The position numbers and the translations under genes are program-made. The notes below the pieces were generated by a model. That model was not told where the DNA came from. It worked only from the letters and a program-made list of their open reading frames with translations, and searched no databases. Below, one piece after another: positions 1 through 64,000 of a stretch of 64,000 nucleotides of DNA. Source of the DNA: Owenia fusiformis. Its lineage: Eukaryota; Annelida; Polychaeta; Sabellida; Oweniidae. The stretch covers positions 4,673,815 through 4,737,814 of the forward strand of contig CAIIXF020000003.1 in NCBI GenBank assembly GCA_903813345.2. The letters are read 5' to 3'. Positions within the stretch are counted from its first letter, which is position 1; every line of letters starts with the position of its first letter.

Positions 1-1780
1 ATCCCAGGTATAAACAAATAGTATTTGATAAATTGTTTCCATCAGTAACGAAAAGCAATCTATAAAAATAAAACCAAACAGCAATATTTAGAAACAACTT
101 ATTGTCGTCAGCATCTATAATAATCGCACACAACTTTACTGGGCTGCTTTGGTTTATATTGAACTGGCTTATTACACTATTCTATTCGCTAAATGTTTAC
201 ACATTTCTATCCATATACTGGTACAACCGCCTGTTACAGCACTGACACTAACACTTATATAGTATATTTTTGCTTATTTATTTGCACACTTTTACAACAG
301 TGGCACATGGGTCCTGAGATCCAAGGGCGGCAATATATATATTAAAAGTACATGTAGAACACATATTAAAACAATATATTGTAAAAACATTAACCATATA
401 TTTCATGTTTTATATCATTATGTATCTTTAATAAAAAACGTTTAGAGAATTGATCGAATAAAATCTCTTCTTCTTTGCCCCATAAGTCACCCACCCTATC
501 TCCCAAACCCAATTCATTTTGCAATCAGGGCTTACAGATGAGAATTCCAATGATACTTCGAGGTTACATTTAGATGAAATTTCATTTTAGAAAGGTATTC
601 TATAGTTTGTGTGTTCATTTTTGGTAATTGTAATTTATATTAAATAGTGAAACAGTTCTAAATTAGAGGCTTCAAGGTCAAGGTCACAATATCATATAAT
701 ATTTTATAAACAAAACCAACTGAATGACCTCCTTGAAAGTCCTGAAAAGTATACACACTGCCTCAGATTTAATCAGGTGACTGGAAACGTTCTAGAATTT
801 GGCATATTCTAGAAAGCCCAGAATTTACCTCAACTATATTTGGAAAGAACTTATTTAAGCTGGTTAAACATAACCAAATGGCTTCTTACTCAGGGAAGGT
901 TATATGTCAGAATTAAGCGCACAACAGAAGTCATTAAATAAACATTAAGGTCATTTAATTGGAGAACTATCATCGAGTATCATCAAACATTGTGGACTGC
1001 CATGAGATTTGTGGACTATTATGGGATACTATTTGATCGATTCTCATAAACATTATCGGATCACATCGAACATATTGGATCATATCCATAATCATCATTG
1101 GACAACTTATCAAGATTTACGGATATTTATCAACATTGCTAAACAAATTAGGCGTATCACCGATTGAACATTACTTAAATATTTAATCTAATTTTTATAT
1201 TATTGCTATTTTAATTTAGTTTCTAAAATATATATTGTTATAATTAATACTAATTGCTGTGTTCCCTTTCTGTTAATATCCGTAACACTTCCTAGTGAAT
1301 ATAGATTGGAAGGGATCTTCTCAGATAACAATTATGTTGTCGTTAATACAACAATTATACGATAAAACTCATATTAGCTATTAATAAACAAATAATACTG
1401 CTGAGACAATACCACATATTTGCACTTACTGCAATTACGTTTGATAGGAAGAAATGTTGATTTACTTTAGGCCTTTCCACTTTAAATATCTGCTCTAACC
1501 AATTTTTCGTTTACGTACAATTTAAAAATATGTATAAATATTACGCTGTTTTACAACTTTATTGCATAGTGATTCCCTCCATTAATTTGTATAACTGTCT
1601 ACGATAATATGCAAGTATTAAACAAAAACAAAAATGAATGTCTTGTAACCTGTTTTGTTGTTTTTAATAGTTTATTGAGTAAAACAAGTACGATGATATC
1701 GTATGAAGTAAGTATAGTATTTTTGATTATGGTTTTATCAAGACAGAAATCATACTTTACTTGTTTGTTAAGTAAATTGA
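1..1780. other. AT-rich non-coding stretch
   Basis: No open frame with recognisable protein content and no clear repeat was seen. The sequence is AT-rich and lies upstream of the VWA gene. Distal regulatory sequence is possible but nothing specific can be pointed to. Confidence 0.4.
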
Positions 1781-1784
1781 CAAC

Positions 1785-1900
1785 TCATGGGAGTGTTCAT
1801 CAACATGAGGGATGGGATGTAAGGAGTGTTCATCAACATGAGGGATGGGATGTAAGGAGTGTTCATCAAAATGAGAGATGGAGTATTCATCAACATGAAG
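1785..1900. repeat. Short tandem repeat, about 33 bp unit, 3 copies
   Basis: The block gtgttcatcaacatgaggga recurs three times, followed by a shorter fourth copy with cattcatcaacatgaa. It yields spurious short ORFs on both strands. It lies about 400 bp upstream of the VWA gene start. Confidence 0.8.
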
Positions 1901-2103
1901 ATCACTAGATAAATTCGAATATGCGTTATTAAAAATGTAGAATTGTAAAACATATGTAAAGTTGACCACTTCTGTAAGTTTAAAATGTATTTCTATTAAA
2001 CAAACGATTTAACGATATAATATGTTAGGCCTTACCAGAGACCCGTGTCCACCTTGTAGAGCTATACTAGCACATGCCGTGGTGATATAGTGATATCGTT
2101 TGT

Positions 2104-2111
2104 GTATTTAA
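2104..2111 (+). promoter_or_regulatory. Possible TATA-like box of the VWA gene
   Basis: The string tatttaaa lies about 190 bp upstream of the preferred ATG at 2303. This is weak evidence, because such strings are frequent in AT-rich DNA. Confidence 0.2.
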
Positions 2112-2302
2112 ACTACATAATACAACCGTCTGTTACTATTACTAGACTGGAACAGTGAATAGGCGTAAGTGATTATTCATCTAAGAATATGGAGACGTCT
2201 TGATTGTCTAAGAAGTGCGAACTAGATTTTGGAAAACACAGGACAATAAGCATGGATATTATTACTATGTTATTTGACAAATGTATATGCACGATAAGGA
2301 CA

Positions 2303-2450
2303 ATGTTTCTTTATAGAAATTATAAATTATTAACAGTGTTGATTTTATTGCAAATGGAGTTAGCATCTTGTTCCTTCTTTGGCCCCCGGTTTAAACTTCC
2401 AACATATCATGGACCAATAAGAGAGCCGCCGTTCTTCACGAACATCTCTG
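2303..2450 (+). CDS. VWA gene exon 1: signal peptide
   Basis: The exon gives 49 codons plus one base (phase 1) and ends ATCTCTG before the donor gtaagt. ATG 2303 is preferred because it places a signal peptide at the N-terminus. In-frame ATGs at 2252 and 2267 would add about 12-17 residues before it. The exon's 3' edge is the seed of the 63-bp array that follows. Confidence 0.65.
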
Positions 2451-5400
2451 GTAAGTGATTTAAGTGTACATTATCCATACTAAGGGATTCACCTCTCTTC
2501 ACGAACATCTCTGGTAAGTGATTTAAGTGTACATTATCCATACTAAGGGGTTCATCTCTCTTCATTAACAGTTCTGTTAAGTGATTGAAGTGAACATTAT
2601 CCACACTAAGGGATTCATCTCTCTTCATTAACAGTTCTGTTAAGTGATTGAAGTGAACATTATCCACACTAAGGGATTCATCTCTCTTCATTAACAGTTC
2701 TGTTAAGTGATTGAAGTGAACATTATCCACACTAAGGGATTCATCTCTCTTCATTAACAGTTCTGTTAAGTGATTGAAGTGAACATTATCCACACTAAGG
2801 GATTCATCTCTCTTCATTAACAGTTCTGTTAAGTGATTGAAGTGAACATTATCCACACTAAGGGATTCATCTCTCTTCATTAACAGTTCTGTTAAGTGAT
2901 TGAAGTGAACATTATCCACACTAAGGGATTCATCTCTCTTCATTAACAGTTCTGTTAAGTGATTGAAGTGAACATTATCCACACTAAGGGATTCATCTCT
3001 CTTCATTAACAGTTCTGTTAAGTTATTGAAGTGAACATTATCCACACTAAGGGATTCATCTCTCTTCATTAACAGTTCTGTTAAGTTATTGAAGTGAACA
3101 TTATCCACACTAAGGGATTCATCTCTCTTCATTAACAGTTCAGTTAAGTGATTGAAGTGAACATTATCCACACTAAGGGATTCATCTCTCTTCATTAACA
3201 GTTCTGTTAAGTTATTGAAGTGAACATTATCCACACTAAGGGATTCATCTCTCTTCATTAACAGTTCTGTTAAGTGATTGAAGTGAACATTATCCACACT
3301 AAGGGATTCATCTCTCTTCATTAACAGTTCTGTTAAGTTATTGAAGTGAACATTATCCATACTAAGGGATTCATCTCTCTTCATTAACAGTTCTGTTAAG
3401 TGATTGAAGTGAACATTATCCACACTAAGGGATTCATCTCTCTTCATTAACAGTTCTGTTAAGTGATTGAAGTGTACATTATCCACACTAAGGGATTCAT
3501 CTTTCTTCATTAACAGTTCTGTTAAGTGATTGAAGTTTACATTATCAACATTGGGATTCATCTTTCTTCATTAACAGTTCTGTTAGTGATTGAAGTTTAC
3601 ATTATCCATACTAAGGGATTCACCTCTCCTCATTAACAGTTCTGTTAAGTGATTGAAGTGAACATTATCCATACTAAGGGATTCACCTCTCTTCATTAAC
3701 AGTTCTGTTAAGTGATTGAAGTTTACATTATCCATACTGAGGGATTCATCTTTCTTCATTAACAGTTCTGTTAAGTGATTGAAGTGTACATTATCCATAC
3801 TGAGGGATTCATCTTTCTTCATTAACAGTTCTGTTAAGTGATTGAAGTTTACATTATCAATACTAGGGATTCAACTTTTTTCATTAACAGTTCTGTTAAG
3901 TGATTGAAGTGTACATTATCCACACTAAGGGATTCATCTCTCTTCATTAACAGTTCTGTTAGGTGATTGAAGTGTACATTATCCATACTGAGGGATTCAT
4001 CTTTCTTCATTAACAGTTCTGTTAAGTGATTGAAGTGAACATTATCAATACTAGGGATTCAACTTTTTTCATTAACAGTTCTGTTAAGTGATTGAAGTGA
4101 ACATTATCCATACTGAGGGATTCATCTTTCTTCATTAACAGTTCTGTTAAGTGATTGAAGTGAACATTATCAATACTAGGGATTCATCTTTCTTCATTAA
4201 CAGTTCTGTTAAGTGATTGAAGTGAACATTATCCACACTAAGGGATTCATCTCTCTTCATTAACAGTTCTGTTAAGTGATTGAAGTGAACATTATCCATA
4301 CTAAGGGATTCATCTTTCTTCATTAACAGTTCTGTTAAGTGATTGAAGTTTACATTATCAATACTAGGGATTCATCTTTCTTCATTAACAGTTCTGTTAA
4401 GTGATTGAAGTTTACATTATCAACATTGGGATTCATCTTTCTTCATTAGCAGTTCTGTTAAGTGATTGAAGTGTATATTACCCATACAAAGGGATTCATC
4501 TTTCTTCATTAACAGATCTGGTATGTAATTGAAGTGTACATTACTCACACGACCGTTTAACTAAAGCAGGTCAAATTGATATAATTTAACAAATGTCGAC
4601 AAGAGGTAAATTCAGAATTTTAATTAGCAATTTCAGGCCGTTCGAGAAATATTGCTTATTTTGGAATAACTTTTCTTCCCTTGATTTGTCCTTTGAGAAA
4701 CCTAAACAACATTGGAGACATATATCTGACCTTATTCCATACAAATGCCATGACAATCAATTAAGTATTGACAGAGTTATGGCCACTATGGTAACCACTG
4801 TCACGGGTATGCGGGGCAAACCTAAAGTTTTACATGATAGTCCATTTGTCATTTTCTGAACGTATAAATATTTAAAAGTATGATGTTTTTCTGTGTTAAT
4901 ACTATCATTAGGGATTATTGGAGTGATTTAGCTGGGTTGCCAAAAAATAACTTTGGGGAAAATTTTTGTATCTATTATCATGGTAACATACCAGGTATAT
5001 GGTGGTATCCAAACGCTAAGTCAATAGTCAACGCCATGTTAAGCGATTGCACCCCTCCCTAATCAGCCTATATCATTTTTTCCCCAAACAAACTTTTTGG
5101 GCAACCCAGTTAAATCACTTCAGAAAACCCTTATTATCATGAATCGACCATAAAACATCGTACTTTTAACAATTTCTAGGTTCACTATTGGATGTATAGG
5201 GGTGACAAATGGACTATGAAGAATTATTGTTATACTTCAAATAACCACTTTTTGATGAATCAAACAGTTATATGGTGAAATTCGTACTATGTATTAATTA
5301 ATTAACTAAGACCCATGGTATCACAATATAATAAATCTTTAGAGGAATATCCCATCACAATCCAAATCAGCTGATGTCTGCAGTAAACACCTCCAGGTGT

Positions 5401-8400
5401 GAATTGATGCCAATTAATGATGTCTACTTTGAGCACCCAGGCAGGTAGCTAGCTTTTACCAAGGTCACTTATCAAGAAATTCCAGGGGAATTCACATTTG
5501 ACAGTTGGCCCAAAATCACTTAAATGTGCCCAGAAGTCAGAGTGGTGAAAAACTGTATATTTTTGAAAGAATTTTAGCCAGGTCGTATCGGTCCTAACCC
5601 CCTGGCTGACGCCCATCCCCCGTTTGCTACGGGCCTGTGAAGTGAAGATGAATCAGATTAGGAAGTGACCCTGGAATGAATTAATTATAACTTTACTTCA
5701 TATCCCAAGATTTAAAAAGTAATATCTGATATAGCTGTGAGTCAGAACTTTGCCCTCCATACCTATGACAATGGTTACCAATTTACTGTCAGGCTATTTT
5801 CACATATACGTTCTGGAAGTTTAATGAAGACTAAAGTAAAAGAACAAAAGTTATGAAGTAGGTGGAATAAGTGCGAAGAAAGGAACACATCTTCAGAGTT
5901 GGTTTAATTATAAGCAGCTTGTATTATGATTTATGTTATGGCATTACTTTAATTGCAATTTGTTCAGAGGCGTGTGAAATGTATTTATATGTCATTGATC
6001 TAGTTCAAACAGGGAAGGGAATATACGAGAGGTGATCATGAAGTTGTTATATTATCTCTCTCTGTTTTGTATAACATATTGACATTCTCACATTTAGTGA
6101 AATAAAAAGCCTATGATTTTACCGATCAAAATATGACAGAAGGGGGAATTAACCCCAGAGATCAAAGATGACGTTCGCTTATAATGTAAACCTGTATTGA
6201 GATGACCCACGTCTCTGATTGGTCCAAATCATAAACAAAAATTGTGGATTCAAAATTTTCTAATAACGCCTCGAATAGTATTATGTTAATTTCTGGCGTG
6301 TTCACCAATAGCATAGCTTGTTATTTCACATCAAGATAAAGAAAGATGTAAAGAATATGATAACATCGAATAAAACATCACAACGATGCGTTATATTCGA
6401 AAACTAACTGGTGAGAATTTGCGCAAACGGAGGCGGTACGCAAGAGACGTAATATGTCAGTCACCGCTAAAGCTCTGGGGGTTCCCCCTCTCTTTATGAC
6501 TGGGGACGAGGTATATTGTATACATGACAACGGTACATGTATGTCGAATATACTGTAAATAAAATCGGATGACAACGGACGGTATAATTATCGAGAAAGG
6601 CAACGGTAATGTGTTTGGTTCCCGTTGTGATTTCTCCCACGTTCAAACACAATAAATCAACAAAGTCCCTTGTCACATCTTACCATATGTCGTCGTCTCT
6701 GGTCATTGTTTGAAATTCAGATTCTGTTGTGATTGACGATATGGAAGACGATATATTGTGGTGATTCACGATCACATTTGATCGAAATTAGGATTTCATA
6801 TAATACTTTAGAGCTGATTACAGAATTGGCGACGATAACCCCCTTATCACACCAAACTAGTTCTTACCCGTTCTTGCCAGTCCTACGAAAATGTCGTAAA
6901 ACGGGCTCAATCTGACTGTGGTCGGGAAATATGTCATATCCAGCAATCGTAATGTTAAATCGGACATCACCTTATCTCCTAACTGGTACTATTACTGAGA
7001 TTTCATATCAACACTTTAGTCTACTAAATTAATGTTTAAAACTCATATATGTGAGCGTTACTGTAGGGTCATTTCATACAGCCTATAAACGCCGCCCTTT
7101 CATCAAATGTATTTTCTGGTTTCCTTATTTCGCCAATTTCTTGAGAAATTGATGGATAATTTCAAGATTATATGATCAGACACATAAACACGGCATATAC
7201 CACATACGTTTCTCATACTTAGTTGTTGTTTTTTAGTTGTTGTTTTTTTTGTTGAACCATATTTTACGTACATGGATAACTGTATTTTATTTACAAGTAG
7301 GCTGCATCTTGTAGACCAAAACATAGCATCAAGTTTCACTAGAGCTGCTTAGAACACTTCTTATCAGATGTGTTGACAGCTCTCCTGATAAAGAAAGTGT
7401 CTGGTAATTTCTGGATTTGTCTAAATTAATTAGCTACTTCGTTCAAAAACAGTCTTCAATACGTCCATCTCATTCGCAGTTCGTTCAGGTCGCACCACGT
7501 CGGTGTGCAACGTCATATAACGCGTCCCTTAGTCTAGAAGGTCATCATGACCTGATTACAGAACGGTATAGTCGCCATCGAATTTTGAATCGATTCAAAA
7601 TTTTCTAAATCACGATCCCCGTCCGGAAAAGTCGAAGTTCGTAGACAAACCGTAGAACGTTGTAGCTACATTCATTCCGGTCACACACAGTTTAAAACCA
7701 GTTTTGAAGAACGCAGTGGCAACTTGTTTGGTGTGATAGCTATATATTTGCTCGTTGATAAATACGTTCTTAAAGACAGTCTTTCTGAACCACTTGGTTG
7801 CTCATTAGACCTTATAAGGCAAGTCACATCCATTAGGCTTGTCAATCAAATCCTTATCCAATCAGCTAATAGTGATGCTTTATGGGATAATATTTATGTT
7901 TATAAACATAACAAAAGCACATGTTATAATTTCATACTTTACAGTCAGTGAACATGAACTGAATGATAGCAATTGACCAACATTTTTTAAACTAAGAGTC
8001 TTTATACAATTTGTTATGCTTGCTACATAGATTTTCCAGTTAATATTTGTTAAGTAAATGTAGGTCTCCTTTAGGTAAATTGATTCATGTTCTAATAATC
8101 CCTAACATCTAAATTTGATATCATAAAGCAATTGCTTTTGGGGTCATTTCATGAATTAAATGTAGATACCAGCACAAAAGCTTAAAATGTATGGGGAATT
8201 CTGTACAAATTGAAAAATTGTATTGGTTCTTTCATCTGGTCCCTACCTACCACAAAGGGTTGCAGTCATTCATGCCCTTCATTTATGCAATAATTCTGCA
8301 CTTTTCAACCTCTATTACCATGTTGTACCAGGGTGTCTCCAAATTTGAAATTGATGATATTTTATATTTATGTAACCATATGCAAATGGTAAGAGATAAT

Positions 8401-11400
8401 GAATTGTCCCATTTCCTAGGGGTGTTCCATATGAGACCCGTTCTAATACATTTTCTCTCAGGTAAAAACCCTTTGTAAACAGGTTTTAGGACAAATGGAA
8501 CCTCCAAAATAGTGAATTTGTGCTTGTGTTGTGAAGTAGACCTCATTCTTACACAGTCATTATACAGTGAACATGTCTCAACCATCAGAAAAACAGAGTG
8601 CTGATGTTCAAGATTGAACTAACAGGATATGAAACAATAAATTAAAGACAGAGCTATCTTCACATTGACTTGCCGAAAGTACTCGTAAAAGCAAGTTTGA
8701 GCAAAAAGAAACTTTTGATAAATCATCAAACTCTTGAAAAGGCAATAGATGACTTTCTTATATCAATGTTAGTCAAGTGAACCATGATCAAGTACATTGC
8801 AGTAATCGCAAGTCTTTGGAACAGTATACAATTATCTTGAAGTCTTTTACATCAAGCAAATACATTGGATTTTGTAATTATATAATGTCTTTGGAGTCAT
8901 ATCTTTAATATACCATATGTAGGTAAGTAAATGACACATTTCTTATGATTAACAGTAGTATGAATTATGTTTTATTGAAATGGTACTTATAACATGTGCT
9001 TTTGAAAGATTTACAAACGATACATCATGTGACCCTAAATACCTCACCTCATTGGTTGAAATTTGAATTAGGCCACTCCTCTTAATTAAAAAAATTACCA
9101 ATTTTCAAATAAGGATTTCTAAAAAAGTAAAGCATAATTGCAATAATTGATTAAAAGATTTCAAGGAGAATGTATTCATAAACGTCTGTGACAATTTTTA
9201 TGGTGATCTGTTGGCTACCACTAACAGAAAATCAAAATTATTCCTCTTGATTAGAATTTTTCATATTCCTAATATTTTCAAATTGAGAATGACTCCATTT
9301 TTACTGGTCAAGCTGCTTTTATAGTGGAGGCTCTGTCTTTAATCAGTTTTAACCCGTTTGTCATTAGTTCTTCCTCGTTCTTTATACGTCCTCAGACAGT
9401 TCAACTCGTTGTAAAAACGTCCCTAGTAGGATTGAAGTACGACGGTTCCGTTCGTAGTAGGCCCAGCTCGTCGTTAGTAGGTTGTCACTCGTTCTAATTG
9501 TAGAACGTGACGACCAAGAGAACATTTTGAGCATGTTCTAAGTTCTAGAGGACCTACCCGTTCGAGTACGTTCGATGAAGTTTTAAATAGACCCCAAACG
9601 GTTCTAAGTACGTCCGGTCCGTTCGTACACAGTTGAAGCCCGTTTTCGAGAACGTAGTGAGAACAAGTTTGGTGTGATAGTACGGTTAGGCCCCTGATGA
9701 ATTTAAGCGATTCGGACAACGGTATCTGACTTTACCGTTGGTAGGGTGTTCCGATGTGAAGAAGTCCTTGAACATTGCACATTCCGTGAGCATTTCATTA
9801 AAGTACAATAATAGAAACGAAAACTGAAGAAATCTTATCGGGACTTAGTGCAAATCCCTCGTATTTGTATTTAGATCATTGAATATGGTAAATACATGCC
9901 CTATACCCAAGTATCTAATTCTGAGTTTGATGCGTATTAATGATTTATTTTACAAAATATGTGATTTATGATATGTTATAAATCCGCAATAGCAAAATAG
10001 AAACCTCGATAACTGTTATGACCTTTCAATTCCCGATCACTTGTTAAGAAAATCTCATCATTTGTGCCTTTGATTTATGCCTTAAGTGTTAGTATTAATA
10101 TTACATTATTACTAGATGTGGTTTTAACAGCAATTATAGTTCCAACGACATAATTATGGTTTTAATGGCTTTGTCTGAATAAAAAGAAATAGCTATTGAT
10201 GGCGAATACCGAGAAAAAATAGCACGAGAAACACATGTCTAGAGGTTCATTAGACCGTTTGCTATAGCACATGTGTATTTGAGGAGAACAAAAATGAGAA
10301 AAATCATATGTCATTCTATATTCGAAATATAAAAGCATTTGGGTTTGGCTACTCATACTTTTATATTTCCAATAATTAAAGAATCATACGTGATTCGTTA
10401 TTCTGTAACCCCACTTAGGTAGCAACACAATATAATGAACTGTATTGTATCTTAAGAATTTCACTCTTCTATACCTTGCATTTGGTGTTCATGAGCAACC
10501 CATTTGGTTTATAAGAAATCATTATGTTATTTGTTTTTATTTGTCTGTTCCTTATTCATGATTTATCGGATGACTATTAGATGTTAATAAGGTACTCTCA
10601 AAAATATGCTAAACAATACATTTAGACAAACAGAGTATCTTATGCATTTCTAGGGGTTGGGTATAGTAGAGTGAATATATAGTTGTAACTAAGAAAACTG
10701 CATTCTTTTCCTATTTAAAAAAAATGTTGACACTTGGCAAGCAATCCAAAATTAGAATTGCATAAAATACACCGACTGTCACATGCGGTGCACTAAAGCT
10801 GATCTAATAACTCCTATGAACTCATTAAATAGTTAAATAGTAAACACAAAAGAAATCAAATTTTAAACTGTACCTGACAGATATGTTACCCCCCTATCAC
10901 ACCAAACTAGTCCTTACCCGTTCTTGCCAGTCCTACGAAAACGTCGTAAAACGGGCTCAATCTGGCTGTGGTCGGGAAATATGTCTGAAATAATTAGCTT
11001 CTTCGTTCTTAAACAGTCTTCAATACGTCCATCTCGTTCGCAGTTCGTTCAGGTCGCACCACGTCGGTGTGCAACGTCGTAGCAGAACGCGTCCCTTAGT
11101 CTAGAAGGTCAACATGACCTGATTACAGAACGGTATGGTCGCCATCGAATTTTGAATCGATTCAAAATTCTAAAATCACATCCCGTCTGAGAACGTTCAT
11201 AAAGTTTGTAAATAGACCTTAGAAAGTTGCAGCTACGTTCATTCCGTTCGCACACAGTTTAAAACCAGTTTTGAAGAACGCAGTGGCAACTTGTTTGGTG
11301 TGATAGCTATATTTTTGCTAACTCGTTCATAAGCAGTGTTAAATACGTTCTTAATCAGTTTAATCCGTTTGCAATTAGTTCTACCTCGTTCTCAACACGT

Positions 11401-14400
11401 CCTCAGACAGTTCAACACGTTGTTAAAACGTCCCTAGTAGGATTGAAGTACGATGATTCCGTTCGTAGTACGTCCAGCTCGTCGTTAGTACGTTGTCACT
11501 CGTTCTAATAGAGATTTTACATTTTGGCATGCCATCTCCTGATACCTTGGTGAACTAAGTCATGTGATCATTTATATCCAATCAGAATGCATTTCTGCCA
11601 CATAGTGATAGCATAGTGATCCAAAGCTAAACCAAGGTGTAGGAAGGGTTTATATTATCATATAGAAGGGGTGCACTTTTCTAATTGGCCATGGTTGACA
11701 TGCATGTTTGCAAACTTGGTACTTGCATCAAGAGCTCTGACTGGCATCCTAACAAAATAAATTCATACTACACTGATGCCTGGGTCACATTTGCTCCGTT
11801 TGTTCAATATTGTATTCAATTTTGAACAAAATACTCAATCGGCATGGCGCCGTAGTGAAAATCGGAGCAATCTGCATTACTTGTACATAGTGTATACCAA
11901 TAGCCCATTTTCAGCATAGCAATTTCTAAGAAGGGTTTCCAAAATGCTCCATCATGGAATACCTTGACCCTCTCTTCTTACATGATAGACACAGACATGT
12001 TTCTAGAAGATCAGATTCTTTATAACACTTGATCCAAATCTATTTGATATTCAAAATCTAAGTAAACCTCTCTTTTTGAAGAACCAACTATCTATCATAT
12101 TACTCAGATTGGATTAATCAATATTCTCATACCCTCTCCAGTTTGTATGAATGAATGACCCTAAACATCATGTGAAAGACTTCTCAGAAAATGTGCCCAA
12201 TATATTACTCTAAATCATACATGTCATAGGAGCTTTGAAATTTTGAAAAGTTATCTGAAACAAAAATTGTGATCATAAAAAGAGAATGGATTGCTTTCTA
12301 AAGCAAGTTTCTCATTTTTTCTATTTTTAGGAATGAATTCAAATTTTCAAAAGCTTCTATAATTTCAAATAATATATTTGGCACACTTTCTCAAAAATGC
12401 AATAGATTCTGTCTGGTGACCTTTCTAAAAGTCCAACTTTTAACTGTTTTTGAGTCACATTTTCTGAGTCACACTCCTCTGTGTATACTTTCTCCAGTAT
12501 GTATGAATCGAAACTAGGTTAATTTCCCATGTGCCTAAACCAATATTTCATTGTTTTATTTACTTTCTGTGTATGTGTGTATGGACTACTATTTATATTT
12601 TTCCAGTGTATATATGAAACAATAAATTTTAACTGTGTGTATTGACAAATACCATGTACTTTCTCCAGTGTGTATGAGCAAATATTATGTACTTTCACTT
12701 TAACCAATACTCTGTACGTTCATACACACTGGAGAAAGTACATAGTATTTGTTCATACAAAATGTGTGTTCATAAACAATGGAGTACATGATATTTGTTC
12801 ATACATACTGGAGAAAGTATATACACAGGCGTGTTGGTTCATATACATGTCCATACTGGAGAAAGAGCGTAATGTCTCTTCATACACATTATAGATATTG
12901 TGGTACATTAAATTCGTTCATACTCACTGGTTTAGGTACATTTTGTTCGTTCTGACACATTGATTAATTAACAACGTTAGAATGAACAACGTTTTGGTTT
13001 ATGCACAATGGAGAAAGTACAAATCATTTGCTTATGCATGTTGGAGAATGGACACAAAATATTTATTCATACATGCAGGAGAAAGTACAAAAAAATTTGT
13101 TATTGAAAGTGGAGAACCCAATTATATACTTTCTCCAGTTTGTATGAATAAATTCATCAATGTGTTTCATGCAACACATTTTAATGTGTAATTTAAGGTG
13201 CTATGTAAGTTAACAGAAATGACAAAACAAAAAATGTCAAAACCATGCTGGATTCTGAAATTTTTTTGAACCAAGATAACAGAGTTCTGTTGGACCTCCA
13301 GTCAGTTTAACTAGTTCAACATATTTACATGACCGGGAACACAAGGAAATGGTCAGAATGACCATAAACATGATGAAATAACCTTTTCAGCCCTTTGAAA
13401 ATGTGACTGAAAAATAGCTAAAAGTAGGTGCTCAGGAAAGGTCAATGAACAGAATCTCTTGATTTTTTCAGAAAATGTGTCTAATATATTGCTCTAAATG
13501 ATACAATCTTTGAAATTTTAAAAAATTGTCTGAAACAATAATTGCTGTAGTTAAAAGGAAAATAGATCGATTTTAAATTATTTTTTTTTCATTTTTTTCT
13601 TTTTCTGAGAATGATATGAATTTTTTAAAATTGTATCATTTAGAGTAATATATTGGGCACATTTTCTGAAAAAGTCAAAAGATTCTCTTCAGTGACCTTT
13701 CCTGGGCACCTACTCTTAGCTATTTTTCAGTCACATTTTCAGAGGGCTGAAAAGGTTATTTCATCATGTTTATGGTCATTCTGACCATTTTCCTTGTGTT
13801 CCCAGTCATGTAAATGATATGTGGAACTAATTAAACTGAGTGGAGGTCCAAACAGAACTCTGTTATCTTGATTCAAAAAATTTTCAAAATCCAGCATGGT
13901 TTTGACATTTTTTGTTTTGTGATTATCCTGTTAACTTCCATAGCACCTTAATTTGTATTTCCAAGTAAGATTTTTTAGAATTGTGCCTGTTTGTGAAATT
14001 TAGTCAATAAACTAACCATAAATGTCTGCAATAATAGAGAAATCAATAGTGATTTTTTGGGCATTTTGGTAAAGCCTTTGGTTTGTAATGGGAAGATTGT
14101 CTTTATCACTAGTAGAACTGTTCTGCATGGGGTCTTTTGCACAATTGATAAATTATATACTATACTAATACATTACTATATAGATTTGCAATGTCTAGGT
14201 TTTATTCAAGTAACTGACTCCACTGAGTGTGTATTCAAATGTTGTGCTTATAAAATGTATCGACTCCTATACTACCTTTTGAATGAAAATAAACTCTTCC
14301 AACCTTAGTGCACCCATGCCATGGTAAGGACCTTAGGTTGGCATGCCAAAATGTAAAATCTCTAATTGTAGAACGTGACGACCACGAGAACATTTTGAGC

Positions 14401-16147
14401 ATTGTCTAAGTTCTAGAGGACCTACCCGTTCGAGTACGTTCGATGAAGTTTGTAAATAGATCCCAAACGGTTCCTAGTAGGTCCAGTCCGTTCGTACACA
14501 GTTGAAGCCCGTTTTCGAGAACGTAGTGAGAACTAGTTTGGTGTGATAGTAGGATTATATGTAGTGAACTAATTATATCCACTCACTCACTGACGTGTAT
14601 CAAAACACTTACCCCTACTTAAATAGTCAATACAAAAGAAATCAAGCATTCCAGATTGGAGCATGGACCATTTCCTTTCATAAGTAGGATAAATAACAGC
14701 CTTGGGCATAATGGCCCTCGGCTATTACTTATCCGAAAACCCAGCACTCATATTTTAACAATAACTTAAGTTTATATACGTTACAGAGAAAAATGTAACC
14801 ACGATGACTATTTCTTCTTTATTGCGTATTGTACTTGTAACAGGCATGCGCACTTATGAAGGGCCCGCCAAGAATTAATTGTATCCATAATTGTAGTCAA
14901 CTTAGGTATACATCCTAGCTTAAACGTGTTTAACTTTAATATATACTAGTAGATATTGTATTTCTAGCGTGTTCCCATGTCAAGCATAGATACCTAGCAG
15001 ACCTAGAGAACAAATGCAATTTCTATGAATGTACAAGATTAGGACGCTACAAACTAACTAAGTGCCCATCGGGTCTTTCTGTCCCAAGATCACTACGCGA
15101 GGAAACTGAAAATGGGAAGCCGTCTGCTTCACCAGTCTGTAAGCAGATATCCGCTCGATGTAGGAAATCAATGGAGCAAGTCAACACGGCCATTTTAGGA
15201 AATTATACTAGTGAGTATTTTTCATTTTAAGGAAGAGACAACGGAAAACGTTTGGATCAACTCATCACGTGACGTTATTCTATTATGCACCATAAAACGA
15301 TCATAAATACAACATACATCGCCTTTGTTTGGTAATATAAACTAAGAATATACATTATTCAAATCACGAGCTCTTAAATACCACGTACACTCAAATAAAG
15401 ATAAAAACGTGTTTACAACAAAATATAAAAAATACATATTGTAAAGTTATTTAATTTGCGAACGGAAATACTAACTACATATCTTTGAAATGTGCTATAT
15501 ATATTATTGCAGTTAAGAGAGAAAGACGATGTGGTATTGATTTGTTGTGGGTAATTGATGTGAGCTGCAGCATCCCAGCAGATGACAGACAGCGTGTGAA
15601 AAACTTCGTACTAAATACGATAGATCGGTTTAAAATAAAAGGCACTAACTTTGTTCAAGTCGGGGGTGTGACGTATGATGGTGAAATTCACGACATCATG
15701 TATTTGAGTCAGACTGTTAACAAAGTTCGAACAATGCATCGGTTCACATCACGTTACGTCAGCGAGCCGAGCAAATGTAAAACAGCTACGAACATAGCCC
15801 TACAAACAATATACGAATTCTATCTTGATCCCTTGAATGGAAACAGGCCAGAATTTCCTGATATTTTGATTGTGATGACAGATGGTAGAACGTACCTCGG
15901 GAAAAAGGGGGATAATAAAAAGGCGGCTGCAGAAACGGAACAATATGCGAGACTTATACGTGAAGAGAAGGGAGTAACGACCTTCGTGGTGGGTCTACCT
16001 AACAGACAGACCGGAAAGTTCGCGGGACAGACAGAATGGCTGCAAATGGCAGGAACGGAAGACAGAGTGTTTTTGATATCTAGGTTTGAAGAGTTGAAGA
16101 ACAGAGTTGATGAAATTACAAATAGTGCTTGCCCGGATGATTCATGA
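2303..16147 (+). CDS. Secreted VWA plus chitin-binding-like protein (3 exons)
   Basis: Exons 2303-2450, 14968-15210 and 15513-16147 join into 341 codons plus TGA. Both introns are phase 1, as usual for shuffled extracellular modules. Residues 1 to about 24 form a signal peptide (basic start, core LLTVLILL, then ELASCS). Residues 51-114 carry six cysteines (51, 66, 71, 82, 107, 114) with a FYEC...CPSGL pattern like peritrophin-A/CBM14 chitin-binding modules. Residues 139 to about 335 are a VWA domain with a complete metal-binding MIDAS: D146-x-S148-x-S150, T221 and D254 in MTDG. VWA domains bind protein ligands through the metal ion, and CBM14 modules bind chitin, so an extracellular matrix or defence role is inferred. 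VWA plus chitin-binding combinations occur in mollusc shell-matrix proteins. The join to exon 1 across 12.5 kb rests on phase and domain logic. Exons 2 and 3 are firmer. Confidence 0.75.
2434..4545. repeat. 63-bp tandem array seeded by the exon 1 donor, about 33 units
   Basis: The first unit overlaps the end of exon 1 (cttcacgaacatctctg) and its donor gtaagtgattt. The second unit, 63 bp on, keeps an intact ctctg/gtaagtg (donor at 2514). From the third unit (2576) the sequence reads ttctgttaagtg, so the GT is lost and the altered version was amplified. Units are 63 bp with some 1-2 bp indels in the distal part. The 384-residue frame on the minus strand, with repeats like VDNVHFNHLTELLMKRDESL, is an artefact of a period divisible by three. 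Confidence 0.9.
4546..4875. other. Intronic spacer between array and MITE
   Basis: An 88-codon ORF (4593-4859) starts here, but it has no recognisable motif and no family resemblance. I treat it as chance. Confidence 0.35.
4876..5165. mobile_element. TTAA-flanked MITE, 290 bp
   Basis: Terminal inverted repeats AAGTATGATGTTTT and its near-complement AAAACATCGTACTT extend inward through about 70 bp, including the mirrored pair agctgggttgcc / ggcaacccagtt. TTAA lies at both ends (4872-4875 and 5166-5169). A TTAA target duplication is the hallmark of piggyBac-type elements. No transposase is present, so it is non-autonomous. Confidence 0.8.
5170..6836. other. Intronic sequence without identified genes
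   Basis: No exon of the flanking gene and no clear mobile element could be seen. The ORFs here are short and lack motifs. Confidence 0.35.
6925..7415. mobile_element. About 490-bp insertion inside copy A
   Basis: Copy B runs directly from aaatatgtc to taattagcttcttcg. Copy A has about 490 bp between these points. The inserted ends read atatccagcaatcgta and, inverted, a similar aaatccagaaattac, so short imperfect terminal inverted repeats are likely. GTC or GTCT may be the target duplication. Confidence 0.55.
7774..9338. mobile_element. TTAA-flanked insertion inside copy A, 1565 bp
   Basis: AGACAG at the left and CTGTCT at the right are each flanked by TTAA (7770-7773 and 9339-9342). Copy B has the empty site acgttcTTAAtcag. 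Another TTAA-AGACAGAGC at about 8644-8655 mirrors the right terminus GCTCTGTCT, so the insertion may be composite. It is a piggyBac-type non-autonomous element by its target site. The 95- and 100-codon ORFs inside have no motif. Confidence 0.75.
9688..10886. other. Spacer between transposon copies A and B
   Basis: AT-rich sequence with no coding signal and no repeat that could be identified. Confidence 0.35.
11778..11873. repeat. Dispersed hairpin repeat family, copy 1
   Basis: It starts cctgggtcacatttgctcc, contains attttgaacaaaatactca and ends at cggagcaatct. Related copies lie at 18296-18412 and 58362-58477. The inner attcaa...gaacaaaatactc pairs partly with its inverse, suggesting a small foldback element. 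Confidence 0.65.
12480..13150. repeat. Palindromic minisatellite, actttctccagtgtgtatga
   Basis: Copies of tactttctccagt run forward up to about 12,680. Inverted copies (actggagaaagta with gttcatac) follow from about 12,720, with one forward copy at 13,125. Spacing is irregular, about 40-60 bp. It lies inside the inner element 11511-14362. Confidence 0.7.
13197..13947. mobile_element. TTAA-flanked foldback MITE, 751 bp
   Basis: Termini GGTGCTATGTAAG and CTTCCATAGCACC are flanked by TTAA (13193-13196 and 13948-13951). The two arms, about 370 bp each, mirror one another almost throughout, for example ttttcagccctttgaaaatg and cattttcagagggctgaaaa. It is a third level of nesting: inside 11511-14362, itself inside 10887-14556. 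A partial relative is at about 22720-23075. Confidence 0.85.
14563..14967. other. Unique intron sequence upstream of VWA exon 2
   Basis: No repeat was identified. It ends in the polypyrimidine-poor acceptor gtatttctag at 14967. Confidence 0.4.
14968..15210 (+). CDS. VWA gene exon 2: chitin-binding-like module
   Basis: Acceptor tttctag, donor gtgagt at 15211, phase 1 at both ends. It encodes residues 50-130 with cysteines at 51, 66, 71, 82, 107 and 114. The spacing C-x4-C-x10-C with an aromatic FY before the second cysteine and CPSGL after it resembles CBM14/peritrophin-A. Only one frame is open across the whole exon. Confidence 0.8.
15513..16147 (+). CDS. VWA gene exon 3: VWA domain and stop
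   Basis: Acceptor attattgcag at 15512, phase 1, then 211 codons and TGA. The first VWA strand is IDLLWVIDVSCSIP, carrying the MIDAS DxSxS; KTATNIAL supplies the MIDAS threonine and ILIVMTDG the aspartate. The last strand and helix read TTFVVGL to NRVDEIT. Length of about 195 residues is normal for one VWA domain. An ATG at 15489 in the same frame lies in the intron and need not be used. Confidence 0.92.
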
Positions 16148-16297
16148 AACGAGTGTAAACGACCAAAGGAACATTATAACTAATTACGACTCATTAAAAA
16201 TATGTCTGAGTGCAAGGAGGATTTGACCCCACAATGCAATCACGATATTCTTTCGTTTCTTTCGGTACAGTACTTAGCCCTGCGTATTAAACTCTTG

Positions 16298-16303
16298 AAT
16301 AAA
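16298..16303 (+). terminator. Putative polyadenylation signal of the VWA gene
   Basis: AATAAA lies 151 bp after the stop codon, the first canonical hexamer downstream. Confidence 0.5.
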
Positions 16304-16763
16304 CTCGGGTGTCATGATAACAAAATTTGGTTTTATTACATAACATTTTGAAACACCAAGAGTGATGAAAAATAAGCTCAAATATTCTGGATTGGTGATT
16401 ATTACTTTACATACTCGGCGCGCAGATTCTAGTATATATACTTCCGAAGAAGAGGCTCTCTTTTAAGATGTGAAGTCGAACGAATGCAGAGTAATTATTT
16501 AATAACAGATTGTTGCAAAATATTAAACTTGCATTCTTGAAGTCAATCCTCCTTGGGTCGGGTGCGAGACTCCCGCGTCAATGAATTAGATTGATTCGCA
16601 TAAAAGTTCTTATTATTAGGCAGCAATGGCAAAGTATTAGAGGTGTGCACCGATGGTAAATCACATAATCGATCAACGAAATATTTTAATCGATTTAATA
16701 CTTGGCAAGTATCAATAAGTGATCCTCGGTTACGTTTTCTTTCAATCATGGTTACCCCCTTAC

Positions 16764-16885
16764 AATACATTAAGTACCCGATTACATTAAGTACCCGATT
16801 ACATTAAGTGCCCGATTACATTAAATGCCCGATTACATTAAGTACCCGATTACATTAAATGCCCGATTACATTACGTACCCGATT
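16764..16885. repeat. Short tandem repeat, cccgattacattaagta, about 7 copies
   Basis: The unit is 17-18 bp, with variants aagta, aagtg and aaatg before cccgattacatt. Confidence 0.85.
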
Positions 16886-17271
16886 ATATTTTGGTGTGCC
16901 TCTCGGAAGTATACAAACATAATGAGGATGATGGATAAAATTATCTCTCCCGAATGTGTCACAACAATCCCTATTTCCGTGTTGTTAATATTACTGTATA
17001 TTCACGTATATTTATTAGATGAGCCAATAACGACGTCAAGGCTTTAAATTAATATCAAAGGCAGAATCAGATTAATAGGGAGTGACAAAATTGCATCCTG
17101 ATACCCGTAGCGTTACCTTTACATGTATATTGTCATTTCAGATCAAATATGTTACATAAATCGACCTAATCTTCTGATCAGAATTTCAAATAATATTTCC
17201 TTAGCATTAACTATATTGCTTCCTGGAATCTTTAAGGTGAACAATCAGCATATTAAGCATAAAACAACACG

Positions 17272-17277
17272 TTTATT
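17272..17277 (-). terminator. Possible polyadenylation signal of the cyclin gene
   Basis: tttatt on the + strand reads AATAAA on the minus strand, 195 bp after the cyclin stop. AT-rich context makes chance likely. Confidence 0.3.
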
Positions 17278-17471
17278 ACGATATTTACATTTCTTAATTC
17301 ACAAAATTATACTACTGTATAAGATATAAATAAATGTAAATTCAAAAGTTTTTACAGATTTAATATTTTAATATAATTCACACAATAAATATAGATAAAT
17401 AAACATATATACTAAAGTTCAATAGTCGAGTCATATCAGGCAATTGTATTTCATACAGACTTATTCAACTT

Positions 17472-17763
17472 CTATGACTCATCAGCTTCAAATTTATAGA
17501 TGTCCCAATATTTCTGACAAATGATATCCAATGGTGGTCGATTGCTTCTGTGAACAGTACACTCCAATTTAGAGACCAAGTTCCTCATTTCCAGGTCAAC
17601 ATCCGGGTCTTGCAAGCAATCAAAATGCATGCTGGGAAAATCGTCGAGGGATTGATCCGCCAGAATCAGTGCTGCCTTGGCGATAAAAGATGGCGCGTAT
17701 TGACAGATAGCATAGTCAGTGAGGGAAAGCTCAAGGAAAAATCGAGCCACTGCCCTGGTACAT
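17472..17763 (-). CDS. CCNO: Cyclin exon 5: C-terminal cyclin fold and stop
   Basis: Acceptor ttgttatccag, then TGTACCAGG; phase 2 with exon 4 (AG + A = Arg). Encodes CTRAVARFFLELSLTDYAIC through YWDIYKFEADES and a TAG stop. The C-terminus ends shortly after the second cyclin fold, as in cyclin O. Confidence 0.88.
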
Positions 17764-20700
17764 CTGGATAACAAAAAAGAACTATCATGATTGAATAGTA
17801 TATTAATGATATAAGGGATTAAAGTAACTTTTCAGAAAACACTTTGTAAAGAAATACGTTACTTTTCAAATAACATCTTAGGACAGAAAATTCAACTTTC
17901 TTTAAAAAAGAGGGGTCTACTCTTTTGGTATGTGCATAATGGTTTTTATTACTGTTCTGGTTGAATTTTATAATTCTTTTAATCTAACGCCAATTAAAAC
18001 TACAGCGCAAAATACCTCAACTGTTCGATAGTACAATCCCCCAGTACAACCTCATTGACCTGACTAGATGTCAGGTGTTCGAGGAAATAGGCGCTTGTTG
18101 GGACGGAGAGGTCGAATTTAAGGGTCTGAAGCATTATTTTCTCCATGTGTAGCACTTGGCCGTAGTCGGATGATGCACAGGCAAAGTAGATCAGGTCGTT
18201 AATCTCGGGTGGATAAATTTCCTCCTTAAATTGAAACAGTATATTAGAGAGAAGAATAACTACATATAAATGTCATGATGAAGTAAGATTGAAACAGCCA
18301 ACAGTCCAGGCGGACCGAGTTTCTTGTTCAAAACTGAATACAATTTCGAACAAAATACTCAATCGACTGGGCGCTGGCCGATGGTTCGGAGCAAATGTAA
18401 GCCAGGCATAATGCCAGATAGAAATCTCTTTGCGACGATACACACAGGCATTAACAACCAAAATGATTCTTATAGAAATGTGTTCCTGAAACATACGAGG
18501 GTTGTCACAAAAGTAATGCACTATACGCTCTAATTAACTTTTTCAATAATTGATATTTTCCCATGAGATTTTCAGTAAATGCTCCTTAGAGATTCTACAA
18601 ATTGTCATTTTGACCGATAATACTGTGTTGATGTTATAATAAAATCAAGTTGGTGAGTTTGGGTAGGGTGGGGCAGGTTACTGTCACGTCAAAAGGAATA
18701 AAAATTGAAAATATGAAATAATTAATCAACAAATGCCATTTTTAAAGCTATAAGAAGTATGCTCAGAAATACATTTTAAGATGCTAAATTACTAGGAGCA
18801 CATCCTAGATTTGATGGATGTATATTGCACAGTCTCCCATTTCACATTTTCTCAAAATGTTGGCTTTTGCATGTTATGTACTTTTGATGTCTTTCAGGTC
18901 GAACACTTTTGTCAATTTCTTCAACCGTGACTTGTGGAGTTTTTCCTCCCATGTTTGGAGTTTTCCGGTCATCATTTTTAAATCTCTCACTCTAACTGGT
19001 GTATACTCCTTTTATACATTCTTCATGGTAGCATAAGTTTGTGTGACTGTAAGCCAAAGTGAAGTATGAAATTTGGCCACCAAACGCAAGGCTTTCTGTT
19101 TTCAGGTTTGAGAATTGCAGCCATTTTTGCAATTTATTGACTGTGACTGAATTTGAATTTGTGACTATTGAGCTGTGGTATTATGACTATTGAGCTGTGG
19201 TATTATGACTATTGAGCTGTGGTATTATGACTATTGAGCTGTGGTATTATGACACAGCAATGCTAAATATCATTATTTGTACTTGTTGAACATCATGCTG
19301 AATAAAGTTAACAATTTCCCAAACATTTTGGTCATTTAAAAGAAAGAAATATTAATAAAATAACAATTTGGAGCTTTTCATGATTAGAAAAATTGGTACC
19401 TGCCCCGCCCACCCCTACCCCAGTGTTGCTATAGCAACCATTTTAAGACCATTTTACTTCTGGGACAACGCTCGCATGAGCATTCAGATAACAATTGATG
19501 TGTGTCAATTTATGTCAAGCTCAATCTAAACGTAATGTTAGATTGAAATGAATCGCACAAAACGAGCGATACACATTCGAAATTTGATTTTCACACTATT
19601 TCCACACATTCGCCGCTTATCGGGTACTCCATAAACATTATTTTATAGGCATGTATTTTTCTCACTATCCACGCTTTCATCCCTGGTTAAAAAGACAAAC
19701 CTTGCTTGATATAATTTAACTCACGTGTTTCGCAGCTATCAGGTACGATGTGAGGCCAACAAGCTGGTAAATATTCTTAGAGATAGGAACAGCGGCAATG
19801 AATCTGTCCACTTTACTTACGTGTTTCGCAGCTATCAGGTACGATGTGAGGCCAACAAGCTGGTAAACATTCTTAGAGATAGGAACAGCGGCAATGAATC
19901 TGTCCACTTTACTTACGTGTTTCGCAGCTATCAGGTACGATGTGAGGCCAACAAGCTGGTAAATATTCTTAGAGATAGGAACAGCAGCAATGAATCTGTC
20001 CACTTTACTTACGTGTTTCGCAGCTATCAGGTACGATGTGAGACCAACAAGCTTGAAGATATTCTTAGAGATAGGAACAGCGGCAATGAATCTGTCCATT
20101 TTACTTACGTGTTTCGCAGCTATCAGGTACGATGTGAGGCCAACAAGCTGGTAAACATTCTTAGAGATAGGAACAGCGGCAATGAATCTGTCCACTTTAC
20201 TTACGTGTTTCGCAGCTATCAGGTACGATGTGAGGCCAACAAGCTGGTAAACATTCTTAGAGATAGGAACAGCGGCAATGAATCTGTCCACTTTACTTAC
20301 GTGTTTCGCAGCTATCAGGTACGATGTGAGGCCAACAAGCTGGTAAATATTCTTAGAGATAGGAACAGCAGCAATGAATCTGTCCACTTTACTTACGTGT
20401 TTCGCAGCTATCAGGTACGATGTGAGGCCAACAAGCTGGTAAATATTCTTAGAGATAGGAACAGCAGCAATGAATCTGTCCACTTTACTTACGTGTTTCG
20501 CAGCTATCAGGTACGATGTGAGACCAACAAGCTTGAAGATATTCTTAGAGATAGGAACAGCGGCAATGAATCTGTCCATTTTACTTACGTGTTTCGCAGC
20601 TATCAGGTACGATGTGAGACCAACAAGCTTGAAGATATTCTTAGAGATAGGAACAGCGGCAATGAATCTGTCCATTTTACTTACGTGTTTCCCAGCTATC

Positions 20701-22286
20701 AGGTACGATGTGAGGCCAACAAGCTGGTAAATATTTTTAGAGATAGGAACAGCAGCAATGAATCTGTCCATTTTACTTACGTGTTTCCCAGCTATCAGGT
20801 ACGATGTGAGGCCAACAAGCTGGTAAATATTTTTAGAGATAGGAACAGCAGCAATGAATCTGTCCATTTTACTTACGTGTTTCCCAGCTATCAGGTACGA
20901 TGTGAGACCAACAAGCTGGTAGATATTCTTAGAGATAGGAACAGAGGCAATGAATCTGTCCATCAGGTTAACTGCCAAGAATAACGTGTCAGGATAGAAC
21001 TTGTAGTTGTGGTTCAATTTGATTAACCAATCGATCAACTGGCTACGCATGGCTGGTGTAATCTAAAAAGTGTTTTAGATCATTCAATTCATTATTTTAC
21101 TAAAAATCATTGATTGATTGTAGATTATACATAGTCATACTCGTAGCGTAAGATTCCCATTGACATACAGGGATGTGTTAAAGCGACAGCTCGGTAGTCG
21201 TTTCAGAGTAAATTAACGCGCACCGATATCGTTGGTAAAACGAGGTGAAACCAAAGCTCCGTGTAATATGCTTTTCAAATTCAAATTTCAAATTCTATTG
21301 ATTGTTAAATTTGTTAGAAGGTGGTAAATGTTTATGTTTTCAGAATATCTCAAATTTCCGGTCGAAAGGCATTCATCAAAGATTCAGTACGTTTAGTTCA
21401 AAACACTTACATTCGGTTGCCGTTCTTTATTGCCACTTTAAAGTCGATTTATTAAAATTGTTTATTCTCTTTATATTCCATAGAAATTCAATAAATACCT
21501 CCGTCTGCTTCTCGAGGCAGGCCAAGGGATGGAACTTCATCTCCATGCCTCTTTTGTGCATGTAGTTATCCGTCACATACGTTGTCAGCGCGTGATTGCT
21601 GCGTTCTCGTTCAAGCGAGACTTGAGCATGATCCGATGAGAGAGGATGACGACCAGTCCTAACTTTCATTGACAATACAGGCTCGCTATGACGTCGACTG
21701 TCCCTATAAAACGCCGGGGGGCGCTCATTGGCTCTAAAGGTCTGGACATCCAAATGAGGTCGACTGAACCTACGTGGTTTCTTGGGAGCGGCTTCAATAG
21801 GCTGAAATGTAAAAGGAAATGTCAACTTCCAGTGCGTGTAGTTCAAATTGACACCCGTGATTTATTAACAACCAATCATCAACTGAAATATGGTAAATGA
21901 TCAATTTATCAAAAACTAATAACCATGTGACGAAAAGAGAGAATGTCCCTCGAATTATATCTGAAAGTACATAACTAAACGATGGATTTTTTGTAATGAA
22001 ATAAAGTGAACACTTCTGGGGTCTCGGGTCTTGGACCTGTAAGCCTACGTAATATGCTTAGTTTGTTTGGAATGGAGGTACGACTGATTACCTGACTTTC
22101 TTGATCTTCAAAAGGCTCGTCGCTGTACACAGTAGGACAGACTTTTTTAGGATGAGAGCATTCTTCACCAAATGCGCATGCGCTTGTTTCAACTTCCTGT
22201 ATCGTCATCAAGTTTTGCTTTCTTATCGGATCAGAGAATGAATCCTCGTGGAATGACTGATACCCCATATCTAACGACAAATCCAT
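17472..22286 (-). CDS. CCNO: Cyclin O-like cyclin (5 exons)
   Basis: Exons in transcript order: 22304-22092, 21801-21499, 21062-20877, 18224-18016, 17763-17472. All junctions are GT-AG and phases match, giving 394 codons from ATG 22286. The cyclin box starts MRSQLIDWLI (residues 171-180) and continues with MDRF, YQLVG and AAKH-EEIYPPE across the exon 3/4 junction. The second cyclin fold reads FLELSLTDYAICQYAPS. Among A/B-type families, cyclin O fits best by YQLVGLTSYLIA, FLEHLT and ELSLTDYA. Cyclins bind and activate a CDK; cyclin O in vertebrates supports centriole amplification in multiciliated cells. A divergent cyclin A/B is the alternative. A non-coding or short coding exon upstream of 22304 is implied by the acceptor there. 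Exon 3 is followed by duplicated copies of its own end. Confidence 0.8.
18016..18224 (-). CDS. CCNO: Cyclin exon 4
   Basis: Acceptor caatttaag, then GAGGAAATT; donor gtattt. Encodes EEIYPPEINDLIYFACASSD to FFLEHLT-like SAYFLEHLTSSQ and EQL. EEIYPPE is the classic cyclin box motif and fuses with AAKH of exon 3. Confidence 0.9.
18296..18412. repeat. Dispersed hairpin repeat family, copy 2
   Basis: It contains gaacaaaatactcaatcg, cggagcaaatgt and gccaggcat, shared with copies at 11778-11873 and 58362-58477. It lies in cyclin intron 3. Confidence 0.6.
18530..19700. other. Cyclin intron 3, unique part
   Basis: No exon is seen. At about 19168-19255 a 22-bp unit (gactattgagctgtggtatt) is repeated four times. 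Confidence 0.5.
19168..19255. repeat. 22-bp tandem repeat, 4 copies
   Basis: The unit gactattgagctgtggtatt plus at is repeated almost perfectly. Confidence 0.85.
19725..20876 (-). repeat. 96-bp array: 12 in-frame copies of the cyclin exon 3 end plus donor
   Basis: Each unit holds the last 29 codons of exon 3 (MDRF...AAKH) and then GTAAGTAAA. Donors sit exactly 96 bp apart at exon ends 20877, 20781 and so on to 19725; the last reads GTGAGT and is followed in frame by TAA. 96 is divisible by three and no unit has a stop, so the frame 21062-19725 stays open for 446 codons. Subtypes with IYQLVG, VYQLVG and IFKLVG alternate in blocks. The opposite-strand 419-residue frame is a by-product. Confidence 0.95.
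20877..21062 (-). CDS. CCNO: Cyclin exon 3: start of the cyclin box
   Basis: Acceptor cactttttag, then ATTACACCAGCC; 62 codons, phase 0 at both ends. Encodes ITPAMRSQLIDWLIK through AGKH. The end chosen is the first donor met (GTAAGT), which yields a normal-length cyclin box on joining exon 4; twelve further in-frame donors follow. Confidence 0.9.
21499..21801 (-). CDS. CCNO: Cyclin exon 2
   Basis: Acceptor ttttacatttcag, donor gtattt, 101 codons, phase 0 at both ends. The N-terminal part is basic and Pro/Ser-rich (PKKPRRFSRP). The last part, NYMHKRGMEMKFHPLACLEK, is the usual stretch just before a cyclin box. Confidence 0.85.
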
Positions 22287-22304
22287 GTCAAGCCCCGACG
22301 CGAA
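22092..22304 (-). CDS. CCNO: Cyclin exon 1 (first coding exon found)
   Basis: Preceded by acceptor tattgttttcag and ended by donor gtaatc, 71 codons in phase 0. The first in-frame ATG is at 22286 (MDLSLDMGYQSFHEDSFSD). Acidic and Ser-rich. Whether the six codons before the ATG are translated depends on an upstream exon that was not found. Confidence 0.7.
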
Positions 22305-24495
22305 CTGAAAACAATAATGAGAACATCAGTAATGGTCAAAATTTAGTAAGCAAAACGATATAGCAAATGAAAAACAAAATCTTGATGTGTTTTTCAAGGA
22401 TGTGCAAATGAAATAACTTAAAGTTGGATATTAGAGAGATTTCGCTCGTATCTTTAAGCAATACGTTTCGACTTATCAATCAGTTCTAATAACCATTCAC
22501 CGAAAAGTGATAGTTTTGCGCATAATTCCTTGATTATTTTGTAGATTTAATAATAATATGACTTTATACAAAGTCTCTTGTAATTGCCGACCAAAAATTA
22601 TTATTAAATGAGATAAGGATTTACTCATGTATACTCGACATGTTTTGCGACTATTTATGGACGTATACTGCCATGCGACAAATGATGACGTTATAGTTAC
22701 CATTTCCAAAACATCACTGAAAAGAATATTTTGAATTTTTCAGAAAATGTGCCTAATATAATGCTTAAAATGATAGGAGCTTTGAAAAATTGTAAGCAAG
22801 GAAATACACATATGCCTTCATACTTTATTTTGTACCAGAAAATAACATGGGCAGGTATAGCATTTTTTCAAAAATGTTGTTTGGAAAGAATAACCGTAAC
22901 TTTTTTCAGTCACATTTTCAGAGGGTTGGAAAAGCTATTTTAGCATGGTAAGGGTCATTTTGACCAAGGCCATTGTGATCCTGGCCATATAAATGATATA
23001 TGGGAGTAGTCCAACTGACTAAAGATCAAAGCAGAACTCTAAAAAGTCTAAAATCCCCATGTTTTTTTTTCATTTCCTGTTGTAAAGGAGTGGTATCGAT
23101 ATGATGAACTTTTTGAACACACGTTTCTCTTAAAACACACGTTTCTCTTACAAAGGAAATTTTGGTTGATTTAAAAAAAGTATCTTGTTCATGAAATAAA
23201 AGGTTTATCTTGATTTTTACCTATTTTGAGGGGATTTTGTTTTCATTTTTTTAATTCTTTTTAAAAATCAACCAAAAATTCCTTTGTACAATTATAATAT
23301 TGAGAGGTCTAAAAACATGTTGTATATGCTATTTTGTTCCAACAAGGTTAGGAAAGACATTTTATTTAATTCTCAAGAAGTGGTAGAAAGGAGCAAAAAC
23401 AATTGCACTAAAAAATGTTAACAAAAACAGTTATACAAAACATTTCTAAATACTTTTCGCATTAAATTGTTGTCAATCAGTCAACATAACATAATATACC
23501 GTGTTTTTTACAGAATGTTTTCAATAATTGGTTTAAGAGAAAAACATTGTTGAATTCAGTTCACCATATCGAAACATATCCTTTCTGATAACTACACCGA
23601 GACCCTTGGGATACCTTATTGGAAACTATCGGTTTCATACCACCATGGTCTGAATTAAAATAATCATAAATAATTATCTCTCATTATTTATGGCACAAAC
23701 TGTACTCCTAAAATAAGGAATCAGACCACAGAGCCGTAATACAAATATATGGAAGAATATAATAATATTGTACACGAATGACATTGTAAATTTTGTTTTT
23801 TTTGTGCTATAAATCTGATGCCTTTTGTATATAAGAGTTTCAGCCATGTTACTTTTTGAAAATAATATGGCAAAGCATCAACATATTAGAGGCCACATGT
23901 TATATTAGCCAAACCACAAGCAATCCAAAGCATACAAATTTCGTTTGTGTACAATATGAATGTATAATTTTCCATTTATTACGACATTGTAGTCTTTTGA
24001 CTCTTATTCTTCAGTCTTATTGACAAAGAATTCATTGTTCCATTTGCATATCGTCCGCAGAATTAGAACATAAAATAAAACTATCATCTGCAGCAAAATC
24101 CGTTTTGTTACCTTTTACAATTCTGCAAATCTAAGCTGTGATCTCTTTCCGGATTCTGCGTGGTCCACTTGCGTTGACGATCTGTTCATGTATAGTGAGC
24201 GTTCGATTTACATGACGGGTTCTGAAGCCTATATCGATCGCACAAAAGAAATCGTTTCATTGGTTTACATTTCTTGTATTCCCTTATTGCCCCAAATAAG
24301 AAGTCTTTATCCAACTTATTATCACAGTTTGAAGCCATGCATTTTAATCCAATCTCTATCAATTTATGGGTTTAGCAAGCACAACTTCTCACCCATTTCC
24401 CAAGTACAAGTAAAAGCAAAATCATTGAAAACAATAACCTTGTATTCGCGAATGCAACTAACGCCTGTCGACTACTGGATTAACCTAGTGTTTAA
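22305..24495. other. Upstream flank of cyclin gene
   Basis: AT-rich. About 22720-23075 is related to the foldback at 13197-13947 (shared cagtcacattttcagaggg and aaaatgtgcctaatata). No exon was recognised. Confidence 0.4.
22720..23075. mobile_element. Partial relative of the 13197-13947 foldback MITE
   Basis: Shared segments include cagtcacattttcagaggg, a tail of the type catataaatgatatatggga, and agcagaactct. Terminal repeats are not both preserved. Confidence 0.55.
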
Positions 24496-24621
24496 GGTCA
24501 GGGTGCATGATGGGAAATTTTCTGCATTCCTCAATTGAGTCACATGTTATTTTTCAAACAAGAATAACTCAATGTGACTCAATTGAGGAATGCAGAAAAT
24601 TTCCCAACATGCACCCTGTCC
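24496..24621. mobile_element. TTAA-flanked hairpin MITE, 126 bp
   Basis: Arms of about 50 bp pair nearly perfectly, starting GGTCAGGGTGCATG and ending CATGCACCCTGTCC, with a loop of about 25 bases. TTAA flanks both ends (24492-24495 and 24622-24625). Confidence 0.85.
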
Positions 24622-24625
24622 TTAA

Positions 24626-25552
24626 CCCTAATGTGTACAACGTATTTTTTATAACACTAATGGATGGGGGGTCAGATGAACCCCTGGCGTTTCAAAAGTT
24701 GAAGAGGTACAGTAAAAGGTAAGGCCCCATATTGTAGTTCATTCACAACTCTCGAGGGGTGTAAATCTAAAAAAGTAGGTCAAATGGGGTCAAAAGTAGG
24801 TCAAAGTAACATAGGAGCTAGGTTTGATCGCTTGTTGTTTTTTTTGTTTTTTCTTTTTTTACTTTTTTTCAGTCCAAAAAACAACAACATATAATTTTGT
24901 TTAGCCAGAAAAGGGTACTAAATGTGATAGATGTATATAGTATCTACCTTCTGAGGACAAAAAACCGTTGGTAAATACCTTTTTTAAATCCAGAAATAGA
25001 TAATTTGGTCGAAAAGTTGACGAAATGTAATATCGAAAAACGGGGGGATGGAAGACAAATCACAGCCCAGGACCCAAGATACTGAATAGATAATATTTTT
25101 AATAACCTCATAGAACACACCCCTGACTATAATATAGTGTAAACGTTTTGGATATTGGTTGAGTATTAGCTGAGAAAAATTGTTTTTAGTGCATCTCGGC
25201 GAAAATGCAATCTCGCGTGTTATAAATAAGTGCATTTGAGCAAGAACTTACAGCATTGACATATTTTCATAGTTTATTTTGCTTCTAATTATAGATAAGA
25301 TGCCATAGAATCACAATCATGTTTGACTCAATGTTTCCTGATTTATGAAAATGATTTACGAAAAATATTTTAAATAAATAAAGCCACCCGAGATGACAGA
25401 CGTTTTTTCTCTCAAAAACCAGAACCTTAAATATATTTTACTCAATTATGTAATATTTAGATGCATACATATTCTCAAGTTTGTATAATATTGAAAACTT
25501 CGTATCTCAGTTAATAAAAGTCAGATTAGCTAGTAATATGGCTTGTTTGAAA
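24626..25552. other. Intergenic AT-rich stretch
   Basis: No coding or repeat feature identified, apart from a T-rich tract at about 24836-24868. Confidence 0.4.
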
Positions 25553-26645
25553 GGGTATCTTGAAGGATGGAGTAGGTCTTCATTGGGCAAAGAGCATGAG
25601 CCTGGACAATGAACGCCCGATCTTGAAGGATGGAGTAGGTCTTCATTGGGCCAAGAGCATGAGCCTGGACAATGAACGCCCGATCTTGAAGGATGGAGTA
25701 GGTCTTCATTGGGTAAAGAGCATGAGCCTGGACAATGAACGCCTGATCTTGAAGGAGGGAGTAGGTCTTCATTGGGCAAAGAGCATGAGCCTGGACAATG
25801 AACGCCCGATCTTGAAGGATGGAGTAGGTCTTCATTGGGCAAAGAGCATGAGCCTGGACAATGAACGCCCGATCTTGAAGGATGGAGTAGGTCTTCATTG
25901 GGCCAAGAGCATGAGCCTGGACAATGAACGCCCGATCTTGAAGGATGGAGTAGGTCTTCATTGGTCCAAGAGCATGAGTCTGTACAATGAATTCCCGATC
26001 TTGAAGGATGGAGTAGGTCTTCATTGGGCAAAGAGCATGAGCCTGGACAATGAACGCCCGATCTTGAAGGATGGAGTAGGTCTTCATTGGGCCAAGAGCA
26101 TGAGCCTGGACAATGAACGCCCGATCTTGAAGGATGGAGTAGGTCTTCATTGGGTAAAGAGCATGAGCCTGGACAATGAACGCCTGATCTTGAAGGAGGG
26201 AGTAGGTCTTCATTGGGCAAAGAGCATGAGCCTGGACAATGAACGCCTGATCTTGAAGGAGGGAGTAGGTCTTCATTGGGTAAAGAGCATGAGCCTGGAC
26301 AATGAACGCCTGATCTTGAAGGAGGGAGTAGGTCTTCATTGGGCAAAGAGCATGAGCCTGGACAATGAACGCCCGATCTTGAAGGATGGAGTAGGTCTTC
26401 ATTGGGTAAAGAGCATGAGCCTGGACAATGAACGCCCGATCTTGAAGGATGGAGTAGGTCTTCATTGGGCAAAGAGCATGAGCCTGTATAATGAACGCCT
26501 GATCTTGAAGGATGGAGTAGGTCTTCATTGGGCAAAGAGCATGAGCCTGTATAATGAACGCCCGATCTTGAAGGATGGAGTAGGTCTTCATTGGTCCAAG
26601 AGCATGAGTCTAGACAATGAATTCCCGATCTTGAAGGATGCTCCA
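25553..26645. repeat. 63-bp tandem array, about 17 units, orphan
   Basis: The unit begins gatcttgaaggatggagtag and includes cattgggcaaagagcatgag and gacaatgaacgccc. Because 63 is divisible by three, three frames stay open for 353-386 codons on both strands. Unlike the other large arrays it does not abut a recognised exon edge, and no consensus donor occurs in the unit. A seed exon, perhaps a 5' untranslated exon of the cyclin or of an unknown gene, cannot be excluded. Confidence 0.9.
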
Positions 26646-26649
26646 GATC

Positions 26650-27640
26650 GATAACGGAAAATTGCATTTTTAGAGTTCATTCACCTCCAATTATTGAATA
26701 GACGCAAATAGATAAATACCATGCCTATGATAACAATGCTATTATTTTGTAAGATACTTCATTGTTTGCTTATCCCAGCAATTAGAAAATAATAAGAAAT
26801 TTGTAAACAGCAGTGATTTATATAAACTATAAGTATTAGAAGTACACTTTAATTAATCAAGACGATAATACACAATGTTCCTTGTCTGATAATTAGTAGT
26901 AGTGTAATACGATTATATTTGCGTATTGGGATATCTCTCGCTATGCATAATATGGCAACGTTTGTAATAAACTAAATCCTATATGAATAGTGAAATAGTG
27001 CAATTTCTCAAATATTGCTGTTTATTCTTTCCAAGTATCAATCAACATTTTCTCACGAAGATCTGTTTTGTTTTGTGTACGTCGATAGATACAACTTTAT
27101 ATAACTTTTATGGAGTATGTAAATATTTCCATATATGGCATCACGTATAAATCAATATCTTAATGAGTTTGGTAACTTAATATGTGACATTATCATGCAT
27201 GTAAACATGGTTAATCAGGGTCATTTTCTCACATATTTTATTTGTAAGAATGCCTTCATTTTTGGTAACCATGTTAACATTTTCTTGTTTTACATTTCTG
27301 TTATACTGAATATTGAACAAAAATACTTTCTATGCTGCACATTTCGTGAAAATTCCTTTACATATATTTATATTAAAAAATAAAGAAATTAGAGAGATGT
27401 GCGAATGTAATGTTCAACCCTCGTTTATACGTTGGGTTTATTTCGTCAAAATGCACAAATATTCACAATACATAGTAGAATACTACAAAACCTGACTATA
27501 AATTATTCTATATATTCATTTGGATCATTTAGACTCGTAACAGTCATTCGGTTTCTCAATATTCTTGCCTGCTATATCTTTGTCAATTATTCGAAATTCA
27601 TCGTCTCATTTCACGGCTTTGCATATCGACAGTCAATCAT
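26650..27640. other. Intergenic AT-rich stretch
   Basis: Short ORFs only, no motif and no repeat seen. Confidence 0.4.
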
Positions 27641-28690
27641 TGAATAATCTTGGACTGTTCATGGTGCCATTTGTATATTTAAAAATCTTGAGCTAATTTA
27701 ATACTCATTCAAATGTCACAGTTTGCGTATAATCGCAATTCATTAGATATGTTTCCTGCATTGACTTTTAATATGTCTACATTCCTATTGGTCAATTATT
27801 GACAATATCCTCATTTGCACATTCGATGTTCACCAAAAAATGATGCCATTCATTAATTGGATAGTTTTAAAATATAGTTTTTTATCATGCTATCTATCTT
27901 ATCATTGTCATTGACATCATTTGCACATTCAAAGGTCACAAAATGGCAGGCAAACATTGATTAGTTCTAGATTATTCATTATGATGCGTATCTAATACTA
28001 CATATTTTGTGATAACCTCATTTGCACATTCACACAAATGACAGAGACACATTGATTAGTTATAAACTGTTCATTACGATGCGCGTTTTGTTGTCCTTAT
28101 TTTGTTATGACCTCATTTGCACATTCAAAGGTCACAATAATGACAGGCAAACGTAGATTAGTTCTAGACTGTCCATTATGATGCGTATCTGATACTACAT
28201 ATTTTGTGATAACATCATTTGCAAATTCATACAAAGTTCTAGAATGTTCTATTTGATGCGCGTCTGGTGCTCCATATCCTGTGATAACCTCATTTGCATA
28301 TTCAAAGGTCACAAAATTACAGGCTAACGTTGATTAGTACTAGACTTTTATTTTTATGCTTGTCTGATGCTCTGTCTTTGGCGATGTTCTCATTTGCGCA
28401 CGCAAAGTTCACAAAATGACAGGCAAAAGTTTATAAGTTGTAGACTGTTCATTATGATGCGTCATCTTTGGCGATGACCTCATCTGCACATGCAAAGGTA
28501 GCAATAATGACAGGCAAACGTAGGTTAGTTCTAGACTGTTCATTATGATATGTGTCTGATGCTCTGTCTTTGGCGATGACCTTATTTGCATATTCAAAGG
28601 TGCCAGGCTAACGTTGAATAGTACTATTTTGATGCGTGTTTGATGCTTTATCTTTTTAATGACGTCAGTTGCGCATTCAAAGGTGAGGAT
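27640..28690. repeat. Degenerate tandem array, about 110-130 bp unit
   Basis: The recurring order is: tttgtgataacctcatttgc, acattcaaaggtcacaa, atgacaggcaaacgt, gattagttctagactgttca, and ttatgatgcgtgtctgatgc. About eight copies show substitutions and indels. It does not obviously border an exon. Confidence 0.8.
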
Positions 28691-29711
28691 ATAATAGTCA
28701 CATCACACACGATCTATGAAGAGCATGCAATGAATTGTGCTCCAGATATGTCGCCAACGTCAATTCTTATCTTCAGCCAAGGTTGAACCAATGTCGCCAC
28801 TGTAATATAAAACATCTTCTAATATTGAGTATTCAGCTTTGATCAAAATGCAAATACGAATACGTGAAATTTGTTTTGCTTAATCCACCAACACGGTGAA
28901 TACAAGTGGCACTTAACTGACCTCAACATTTACAAAGGTTCAGGTAGGTTATCGCAAACAATTTCAGACGGTAATATCTTGGATTATGACTATTTTCTGA
29001 CCATAAAAGTATCTTTGATCCATTGATTTTCTCAAAGAAAAGTAGTATATACAATGATAATAATGTCGATCAGAAATATTTAGCTAGCAATAAACCCATC
29101 GACATGCTTTTTTAAAGATGTTGACCTCATTTTGACCAAAATGCAATCATTTTTACAATGTTTTATGCATTGATATTTTTTATTTTGATGTATCAAAGTT
29201 CTTGAAAAGAAAATTGAATTCCTCTCAGATTAGTGATCGCCATGTTATTTCCCCATTGAAAAACCCAATGCTATTCATTGGTTTCAGCTCATTTTGGTCA
29301 TCCAAATTTAGTATCTCTAAGTCCCTGGGTAATCCACTTTTCCTTTTAGGAAATCGAACATGTCTCAAAGAACATTCTAATTTTGCATTCAACAATATAA
29401 TAAAAGGTTGCATTTTTGGTGAAAATTGGGTCAACATTTTTGAAAAGGTATGTCGATTGGTTCATTGCCCCGTTAATATCACTTAGTCTGATTAACTTAA
29501 TTGTCATTATATATAATTTTCTTGGACATAATGAATGGATCGAAAAAACCCGTTTTCATACTCAGAAAATATTCATAATTCAAGTTAGAGTCGTCTGAAA
29601 ATGTTTGCGACAACATACGTGCTCCTTTACTTTTTTAGCAATGATCGGGATGATATGGGCCATATATACAACGGAAGAATTGCTACATTCGAAAGGGATT
29701 ATCATTATACA
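28691..29711. other. 3' flank of the transporter gene
   Basis: No second gene recognised. AATAAA on the minus strand at 29184-29179 is a possible poly(A) signal about 530 bp past the stop. Confidence 0.35.
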
Positions 29712-29819
29712 TCATGCGTTCGGAAATACGTAAACGTTTTGCACCTTAAACCTTCGCACTGGGCCTCCTTGGCGAATGTCGTGGTGCTCCCAATGAGGCG
29801 AGATGCAGATTGCCAATCT
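29712..29819 (-). CDS. SLC6A3-like: SLC6 last exon: cytoplasmic C-terminus
   Basis: Acceptor ttattttttcag, then AGATTGGCAATC; 35 codons and TGA, phase 0. Encodes [20 protein letters not shown] and a short basic-aromatic tail. It follows TWRE of the preceding exon, as in DAT-type carriers. Confidence 0.85.
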   Translation of the reverse strand, partial: RLAICISPHWEHHDIRQGGPVRRFKVQNVYVFPNA

Positions 29820-32800
29820 CTGAAAAAATAAGATTAAGAGTCATCCAATTGGTGGAAATGTAATTTCTCCGCATTCAAATGACAAGCATCTCATTTATTT
29901 TGATATATTGTATATGTTCTTGCAACCACCACGCCTACACTTACCTCTCTCCAGGTTCCTGGGGTGTTAGCTAGCTGGTATATTGCTACTATGGGGACCA
30001 AGACCATAGAAGCAGCCCCGATACACCACCCAAGAGCGTTGGCCCAACTGGGGTATATATAGATTCCGGCCTGGCTTGTGTACGTTAGAGGCGAGTACTT
30101 GATTACACTCAATACAACAACGACCTGCAAACGAAAGACAAGTAACAATATAGAAGTTAACCGATAGGTGGCACAATGTTCATTATAGAAACATACCAAT
30201 TACTGCATCATATATACGTGAAATTGCATTTCTTTTGGATAAATGGATTCGACATGATAAAAAATGAACATAGCGCCACCCCCTAAAAGTTAATAACACC
30301 GAACGAAACTATTTTATAGATTAAAGATGCAAAAAGTACGAACACTTGGTACAGTGATATTGCGACCGCTTAAGTTCCAAGTCATGAGTGTACTATCCTA
30401 ACTGAAAGCAACTCTATTAAAACCTGTTTGGTGACTTCAATGATATACTACAGCAGCCTCTTTAGATAGAATACTCTAATTTGCAGACATATAGGGTACC
30501 GAATAATTGGAAGACATGTGATCCAAGCAGTGAACGGTAAAATATGTTGGATTATTTTCTGTGGATGGATCTGCTTGATAGTGTTGCATTGGTCGATGTA
30601 CACAGATATAATGATGTTTTACCTCGCCATCTATATAGGAGGATATTTGTTTTTGGTATTTTATTGACAGAGATGTGAGATGTTTTGCTCTATTCCACTG
30701 AAATTCTTGGAAAATCGATGGACTGAGATTTGATTAATTCTTAGTTGAACTTTGTCAATTTATTATAAATCTCAATAGAACAAAAAGTAAGGAGAGTTCT
30801 ACCAATACCAATTGGATAGAGTTAAACTTACACTGAGGAACGTAGGGGTGATAAACTTCCAGCAGATCCTCCAGTAATAGCTTGGCTTAAAGCCAATCAT
30901 CTCTTGAATGTCTTCACAGAACTGGTCGACTCCTGAAAAGAAAAAAATCTTTAGGACATTTTGGCGACCCATTACATCCCCCCAAAAAGAACATTTGAAA
31001 AAAATCTGAAAACATCCGTTGTCTCAGACACATAAAAAACGTTTGAAAAAGTTTTTTAAATTCATTTCAATTCTCTAATTAACTCATACACTTTGAAAAA
31101 CTGCCAAGATAAAGACAAAAAACATCTTAAAATTGAAATATTAGGGCAGTGGACCATCAATCACAATCCAAAGAAAAGATCAATTGAAAACAATTCTGAC
31201 GTTATTCTATTCATCGTCTCAGACACTTTAAAACTGCTCAGACATCATCAAATAGCAAGATGAGATGGTCAATGTTTTTTGGGAGGTAACTCCTAGCACC
31301 CCCTCTGGCACCCCCTCATCCTAAAAAATTCTTTTTAACTCATACACTTTGAAAGTGCCAAGAAATCGCAAAATAGCATCTAAAAATTGTAAAATTTTCT
31401 AGAGGGAGTTTTTAAATTTTTTGTTACTTTAACACTTTAAAAGTATCCAGAAATCACCAACATAATGGACAAAGTATCTTCGATTGGTCACATTTCTTAG
31501 AGTGAGGGGCTACAACTTCCAAAAACAAAAAATGATTTTTTGTCCAGAATAAGCATCTGTAAATATTATTGGCCCCCTCAAAATAAAACAATTAAAGTTC
31601 CATTTATAGACTTAAACTCATTTGAAATGAAAAGAAATCACCGAATGACATTTTGAGGTTGTTACCCCATTCACACCAAAATATTTTTGGGAGTTGAATT
31701 TGTTAATTCAAACACTTTAAATGTATGTTAAGGTTGATGCTAATGAAGTTGAAACAGTCAAAAGTCATTTAGACTTCTTGATTAAACACAAGATCAAACC
31801 AACAGAGAAACAAGAACATTTGCCTAAAAGGATGAGTCTGGGAATGAGTCTGGGTATCGACTTAGAAAATATTGAAAATTGTAATGTCTGAAAAACCAAC
31901 TCAATCACACATATTATTAAACTTCAATATCTTATCCTTCTTCTGAGAGTACAAAAATATCAAATTGTATCACAATCAATGAAGAATATTGGCATCAAAG
32001 ACGGTGCATATCGCTTTGTCAGAATTGAAATAAAAATCAATGGCAAATATTATATGATTTATTCATACAAAATGTTTGAAACATATCCCCCAAATCATTG
32101 CTTACTTTCTTTGTATAGACATCGGATGGGATTTCTGGATAAGTGAATTGGTATTTATCTGGGTAATCAAGGGATTATAGTCACTCAAAGTTACTGAGCA
32201 TCCAGTTTTGAGACTTCAATTGTGTTGGTGAAGTTACACATATTTCAGTCAAATTCATGCTGAGCACAACATTTTGGTTTCAATTTTATAATCTCTATAC
32301 ATGACCCTGGTGATGAAGAGTCAGAATCAGTCAAAAAACCTAAACCGGAAAACTGTGCTCATTGTGAAAACTAAAAGTGAAGCAACTTTATTTCTGATAT
32401 TTCTTACATCAAATGGCAGCCATCTTGTTTTTCCCCCTTCAAATTAAACTGGCGGGAAATTCAAAAATTTAAAAAAAATTTAATCCTTAAATATATTTCA
32501 AAAATATGATTTTCTTTTAAATTCTTCATGGGTCTTAAGTTATTTCTTCTTTGTAAGTCATACATGTTGCCATTGGTGTTTTTTCCATGATAATGACTAT
32601 TTATTTTTTGTTAATATACTTATTCTGACTCTCAGCAGGGGGTGAATTATGCATCAAAACTCATGAAAAAGTAAATATACTTCATATTTCACATACATTT
32701 GACTGAGGGACCAAAAGGGCATATACCCGCACACATCCTTTATTGGATACCTAAATAACATAAAGACCCTTATAAATCTAGATTTATTGCTGGTTCTTGG

Positions 32801-35800
32801 GTTTGTTCTACTAAAAAGGTTTCTGGGCTATCGACTAGATGTCTCAAAGCTGTTTAAAATAATAGGGAGTCTTACTGTAATGCCATTTTTAGAAATTCTG
32901 GGGTTAACCATATGTGGATCTTTAAAAATTCGAAGGACCTTTTATCTAAATTTGATCAACCAAATTATTCAAAAGTTCAATGTATTTCCACGAGGGATTT
33001 TCCACACTTTACACATCAATTCCCCATAACAATTTGAAAGAGGAAATATTTGGTATCATTAAAAACACAATGAAAGGTAGTAGATTTAAATTTGTAAATT
33101 GTAGTTCAAATAGAGCTTTCTTTTCTAGTGATCAACATGAAAAGTATATTTCTTTTACTGCAATACAACTTTGTGAAGTCTTAGGCTTTTTGATCGATAA
33201 CATTTATGTAAAGTTTGGAAATACAGTTTTAGGTCAAAATATAGGAATACCAATGGGGACAGATTGTGCTCCTCTTTTGGCAGACCTTTTTCTATTCTCG
33301 TATGAGATGATGATGAAAGATAAGACAATATTCCACATAGCCAAACTTTTTAATAAAACATACATATATATATAGATGACCTGTTGAGTTTGGACAACCC
33401 TGGATTTGAAGATTTTGTGAATGAGATATACCCTTCCGAGTTACAGTTAAAAAACACCAATGAATCGAACATGAATGCGCCTTATCTTGACATTCTCATT
33501 AACATTAAACAAGACAACAGTATATATTGTAAGTTGTATGATAAACGAGATGATTTCAACTTTGATGTTGTGAATTTTCCCCATTTAGACAGTAATATTC
33601 CATTAAACCCAGCATATGGGGTCTATGTATCCCAGCTTATTAGATATGGCAGGGCATACTCTAAATATTTCGATTTTAAGTCAAGACACAAAACTTTAGT
33701 GATCAAACTGTTGGGTCAAGGTTACACTTGTATAACGCTTAAGAAATACTTTCTGGGCTTTGCCGAAAAATAGAAATAATTAATTTCGAAGTTTCAAGTT
33801 TTACCACTTGAGATGCTGAAGGATGTAATAATTGTTTAATACATTTGCGCTGAATAGGAATACACTTAACTCCTAATTTGTAGATTATATTATTTCTGTA
33901 TGTTTCATAGATTTTGTCAGTATTGATCGTACAAATTGATATTTTGATTGGCATACCTTTTTATCTCTGCAAAGACCTATTTTGAATTTCGGCCTCCATA
34001 CTTTGGGTCTTTGCTTAGCTTAAGAGTCCTCATAAATCCTAATTAATTGGATGAGGTTTTAATGGTGTCAATCGAATTGTCATACATGTGCAGTTATTCT
34101 GTTTTGTATTTTCTAGTGACATCCACTAACTCACTCACTGTATGCGTATACATTGTCATGTTCTCATTATTTATGTAACTGTTGTACCATGTTCATTAAT
34201 AAACACGCGTGCCAAGCGCTCTCATTTCTTGAAACTGAAGAAATGTGTGTTGTGTCTTATGAAAGAGAGTGATGAGTATAGAACTCACAATATTTTCACT
34301 TGGCACCTTTTGAAGTGGATCCTGACTATGGCATTAATGGTTGAGAAATAGGGATCGAAACCAGCCATAGTTTTCTCCTGATGACCATTGTGAATTATTG
34401 TGTTTTATGGATTATGGCGACGGCTTTTGTGAATGGATGTTGACCCTTTGAAACATGTATTGTAATAACTTCAGTATGAATGAAATGTCCCTTGGTCTTC
34501 TGGTCTTGGATTGTGATATTGGATCTTGAATGGTGGAGGGAAAGGGGGTATTAGACATTGTTTCTTTTCACGTTAGATCATGGTTTTGGGCTATATGGGG
34601 TCTGTTTTTCTTGACTGGTACGCACTTGCTACGAGTTTGCTTTTTACTTGCTTTTAGTTCACTCACAATTTTTGGTCATTTCTCTTTGGCATTTGTGCTT
34701 ACATATTTAAAAGTGGCCAGGAACCACCAAATGACAAATTAAAATCATAAAAATGTCTGGCACCCCATCCCGCCCTGAAAGATAAAGCATTTACCAGGTC
34801 GTTCAATAAGTTCCAGGAAAAACACTCTCATTTTGTTAGTCTGTAGTATTTTTTATTGAAATTTACACAGTATGTGTAAAATGTATTTAAAATTTATGTA
34901 TATAAATATCTTTATACAATATTTCATATTTATTAACTTATCCTTGATAACGTGACGTCATAAAAGGGTATGCGGGGCACTATTTTGATGTTAAAATTTC
35001 ACAATTTTCAATTTATTCATCATATGTTCACATTTTTTGTATTTGTTTTATTTCAACTGAATAAACAGTCCTGTTGTCATGGTAACTATGTGACATCATA
35101 TTACTGCTGTACAAGATGCAAAAATTCCTTGAATTGATGACATCACATATATTTGCATGACATCACACAACTAATGCATGACATCAGTCATTAGTCAGAC
35201 ACCAAAATGGCTACTGTCCTCTCGGATATTCCATCAGGACAATGCTCCAAGCCATAGGTCTAACTTGGTGCAGGACACCATTTCCACCAATCTCCAAATG
35301 GAACTGTAAGACCAGGCACCCTATTCACCTGATACGGCAGTATTAGATTTTGCTGTTTTCAACAGATTGAAGGCAGCTCTGAGGGGGATTCGCTTTGGCT
35401 CAGTTGATGATCTTAAAGCAGGTGTTCAGAATGCACTAAAGGAGAAGTTTCAAGCTGGGCTCTGAGACCATTACAAGCAATGGGTTCAGAGACAGAGGCT
35501 ATGTATTCTTGAGCATTTAATGAAGATGACAGTGGAGGACTATGTGAATATATAATCTTACAAGCATACAAAGACATCAAAGGGTGTTAATTATATCGTA
35601 AAATGTGACTAAAACGTTTAGATTTAATGATCCAAACCGTAATACTAAACAGTACCCCGCATACCCTTTTGTGACGTCACATGATGTTGGATAACTTAAA
35701 AACTAGTTAGACGTTTTCAAATTAATTTAATACAATGATTTGAAAATAAATTGCACACATACTGTGAAAAAATAAACATCAGGCAAACCTCTCCCCTTAC

Positions 35801-38800
35801 CCCCTAGCTAGCAAAAGTTTCATAAAATTGATTCTATTGATTCAAACCCTTTTTCTAATTTCCTTTTTAATTGACCCATGAACTTTAAATTAAGTGCCCA
35901 GAAACCACCAAAGAGCATATTAAAATCGTAAAATCTTCTAGAGGGAGTGGACCACCCTCGCTCAGATTTTTTAAAAAAAAATCTGAATTTATTTTATTTG
36001 TTGTCTCAGACACTTTAAAAGTGCCAAGACATTATCAAATAGCTAGCACCTTGAAATGGTCGTTTTACTTATTATCGAACACCTTAAAAGTGTTCATAAA
36101 TCACTAACATAATCGATGCAGTACATTGGAATCGCCCTTTTCTTATGTTTCTCAAAATTGCTCATACTAACAAAATATGAAACAGAATTAAAGTGGGCCT
36201 AATTTAGAAGGTAAGCGAAAACCCCAATTCGATCCCGATCTCACTGCCGTTAATTTACGCAGTAAATATTAACCAGTTTATTATTTTAGTAAAAACCGCA
36301 CCCCCTTAAGGAAAAGTGTCTGACGGGCCTGTTTGGACATCTATGTTAAAATTATTGTGTTGCTACCTTGAGCCATTTTTACATATTAACACTTATAGTA
36401 TTCTTAAAAGAACTGCAAATATAACATGTATATAATGGACTCATCATAGAATCAGGACATTGCTATTGCCTGGGTAAGAATGGAAATATGACATATGAAA
36501 TGGACTCACCATAGAATCAGGACACTGCTATTGCCTGGGTGAGAACTGCAAATATGACATATGAAATGAACTCACCATAGAATCAGAACACTGCTATTGC
36601 CTGGGTGAGAACTGCAAATATGACATATGAAATGGACTCACCATAGAACCAGGACATTGCTATTCGCTGGGCAAGAACTGCAAATATGACATATGAAATG
36701 GACTCACCATAGAACCAGGACATTGCTATTCGCTGGGCAAGAACTGCAAATATGACATATGAAATGGACTCACCATAGAATCAGGACATTGCTATTGCCT
36801 GGGTGAGAACTGCAAATATGACATATGAAATGGACTCACCATAGAATCAGGACATTGCTATTGCCTTGGCAAGAACTGCAAATATGACATATGAAATGGA
36901 CACACCATAGAACCAGGACACTGCTATTGTCAGGATAAGAACTGCAAATATGACATATGAAATGGACTCACCATAGAACCAGGACACTGCTATTGCGTGA
37001 ATAAGAACTGCAAATATGACATATGAAATGGACTCACCATAGAATCAGGACATTGCTATTGCCTGGGTGAGAACTGCAAATATGACATATGAAATGGACT
37101 CACCATAGAATCAGGACACTGCTATTGCCTGGGTAAGAACTGCAAATATGACATATAAAATGGACACACCATAGAACCAGGACACTGCTATTGTCAGGAT
37201 AAGAACTGCAAATATGACATATGAAATGGACTCACCATAGAATCAGGACACTGCTATTGCCTTGGCAAGAACTGCAAATATGACATATGAAATGGACTCA
37301 CCATAGAACCAGGACACTGCTATTGTCAGGATAAGAACTGCAAATATGACATATGAAATGGACACACCATAGAACCAGGACACTGCTATTGTCAGGATAA
37401 GAACTGCAAATATGACATATGAAATGGACTCACCATAGAATCAGGACACTGCTATTGCCTTGGCAAGAACTGCAAATATGACATATGAAATGGACTCACC
37501 ATAGAATCAGGACACTGCTATTGCCTGGTTAAGAACTGCAAATATGACATATGAAATGGACTCACCATAGAACCAGGACATTGCTATTGCCTGAATAAGA
37601 TTGCAAATGTGACATATAAAATGGACACACCATAGAATCAGGACATTGCTATTGCCTGGGTGAGAACTGCAAATATGACATATGAAATGGACTCACCATA
37701 GAATCAGGACATTGCTATTCGCTGGGCAAGAACTGCAAATATGACATATGAAATGGACTCACCATAGAACCAGGACATTGCTATTGCCTTGGCAAGAACT
37801 GCAAATATGACATATGAAATGGACTCACCATAGAACCAGGACACTGCTATTGCCTGGTTAAGAACTGCAAATATGACGTATGAAATGGACTCACCATAGA
37901 ATCAGGACACTGCTATTGTCAGGATAAGAACTGCAAATATGACATATGAAATGGACTCACCATAGAATCAGGACACTGCTATTGCCTGGGTGAGAACTGC
38001 AAATATGACATATGAAATGAACTCACCATAGAATCAGGACACTGCTATTGCCTGGGTGAGAACTGCAAATATGACATATGAAATGGACTCACCATAGAAC
38101 CAGGACATTGCTATTCGCTGGGCAAGAACTGCAAATATGACATATGAAATGGACTCACCATAGAATCAGGACATTGCTATTGCCTGGGTGAGAACTGCAA
38201 ATATGACATATGAAATGGACTCACCATAGAATCAGAACACTGCTATTGCCTGGGTGAGAACTGCAAATATGACATATGAAATGGACTCACCATAGAATCA
38301 GGACACTGCTATTGCCTGGTTAAGAACTGCAAATGTGACATAAGAAATGAACTCACCATAGAATCAGGACACTGCTATTGCCTTGGCAAGAACTGCAAAT
38401 ATGACGTATGAAATGGACTTACCATAGAATCAGGACACTGCTATTGCCTGGGTAAGAACTGCAAATATGACATAAGAAATGAACTCACCATAGAACCAGG
38501 ACACTGCTATTGCCTGGGTAAGAACTGCAAATATGACATATGAAATGGACTCACCATAGAATCAGGACACTGCTACTGCCTGAATAAGAATGCAAATGTG
38601 ACATATAAAATGGACACACCATAGAACCAGGACACTGCTATTGTCAGGATAAGAACTGCAAATATGACATATGAAATGGACTCACCATAGAATCAGGACA
38701 CTGCTATTGCCTGGTTAAGAACTGCAAATGTGACATAAGAAATGAACTCACCATAGAATCAGGACACTGCTATTGCCTGGGTAAGAACTGCAAATATGAC

Positions 38801-41800
38801 ATATGAAATGGACTCACCATAGAATCAGGACACTGCTATTGCCTGGTTAAGAACTGCAAATGTGACATAAGAAATGAACTCACCATAGAATCAGGACACT
38901 GCTATTGCCTGGGAAAGAACTGCAAATGTGACATAAGAAATGAACTCACCATAGAATCAGGACACTGCTATTGCCTGGGTAAGAACTGCAAATATGACAT
39001 ATGAAATGGACTCACCATAGAATCAGGACATTGCTATTGCCTGGGTGAGAACTGCAAATATGACATATGAAATGGACTCACCATAGAATCAGGACACTGC
39101 TATTGCCTGGGTAAGAACTGCAAATATGACATATGAAATGGACTCACCATAGAATCAGGACACTGCTATTGCCTGGGCAAGAACTGCAAATATGACATAT
39201 GAAATGGACTCACCATAGAACCAGGACACTGCTATTGCCTGGGCAAGAACTGCAAATATAATGGATGTTCCGGCTGCAAATGTATCCAATATAGTGAACA
39301 CATACATTCCGCCCTGGAAGAAAAATAAAATTCGAAACATAACATTTTTGCAGTTTCACATGTTGTACTTAATAGGAAAAAATAAAGGTTACTTTATAGT
39401 CCCAATATAAAATACAATTATTCGGATTATGAAATCACGGTATAATCCTGGATTTTGCTCACAATAACAAATTCGATTTAACAATACTTACGTAAGTGAC
39501 ATTCACTATACTAATCAGGAAAGCCCCAAGTATCACAATGGCAGTTATTATTTCTCGGCCCCATCTTTTATTTTTAAAGAACGGCTTAAACTCATCCTTG
39601 AATGCCGTCAGTAGAGATTCCATGCCTCCCATCTGAAATCAGTGAAATATTGAAAAACAAAATTGCAAACAATATAAGTCAACGGAAAAAGAACATTTCC
39701 ATTTTCAATCGAAATGAATTTAAAAATTACTGCATCTTAATTCACCTTAAATTATGAAATTAATTGAATATAATTGATTTTGAATTCTTCGTTTTTATTT
39801 TAATGATTTACTGCATTCCGTTTTAGGGTCAAAAAGTATAAACCAGCACAGCAGTTAAAAACGGCTTTGTATAAAAAACCTCCTACCCACGCACCCTCTT
39901 ACCCACGTACGTGGGTCCTGACTCAGTCTTTAAAGAGTTAAATCTTTAACATTTTTTAAACATTATTCTATCTCAATGTATGCTTAATTATGGATGAATT
40001 TATGTACCCATATGCCTTTATTTCTAGATCGGACATCTGTCTCGTCATAAAATAAAGCCAGCATTGCATAATGTTCATTTGAGCTATTTAAGTGTTGTTT
40101 TTGATATATCGAAGCGATTTTTTGTTGATCGGGCAGTCTTACAGTGTACAACCAATCTATTGCTTGGCGCAAATTCGACCAAGCGCATATATTTAGTATT
40201 TTTGTCAGTCATACTTTTAATAGTCCTATACCTTTTAATTTACCATAATGTATATAGAATTTTGTATAAATGACATTTACAATCTGCATGAGGTAACAGG
40301 AGGCACGGATTGCACTGAACGAAGGCTAGGAGATTGCTAATCAGCACTGATGTGTTATACAGGTAAGACTGCCCGATCAACAAAAAACATTTCGACATAT
40401 CAAAAACATAAATCAAATAGCTCAAAAATAATGAACATTTATGCAATTCCGGCTTTATTTTATTTTACTAGAGAGATGTCAGACCTATAAATAAAGGCAT
40501 ATGGATGCATAAATTCATCTATAATTCAGGATAAACTGAGATTGAATAATTAACTCTTTAAAGACTCGGTCAGGACCCACGTACGTGTGTACGAGGGTAC
40601 GTGGGTAGGAGGTTTTTTATACAAAGCCGTTAAAAACATATAATACATGTGTATAGTAGCACCGATTTTAAAACAAAATTTCGATAAAATCAATCGTTAT
40701 CATTTATATCTGCTGGATCTTAATTCACATCAATATTTGATCAAATATCTCATTCCGCTTCGAAAATTACAACTAAGGGTCCAACCAAACATTCGAGTGC
40801 CGTTTTAAAAAGAGTGTTTTAAACATTGTACACACTCTAATCTTTGCTGCAACAATGCAATAAAACAGCACTGTGATATTCGTAGCTACTTACAGCGCTG
40901 TCCAGGCCAAGTGTGAGGAGCATGACGAAGAATACAATGGCCCATCCCTGAGCCCCGGGTAAAGTAGCTATTGCTTCTGGATAGACAATGAACACCAAAC
41001 CAGGACCTGCAATTTAATATGTTTTGCATATATTTTATACGATTTATACAATAAACACCAAACAAGGACCTGCAATTTCATATTATGTTATGCATGTATT
41101 ATATCCGATTTATACAACAAACCCCGAACCTGGACCTGCTATTTCATATGTTATGCCCAGGTGCTTGTCTTGAGGGTCGGGCAAGCCCTCCGATGTGTTT
41201 TTACTGATCTAAGTAGTGAAAGGGAGGCCAATGTTGATGCTTCCTGAAATTTGTACAACATGATTGTTAGATATATCCAGTAAAATATATGGAATCCTTT
41301 CAATAATCGACATGCTGATTCAAACAACACTACATAGCAAAATTACCCAAAATGGTAGCAATCCATCCACTAGTTGCTGAGAAATCTAAAGAATGTGTAA
41401 AGAAGTGATTAAAATGCAAAATACCGACAATTTTTACCTCAAGATTATTAGCTCTAGAGTCGATTACTTCGTAGTGTCCTTCATAGCTTTTATTGCGTCA
41501 AAATGAGAAGGATATGACCTCATAAATGTGTCAAAAAGTTAAACGTGTTTCGCAGTATTTTATACGATTTATACAATAAACATCAAACCTGGACCTGCAA
41601 TTTCATATGCTTTGCAAGTATTTTACACGAGATATACAATAAACATCAAACCTGGACCTTCAATTTCATATGCTTTGCAAGTATTTTATACGAATTATAC
41701 AATAAACACCAAACCTGGACTGAAATTTCATATGTTTTGCAAGTATTTTATACGAGGTATACAATAAAAACCAAACCAGGACCTGCAATTTCATATGCTT

Positions 41801-44800
41801 TGCAAGTATTTTATACGAGGTATACAATAAACACCAAACCAGGACCTGCAATTTCATATGTTTTGAAGTATGCGATACGATTTATACAATAAACACCAAA
41901 CCAGGACCTGCAATTTCATATGCTTTGCAAGTATTTAATACGATTTATACAATAAACCCCAAACCAGGACCCGCAATTCCATATGTTTTGCAAGTATTTT
42001 ATATGAGGTATACAATAAACACCAAACCAGGACCTGCAATTTCATATGTTTTGAAGTATTTTATACGATTTATACAATAAACCCCAAACCAGGACCTGCA
42101 ATTTCATATGTTTTGCAAGTATTTTATACGAGGTATACAATTAACACCAAACCAGGACCTGCAATTTCATATGTTTTGAAGTATTTAATACGATTTATAC
42201 AATAAACCCCAAACATGGACCTGCAATTTCAGAGATAATGCACATTTAATATGCGATTCATTACTAAAACACGCCCCGTCCCTCATTTACTATTGGATAT
42301 GGAGTTTATCCAAACTGCTGTAACGAAATACCTCATGATATGTAAATAAGTTAGTTTTGAGTTTAACAACAAGCTATTATGACATATCAATTGGTCCAGA
42401 ACTACTATAGCTTTGCGTGGTCAATTACATTTTAATTCGTCAAAGACCCAAGTTAAGATAATGTAAATGTAATTATAATGTCCTAGCAATAGTTCTTACC
42501 TTGTTTAGCCACATCTTCTATGTTAACGCCCTGTGTGGACGCCATATAGCCGAGGTAGGAGAATATGACGAACCCGGAAAAAAGACTAGTGAAGCTATTC
42601 ACCCCTGCCGTCACAATGCAATCCCTAAAATATGACAATATATTTAAAATGCAATCATTACAATATGGCAATATCAAAATACAATCCTTACAATATGGTG
42701 ATGTCACAATGCAATCCTTACAATGTGGTAATATCATAATGCAATCCCCTTGCAATATTGCGATGTCAAAATGCAATACTGGCAATATGGGAAATTATTA
42801 TGATGCAATCGATAGCATATGGCAATACCATGATGCAATCGTTATCATATTGCAATATCATTATGCTATCCTTACAATGTGGTAATATCATTATGAAATC
42901 CTTACAATATGACAAAATCAAAATACAATCGTAACACTTTTGCGATCTTTACAACATGATTATACCACAGTGGAATCCCTACACTAGGCAATGTCACAAT
43001 GCACTCCATACAATATAGCAATGACAAAATGCAACACCGACAATATTGCAATATCATTATAAAATCGTTACACTATTGCGATCTTTACAATATGGTTATA
43101 CCACAGTGCAATTCCTACACTAGACAATGTCATAATGCACCCCATACAGTATGGCAATGTCAAAATTCAGTCCATACAATATGGTGCTATAACAATAGGA
43201 GGCAAACCACACTGCCATCTCTATATCGACTTTAGACATATTTGTGTTTACCTATAACAGTAGGAGGTAAACCGCATTGCTATCTTTATATCGACCTAAG
43301 ACATATTTGTATTTACCTATAACAGTTGTTGTGGAATGTATTGTAGCTTGCGTATGCAATATGGACATATTTGTATTTACCTCTAAAGGTAGGAGGCAAA
43401 CTGCACCGTTATCTTTATATCGACCTAAGACTTATTTGTATTTACCTATAACAGTTGTTGTGGAATGTATTGTAGCTTTCGTATGCAATATGGACATATT
43501 TGTATTTACCTCTAAAGGTAGGAGGCAAACTGCACTGTTATCTTTATATCGACCTAAGACATATTTGTATTTACCTATAACAGTTGTTGTGGAATGTATT
43601 GTAGCTTTCGTATGCAATATGGACATATTTGTGTTTACCTCTAAAGGTAGGAGGCAAACTGCACTGTTATCTTTATATCGACCTTAGACATATTTTTATC
43701 GCATGATCTGTAAAATGAAGCCCTCTGATTGGTCAGTTCTTGTGCTGTACCAATCTGTATTGCTACTGAGATTGTCCGCGTTGATCATCTCCGTCGCAAT
43801 ACAGAAAATATTGGTACGGAGGAGACAATCTCAGTAGCAATACAGAGGATAACACGATAAAAACGTTATTGAATGATTTGAAGTGCAAAACAGGATATAT
43901 TCTGTCTCGATATTCTGTATTGCCACTCGACTTCGTCTCGTTCCAATACGGAATTTCTCGAACAGAATATATCCTGTATTGCACTTCAAATCATTCAATA
44001 ACTTATAGTATTTACCTATAACAGTTGTTGTGGAATGTATTGTAGCTTTCGTATGCATATGGACATATTTGTATTTACCTTTAACAGTTGTTGTGGAATG
44101 TATTGTAGCTTTCGTATGCAATATGGACATATTTGTATTTACCTCTAAAGGTAGGAGGCAAACTGCACTGTTATCTTTATATCGACCTAAGACATATTTG
44201 TATTTACCTATAACAGTTGTTGTGGAATGTATTGTAGCTTGCGTATGCAATATGGACATATTTGTATTTACCTATAACAGTTGTTGTGGAATGTATTGTA
44301 GCTTGCGTATGCAATATGGACATATTTGTATTTACCTATAACAGTTGTTGTGGAATGTATTGTAGCTTTCGTATGCAATATGGACATATTTGTATTTACC
44401 TATAACTGTTGTTGTGGAATGTATTGTAGCTTGCGTATGCAATATGGACATATTTGTGTTTACCTATAACAGTTGTTGTGGAACGTATTGTAGCTGGCGT
44501 ATGCAATATGGACGCCAAACCCGGCACCTACCGAGAAGAAAATCTGGTTAGCAGCATCTATCCAAACCTTAAAGTAAAACAAAGTAAAAATGATTGAATG
44601 AATAAACAATAAGAGCTCAGGGGAATCGATCCCGCGGACTCTAAACTTTGAAATTACATAACTTGACGTGCATATCTTGCTGATACAATCAAGACTTCCT
44701 ACAGTAGTAGCTGACGCTGATTTCTTGGAAAATTTGAATTTCGTAAGAAATTTGACTTAACAATTGTTTGATAGTCATGTTCTTGTCTCTTGAACAATGG

Positions 44801-47800
44801 TAATTGATAAGAAATATTTTATCTTTATTTTTAAAGAGGCGGCACCTATGTAATCTAGGGATGTACGGTTGTTATAGAATACCGTTTCGCTGTCAAATAA
44901 TTGTTTCACCTAACGCAGTTTGTTGAAAACATACACTTGCTTGCCAAATTTTAATTTTGTTCATCAGTGTCATATGTCAGGCACAATCTAACATCATATC
45001 CAACAGCGCCATCTCCCACCACCCCCTAACCCTACCCCCCCCCCATAATTCACACCTCGTCTCACATTGTTTATTCCCCTGTGTCCATAAAACACTTTGT
45101 CAATGGTTTCATTTCGTTTATATAAAACAAAGATCATCCGTTAATTCCTAAACACAACAAATATTTTTACCAATTCGGCACACGTCATGTTTGTGTTAAA
45201 TATTAAGTAAGTGATCGGAACTGAAGGAAAACCTCAAACGGGATAATTAATAACGACTTCTGATTAAAATTATGTGATGGGGCACAGCAATAGGGGGTGC
45301 TGTTGGATTAAAAAATATATAATGCACCTAACATATATCACAAATGAACCTAACTTAGATCTATAAATCACTGTTGGATATAGAGCGCGATTGTGCCCGG
45401 CATAATGAACAAAATTAAAATTTGACAATCTCAAATAGTTCATTTTTAAAATAATTGCAATACTGGTGAAACGATGTTTGACAATAAAATGGTATTTAAA
45501 AAACATTTTTTATAACAACCTAAATTAGCTGAAATAACAAAGGTGGCGCTACTTCAAAAATATAAAAAATAATTCCTCCCACTTTGGATCCTTGCTCAAG
45601 TTAAAATGAAGCATGTTCACTAAACAATTGTCAAATCAAATACAATACGAAATTTTAGCAAGAAATCAGGGAAAGCTACTACTCCAGTGCGACCAAATGC
45701 TCATATACTCTTAGTAGAGCACGGTTTTAAAGCATGACGGTTACGCCACCTCTGAAAACGAGGTTGGACGGCTACGTTCACTGATTTATCCAATAAAATG
45801 GCCGCGATGGAAGAGAAAACTAAAGTTGGTGCATTATTTTCTACTACTGTGTATCAATGAACGGATGAACGATTTATGTAAGCGTCGCATTCGGTGACGG
45901 ATTCAGTAATGTATATTTTGAACGTAGTCTTTGCAAATTATAACATGAAATAAGAGAAAAACTGTCGAGTTTGAAATTCAAAACTACACAAAAATTTAGT
46001 AATTTGTTTATTTTTGTTGTTAGGGCATGGTCTACATTGCCTAAAAACCTTGTGGTATATAGATGTAACCTACATACGATCATACAAAGCCAATTGAGCA
46101 TTAGAAACCACCTAATATGTTCTACTCGAGCCATAATAATGTATTTTGAATTTGCGGTAACGTAAAAAATTGATGGAAGGTTACGCGAACCTGATTCAAA
46201 TATGAAACCCCGATTTATTGTTGTTAATTTTGTCATCTTCATCAGTACTTGATCTTAAATCTTCTTTTGTCTCTTCATTGCTATCTTTTACACTTTCATC
46301 GGTTTCATAAATAAAGTAAGCGACAGTTTTTTCCCTTGAATAATAGAGGCTGAAACAAGAGCGTCTCTTGCGAGTTCTGAAAAAACATATAGGAAATTCA
46401 ATATTCCATTTCTTACCCATTATAACATGGAAAGAGGCTATCAGATCTAGCAACCTTGACTTGATAGATGTACATGCACGTAACCGTCCGCTAAATATCT
46501 TATGTAGAATTAATACAATGCGTTACCGTCCATAGAATTCGATAGAAGTCATACGTAGTCGTCTAACGACATTACGTTTGAAACCTTATTTTTTTACGAT
46601 ATACACCACGTTCCTGTTCTGGATTTGTCATTTTATGCCTTGTTTATACACAGTTAACTTACAGTTAATATTTTGAGTGGTTCTGGGGCACATGTACTGA
46701 GAAAACACGAGAATGGACCAAAAATTATAAACTTGGATATTTCAGTCGGTACAGCGCAATTTTGTTTCTTGTAGACCACCTGGCAGATTCGATCCAGTCT
46801 TTATAACCATCCATATATACGTCACCGAATTGAACTAGTTTAAAAGGAAATCTTATAAGATAATTATCTATGAATATTGCCTACAGCCTTTCCCATCCGC
46901 CATTTTCGTTATCGTTACCGCAAAATTCTGCAAATCACCTTGACGTTACCGTCATGCTATAATACCGTGAAACTAGGGTGATATAAATGACCACCTCTGA
47001 ACTAAGGTTCCAATTCACCATTGGAAAGCTGAACGGGTCTGCTTTAAGAATTTGGCAAACATTCCTATGACCAGTATGGATTATTTTTTTTTGAACCAAG
47101 ATAGGCTGAGATAAGGGTCATTAAATTCAATGGCCCCATTATGCTACAAAATGCTTCAGAATTTTTGTTTTCGATCGAAATGAGATTTGATATTTGAAAA
47201 TAGTGTGTAGTTCCTATACACCGTTAGAAGGCTAAAAGGGTCAGCTTTAAGAATCTGACCTCCATTTGAATTTTGAGTGAATGCAAAATTAGATATAAAC
47301 CATTTCATCCCCAAGGAGTCATTTATTAATTTCATGAAAATAAATTCCATAATAACAAGTACCCATATTGCCAGAATGGATTATTTTTAGATTTACAATA
47401 ATTATACTTTTGACAATATTTAAGAGTTTGAACCCAGATAGGCTGAGATATTGCAGTGACCAAATAATGCTACAAAATGCCTCAGATGCTTGTTTTCAGT
47501 AGAAACGATTTTTGATATTTGAAAGTAATATGTACTTTAATGTGTAATTTGGGCATTTAGGAATGTGAAATAAAATTACTAATCTTCTCCTGAGAATATT
47601 AAGATTGCAGCAAGCGTTAATTGACTTAACATGAGAATATGCACCTTTGACTTAACATTGTGTATTATCATATCCTTTTGACATTAATATTATATGTTTG
47701 AATTTACCCTTTTAAGTTTACTTATCAATAATATGATTAATTTCAAAGGAGCACTACCCGTAATCTAAACAAGTGGTATGGGTGATCTACTACAAATCAA

Positions 47801-50800
47801 GGTTGAGTGGACTCTATCAAGTCAAATATTTGAATTTGACCTCTATCGCCACAGGTTTTTTCTCATACAGCATCTTTTTATTTCAATCTAGTGTAAAATT
47901 ACATCTCATCAAACATACATGATCTATAATATGGAGTTATTCCAATGAATAGTTTCCTAGGCATAACAGTCCATACAGGCATTCTGAAACCATATATTTT
48001 CACATACAACCACCCTCCCACCCTCATATAAACTAAGGAGAGAAGCAAAGTCACACAACTGGCCATGAATAGTGACACAAATATATCCTTTATGGAATTA
48101 AAGTACTTCCTTCTGTTTTATATGAAAAATCAATGAAAAATTATGATGTTTCCATGGATATTTGGGTGGTAATTTCAAAGAGAAAATGTAACCCTAACCA
48201 CAAAATGTAAACATCATAATCATATGCTGTTGTAATGCTGAGACCACAAACTTTGTTGTTATAAACATTTAGATTGAATAAAGAAACCGATTGTCAAATA
48301 TATTTTGATTGAAAAGGCATGCTTGATTTCTTAAGTTTACCCCTTGTGATAAAAGGGTTAGTATCTAATTTTGCATTCAGACAAAATTCAAATGGCCCTA
48401 ACATTTTTAAACTTACATTAGGATCCCCGAGTCTTTCCAGTTTGGGCGTGATGAAGTACAGAATGCCATCCAGGGCACCTGGGAGAAGGACTCCTCTAAT
48501 CAGCAGTATCAACATGACTATATAAGGCATGGTTGCCGTTACCCATACTACCTGTGGATAAAATGATTTGTATTATTAAGTACAAAATGCCATCCAGGGC
48601 ACTTGGGAGAAGGACTCCTCTAATCAGCAGTATCAACATGACTATATAAGGCATGGTTGCCGTTACCCATACTACCTGTGGATAAAATTGTTTGTATTAT
48701 TAAGTACAGAATGCCATCCAGGGCACTTGGGAGAAGGACTCCTCTAATCAGCAGTATCAACATGACTATATAAGGCATGGTTGCCGTTACCCATACTACC
48801 TGTGGATAAAATGGTTTGTATTATTAAGTACAGAATGCCATCCAGGGCACCTGGGAGAAGGACTCCTCTAATCAGCAGTATTAACATGACTATATAAGGC
48901 ATGGTTGCCGTTACCCATACTACCTGTGAATAAAATGGTTTGTATTATTAAGTACAGAATGCCATCCAAGGCACCTGGGAGAAGGACTCCTCTAATCAGC
49001 AGTATCAACATGACTATATAAGGCATGGTTGCCGTTACCCATACTACCTGTGAATAAAATGGTTTGTATTATTAAGTACAGAATGCCATCCAGGGCACCT
49101 GGGAGAAGGACTCCTCTAATCAACAGTATCAACATGACTATATAAGGCATGGTTGCCGTTACCCATACTACCTGTGGATAAAATGATTTGTATTATTAAG
49201 TACAGAATGCCATCCAGGGCACCTGGGAGAAGGACTCCTCTAATCAGGAGTATCAACATGACTATATAAGGCATGGTTGCCGTTACCCATACTACCTGTG
49301 GATAAAATGGTTTGTATTATTAAGAACAGAATGCCATCCAGGGCACCTGGGAGAAGGACTCCTCTAATCAGCAGTATTAACATGACTATATAAGGCATGG
49401 TTGCCGTTACCCATACTACCTGTGGATAAAATGGTTTGTATTATTAAGTACAGAATGCCATCCAGGGCACCTTGGAGAAGGACTCCTCTAATCAGCAGTA
49501 TCAACATGACTATATAAGGCATGGTTGCCGTTACCCATACTACCTGTGGATAAAATTGTTTGTATTATTAAGTACAAAATGCCATCCAGGGCACTTGGGA
49601 GAAGGACTCCTCTAATCAGCAGTATCAACATGACTATATAAGGCATGGTTGCCGTTACCCATTCTACCTGTGGATAAAATTGTTTGTATTATTAAGTACA
49701 GAATGCCATCCAGGGCACTTGGGAGAAGGACTCCTCTAATCAGCAGTATCAACATGACTATATAAGGCATGGTTGCCGTTACCCATACTACCTGTGGATA
49801 AAATTGTTTGTATTATTAGGTACAAAATGCCGTCCGGGGTACTTCACCAGGTGAATGTGCATCTTTACAGTTGTCAAAGTAGACGATGAACACACAAACC
49901 AGCCACCGCCAGCATTAAATGAGGATTAATGTACCTTACAAGGGGTATTGACGCATTTCCAGATGGAAAAGTAAAGGATCGGATGGTGAACACACACACA
50001 ATACATGTCACTAAAGGAGGATTTATATGACAGAGGAATGGACGCGTTTACAGAGGGCAAAGTAAAGGATGGTGAACACACACACAATATATAGCACTTA
50101 AGGAGGATTTATATAACATAAGAATGGACGCCTTTACAAAGGGCAAAGTAAAGGATGGTGAACACACACACAATATATAGCACTTAAGGAGGATTTATAT
50201 AACATAAGAATGGACGCCTTTACAAAGGGCAAAGTAAAGGATGGTGAAAACACACACAATATATAGCACTTAAGGAGGATTTATATAACATAAGAATGGA
50301 CGCCTTTACAACGGGCAAAGTAAAGGATGGTGAACACACACACAATATATAGCACTTAAGGAGGATTTATATAACATAGGAATGGACGCTTTTACAGAGG
50401 GCAAAGTAAATAATGATGAACATACATATCAAACTTAGCACTTAAGAAGGATTTTGACGCCTTGAGGGGAATAGAAAGGACGATGCATACATAAGACGGA
50501 TTAAATGAATAAACACAAAGAGCACACGCGCATCGAACTCGCAACCTCGTGGTTATGGCGCCCAATCGCCTAGCTCGAACGAGCTGGCACACCAGAGGGA
50601 GCACAGCGGACATTTTCTACACACACACACTGCTCGACTGTCCTTAAGAACCAAGAGCAGGTTAATACCTCTGCAACTGAAAGCTCAGACAGTGATCATA
50701 AATGAATAAACACAAGGAGCACACGCACCTCGAACTCGCAACCTCGTGGTTATGGCGCCCAATCGTAGATTAAGATCTAACCACTGAAAGGGGATGAAAA

Positions 50801-53800
50801 ATTACAAACAACATGTTCAACTTAACTTCTAATTTATTCAATATGATCTAAAATACATTATCTCCAAAAATATCCACGATATGATAATTCGATCCACAAA
50901 TTGAACAATATGAAATGATTAAGAGTGCAACAATTGTAGAAGGTGTTTAAATACTCCCAAATGAAAAAAATGTAACAATAAAAAAATAATAATGCACTAA
51001 TTCCTGGAATTTAGTTTACACTTTAGGTATTTCAGAACAAAGACATAACAGGAAATTATATGAGCCAAAAATATTCTAAAATGGATGAATAATGAATGTA
51101 CACATCAAGCACAGCACTAAAGAAGGATTACCATACCTTACCAGATGAATTGACGCCTTTTCATCGTACAAAGTAAAGGACGATGAGCACGCACATCAAG
51201 CACAAACCTAAAGGAGGATTACTATACCTTCCCGGATGAATGGACGCCTTTCTATAGAGCAAAGTAAAGGACGATGAGCACGCACATCAAGCACGAACCT
51301 AAAGGAGGATTACTATACCTTCCCGGATGAATGGACGCCTTTCAATAGGGCAAAGTAAAGGACGATGAACACGCACCTAAAGGAGGATTACTATACTTTC
51401 CCAGATGAATGGACGCCTTTCCATAGGGCAAAGTAAAGGACGATGAGCACGCATATCAAACACAAACCTAAAGGAGGATTACTATACCTTCCCAGATGAA
51501 TGGACGCCTTTTCATCGTGCAAAGTAAAGGACGATGAGCACGCACATCAAGCACAAACCTAAAGGAGGATTACTATACCTTCCCGGATGAATGGACGCCT
51601 TTCTATAGAGCAAAGTAAAGGACGATGAGCACGCACATCAAGCACGAACCTAAAGGAGGATTACTATACCTTCCCGGATGAATGGACGCCTTTCCATCGT
51701 GCAAAGTAAAGGACGATAAGCACGCATATCAAACACAAACCTAAAGGAGGATTACTATACCTTCCCAGATGAATGGACGCCTTTCCGCAGGGCAAAGTAA
51801 AGGACGATGAGCACGCACATCAAGCACGAACCTAAAGGAGGATTACTATACCTTCCCAGATGAATGGACGCCTTTCCGCAGGGCAAAGTAAAGGACGATG
51901 AGCACACACATCAAGCATGAACCTAAAGGAGGATTACTATACCTTCCCAGATGAATGGACGCCTTTCCGCAGGGCAAAGTAAAGGACGATGAGCACACAC
52001 ATCAAGCAGGAACCTAAAGGAGGATTACTATACCTTCCCAGATGAATGGACGCCTTTCCGCAGGGCAAAGTAAAGGACGATGAGCACGCACATCAAGCAC
52101 AAACCTAAAGGAGGATTACTATACCTTCCCAGATGAATGGACGCCTTTCCATCGTGCAAAGTAAAGGACGATGAGCACACACATCAAGCACAAACCTAAA
52201 GGAGGATTACTATACTTTCCCAGATGAATGGACGCCTTTCCATCGTGCAAAGTAAAGGACGATGAGCACACACATCAAGCACGAACCTAAAGGAGGATTA
52301 CTATACCTTCCCAGATGAATGGACGCCTTTCCGCAGGGCAAAGTAAAGAACGATGAACACACACATCAAGCACGAACCTAAAGAAGGATAACTATATCTT
52401 CCCAGATGAATGGACGCCTTTCCGCAGGGCAAAGAAAAGGACGATGAGCACGCACCTAAAGGAGGATTACTATACCTTCCCAGATGAATGGACGCCTTTC
52501 CGCAGGGCAAAGTAAAGGACGATGAACACGCACCTAAAGGAGGATAACTATACCTTCCCGGATGAATGGACGCCTTTCCGCAGGGCAAAGAAAAGGACGA
52601 TGAACACGCACCTAAAGGAGGATTACTATACCTTCCCAGATGAATGGACGCCTTTCCGCAGGGCAAAGTAAAGGACGATGAGCACACACATCAAGCACGA
52701 ACCTAAAGGAGGATTACTATACTTTCCAAGATGAATGGACGCCTTTTCATCGTACAAAGTAAAGGACGATGAGCACACACATCAAGCACGAACCTAAAGG
52801 AGGATTACTATACTTTCCCAGATGAATGGACGCCTTTTCATCGTGCAAAGTAAAGGACGATGAGCACACACATCAAGCACGAACCTAAAGGAGGATTACT
52901 ATACCTTCCCAGATGAATGGACGCCCTTCCATAGGGCAAAGTAAAGGACGATGAACACACACATCAAGCACAGCACTAACTGCCACCTCGGGGCACCAAG
53001 ATCATCTACGCCAGTACTTTTGTGGAGCTGAAGAACACCTCTTCTGAAAATGAAAAATGAATATATTTTAAAATATTTAAATAGTATAAATCAATATATA
53101 TCATGGACATTCATTGAATCAATTTATACTAGTATGGTTATTTAATCATTTAATTTACAATAAATACACAGGTTCTCATAGATTTGTAGTACTGGGAACT
53201 CCACGAAATAGTATAAATTCTAAGAAAAGTGACTTGAGCTAAATATTTTATGGATATATCAATGCACTCCATTAATGAAATGTTTTTAACTTACAAACAT
53301 TGCAAAATTATTAACATCAGATTACTAAAAGCAATATATTCCCAAGTAGTCCTTCGCCGGAGAATTGAATTGTTACCGTTGGATGTATGATTTATGGAAC
53401 AGAATATATTTAGTTATTCATTTTTTAGATTCTAGTTCTCGTAAGATATGATAATGGTATGAAATATTTCCCTTTGGGCGCACGTATATTATACGATTTA
53501 GCCCAGAAAAATCGTTAAATTTTATTCTAACATTTCTCCTTTCATATTTTGAAAGGGATCTAGATAAAAAGGATAACATTGAAGAATAAAATAAGAGAAT
53601 GCCAATGTTCACAAATATCATGTTTCTAAAAGATTGTAATCTATACTTTAACTTCTGTTTTTGTTTATTGTTGTTCTAGAATATATTTATACAGTATAGT
53701 TTTTGATCTACATACTCAAAGTATTCGGTGGCACTAGAAGACCCATTCAGGGTTGCGTTCGGACTAGAAGTAGTAAGGTTAGTAATGTTACGAGGATTCG

Positions 53801-55427
53801 TAAAACATCGGGCTGAATTGAAGTCATTGTCGCAGCCTGTCCAAGGAAGAGTGCTTGTGAATGAGGAAAACAGAAAATAGAACGCCCATGCGATAATGAC
53901 GTTGTAGTACAATGCCACTAAATATGAAATGAGCACTACAGCACATCCCGCACCTGAAACGAAAAATTGAAAGATTTTAATTTTAAAATGAGTTCACAAT
54001 TTCATGGGGCATGGGGCTTTCATATTATTTAATAATCATAAATGTTATTCAAAACAATCATCTTCTAAAAGTTGTACGAAATGCATTAAGCTGCTTGATT
54101 AAACCAGTTAAAGCACGTGCGGAGCTCGTTGAGTCAACGGCCCTGTACCACCTCGTATGGGCCTCGTTACGAGTCTCGTAATTGTAATTTTCGAGCCTCG
54201 GAAGAACTTGTAATTACAAGGCCCGTAATAGCTCGTAGTTTTCGACCCCGTACTTGACCGTTCGGTGCCTGTGACGAGCCCCGTAATAAATCGTAAATTT
54301 GATCCCCGTACTTGCTTGTACGGTGGTTGTTACGAGGCCCGTAATAGTTCGTAATTGTCGAGCCTTGTAATTGCTTGTGCGATGCCCGTAAGAAGGCCCG
54401 CAACACTGGCTTGTAATTGTCGAGCCTGGTAATTGCCTGTTCGATGCCCGTAAGAAGGCCCGTAATGGCTCGTAATTTTCGGGCACTGTACTTGCCCGTA
54501 TGGGGCTCGTAATGAGAACTCGCTACCGAAACAAATTGAAATGTGATGTAGATAAATATTTTTATCGAATGTATATGAAAAATGCTTGAATTGATCAAAA
54601 ATAAATAGCAAATTGTAACAAACAGATACGTGAGTGATATAGCATGACATAAAGTATTTTATTGTGCTGTAAAAGTGTCCAATAACCGGCCTTGTACGAG
54701 CCTCGAAACTACGAACCTCGTACATGCTCGCAGGGACCTAAAAAAACAATTACGAGCATTATACGAGCTAGTGCGGGCTTCAAAAACGAGTTCCCACGAG
54801 CCCGTACGAGGATCGAGCTCCTTTTTGCCCGGAATGACTCGTAATTCTCGAGGCTCGTACGAGGTCGTACGGGCTCGATGTAATTTGCATGTGTAATGGC
54901 TAGGGTGGCTAAGTCTTGTTCATCTGGATTTGGATTACCTATGACATGATAACATTTTCTGCGAAGTTTTACTACCCAACTCCAATGGGAAATTTGCCCA
55001 CAGGGCCTTTAAAAATGACGCAGTTTTGCGTTCTTCGCTGTTTTACTATGTTTTTACCACTTTTAAACAGTGCTTGTAACCTTTCATATATATATACCCT
55101 AATCACGAGTTACCATAGTAACCATATTTTTTATCAAAGTTGAAAATAGTCAACTAAATTTGGCAATCTTTTTCTAGACTGTATTTTATTCCTCCTGTAA
55201 ATCTGAACGAAAGGGGCACACAACTCATAGTTCGAGAGCGATTTCCTCAGATTTTATGGATCGACCTTGTACATCAGATTCATTAAAATATTTACCTTTA
55301 AATAATGGAACTATCTTCCAAACACTTATTGCCCCTTCCCTGTGGAACTGGCCGAGACTCAACTCCATCATGAACATGGGAAGGGCGCCAAACACCAGCA
55401 TGAGGAAATATGGAATGAGAAATGCAC
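29712..55427 (-). CDS. SLC6A3-like: SLC6 monoamine (dopamine-type) transporter, 12 exons, 5' incomplete
   Basis: Exons in transcript order: 55427-55296, 53953-53716, 53043-52905, 48551-48417, 44567-44464, 42624-42500, 41006-40894, 39632-39492, 39313-39214, 30932-30832, 30124-29945, 29819-29712. All are GT-AG and phase-consistent, giving 537 residues plus stop from TM2 onward. SLC6 proteins are 12-TM plasma-membrane symporters driven by Na+ and Cl-. DAT/NET-type signatures include [17 protein letters not shown] (TM3), [36 protein letters not shown] (TM8), [15 protein letters not shown] (TM9) and [10 protein letters not shown]. The second extracellular loop has a cysteine pair and four N-glycosylation sequons (NIT, NLT, NAT, NGS). 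TM1, with the amine-binding aspartate expected in this family, was not found, so substrate (dopamine, octopamine or noradrenaline) is inferred. Six exon edges carry tandem arrays. Confidence 0.9.
29945..30124 (-). CDS. SLC6A3-like: SLC6 exon: TM11-TM12
   Basis: Acceptor ttcgtttgcag, donor gtaagt, 60 codons, phase 0. Encodes [10 protein letters not shown], then [17 protein letters not shown] and the TPGTWRE end of TM12. Confidence 0.93.
30832..30932 (-). CDS. SLC6A3-like: SLC6 exon: TM9-TM10 linker
   Basis: Acceptor tttcttttcag, donor gtaagt. Phase 1 start completes Gly with exon 39313-39214. Encodes [20 protein letters not shown] and [13 protein letters not shown]. Confidence 0.93.
30960..31720. 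repeat. Degenerate intronic repeat, part 1
   Basis: Variants of actttaaaagtgccaagaaa, atcaccaaatagcat and cttctagagggag recur roughly every 100-170 bp. The same motifs reappear at about 34660-34790 and 35830-36160. Confidence 0.6.
31723..32400 (+). other. Possible decayed coding relic
   Basis: A 57-codon frame from 31723 (start [20 protein letters not shown]) and a second open stretch near 31975-32140 look codon-like, but stops interrupt them and I recognise no family. It directly precedes the reverse-transcriptase relic on the same strand and may belong to the same or another mobile element. Confidence 0.25.
32715..33775 (+). pseudogene. Reverse-transcriptase relic (Penelope-like or related retroelement)
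   Basis: Several frames on the + strand, antisense to the transporter, spell consecutive parts of one reverse transcriptase. In order these are [48 protein letters not shown], the IDDLLSL catalytic box, and a tail ending near LLGQGYTC. The first part (32715-33000) has stops and frame changes. A shift in a (TA)n run at about 33360-33377 splits the catalytic box from the preceding frame. The element is dead. Assignment to the Penelope-like class is a judgement from motif style. Confidence 0.7.
34795..35790 (+). mobile_element. Mariner-like element, decayed and internally deleted
   Basis: The left end includes gttcaataagttcc, typical of mariner ends. Long inverted arms include aaaagggtatgcgggg (34962-34977) and its inverse ccccgcataccctttt (35655-35670), and a distal pair cacagtatgtgt / cacatactgtg. 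Between them, 35210-35620 encodes the C-terminal part of a mariner transposase with in-frame stops. Confidence 0.7.
35210..35620 (+). pseudogene. Mariner transposase fragment
   Basis: Translation shows [10 protein letters not shown] (second catalytic aspartate region), [11 protein letters not shown] (third aspartate region of the DD34D triad), [16 protein letters not shown] and a C-terminal WVQRQRLCI. In-frame stops occur after the HQDN segment and later. The N-terminal DNA-binding half is missing. Confidence 0.8.
35830..36160. repeat. Degenerate intronic repeat, part 2
   Basis: Motifs ttctagagggag, actttaaaagtgccaaga and atcaaatagc match the block at 30960-31720. The mariner and retroelement relics lie between the two blocks. 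Confidence 0.6.
36405..39213 (-). repeat. 66-bp array, about 43 units, seeded by the SLC6 TM9 exon donor
   Basis: Each unit holds the last 40-odd bases of exon 39313-39214 (ending TGGTTCTATG), the donor GTGAGT and about 25 intron bases. Most units read TGATTCTATG where the exon reads TGGTTCTATG, so a TGA stop is fixed in most of the array. A minority (catagaacc on + strand) keep TGG. Each unit also carries TTTGCAG, an acceptor-like string, before TTCTTGCCC. Confidence 0.95.
39214..39313 (-). CDS. SLC6A3-like: SLC6 exon: TM9
   Basis: Acceptor tttttcttccag, donor GTGAGT. Encodes [20 protein letters not shown] to AVSWFYG; phase 0 start, phase 1 end. Its last bases seed the 66-bp array. Confidence 0.93.
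39492..39632 (-). CDS. SLC6A3-like: SLC6 exon: TM8 end, loop and TM9 approach
   Basis: Acceptor cactgatttcag, donor gtaagt, 47 codons, phase 0. Encodes [20 protein letters not shown] and [20 protein letters not shown]. Confidence 0.93.
39863..40628. mobile_element. Foldback MITE, 766 bp, with 9-bp target duplication
   Basis: Perfect ends GGCTTTGTATAAAAAACCTC and the inverse are flanked by GTTAAAAAC on both sides (39854-39862 and 40629-40637). Arms of about 370 bp mirror each other almost throughout, including tcgggcagtcttac / taagactgcccga. A 9-bp duplication is typical of Mutator-like elements. No transposase present. Confidence 0.88.
40894..41006 (-). CDS. SLC6A3-like: SLC6 exon: TM7-TM8
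   Basis: Acceptor ttaaattgcag, donor gtaagt. Phase 1 start completes Gly; phase 0 end. Encodes [20 protein letters not shown] and [11 protein letters not shown], with the Na+-site Asp-Ser pair. Confidence 0.94.
41007..42240 (-). repeat. About 63-bp array seeded by the acceptor of exon 41006-40894
   Basis: Units contain aaattgcag followed by the exon's first bases GTCCTGGTTTGGTGTTTATT, then intron-like sequence with ataaatcgtataaaatactt. Thirteen copies precede the true acceptor; two lie next to it and eleven at about 41560-42240. The gap 41160-41545 is unrelated sequence. Several units lose the exon match (ccttcaattt, cccgcaattc on + strand). Confidence 0.9.
42500..42624 (-). CDS. SLC6A3-like: SLC6 exon: TM7
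   Basis: Acceptor catattttag, donor gtaaga. Phase 2 start completes Arg. Encodes [20 protein letters not shown] and [22 protein letters not shown] holds the asparagine expected to take part in Na+/Cl- binding in the family. Confidence 0.93.
42625..43190 (-). repeat. About 32-bp array seeded by the acceptor of exon 42624-42500
   Basis: On the + strand, units read caatgcaatccttacaatat plus ggcaatatca with many variants. This is the exon start GGATTGCATTGTGA joined to the AG-containing intron end. About 17-18 diverged copies. Confidence 0.85.
43190..44463 (-). repeat. 64/65-bp array seeded by the donor of exon 44567-44464
   Basis: One unit type is the exon end (ATTGCATACG...ACTGTTATAG) plus gtaaatacaaatatgtcc. 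A second type of 65 bp, with ctaaaggtaggaggcaaac and tatatcgacctaagacat on the + strand, shares only the gtaaatacaaatatgtc part and alternates with the first. Every unit ends in the donor-like GTAAATAC. An inserted foldback (about 43697-44003) splits it. Confidence 0.92.
43697..44003. mobile_element. Small foldback element inside the array
   Basis: The right half pairs gttattgaatgatttgaag with cttcaaatcattcaataac. The left half pairs tgtattgctactgagattgt with acaatctcagtagcaataca. It interrupts the 64/65-bp array and is absent from other units, so it is a later insertion. Confidence 0.75.
44464..44567 (-). CDS. SLC6A3-like: SLC6 exon: TM6
   Basis: Acceptor ttactttaag, donor gtaaac. Phase 0 start, phase 2 end. 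Encodes [20 protein letters not shown] and [14 protein letters not shown], the unwound TM6 segment that lines the substrate and ion sites. The residue after GFGV is His, where leucine is usual in the family as I know it. Confidence 0.94.
44830..45556. mobile_element. Foldback element, about 725 bp
   Basis: Ends aggcggcacct and its imperfect inverse aggtggcgctact. Mirrored interior pairs include aattttaattttgttcat / atgaacaaaattaaaattt and atatccaacag / ctgttggatat. Target duplication unclear. Confidence 0.7.
45557..47000. other. SLC6 intron sequence without identified exon
   Basis: A minus-strand ORF at 46196-46453 ends in an acidic stretch ([20 protein letters not shown]). It lies between two transporter exons that join in phase without it, so I treat it as chance or a relic. 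Confidence 0.35.
47000..47560. repeat. Two diverged direct copies, about 320 bp apart
   Basis: Shared strings: ataggctgagata, atgctacaaaatgc, tttgatatttgaaa and gggtc(t/a)gctttaagaat. It may be a decayed two-copy tandem or transposon relic. Confidence 0.55.
47560..48416. other. SLC6 intron next to the TM5 exon
   Basis: No repeat or exon identified. It ends at the donor of exon 48551-48417. Confidence 0.4.
48417..48551 (-). CDS. SLC6A3-like: SLC6 exon: TM5 and following loop
   Basis: Acceptor ttatccacag, donor gtaagt, 45 codons, phase 0. Encodes [20 protein letters not shown], then [13 protein letters not shown] and RLGDPN. Its 5' part seeds the 124-bp array. Confidence 0.94.
48552..49830 (-). 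repeat. 124-bp array, about 10 units, seeded by the acceptor of exon 48551-48417
   Basis: Each unit comprises about 25 intron bases with the acceptor ttatccacag and about 99 bases of the exon, from GTAGTATGGG to ATTCTGTAC. Units differ by a few substitutions. 124 is not divisible by three, so read-through would shift frame. All units keep a usable AG; the true exon is the copy nearest the downstream end. Confidence 0.95.
49850..50470 (-). repeat. Older, decayed array related to the 52905 donor array, about 6 units
   Basis: Units of about 88 bp contain gaatggacgcctttacag, gggcaaagtaaaggatgg and gaacacacacacaatata. They match the TM4 exon end (aatggacgcctttcc, gggcaaagtaaaggacgatg) but have lost the donor region (tatatgacagagg or tataacataag in place of ctataccttccc). 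Confidence 0.85.
50503..50600 (-). repeat. tRNA-derived SINE-like head, copy 1
   Basis: On the minus strand, gctaggcgattgggcgcc, accacgaggttgcgagttcg and atgcgcgtgt resemble a tRNA anticodon-to-T-loop region with a B box (GAGTTCGAT). A second copy starts with the same aaatgaataaacacaa at 50700. Confidence 0.6.
50700..50766 (-). repeat. tRNA-derived SINE-like head, copy 2 (partial)
   Basis: Repeats aatgaataaacacaaggag and the B-box region cgaactcgcaacctcgtgg, and ends at ggcgcccaatcg. Probably a truncated duplicate of copy 1. Confidence 0.55.
50770..51090. other. Unique spacer between old and young arrays
   Basis: AT-rich with no coding signal. Confidence 0.4.
51090..52904 (-). repeat. 91/76-bp array, about 21 units, seeded by the TM4 exon donor
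   Basis: Each unit is the last 55-65 bases of exon 53043-52905 (CATCGTCCTTTACTTTGCCC ... TCATCTGGGAAG) plus donor GTATAG and taatcctcctttaggtt. Long units keep extra exon sequence (gcacacacatcaagcac on + strand); short ones lack 15 bases. Nearly all keep the donor GT. Confidence 0.95.
52905..53043 (-). CDS. SLC6A3-like: SLC6 exon: end of second extracellular loop and TM4
   Basis: Acceptor cattttcag, donor gtatag. Phase 2 start completes Glu, then [20 protein letters not shown] and [20 protein letters not shown]. Phase 0 end at GK. Confidence 0.93.
53716..53953 (-). CDS. SLC6A3-like: SLC6 exon: TM3 and glycosylated second loop
   Basis: Acceptor cgtttcag, donor gtatgt. Phase 1 start, phase 2 end. 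Encodes [20 protein letters not shown] and [11 protein letters not shown], then a loop with C-x8-C and sequons NIT, NLT, NAT and NGS, ending EYF. Confidence 0.94.
54110..54880. repeat. CpG-rich degenerate repeat in SLC6 intron
   Basis: Short motifs such as cgtaattgtcgagcc, gatgcccgtaagaaggcccg, cgtaatggctcgtaa and cgagcctcg recur in a CpG-rich block, interrupted by AT-rich 54530-54680. Many are self-complementary (ctcgag, gtacgag...ctcgtac). Probably a transposon with subterminal repeats; family not assigned. Confidence 0.6.
55296..55427 (-). CDS. SLC6A3-like: SLC6 exon: TM2 (first exon found)
   Basis: Acceptor tttttacttgcag, donor gtaaat. Phase 2 start (GT completes a Gly), phase 1 end. Encodes [20 protein letters not shown], then [20 protein letters not shown]. 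At least one upstream exon with TM1 is required. Confidence 0.93.
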
Positions 55428-56380
55428 CTGCAAGTAAAAAAATGGTGGTATCATCATAATTCTGTTACTACAGTGCTCATGAAATGCATTAACATGCAAA
55501 AAGCAAAGATATTCTTTAAGTAATTTAAAAACACGTTTTTTCTCAAATTCGAGAAGAGATCGCGTTTCATAAATTCTTGGCGATTGACTGTTTTTTCTTT
55601 AAAAAATTATAACATAGTCGATGGCGAAATGAAGCATATTGGAAAGAAAATTCAATAAACAGGATCTTAAGAGGTTCTGGACAAATCATTTGATTCTGGA
55701 CTTGTCATATTTTTTTTTCAACGAAATCACATCCAAGGGTTGAATTTTTATTAGCTATTTAGAGAGTGAGTCCTGCCTAGTATTAATTTCAATAAAAAAA
55801 GTTAAAATAGAACCCTATTTGAGAGTCAATCTAATACTTACATTACATTGATAAATTAAGGCAAATCCTGTTTAAAGTGCATTTTTTATGAAATATTATC
55901 CAGCAAGTATTTAGATGAAACGGCCTTATTTAAATACAAATCATAACATGATGATATTTTTCATGAAACATTTTTCATTTTTAATTTAGGTAAAAACCCT
56001 TACATGATGATGTGTTTTCATAACTTCTGTCATAAAATGCCATCAAGGGGTGAAGATAAAATGATCGAATTTAAGTGATTTAAGGATCACGAGAATATGT
56101 TTTCTTGGACATTTTCTATGAAATCCCATCCAATGGTCAAGGTAAAATTTTGATTTTGATTTGGTATTAGGTCACGTGTTCCAAAGATCCATATAAGGCC
56201 CATAGAACCATATAGGAACGTCATTTTAAATGTCACGTGATAGATCCATATAAGGCTTTTAGAACCATGTCGGGAAAGATGAGGGGAAGCCCCTGACACC
56301 TGTTTCACGATTTTATCCGAACGTTGTTCGGATCATTTCGGTTTTTATGCACTTCATTATTGTACCAAAGTTTGCCGATT
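55428..56380. other. Upstream intron of the transporter
   Basis: No TM1 exon seen. AT-rich, with short repeated phrases around gatccatataaggc (56188 and 56243). Confidence 0.4.
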
Positions 56381-56384
56381 CGAT

Positions 56385-56750
56385 TCGTCGTATTTCGGAA
56401 TCCTGGTGACAATTTTATACTCCATTTGGAGTATTTTTGATCTACTTCTTATGACGAAAATTCCCGAACCTTGTTAGGATTAATCCGGATTTTCTGACCT
56501 ACTTTATCTTCCGAGATTTCACGAGTTAACATTCGTCTCATTTCGGAATCCTGGTGACAATTTTATACTCCATTGGAGTATTTTTGATCTACTTCTTATG
56601 ACGAAAATTCCCGAACCTAGTTCGGATTAAACCGGATTTTCTGACCTACCTTATCTACCGAGATTTAACGAGTTACATTCGTCTCATTTCGGAATCCTGG
56701 TGACAATTTTATACTCCATTGGAGTATTTTTGATCTACTTTTTCTGGATT
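56385..56750. repeat. Three direct repeats, about 150-160 bp
   Basis: tttcggaatcctggtgacaa, ttttatactccattggagta and tttttgatctacttcttatg recur three times with aattcccgaacc and ccggattttctgaccta between them. The last copy is shortened. Confidence 0.8.
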
Positions 56751-56774
56751 TTGCCCTACTTCTTATATCTTGAC

Positions 56775-56880
56775 AACAAGCAAATCAAAAAGTTCGACAT
56801 GAACGGGTCTCGATCAACTAACTTAGAGCGTGGGAGCCAGGCACGCTAACCATGAGGCCAACGTGCTACCGATATGAAAG
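56775..56880 (-). repeat. tRNA-like SINE head
   Basis: On the minus strand the order ggtagcacgttggcctcatg, gttagcgtgcctggctcc, then gttgatcgagacccg resembles tRNA A-box, anticodon and B-box regions. A second, oppositely oriented tRNA-like B box (gtggttcgtatccctcc) lies at about 57018-57034. Confidence 0.5.
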
Positions 56881-57189
56881 AACAAAAGTATTATATATTT
56901 ATACCGAGCGTCAATTCAAAATGATCCTCACTTTTGACTCCACTTAAATACGACTCGTCAGATGTATCCAGAATAGGTGAACGCCTATGGCGCTAGTGAA
57001 TAACCAAGTCCCAGGTGAGTGGTTCGTATCCCTCCGTGATATACTATTTTTGTTTTATTAAATACGACAGAAAGGAGCAAGGTGTAGTTTGAAAACAAGA
57101 CGTTAGTTTGTTTCAAAACAGTTTGGAAACATTAAACTCTGATAATTTAAGATTTTCCACTCCTGAAGGGCCTCTAGATCTATGAAATT

Positions 57190-57920
57190 CATTAATCCAC
57201 TCAGTAAAAATACGATTTCTCTGCAACCTGATGTCCAATCAAGATCATTCAAATATATATGTGTTCCTGACACGTTTGGGCGTCCGGGAATAGCAAGGTC
57301 TACACAAAGTTTGCACGCGAAATTGACGTAATTCATGACTGAAATCAGGAAGACAAAATTTGAGATTCACAAACAAAATTGCTTGTGAAAACTATTTACA
57401 AAAGTGTTCCAGAGACTCTAATCTACTTGGCTAAGATTTTATTTGAAGATACATTGCCTTATTAAGCAGGTAGAGGGGCATACAGAATACGGAAGCAAAT
57501 GCTATGTTGAAAATTTTCAATTTTTTCAATTTGAACCTGTTATTACAATGTTTTATATGGGGATTATATGTACTTTACTTGTTTACATGAACGTAAATCA
57601 TTACATGAAATCTGCAATCTTCCGGGTTTAATCTGGGTTTGTATTGTCTTATTGGGGCTTTTCGACTTTAAAACAAACCCTACCTAAATGGATTGTGTCT
57701 CGGGAACGTTTTTGTAAATAGTTATAAACAATTCTGAAAGAATATCACATATTTTTGTCTTCCCGATTTCAGTCATGAATTACGTCAATGTTTCGTGCAA
57801 ACATTGGGTAGACGTTGTCATAACCGGATGCCAGAACGTGTCAGGAACATATAGATACTCGAATGATGTTGATTGAACATCAGGGTGCAGAGAAATCGTA
57901 ATTTTACTGAGTGGCTTCAC
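57190..57920. mobile_element. Foldback element, about 730 bp
   Basis: Mirrored pairs: ccactcagtaaaaatacgat / gtaattttactgagtgg, ttctctgca / tgcagagaa, tgacgtaattcatgactgaa / ttcagtcatgaattacgtca. Exact ends and target duplication are not clear. Confidence 0.7.
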
Positions 57921-58361
57921 GAAAAAATAAGCAGCACTCCAGGCCACCTTAAATACAACTCGTCAGTTGTATCCAGTTGGAATCCCAGCGTATTTTTATT
58001 TTTTTTTAAATTATATGGTTGTGCTTTGATTTTACGCTGAAAACATTTATAACTACGTCAACTTTATATTAAAACATTTATTATCTTTTCAGTTGTATTA
58101 AAATGTAAAATATGATATATGTCAGCTTATTGCTTTCTGGGGAACAGTCAAGGTTTAAATTTGGTACAATGAATCGGACACTCATGTAAATCGACATGGT
58201 TATAACATTGAGCTCAATGCAGTAAATTAGTTATTTCTATGAATCACAGCGGGATTGGTTTCATTTTATATGATTGCCAACTCTGGCGGTATTTTTGTAA
58301 ATGCTTTTGACCGCGGTAAATGTGAAACTGATACAGTTGTGTATTATTCAATTGTTTTATG

Positions 58362-58477
58362 TCTTGGTCACATTTGCTCCGATTTTCACTACAGCGCCCG
58401 GCCGATTGAGTATTGTGTTCAGAAATGTATTCAATTTTGAACAAAATACTCGCAGCAAATGTGATCCAGGCATTACA
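58362..58477. repeat. Dispersed hairpin repeat family, copy 3
   Basis: Starts cttggtcacatttgctccg, includes gccgattgagtattgtgttc and gaacaaaatactc, and ends gcaaatgtgatccaggcat. Its two ends are inverted versions of each other, the clearest of the three copies. Confidence 0.75.
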
Positions 58478-58553
58478 CAGCGGTATTTCGAACATACTAT
58501 TGTTGCATAACCACGACCCAGCCAACTTTAAAATCATACTCCTTATTTAAATC

Positions 58554-59977
58554 CAACGATAAGAGCTCATGGAAAGTATACATTTTAACTTTTATACATC
58601 TTTACAAATACTAGAAATCTACATGTTCGAGTGGATCACGAAGGGTCCCCACATAGCAGCAGTCTCCATAAAATGCAAAATACCTGTATTGATAAATTGA
58701 CTTTGACTGATTTTTTGAATTGAGATGAACTTGTTGAAACCTCGTGAAACGCCAGATACTATACTAGTACCTAGATGTGACCTTGAAATAATGTTGGCCA
58801 ATACACATTGACTTTGACCTTAGGTCACCTAATCATGTGTCGTCAAGGGTCATTGTAGCCCTCAAGGTCCTTACAACGCCAAATACTTAGATATTAATTT
58901 TTGATCTTGAAACAAACTTGACTAGTAACTTTGGCCTTGAACTCAGTTCACCTAATCGTTGGTTGCCAAGGGTCACAGCAGCCCAAAGGACTTTAAATCA
59001 CCAAATACCTAGATATTGATATTTTACATAGGAATGACCTTGACTTCAGTTCACCTTATCATGCCTCATCAAGGGTCGAATCTCAGACCGAGGGTAAAAA
59101 ACGCGTAAATCAAGATATTGACATTTTAAAGAGAGAATCAGATCTAGCAAGCAGTCTAACAAAAAAAGTTTCAGTTTTAGAATATTTCTGGCTTATGTCA
59201 TTCCTTTTCATGTCTATTTTCTAAAAATATAATCCCAAAAGTGCACACTTTATTTCAGGAAAACTAAAGAGTTTACAACAATGACTTTTGTATATTTCTT
59301 CTATAAGAATGGTTACTTATTATTTACAATTTTGCACTTTTAATCTATTATAACTTCATCAATTTCTAACATATCGTAAATATTTTGTGAGATATTGTAT
59401 TTGAGATTGTAAGGAATAGTGTACGTCAGTTGTACACGTTGCTTGTAATTTTGTCACCTCCATATATCTGATTCTGCCTTTAACCTAGAATGACTTTGAC
59501 CTCTGACCTTAGTAGAACGCTCACTGGCCCATCAAGTATGAGGGCAAAAGGAGATGTCGAGACCTACTATGAAGCATGTTCGGTCTGTCCGTCATTTTGT
59601 CTGTCTGTCGGGACATCTCCTTCTACACCATTTAACCTTAGTAAGTTGGTCTCCGAAGGTCAGAGTTAAGTTCATTCAAAGGTAAACGATCAATGTCTAG
59701 GTATTTGGCGTTTGATGATACTATGGCCATTGGCGAATTATGATTAGATGAACCGAGGTCAATATTAATGTTTCTTGTACAAGGTCATCCCAAGGTCAAA
59801 GATAAATATTTAGGTATTTTACGTTTCAAGACCTTTGGACAAATTCGATTCAATTCAAGAATCGGTCAAGGTCAAAAAATCAATATACAGGTATTTTGTA
59901 TTTTTTTGTAAAGATGTATTAAAGTTAAAATGTAAACAGAGATAAAATAGGTTAGCTCCTATCGTTTCCTTGTGTAT
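58554..59977. mobile_element. Long foldback element, about 1.4 kb
   Basis: Outer ends aacgataagagct and, inverted, agctcctatcgtt. Inner pairs include acattttaacttt / aaagttaaaatgt, tacatctttacaaata / a mirrored tgtaaagatgta, and aaaatacctgtattg / caatatacaggtatttt. The interior has many aaggtcaa / ttgacctt words. No transposase recognised. Confidence 0.7.
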
Positions 59978-62900
59978 ACGTTTATGTCTCTGCGTAATAA
60001 CGCAGATGCAAGCAGGTAGTTACCAGTCTCACCACAAGGTGGCTTGTTCGGGTCAGATAGCATGGTGGGTATGGTAGAAAGTTCCCTTTAACTTAAAGTA
60101 CATCTGTTTTCGTGGTTCAATTTTCATATCACCCTTAAAATGTATCTAATAGCAATGCAAATTAAAATATGTCCAGTGAAAGAAAATGCAAAACAAGAAT
60201 AGATATTTCACTTTTTGTGATTTTGTAACAATGGGGTTATTTTTTGTATATGTAACATGGTCATTTTCACATTTTATATTATTACTGTTCATATTAATCA
60301 ATCCCTATTCATCTCAATATAACAGGTCCCTAAGTAGGTTGTTTGCAGTTTTACTCTTTTAATACCATGTTCACTTTTCACCTTTTATTGAAACCAGTTA
60401 TTCAACTATGCAAACTGTGTCAGTTTTATATATCTATTGTTCCCTTATATGGTCTTTCTCACTCACATGTAGCTGAGTTTGGGTGTTGGCTTGTCAGTAG
60501 TTGTTGTAAGAGTTCATGTTGTACATTACAGAGCATTGTATTTTGAACATTGAAGTTTGAAATATACTAGTTTATATATATTTTAATTTGAAGTTCGAGT
60601 TATTTTATTGCCACCCACGAGACTTCCACACGCCTATTTACATATAACGCATTGAAACAACTTTAAAAAGTAAGCAATGTCAGTGTTGTGATTAAAACGC
60701 CCCTCATACCTATTTATTACAGGTCGTGTAGACCATTGTTGCCTGATTTATAGCAAAAACATTGACTTTTGCACGTTGATGATGATGCGCCTTTTATAAT
60801 AGATCTCATATCTTAGAAGCGTATCCAGGGCTTTCAATAGCAGGGGGCGAGTGTCTGAAATCGCCGTTTGTTTTCGATAATCCGCCGCTTGTTAGAAGTC
60901 AAATATTGTCTAAGTTTTGGGGGAAAATTAAAAGTCGTCTATAGACTATCCTTTATTTTATTCAGCCATCTTGTTTTGCACTTCCTTGTCTATGATTTGT
61001 ACCTCAGTTTCGAACTGCAAGGGAACTCACTATAAACGTAAAGACCAGCAACATGTATTATTGATACAAATCTGTCCAACCAGTCACCAATGTAACGTTC
61101 TATAAAGTCGATTAATGTAGTTATATAAAGCTTTGGGTTTAGTAATATAATATATATTCAATTAAGACAAATATAAGATATACGTATATGATCATTATCT
61201 TGATATGTTTACAACTCAAGAGTCTCTATTTAAGGTTTAATATCTTAATTGTACATATTTTACTCTATCAAAATACCAGTGTCATATAAAATACTGAGTG
61301 CCACTATAACATCACAACACTATGTTGATGGCATGTTGTCACTGCATGTACTGTGAGAGTCCCACTTCGCTGAATAATACACATTGCTGAATAACGACGT
61401 TGTCCCACTTTGCTGAATAATACACATTGCTGAATAACGGCATTGTCTCAGATATATGTCCCCTAGGTCACACTAAGAACGCCACTTGATATCAAAAGCA
61501 TGAACGCCATCTCATTCAGTCTCTGTATAAGCACATAGGCAACTAGGCACTAGCATCTAGTATTCAACACATAAGCACCTCACATGAGTATCAGATTCAT
61601 TTTCATCTTGAATTTATAATGCTGCTGCTTTTTGTACAATTGGGACCATTTTACTTTTTGAGTAACAATCTCAAACTACTTTGGCTTATATTGTTGTCTT
61701 ATCCAATGTTATAAAAGTGTGAAATGTGAAACTTTTTATTAATTTCAAAAATGTTTTTGAAGGACTTTTTGTTCAAAATATCGTGAATTTATTTAAAACT
61801 AACTTTCAGATGTCACACTTATCCTTTAAAGCGATAATTCACACCGATGCATAGCAATCATCCTCACTTGTTTTTTTGCCGAAAAAAATCAAGAAAATTG
61901 GTTGATAGATGAGCGAGCAATGAACTCATCCATGCACGAAAGTGGTTCAGGGAAAGATGCATTTCAAAATTTTAATTCTCATTGAAACCAATGGTAAAAT
62001 AATATTAAAAACATAATATATTCATCCTTTTAACCTGGTTAGACAGTCAAAATTGGTTTATTTTTTAAGTTTAGCATATTTAGAAAAGATTGGCATTGAA
62101 AAATGTTGCCACCAAAGTGATGTCACGATGTGGTCACTTAGGTTGAAAATATTTTCGATATGCTAAATCATTGAATTGGCACATTAGATATAACATTTTA
62201 TTTTTAACATAGTTTGTCCGTTGTTCAATCTTTATATTGGTGTTAAAAAGATATAGAGGTTCTTATATGAGTACCTGTGCAAGATCGTCCATTCTTGATG
62301 AGCTTTCATAATTCTTCTTTATCGAGTCGCAGACGAGATAAAGAAACATTATCAAAGCGACTGTCGGATAAATTATGAATGTAGTTTCGCACAGGTGTCA
62401 ACGGAACCAAACAGTGAACCCCGCTTTCCCGAAACCGAGTTTCCAGGATTTGCCTCGCATGCCTTCGACTCTTTCTCAAGATTTGGGCCCTATATTGTAC
62501 CCCTACCTTATCATCCTGGTGTCTCGTTTATAACACCCTTGTAATTACAATGCGAAGTTGCTTAAGCATGATAAAACGTGGATGGGGGGAGGTTTGAACC
62601 CCCACTTGTATACATGTATACTTTTATATACTCAACCGGCCAAGTATTAACAGTACAAAAGGGAGAAAAAATCCATCAGGTCCATAATTCTACACGTTCA
62701 CATACTGATACAAGATTAAAAATCTTAAATGTATTTAGAACTACGCCTTTGTACCAGCGACACACTTTCACAGGTGCGTCTTTACAATGAAACACAATAA
62801 CGAAAATTGCAACTTTAGGATCTTGAAAAAAGTTGCAATAGCTTCCTGGTTAGAATAGGTTTCCACGTACAACTAAAAACACTATATAAATTAACTATCT

Positions 62901-64000
62901 ATACACCATCAATGCAAATATATGCTTTCTTCCATTCTGATACTCATAGCATCTTTCTGTTTCACCTGAATCATCTCAGGGCTGAGAAGAAATGAGATGT
63001 CATGGTTACATAAGAGGAGAATACATAATGCGGGTCTGAGAATGTGGGTAGTCACATTCATTGCAACACACCTTGCAACAATGTCTTATGAGGGTAATTT
63101 CTTATATTGAGAAGTTTATCATCTATTGAAATTAAATACTTGTAGATATGCAAGTAGCATACAAGTCTTCCATGCAAATGGAGGTGCGAATTCACATTAA
63201 CAAATTAAGATAAGATCCACAATATGTTATCAAATGGTTAAATGCGCAAAATGTGTAGATATGTTTTCCTTAATAATGCTCTCTCTAATGCCTAGGCCAC
63301 ATATGCGCCGGGCGCCGCTACTCATCGGCCGATTTCTAAATCATGCAATTTCGACAAAAATTATGTAATTCGGCAATTTTAGTTACAAAACATGAAGGTA
63401 CATTATGTAAAATTTTGAAGACAATTGGTGTATATTTAACAAAATACCAGCACCAGTCCTGTTACTTTTGGAACACCCTGTACCCTCTGGAGGTGGTAAA
63501 AAACTAAAGAATGAATCTGATATACACATAATCACAAGTGAATCATCTATTAATACATCACTCTCATTTTAATAATGACAATTCTAGATTTTGATTTATA
63601 TCAAAAGTGCTCAATTCAACAAGGTGCATTTGGATTTGTGAAATCTTAAAAAAGGTAACTGACATTCTATATAAGTTGCCCTAGTCATTCCACAGTTAAC
63701 GTTCCAGGTGTTATTTTGTGGAGCCCATGTCTTGCCACATCACACGTGGAAATGACTTTGACAAACCTTGGACATCTTTCTTTCAGTCCATGGACTCTAA
63801 AATAACAAGAATTTGCATTGTCGGGAGCGTAAAATTGGTTATTTTGAATGTCGCCTCTTGTATTTTTCATCTGCCTCTTGTACACAAAGTCACTGAAACC
63901 ACTGGTATCAGTTCAAAAAATACTAGAAGACCTTACATATTTTGCCATGCACTGCGCCTATTCATTTGGCAATTCAGTTGTAAATTCTATCTTGAAAAAT
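59978..64000. other. Upstream flank or intron, no convincing gene
   Basis: A 50-bp near-perfect tandem duplication lies at about 61360-61450 (gctgaataatacacattgct). A possible tRNA-like B box (ggaggtttgaaccccca) lies at 62588-62604. A candidate exon-like block at 62396-62541 is open on both strands and cannot be assigned. No TM1 exon of the transporter was found. Confidence 0.35.
61360..61450. repeat. About 50-bp tandem duplication
   Basis: cccacttcgctgaataatac and cccactttgctgaataatac each start a unit that continues acattgctgaataacg and ends gttgtc / cattgtc. Confidence 0.85.

Follow-up and report, generated by a model that had tools for sequence, protein, structure and literature searches.

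The window (the whole stretch of DNA that was analysed, 64,000 nucleotides of the annelid Owenia fusiformis) contains a putative first exon ending at 2450 on the forward strand and, on the reverse strand, a cyclin A/B-like exon and several exons of a transporter gene. TRF arrays occupy 24% of these 64 kb, and eight arrays, listed here with associated features, lie across exon-intron junctions:

2433..4550, forward strand: donor-spanning array (TRF) with about 34 copies of a 63-bp unit, at edge 2450 of the putative first exon
19719..20962, reverse strand: donor-spanning array (TRF) with 13 copies of a 96-bp unit, 86 bp from the exon and 10 bp from the intron; the cyclin A/B-like exon ends at 20877
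20877..21062, reverse strand: cyclin exon (Cyclin_N, E 9.9e-19)
36408..39259, reverse strand: donor-spanning array (TRF) with 43 copies of a 66-bp unit, 46 bp from the exon and 20 bp from the intron; the transporter exon ends at 39214
40991..42231, reverse strand: acceptor-spanning array, 63-66-bp unit, transporter exon starting at 41006; broken between 41149 and 41546, with TRF parts at 40991-41149 (66 bp) and 41546-42231 (63 bp)
42611..43197, reverse strand: acceptor-spanning array, 30-bp unit, transporter exon starting at 42624; TRF call at 42611-42930, then a degenerate continuation up to 43197
43187..44513, reverse strand: donor-spanning array (TRF) with a 64-65-bp unit (64 bp: 50 from the exon and 14 from the intron); the transporter exon ends at 44464; degenerate over 43187-43699
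48454..49844, reverse strand: acceptor-spanning array (TRF call at 48454-49839) with 11 copies of a 124-bp unit, 98 bp from the exon and 26 bp from the intron; the transporter exon starts at 48551
49840..50454, reverse strand: degenerate copies of the 52905 donor array, adjoining the acceptor array of 48551; includes an 86-bp array at 49981-50454, about 74% identical
51101..52972, reverse strand: donor-spanning array (TRF) with about 20 copies of a 91-bp unit, 68 bp from the exon and 23 bp from the intron; the transporter exon ends at 52905

All eight arrays were found where the sequence-only reading had placed them, at five donor and three acceptor edges, and each unit comprises the exon end and its donor or acceptor. 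In every case a GT or AG stands beside the edge and recurs one unit deeper into the intron. The arrays had been described as starting exactly at the exon edge; the TRF starts fall 14 to 98 bp within the exon. Unit lengths are mostly as first given, the exception being the array at 42624 (30 bp rather than 32). Five of the edges (52905, 48551, 44464, 42624, and 41006) are confirmed by alignment of the spliced five-exon peptide with a dopamine transporter, which is gap-free over 207/207 residues (E 3.7e-90), and the predicted edge at 39214 fits the reading frame of the next transporter exon. The weakest of the eight is the putative edge at 2450, defined by an open frame that starts with Met and by a GTAAGT; at a guess, this gene may include the VWA-domain exon at 15455-16147. 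The arrays do not form one satellite family, as had been proposed: when seven of the eight window units (all except that of 41006) were compared with three introns, four matched their own intron only and three matched nothing, and shuffled versions of the three introns gave no match to any of the seven.

Two transporter introns, 48552-52904 and 42625-44463, consist to 87% and 82% of end-derived copies, which upholds the earlier suggestion of introns growing from their ends. Within both, donor-derived copies adjoin acceptor-derived copies; in the latter, the arrays of donor 44464 and acceptor 42624 meet near 43.2 kb. Summing the intron shares of the units, the original length of these two introns would have been only about 30-60 bp. 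Gaps between neighboring sampled exon matches (see below) have a minimum of 94 bp and a median of 329 (n = 114 gaps), so that introns of 30-60 bp were not met in the sample; part of the unique intron sequence may have been lost, rather than the introns having been this short at birth.

Arrays were also scored around 268 exons from three unrelated families (TCP1, kinesin, and myosin) located elsewhere in the genome. The sample was picked without regard to repeats for TCP1, in which 76/76 candidates were scored; 122 of 218 kinesin and 65 of 210 myosin candidates were scored. The 204 TCP1 and kinesin matches were filtered to 176 (the C2 kinesin array, present as 17 copies, was merged into one row, and 11 other matches, longer than 450 bp or on C222, were removed), and 92/92 myosin matches were used. 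Because the window gene is itself a member, the 107 matches of the transporter family were left unsampled. Automatic splice-site prediction placed 24/62 arrays at edges but could not define an edge for 111/268 exons; every array lying no more than 110 bp from an exon match was therefore judged by eye. This check removed two edge calls (L069 and the donor side of L145) and added two that had been called intronic (L072 at 2563, and L073); the exon of the added L072 array lay outside the sample, its edge is absent from the naive null, and the count without it is 24. Prior to the check, the counts were 20/42 for TCP1 and kinesin, 5/20 (P 0.10) for myosin, and 25/62 for all. L042, noticed before sampling, was excluded from every count.

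The proposed excess of arrays at splice junctions elsewhere in the genome is borne out in this sample: of 62 arrays, 25 lie across an exon edge where the naive null predicts 9.7 (about 2.6-fold, P 3.5e-7), and no array was scored as internal to a sampled exon. The 25 edge arrays are spread over nine large contigs, have units of 28-259 bp, and comprise 9 donors and 16 acceptors (hand count). TCP1 alone gives 8/13 against 2.3 (P 3e-4); myosin alone gives no excess (4/20 against 2.8, P 0.28). The further claim, that some process favors duplication across junctions, holds in part. When the null uses the pre-expansion intron length and 16 arrays extending past the end of their region (9 at edges) are left out, the excess drops to 16/46 against 9.4 (P 0.007), and it resides in units of at least 45 bp (12/16 against 5.9, P 7e-4), with none in units below 45 bp (4/30 against 3.6). 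The naive figure was therefore dropped as proof of a junction-directed process. An excess confined to long units is expected if these could not fit inside short introns, and since this null yields 9.4 of the 16, geometry covers over half of the edge arrays, leaving a roughly two-fold excess of long units.

The copies carry surplus splice sites (decoys), and the GT or AG is intact in 203/259 of these. In the window, GT is present in 2/32 decoys of the 2450 array, 12/12 of the cyclin array at 20877, 41/42 at 39214, 14/14 at 44464, and 19/20 at 52905, and AG in 11/13 at 41006, 0/9 at 42624, and 10/10 at 48551. Decoys agree with their anchor to 0.91 for the dinucleotide and 0.88 for neighboring positions (P 0.065), so there is no clear sign of either purging or retention. 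Stops are present in copies of the 39214 and 52905 units, and the 64-, 91-, and 124-bp units shift the frame; such decoys cannot normally be read in, and the sequence of the copies thus suggests that decoys are skipped in splicing.

The sequence-only reading knew of no described system of this kind, but one exists in amphioxus, where tandem repeats across exon-intron boundaries have been termed "mirages" (PMC3087553, PMC3902484). According to these papers, they occur in Adh3 of Branchiostoma floridae and B. lanceolatum, in the globins BflGb6 and BflGb9, and in troponin C, PGBD5 is likened to them, and intron gain from mirages has already been proposed. Matches to the linker family of annelids speak against the present sequence being itself from amphioxus. 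Both those repeats, as described there, and the arrays reported here are of minisatellite size (units of 30-124 bp in the window and 28-259 bp in the sample), have units that cross the boundary together with its splice signal, lie on the donor or acceptor side with lengths that differ by locus, and retain AG/GT in many, not all, repeats. The differences are largely of extent: the amphioxus cases described there are a handful of cephalochordate genes, whereas this annelid has 25 edge-straddling arrays among the 62 scored around 268 exons; BflGb6 is given with 3 and 6 repeat units in two haplotypes, whereas up to 43 copies occur here; and two introns here consist largely of copies from both of their ends. 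The amphioxus work also examines splicing and length instability, whether allelic or somatic, with undisturbed regular splicing taken as a trait of mirages, whereas the arrays here are known from the sequence of one assembly. In the Rogers model (named in PMC3087553), introns are gained by tandem duplication of AGGT-bearing exon sequence, and a potato RdRp gene has been described as a case of intron gain by tandem duplication (PMC4974935). From what these sources give, the likeness is that tandem duplication copies splice signals beside exon sequence; however, in the Rogers model a new intron arises within an exon, whereas here existing introns are enlarged.

With moderate confidence, we interpret the arrays as mirages, that is, minisatellites with a junction-straddling unit, produced by neutral tandem duplication in short introns, tolerated, and then amplified. 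How the duplications are born, that introns were short at that time, that the process is neutral, and which splice site is chosen are inferred, as follows. Genes would acquire small tandem duplications (about 30-160 bp), for instance when staggered breaks are filled in and their ends joined; where an intron is barely longer than the duplicated piece, most duplications would include an exon edge. Duplication of an edge would be almost harmless, with the surplus exon piece and splice site ending up in the intron, and if the spliceosome pairs sites across the exon, the copy nearest the exon would stay in use; duplications within exons would be purged. Unequal exchange or slippage between copies would then amplify the array, with growth possible only into the intron, which would lengthen from its ends and may become mostly decoy exon edges. 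Break fill-in plus NHEJ yields such duplications in mouse ES cells, and fill-in of staggered breaks by CST/Pol alpha-primase is a plausible birth route, although the setting in the available part of that study is experimental breaks, not splice junctions (PMC8355091). Among whole low-copy arrays, 11/26 (6/15 edge arrays) measure within 3 bp of an integer number of units, and these near-integer lengths imply that microhomology is sometimes dispensable at birth; the other 15, which deviate by 4 to 29 bp, count against this scheme. The unit takes roughly balanced parts from exon and intron (medians of 41 and 30 bp in the 25 sampled arrays, by hand), as expected under random placement around the junction. 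The anatomy of the arrays, their recurrence elsewhere, decoy sites that change at about the background rate, and the two mostly end-derived introns are the observed part of this mechanism. The long-unit excess (12/16 against 5.9) counts against geometry and tolerance alone, and these may not be the whole cause.

That residue bears on an alternative which we regard as possible but doubtful, namely a mutational process aimed at exon-intron junctions that creates or amplifies the arrays; candidates include splicing-coupled polymerase pausing, R-loops, nicks, or unequal exchange for which the conserved exon acts as a seed in a genome of divergent introns. Besides the P value of that excess, open flanks alone give 10/33 against 5.2 (P 0.016), and long-unit arrays straddle edges at 35 per 100 kb versus 4-8 over the adjoining 150 bp of intron, with 3 arrays in 48 kb of random sequence. 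Under the naive null, long-unit arrays with more than 3.1 copies lie at edges in 11/12 cases (3.1 expected) and those with fewer copies in 7/11 (3.6 expected), hinting at edge-favored amplification. Arrays of short units crowd the 50 bp just outside edges (10 arrays or 38 per 100 kb, versus 10-13 at 50-200 bp), but their density climbs again to 16-34 per 100 kb at 200-350 bp. Also counting against such a process, introns bounded at both sides have no clear excess (6/13 against 4.2, P 0.17), myosin alone remains non-significant, and the phase of the unit about the junction appears random rather than fixed.

It is very unlikely that selection keeps the arrays, with decoys regulating splicing or repeats being translated. 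At least 85% of decoys have their GT or AG in six of the eight window arrays, and the reading frame of the cyclin array is open across its 13 copies; however, a 13-fold repeat would break the cyclin box, nearly all decoy sites are gone in two window arrays (2/32 and 0/9 intact), intronic copies of transporter exons contain stops, and units divisible by three number 15/33 against 11 expected (hand count). Selection on decoys is not supported, as their splice sites are no better conserved than neighboring positions at the 0.05 level. We consider coincidence in a repeat-rich genome highly improbable as well: arrays do cover almost a quarter of the window and the pre-expansion null explains 9.4 of 16 edge arrays, but the TCP1 family, chosen blind to repeats, shows the excess, and two introns are assembled from both ends. 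False tandem expansion during assembly has next to no credibility, since copies within an array diverge from one another by several percent and become degenerate by degrees toward the outside, the sampled edge arrays lie on nine large contigs, and the amphioxus PGBD5 repeats are described as backed by resequencing (PMC3902484), although copy numbers here come from one assembly and BflGb6, as reported in PMC3087553, was aberrant in a draft assembly and rebuilt from traces.

While this kind of array is already known from a few amphioxus genes, its scale here and its occurrence in another animal group look new; no report of mirages outside lancelets was found among the matches listed in the open-licence literature, limited to the parts available, and they may occur in further animals. 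A broader proposal, which we think unlikely, is that in both annelid and amphioxus, exon edges seed a genome-wide ratchet of intron growth through junction-favored duplication or amplification, by which short introns would be lengthened tens of fold and rebuilt almost entirely as decoy copies of their own exon ends. The arrays touch on two open questions, how introns lengthen and how the spliceosome chooses one site among dozens of near-identical ones. Natural arrays that set a true exon next to as many as 43 near-identical donors or acceptors are numerous here and provide a ready test of exon definition, and the introns built from both ends offer a concrete path for intron growth.

Tandem repeat detection with TRF recovered, at the expected places, all eight arrays that the sequence-only reading had assigned to exon edges in three genes. 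A GT or AG is present at each edge, and in all eight the exon end is repeated one unit into the intron, which bears out the claim that the units hold the edge together with its splice site. The arrays had also been described as beginning exactly at the edge; this detail is corrected here, as the starts called by TRF lie within the exon, 14 to 98 bp from the edge. Six edges belong to a minus-strand gene for a monoamine-type SLC6 transporter. A peptide spliced from five of its exons at the proposed edges gives a gap-free alignment to a dopamine transporter (207 of 207 residues, E 3.7e-90), which confirms the edges at 52905, 48551, 44464, 42624, and 41006, and the edge at 39214 is supported by reading-frame fit. 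The exon ending at 20877 is cyclin A/B-like (Cyclin_N, E 9.9e-19), and 2450, in the third gene, is a candidate edge placed from a Met-containing open frame and a strong donor. In a comparison of seven of the eight units with three introns, matches were confined to the unit's own intron in four cases and absent in three; shuffled introns gave no match to any of these seven. A further 63-bp array of 17 copies lies at window positions 25557-26640; three frames listed for it are open along most of its length, and no exon edge was linked to it. Plus-strand open frames also occur within the transporter gene (32703-33773), which by eye, from a motif, resemble a reverse-transcriptase fragment; a Pfam search of 33357-33773 gave no support for this reading.

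In the transporter intron at 48552-52904, relatives of its two edge units cover 3,778 of 4,353 bp, with acceptor-derived copies occupying 48552-49844, donor-derived copies lying within 49840-52904, and the two sets abutting. Relatives of both edge units likewise cover 1,516 of the 1,839 bp of the intron at 42625-44463, where a donor-derived copy runs straight into an acceptor-derived copy near 43.2 kb. A third intron (41007-42500) is covered by its own acceptor units over 912 of 1,494 bp, and the introns hosting the remaining window arrays also contain much other sequence. Summing the intron shares of the units suggests that the original introns at 48552-52904 and 42625-44463 measured ∼30-60 bp. 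Since the gaps between sampled exon matches begin at 94 bp (n = 114, median 329), these introns may also have shed some of their unique sequence.

The genome searched, in which the window occupies C3:4673815-4737814, comprises 498 Mb in 525 contigs (twelve large contigs total 477 Mb); the Owenia fusiformis assembly is described as 505.8 Mb with 12 chromosome-scale scaffolds (PMC9977687). Exons were sampled by family match, blind to repeats: a first sample held 176 TCP1 and kinesin exons, in 105 regions taken with 500 bp per side, and a second held 92 myosin exons in 49 regions. Arrays reported by TRF with a period of at least 9 and a score of at least 80 were counted as edge-spanning or not, and near-edge cases were then judged by eye. 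Against a null in which a two-copy array falls anywhere in the sampled sequence, 25 of 62 arrays were edge-spanning (9.7 expected, P 3.5e-7), including one, at 2563 of sampled region L072, whose exon lies outside the sample; for units of at least 45 bp, the count was 18 of 23 (6.7 expected, P 4e-7). The excess was present in the TCP1 sample (8/13 vs. 2.3 expected, P 3e-4) and the kinesin sample (13/29 vs. 4.5, P 7e-5), and was not replicated in the myosin sample alone (4/20 vs. 2.8, P 0.28). Twenty random 2.4-kb stretches held 8 arrays, which may or may not touch exons, and 3 of the 8 have units of at least 45 bp.

Ten short-unit arrays adjoin an exon match (at most 50 bp outside it) without spanning it, in regions L006, L013, L030, L033, L069, L130, L131, L144, and L145; short-unit array density is 38 per 100 kb at 0-50 bp outside the exon, 10-13 at 50-200 bp, and 16-34 at 200-350 bp. 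Region L042, part of C2:23266359-23269174, was excluded from the counts because it had been noticed before sampling. In this interval the end of a kinesin motor domain is matched 18 times in tandem at 159-bp spacing; in the L042 part the unit holds the exon with an acceptor-like start and GT at its end, so tandem multiplication seems to have involved a whole exon. One myosin-head segment (profile ∼18-84) has about a dozen separate matches spread over 9 kb at C9:37985509-37994834 (L152-L154), looking like an alternative-exon cluster of a myosin gene. The erythrocruorin linker family, an annelid family, has three above-cut-off matches inside 15 kb of contig C6.

Because arrays lengthen introns, an intron was shorter when its array was born. 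In a stricter null, array copies were subtracted and 16 arrays running off their region were omitted, 9 of them edge arrays; edge-spanning arrays then numbered 16 of 46 (9.4 expected, P 0.007). The excess held for units of at least 45 bp (12/16 vs. 5.9, P 7e-4), with none for shorter units (4/30 vs. 3.6); introns bounded on both sides gave 6/13 (4.2 expected, P 0.17) and open flanks 10/33 (5.2 expected, P 0.016). On these counts, over half of the edge arrays would be the yield of neutral duplication in modest introns, and for long units a roughly two-fold excess at edges is left over. The introns built from both ends support the proposed growth of introns from their ends, and the proposal that a process favors duplication across junctions is supported in part.

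GT or AG is intact in 203 of 259 decoys (intronic array copies of an exon edge and its splice site) across 33 arrays, 25 sampled and 8 from the window. Per-array agreement with the anchor, the real edge, is 0.91 for the dinucleotide and 0.88 for neighboring positions (P 0.065), and two window arrays have lost almost all decoy sites; decoys thus seem to drift along with the rest of the unit. Stop codons interrupt copies in the arrays at 39214 and 52905, and a unit of 64, 91, or 124 bp throws the copies out of frame, so the exon-nearest copy should be the one spliced. Exon definition, in which sites pair across the exon, predicts the same use of the exon-nearest site. For the acceptor array at 48551, the predicted choice should be the last of 11 near-identical sites.

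In the favored reading, the arrays originate as small tandem duplications, in random phase relative to the junction, that would be tolerated because splicing hides them and would later be amplified into the intron. Unit shares, worked out by hand for 25 arrays, have medians of 41 bp of exon and 30 bp of intron. Array length falls at most 3 bp from whole units in 11 of 26 whole low-copy arrays and is off by 4 to 29 bp in the other 15, so that staggered-break fill-in with end-joining, as outlined in PMC8355091, could be a birth step, though not the sole route. Long-unit arrays lie at edges in 11 of 12 cases with more than 3.1 copies vs. 7 of 11 with fewer, and this bias, with the residual excess, leaves room for a junction-favored step.

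The window and genome arrays are the same structures as the mirages of amphioxus, tandem repeats whose unit spans an exon-intron boundary. PMC3087553, a globin paper, describes them in Adh3 and globins and already proposed that introns are gained from them, and PMC3902484 adds troponin C and PGBD5. Among the matches listed from the open-licence literature, there was no report of such arrays in annelids or Owenia. The arrays found here are thus of a known structural type, and what is remarkable is their scale and, likely, the phylum in which they occur.

Follow-up and report, generated by a model that had tools for sequence, protein, structure and literature searches.

The window, a 64,000-nucleotide stretch of contig CAIIXF020000003.1 from the annelid Owenia fusiformis, carries an A/B-like cyclin gene on its minus strand, with the end of exon 3 and its splice donor recurring in tandem within intron 3. 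The coding exons and the features of the array are as follows:

22092..22286, minus strand: first coding exon, with the ATG at 22286; exact spliced match to protein P0001
21499..21801, minus strand: exon 2; spliced match to P0001
20877..21062, minus strand: exon 3, encoding the opening part of the cyclin box; 186 nt, the ordinary exon obtained through donor 1
20871..20876, minus strand: donor 1, GTAAGT; the donor that yields the deposited protein
19716-20963, minus strand: array of 13 x 96 bp; unit 1 is exon 3 itself, and units 2-13 lie in intron 3
19719..19724, minus strand: donor 13, GTGAGT, with an in-frame TAA immediately after
18016..18224, minus strand: exon 4, beginning EEIYPPE; spliced match to P0001
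17475..17763, minus strand: exon 5, with the stop codon at 17474-17472

A further 5' untranslated exon may lie upstream. Splicing through donor 1 gives a product identical to the deposited O. fusiformis protein P0001 (100% identity over all 394 residues), with both domains of an A/B-like cyclin present (Pfam Cyclin_N, E = 2.2e-32, and Cyclin_C, E = 1.8e-9) and cyclin A2 the best of its solved relatives (E = 8.5e-28). According to the accessible portion of its description, the annotation pipeline applied to O. fusiformis drew on splice junctions from RNA-seq (PMC9977687). The end of exon 3 is in phase 0, exon 4 opens GAG GAA, and the spliced junction reads AAACAC followed by GAGGAAATT.

Each unit of the array joins the final 87 nt of exon 3 to 9 nt of intron 3. 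Tandem Repeats Finder places the array at 19719-20962 (period 96, 13.0 copies, 96% matches, 0% indels), and cutting in register from 20963 down to 19716 yields 13 units of 96 nt each with no indel, bearing out the original prediction of twelve exact-length copies that carry donors in one stop-free frame. The array proper does not, however, occupy the 19725..21062 at which it had been placed, and whilst the 13 predicted donors are present (twelve GTAAGT, one GTGAGT), the ordinary donor of exon 3 counts among them. The GTAAGT donors lie at 20876 and then every 96 nt down to 19820 (n = 12). Only six distinct sequences occur among the units, arranged along the array as ABBCCDDEECDEF. The open frame runs from exon 3 through unit 13, with a stop directly past the last donor (GTG AGT TAA), and it holds, as proposed, that donor n would insert n-1 segments of 32 residues in frame, with donors 2-13 giving an exon 3 of 282-1338 nt. 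The junction between units, AAACACGTAAGTAAA[AG]TGGAC, would occur only in pre-mRNA or in an elongated mRNA. Predicted U1 pairing is identical among donors 1-12 (-7.3 kcal/mol, compared with -5.8 kcal/mol for donor 13), so that sequence alone leaves the choice of donor 1 unexplained. Short reads may confuse the donors, as units 1-3 are near-identical over the last 69 nt of exon sequence, which they share save for columns 36, 42, and 57; unit column 80 is G in units 1-3 and C in units 4-13.

A second gene in the window, encoding a monoamine transporter (SLC6) on the minus strand, is similarly affected, with arrays as follows:

51101..52972, minus strand: array at the donor of exon 53043-52905; 91-bp (some 78-bp) units, 20 further donor copies
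49981..50454, minus strand: 86-bp array from the end of exon 53043-52905; 81-90% identity in the five longest matches
48454..49839, minus strand: array at the acceptor of exon 48551-48417; 124-bp units, 10 further acceptor copies
43187..44513, minus strand: array at the donor of exon 44567-44464; 64-bp units, with 9 further donor copies split between two blocks
42611..42930, minus strand: decayed 30-bp array at the acceptor of exon 42624-42500, from Tandem Repeats Finder; best blastn match of the exon start E = 8.7e-6
40991..42231, minus strand: arrays at the acceptor of exon 41006-40894; 62/63-bp units, with 11 further acceptor copies split between two blocks
36408..39259, minus strand: array at the donor of exon 39313-39214; 66-bp units, 42 further donor copies

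Across the two genes, clear arrays are thus found at 6 of 32 splice sites (9-42 extra copies each), two of the six duplicating acceptors and not donors, with a decayed array at a seventh site; within the window the SLC6 gene is affected at 6 of its 24 splice sites, the decayed array included. Exon edges were also sought in two arrays outside the coding parts of both genes (2433-4550 and 25557-26640), with none found. A PF00209 search of the organism's own genome returned at least 107 matches (82 of 425 candidates scored), however the known SLC6 arrays of the window are not among the matches listed, rendering this search uninformative on arrays in other SLC6 genes.

We interpret the cyclin array as a minisatellite of the exon-intron boundary, of the type termed mirages in amphioxus, whose copies are removed as intron with donor 1 in use (probability of about 0.87). 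This reading is favoured by the unit itself, which spans the boundary exactly as expected of a boundary duplication. Tandem duplication of the exon 3/intron 3 boundary would have joined 87 nt of exon to 9 nt of intron, with more copies arising via unequal exchange or slippage between units and accompanied by homogenisation, as the six types among 13 units suggest. The splicing machinery would then take the first donor, adjoining the unique part of exon 3, and the other 12 copies would leave as intron, with no appreciable use of donors 2-13; the choice of donor 1 probably reflects exon definition favouring the 186-nt exon over exons of 282-1338 nt. The open frame of the ladder would be owed to its origin in an open exon, a unit length divisible by 3, and a young age.

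Compatible with this reading, and not additional to it, is a predominant use of donor 1 accompanied by low-level, functionless leakage into donors 2-3, a form of splicing noise that we regard as possible, though somewhat doubtful. The tandem donors are identical and the exon would be merely 96 or 192 nt longer, and repeats at human exon-intron boundaries often show both transcript forms in the accessible text of PMC2812944. Leaked products are, however, absent from the deposited proteins among the matches listed, and amphioxus mirages are described as splicing normally in the available parts of the reports (PMC3087553, PMC3902484).

It is improbable that the array is an artefact of assembly, in which units were doubled or merged between haplotypes and the true copy number differs. 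The order ABBCCDDEECDEF is oddly regular, with four doubled neighbours followed by a single CDE series, and its four adjacent identical pairs compare with 1.54 in shuffles (P = 0.052). Against this, the units at both ends of the array carry private variants (A and F), the sister arrays show no excess of doubling, and similar arrays occur at six further splice sites in the window and at another locus.

The suggestion that the donors form a functional ladder, with donors 1-13 yielding cyclins with 0-12 extra 32-residue helix segments, perhaps in a tissue-specific manner, draws on all 13 donors being intact, in phase 0, and stop-free to the end of unit 13, yet we consider it very unlikely. The units differ by ten distinct changes, of which six are replacements, four are silent, and none creates a stop, consistent with neutral fractions of 0.69-0.72, 0.24-0.29, and 0.02-0.035 respectively (replacement to silent approximately 7 : 2.5). 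The comparison of silent with replacement changes originally proposed therefore gives a near-neutral 4 against 6. With so few changes, the neutral probability of finding no stop is 0.70-0.80, and the open frame adds little beyond the existence of the array: an open exon was the source of the unit, and a length divisible by 3, such as 96, is expected of one unit in three. The sister 66-bp SLC6 ladder, whose unit length is likewise divisible by 3, is broken, with in-frame stops in 27 of its 39 units of full length, and a length of 65 bp is seen in 3 of 42 units. Selection for an open ladder is hence unneeded, given the neutral-like changes and the stops of the sister ladder; nor is there an excess of unit lengths divisible by 3 among the main periods (96, 91, 124, 64, 63, and 66), with three of six observed and two expected. 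Furthermore, each insertion would repeat the central part of the conserved cyclin box (aligned to 'YIDRFLSSM...LLASKF' of cyclin A2), which should disturb the fold. Two protein searches gave no elongated protein, with none carrying two or more unit copies among the three matches listed in one (visible lengths ~217-689 aa), and none carrying extra copies among the 60 matches listed in the other (7998 candidates scored). Of the two fates originally envisaged for the copies, silent intron is favoured by the deposited donor-1 product and the neutral-like changes, whilst a family of elongated cyclins is unsupported; likewise, recent origin together with homogenisation suffices to account for the stop-free copies, the selection offered as its alternative being neither needed nor supported.

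Least probable of all is a role for the copies as intronic U1-binding sites that shield the transcript against premature polyadenylation, or as reserve donors, since although GT or AG is retained in 102 of 105 copies outside the six exons (108 of 111 sites with the six real ones included, and all 13 units of the cyclin array), the splice hexamer shows no special conservation and two of the six arrays duplicate acceptors. In all six arrays, the hexamer is equalled or exceeded in invariance by 33-80% of 6-nt windows, and in five of the six it varies less than the mean of the remaining unit, though not unusually so; selection on the splice signals of the copies accordingly finds no support.

The mirage-type reading draws on lancelets, in which such copying of splice sites is best known, with amphioxus arrays in Adh3, the globins BflGb6 and BflGb9, troponin C, and PGBD5; the accessible text reports amphioxus mirages to splice normally by RT-PCR (PMC3087553, PMC3902484). 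As far as that text goes, both systems have tandem repeats across exon-intron boundaries, at donors or acceptors, with many units bearing intact splice signals and unit sizes from tens to ~160 bp. They further share the homogenisation of units within a cluster (13 x 96 bp and six types in the cyclin), and the deposited Owenia product appears consistent with normal splicing. In contrast to the amphioxus mirages, a term coined in cephalochordates, the host here is an annelid and not a lancelet, the clear arrays hold 9-42 extra copies compared with the 3-6 repeat units described for the amphioxus globins, and several arrays occur per gene. Length polymorphism and somatic change have been reported in amphioxus, whereas the Owenia arrays are known here from one assembly. 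The Owenia array probably works like a mirage and would be of independent origin. In human segmental duplications, variable internal tandem repeats likewise form boundary minisatellites able to change splicing; as described in the available text, these are often kept in an alternative transcript and form new introns, whereas intron 3 of the Owenia gene exists beside its array and the gene has no known alternative product (PMC2812944). Intron gain by tandem duplication similarly involves a boundary duplication supplying splice signals, but the Owenia copies lie inside one intron with no new intron evident. Large minisatellite arrays are also found in an annelid intron, the first of earthworm metallothionein, with splice sites within the units, as seen in Owenia, not mentioned in the accessible part of that report (PMC12783039). 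What is new is the protostome host lineage, the copy numbers, and the presence of several arrays per gene.

The introns of both genes contain ten arrays (period of at least 25, at least 3 copies, sub-arrays merged by hand), seven of them boundary-derived, the other three being 54218-54500 and two in the 20,125-bp first SLC6 intron. Under random placement of the seed unit this has P = 2.0e-7 to 6.7e-7, or 2.4e-6 to 7.0e-6 for six of nine arrays with the given cyclin array left out, both values being post hoc and confined to this pair of genes in a single window. In 200 kb sampled systematically as 20 x 10 kb, there are 14 such arrays, of which one, in a TRPM-like gene, is demonstrably boundary-derived, and others lie in long, coding-looking open frames (L014, L022, and L024 4014-7205). 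The sample counts against a general boundary rule, since one boundary-derived array has a chance probability of 0.56-0.77 at the placement rates of both window genes. Control 30-mers have an extra copy within 3 kb in 392 of 1085 intron-interior and 8 of 89 exon-interior cases, many lying within arrays and counted together, and the decayed array at 42611..42930 is undetected by this test.

A wider proposal, which we put forward tentatively and hold to be rather less than an even prospect, is that an active genome-wide process in Owenia seeds minisatellites preferentially at donors and acceptors, such that ladders of competing, almost identical splice sites are present in many genes, the exon-proximal copy being read and the ladders becoming introns or occasionally leaking elongated proteins, in an independent protostome counterpart of the amphioxus mirages. 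Dispersal of array pieces, as with a 69-bp junction-spanning fragment located 4.36 Mb away, could belong to such a process.

With splice sites of identical sequence, such ladders provide natural experiments on the choice of 5' or 3' site at equal strength, the 12 donors of the same sequence in the cyclin array differing in position only. If such arrays are common in Owenia, gene models across them would hinge on the mapping of short reads, and boundary minisatellites would have arisen at least twice in animals. If so, comparison would make their cause testable, be it replication, transcription-linked breaks, or selection against repeats elsewhere.

The cyclin gene lies on the minus strand (22286 to 17475) and comprises five coding exons, with GT-AG at every intron. 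The spliced protein contains Cyclin_N and Cyclin_C domains, has cyclins A2 and B1 as its nearest solved structures, and is identical at 394/394 residues to the deposited Owenia protein P0001 ('unnamed protein product [Owenia fusiformis]').

Coding exons of the cyclin gene
22286-22092, minus strand: exon 1 (first coding)
21801-21499, minus strand: exon 2
21062-20877, minus strand: exon 3
18224-18016, minus strand: exon 4
17763-17475, minus strand: exon 5

Exon 3 ends in ...GGGAAACAC, followed by the donor GTAAGT. The 96-nt unit consists of 87 nt of this exon end and 9 nt of intron start, with 13 units in tandem, the first being the exon itself. GT is kept at 13/13 junctions, as GTAAGT in 12 and GTGAGT in the last, after which an in-frame TAA is met. 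The original prediction of a 13-donor, 96-nt ladder at the end of exon 3 is borne out in all essentials.

We consider the array to be a silent, boundary-derived minisatellite, with a probability of roughly 0.87. Donor 1, the ordinary exon 3 donor, yields P0001, which counts as evidence for use of that donor because the published annotation drew on aligned RNA-seq data, curated splice junctions, assembled transcripts, and ab initio prediction (excerpted text of PMC9977687), although tandem copies are hard to resolve with short reads. Predicted U1 pairing is -7.3 kcal/mol for each of donors 1-12 and -5.8 kcal/mol for donor 13; with donors 1-12 equal, position must decide donor choice. Exon 3 measures 186 nt through donor 1 and 282-1338 nt through the others, and exon definition would favour the short 186-nt form. 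Leaky, low-level use of the early extra donors, with a chance of about one in three, is compatible with a silent minisatellite. Functional elongated cyclins are very improbable: the copied segment, as aligned to cyclin A2, is the middle of the cyclin box, whose repetition would presumably disrupt folding, and relatives with extra 32-residue copies were found neither among the 3 matches listed in one protein search nor among the 60 listed in a second (7998 candidates scored).

In a second gene of the window, of the SLC6 family, exons were mapped individually from residue 124 onward (13 within the window, where introns are numbered). Its protein matches the deposited Owenia SLC6 transporter P0004 (659 aa) at 100% across the 503 residues queried, and the next named relatives transport noradrenaline or dopamine in other animals. 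Together the two genes contribute 32 splice sites; a search of the adjoining intron for the 30-mer around each one, with six mismatches allowed, revealed further copies at 6/32 sites, the remaining 26 lacking copies at this threshold.

Boundary arrays and related repeats in the two genes
Cyclin intron 3 donor: 12 further copies
SLC6 intron 3 donor: 20 further copies
SLC6 intron 3 acceptor: 10 further copies
SLC6 intron 5 donor: 9 further copies
SLC6 intron 6 acceptor: 11 further copies
SLC6 intron 9 donor: 42 further copies
Acceptor of SLC6 exon 42624-42500 (seventh site): decayed 30-bp array, best E 8.7e-6
49981-50454: 86-bp array related to the end of SLC6 exon 53043-52905

GT or AG is intact in 108/111 junction copies, real sites included (seven mismatches allowed). 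Seven of the ten intronic array families of the two genes are boundary-derived, against some 6-7% expected for each under random seeding, in a post hoc comparison of two genes in one window. Two 63-bp arrays also occur, at 2433-4550 (33.8 copies; open frame of 386 aa, minus) and 25557-26640 (17.2 copies; 367 aa plus, 389 aa minus), the pieces searched giving no Pfam hit; the latter could lie at a putative untranslated exon upstream in the cyclin gene.

The proposal that the open cyclin ladder reflects selection is not supported. The 13 units fall into 6 sequence types with 12 variable columns, and the 10 distinct changes among them (last 9 nt of unit 13 excluded) comprise 6 replacement, 4 silent, and 0 stop, a neutral-like ratio given that a random single change yields 69-72% replacement, 24-29% silent, and 2.3-3.5% stop. 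With so small a stop share, 10 stop-free changes have a probability of 0.70-0.80. As an in-window control, the 66-bp ladder at the donor of SLC6 exon 39313-39214, also a multiple of 3 (43.2 copies by Tandem Repeats Finder), carries an in-frame stop in 27/39 full-length units, with 3 further units of 65 bp. Across six arrays the splice hexamer is no outlier, 33%-80% of 6-nt unit windows being equally or more invariant, although in 5/6 it is less diverse than the remaining positions are on average. Neutral drift with homogenisation explains these patterns.

Unit types across 19716-20963 run ABBCCDDEECDEF, four doubled neighbours followed by a single CDE series; adjacent identical pairs number 4 versus 1.54 in shuffles (P 0.052), due either to genuine doubling in place or to the assembly. 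Column 80 of the unit (20887-20889 in the exon) separates the exon copy and units 2-3, which read AGK, from units 4-13, which read AAK; cyclin A2 reads ASK, and such relatives hint that A is ancestral. If so, the change arose in the exon and units 2-3 became homogenised to match, which would mean that exon and array are able to exchange sequence.

Twenty 10-kb stretches sampled systematically outside the window contained 14 arrays (period at least 25, at least 3 copies). One, a 94-bp array (L026:6255-7281), terminates within a TRPM-like gene exon, with the acceptor present ten times at 94-nt spacing (one at 90) and AG kept in 10/10, so boundary arrays are not confined to the window. The upstream exon scores 34.4 bits for the TRPM SLOG domain (cut-off 25.7), and that at the array edge matches it weakly at 21.3 bits, below cut-off; joined, the two align collinearly with TRPM channels (best E 1.2e-7). 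Among those arrays of this unbiased sample that were resolved, boundary ones form a minority, and 1/14 overall does not exceed what chance placement would give. A 30-bp array of 9.8 copies (L028:2508-2805) begins no more than about 15 bp from the probable donor of an exon resembling chitin synthase (an adjacent exon scores 26.8 bits for Chitin_synth_2, cut-off 27), its unit apparently lacking the exon end, and a 99-bp array of 32.2 copies within a 1144-codon open frame (L024:4014-7205) is probably a coding repeat, which we take from its motif to be of ankyrin type. Additionally, a lone 69-bp piece ~4.36 Mb from the cyclin array on the same contig (L009:4989-5057; C3:330488-330556, minus), with no array around it, is identical to the cyclin array at 63/69 positions and spans a unit-unit junction; we take it to be a dispersed minisatellite fragment, moved through either reinsertion or a template switch.

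Human minisatellites at exon-intron boundaries are described as able to create alternative splice forms (PMC2812944, in part), and in potato a new intron was made by a boundary-spanning duplication (PMC4974935, in part). Earthworm metallothionein genes carry first-intron minisatellites, for which the available text, unlike the case of the Owenia units, does not describe splice-site copies. No boundary minisatellites were reported for Owenia or any other annelid in the literature searched, 'Owenia' with 'minisatellite' returning none. As far as the excerpted accounts go, the Owenia arrays are of just the same kind as the amphioxus 'mirages', tandem repeats across exon-intron boundaries in Adh3, globin, troponin C, and PGBD5, with units of 10 to 160 bp, splicing reported as normal, and somatic instability at Adh3 (PMC3087553, PMC3902484). 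Whilst the kind itself is thus known from amphioxus, the host lineage, the high copy numbers, and the presence of several arrays in one gene are new here.
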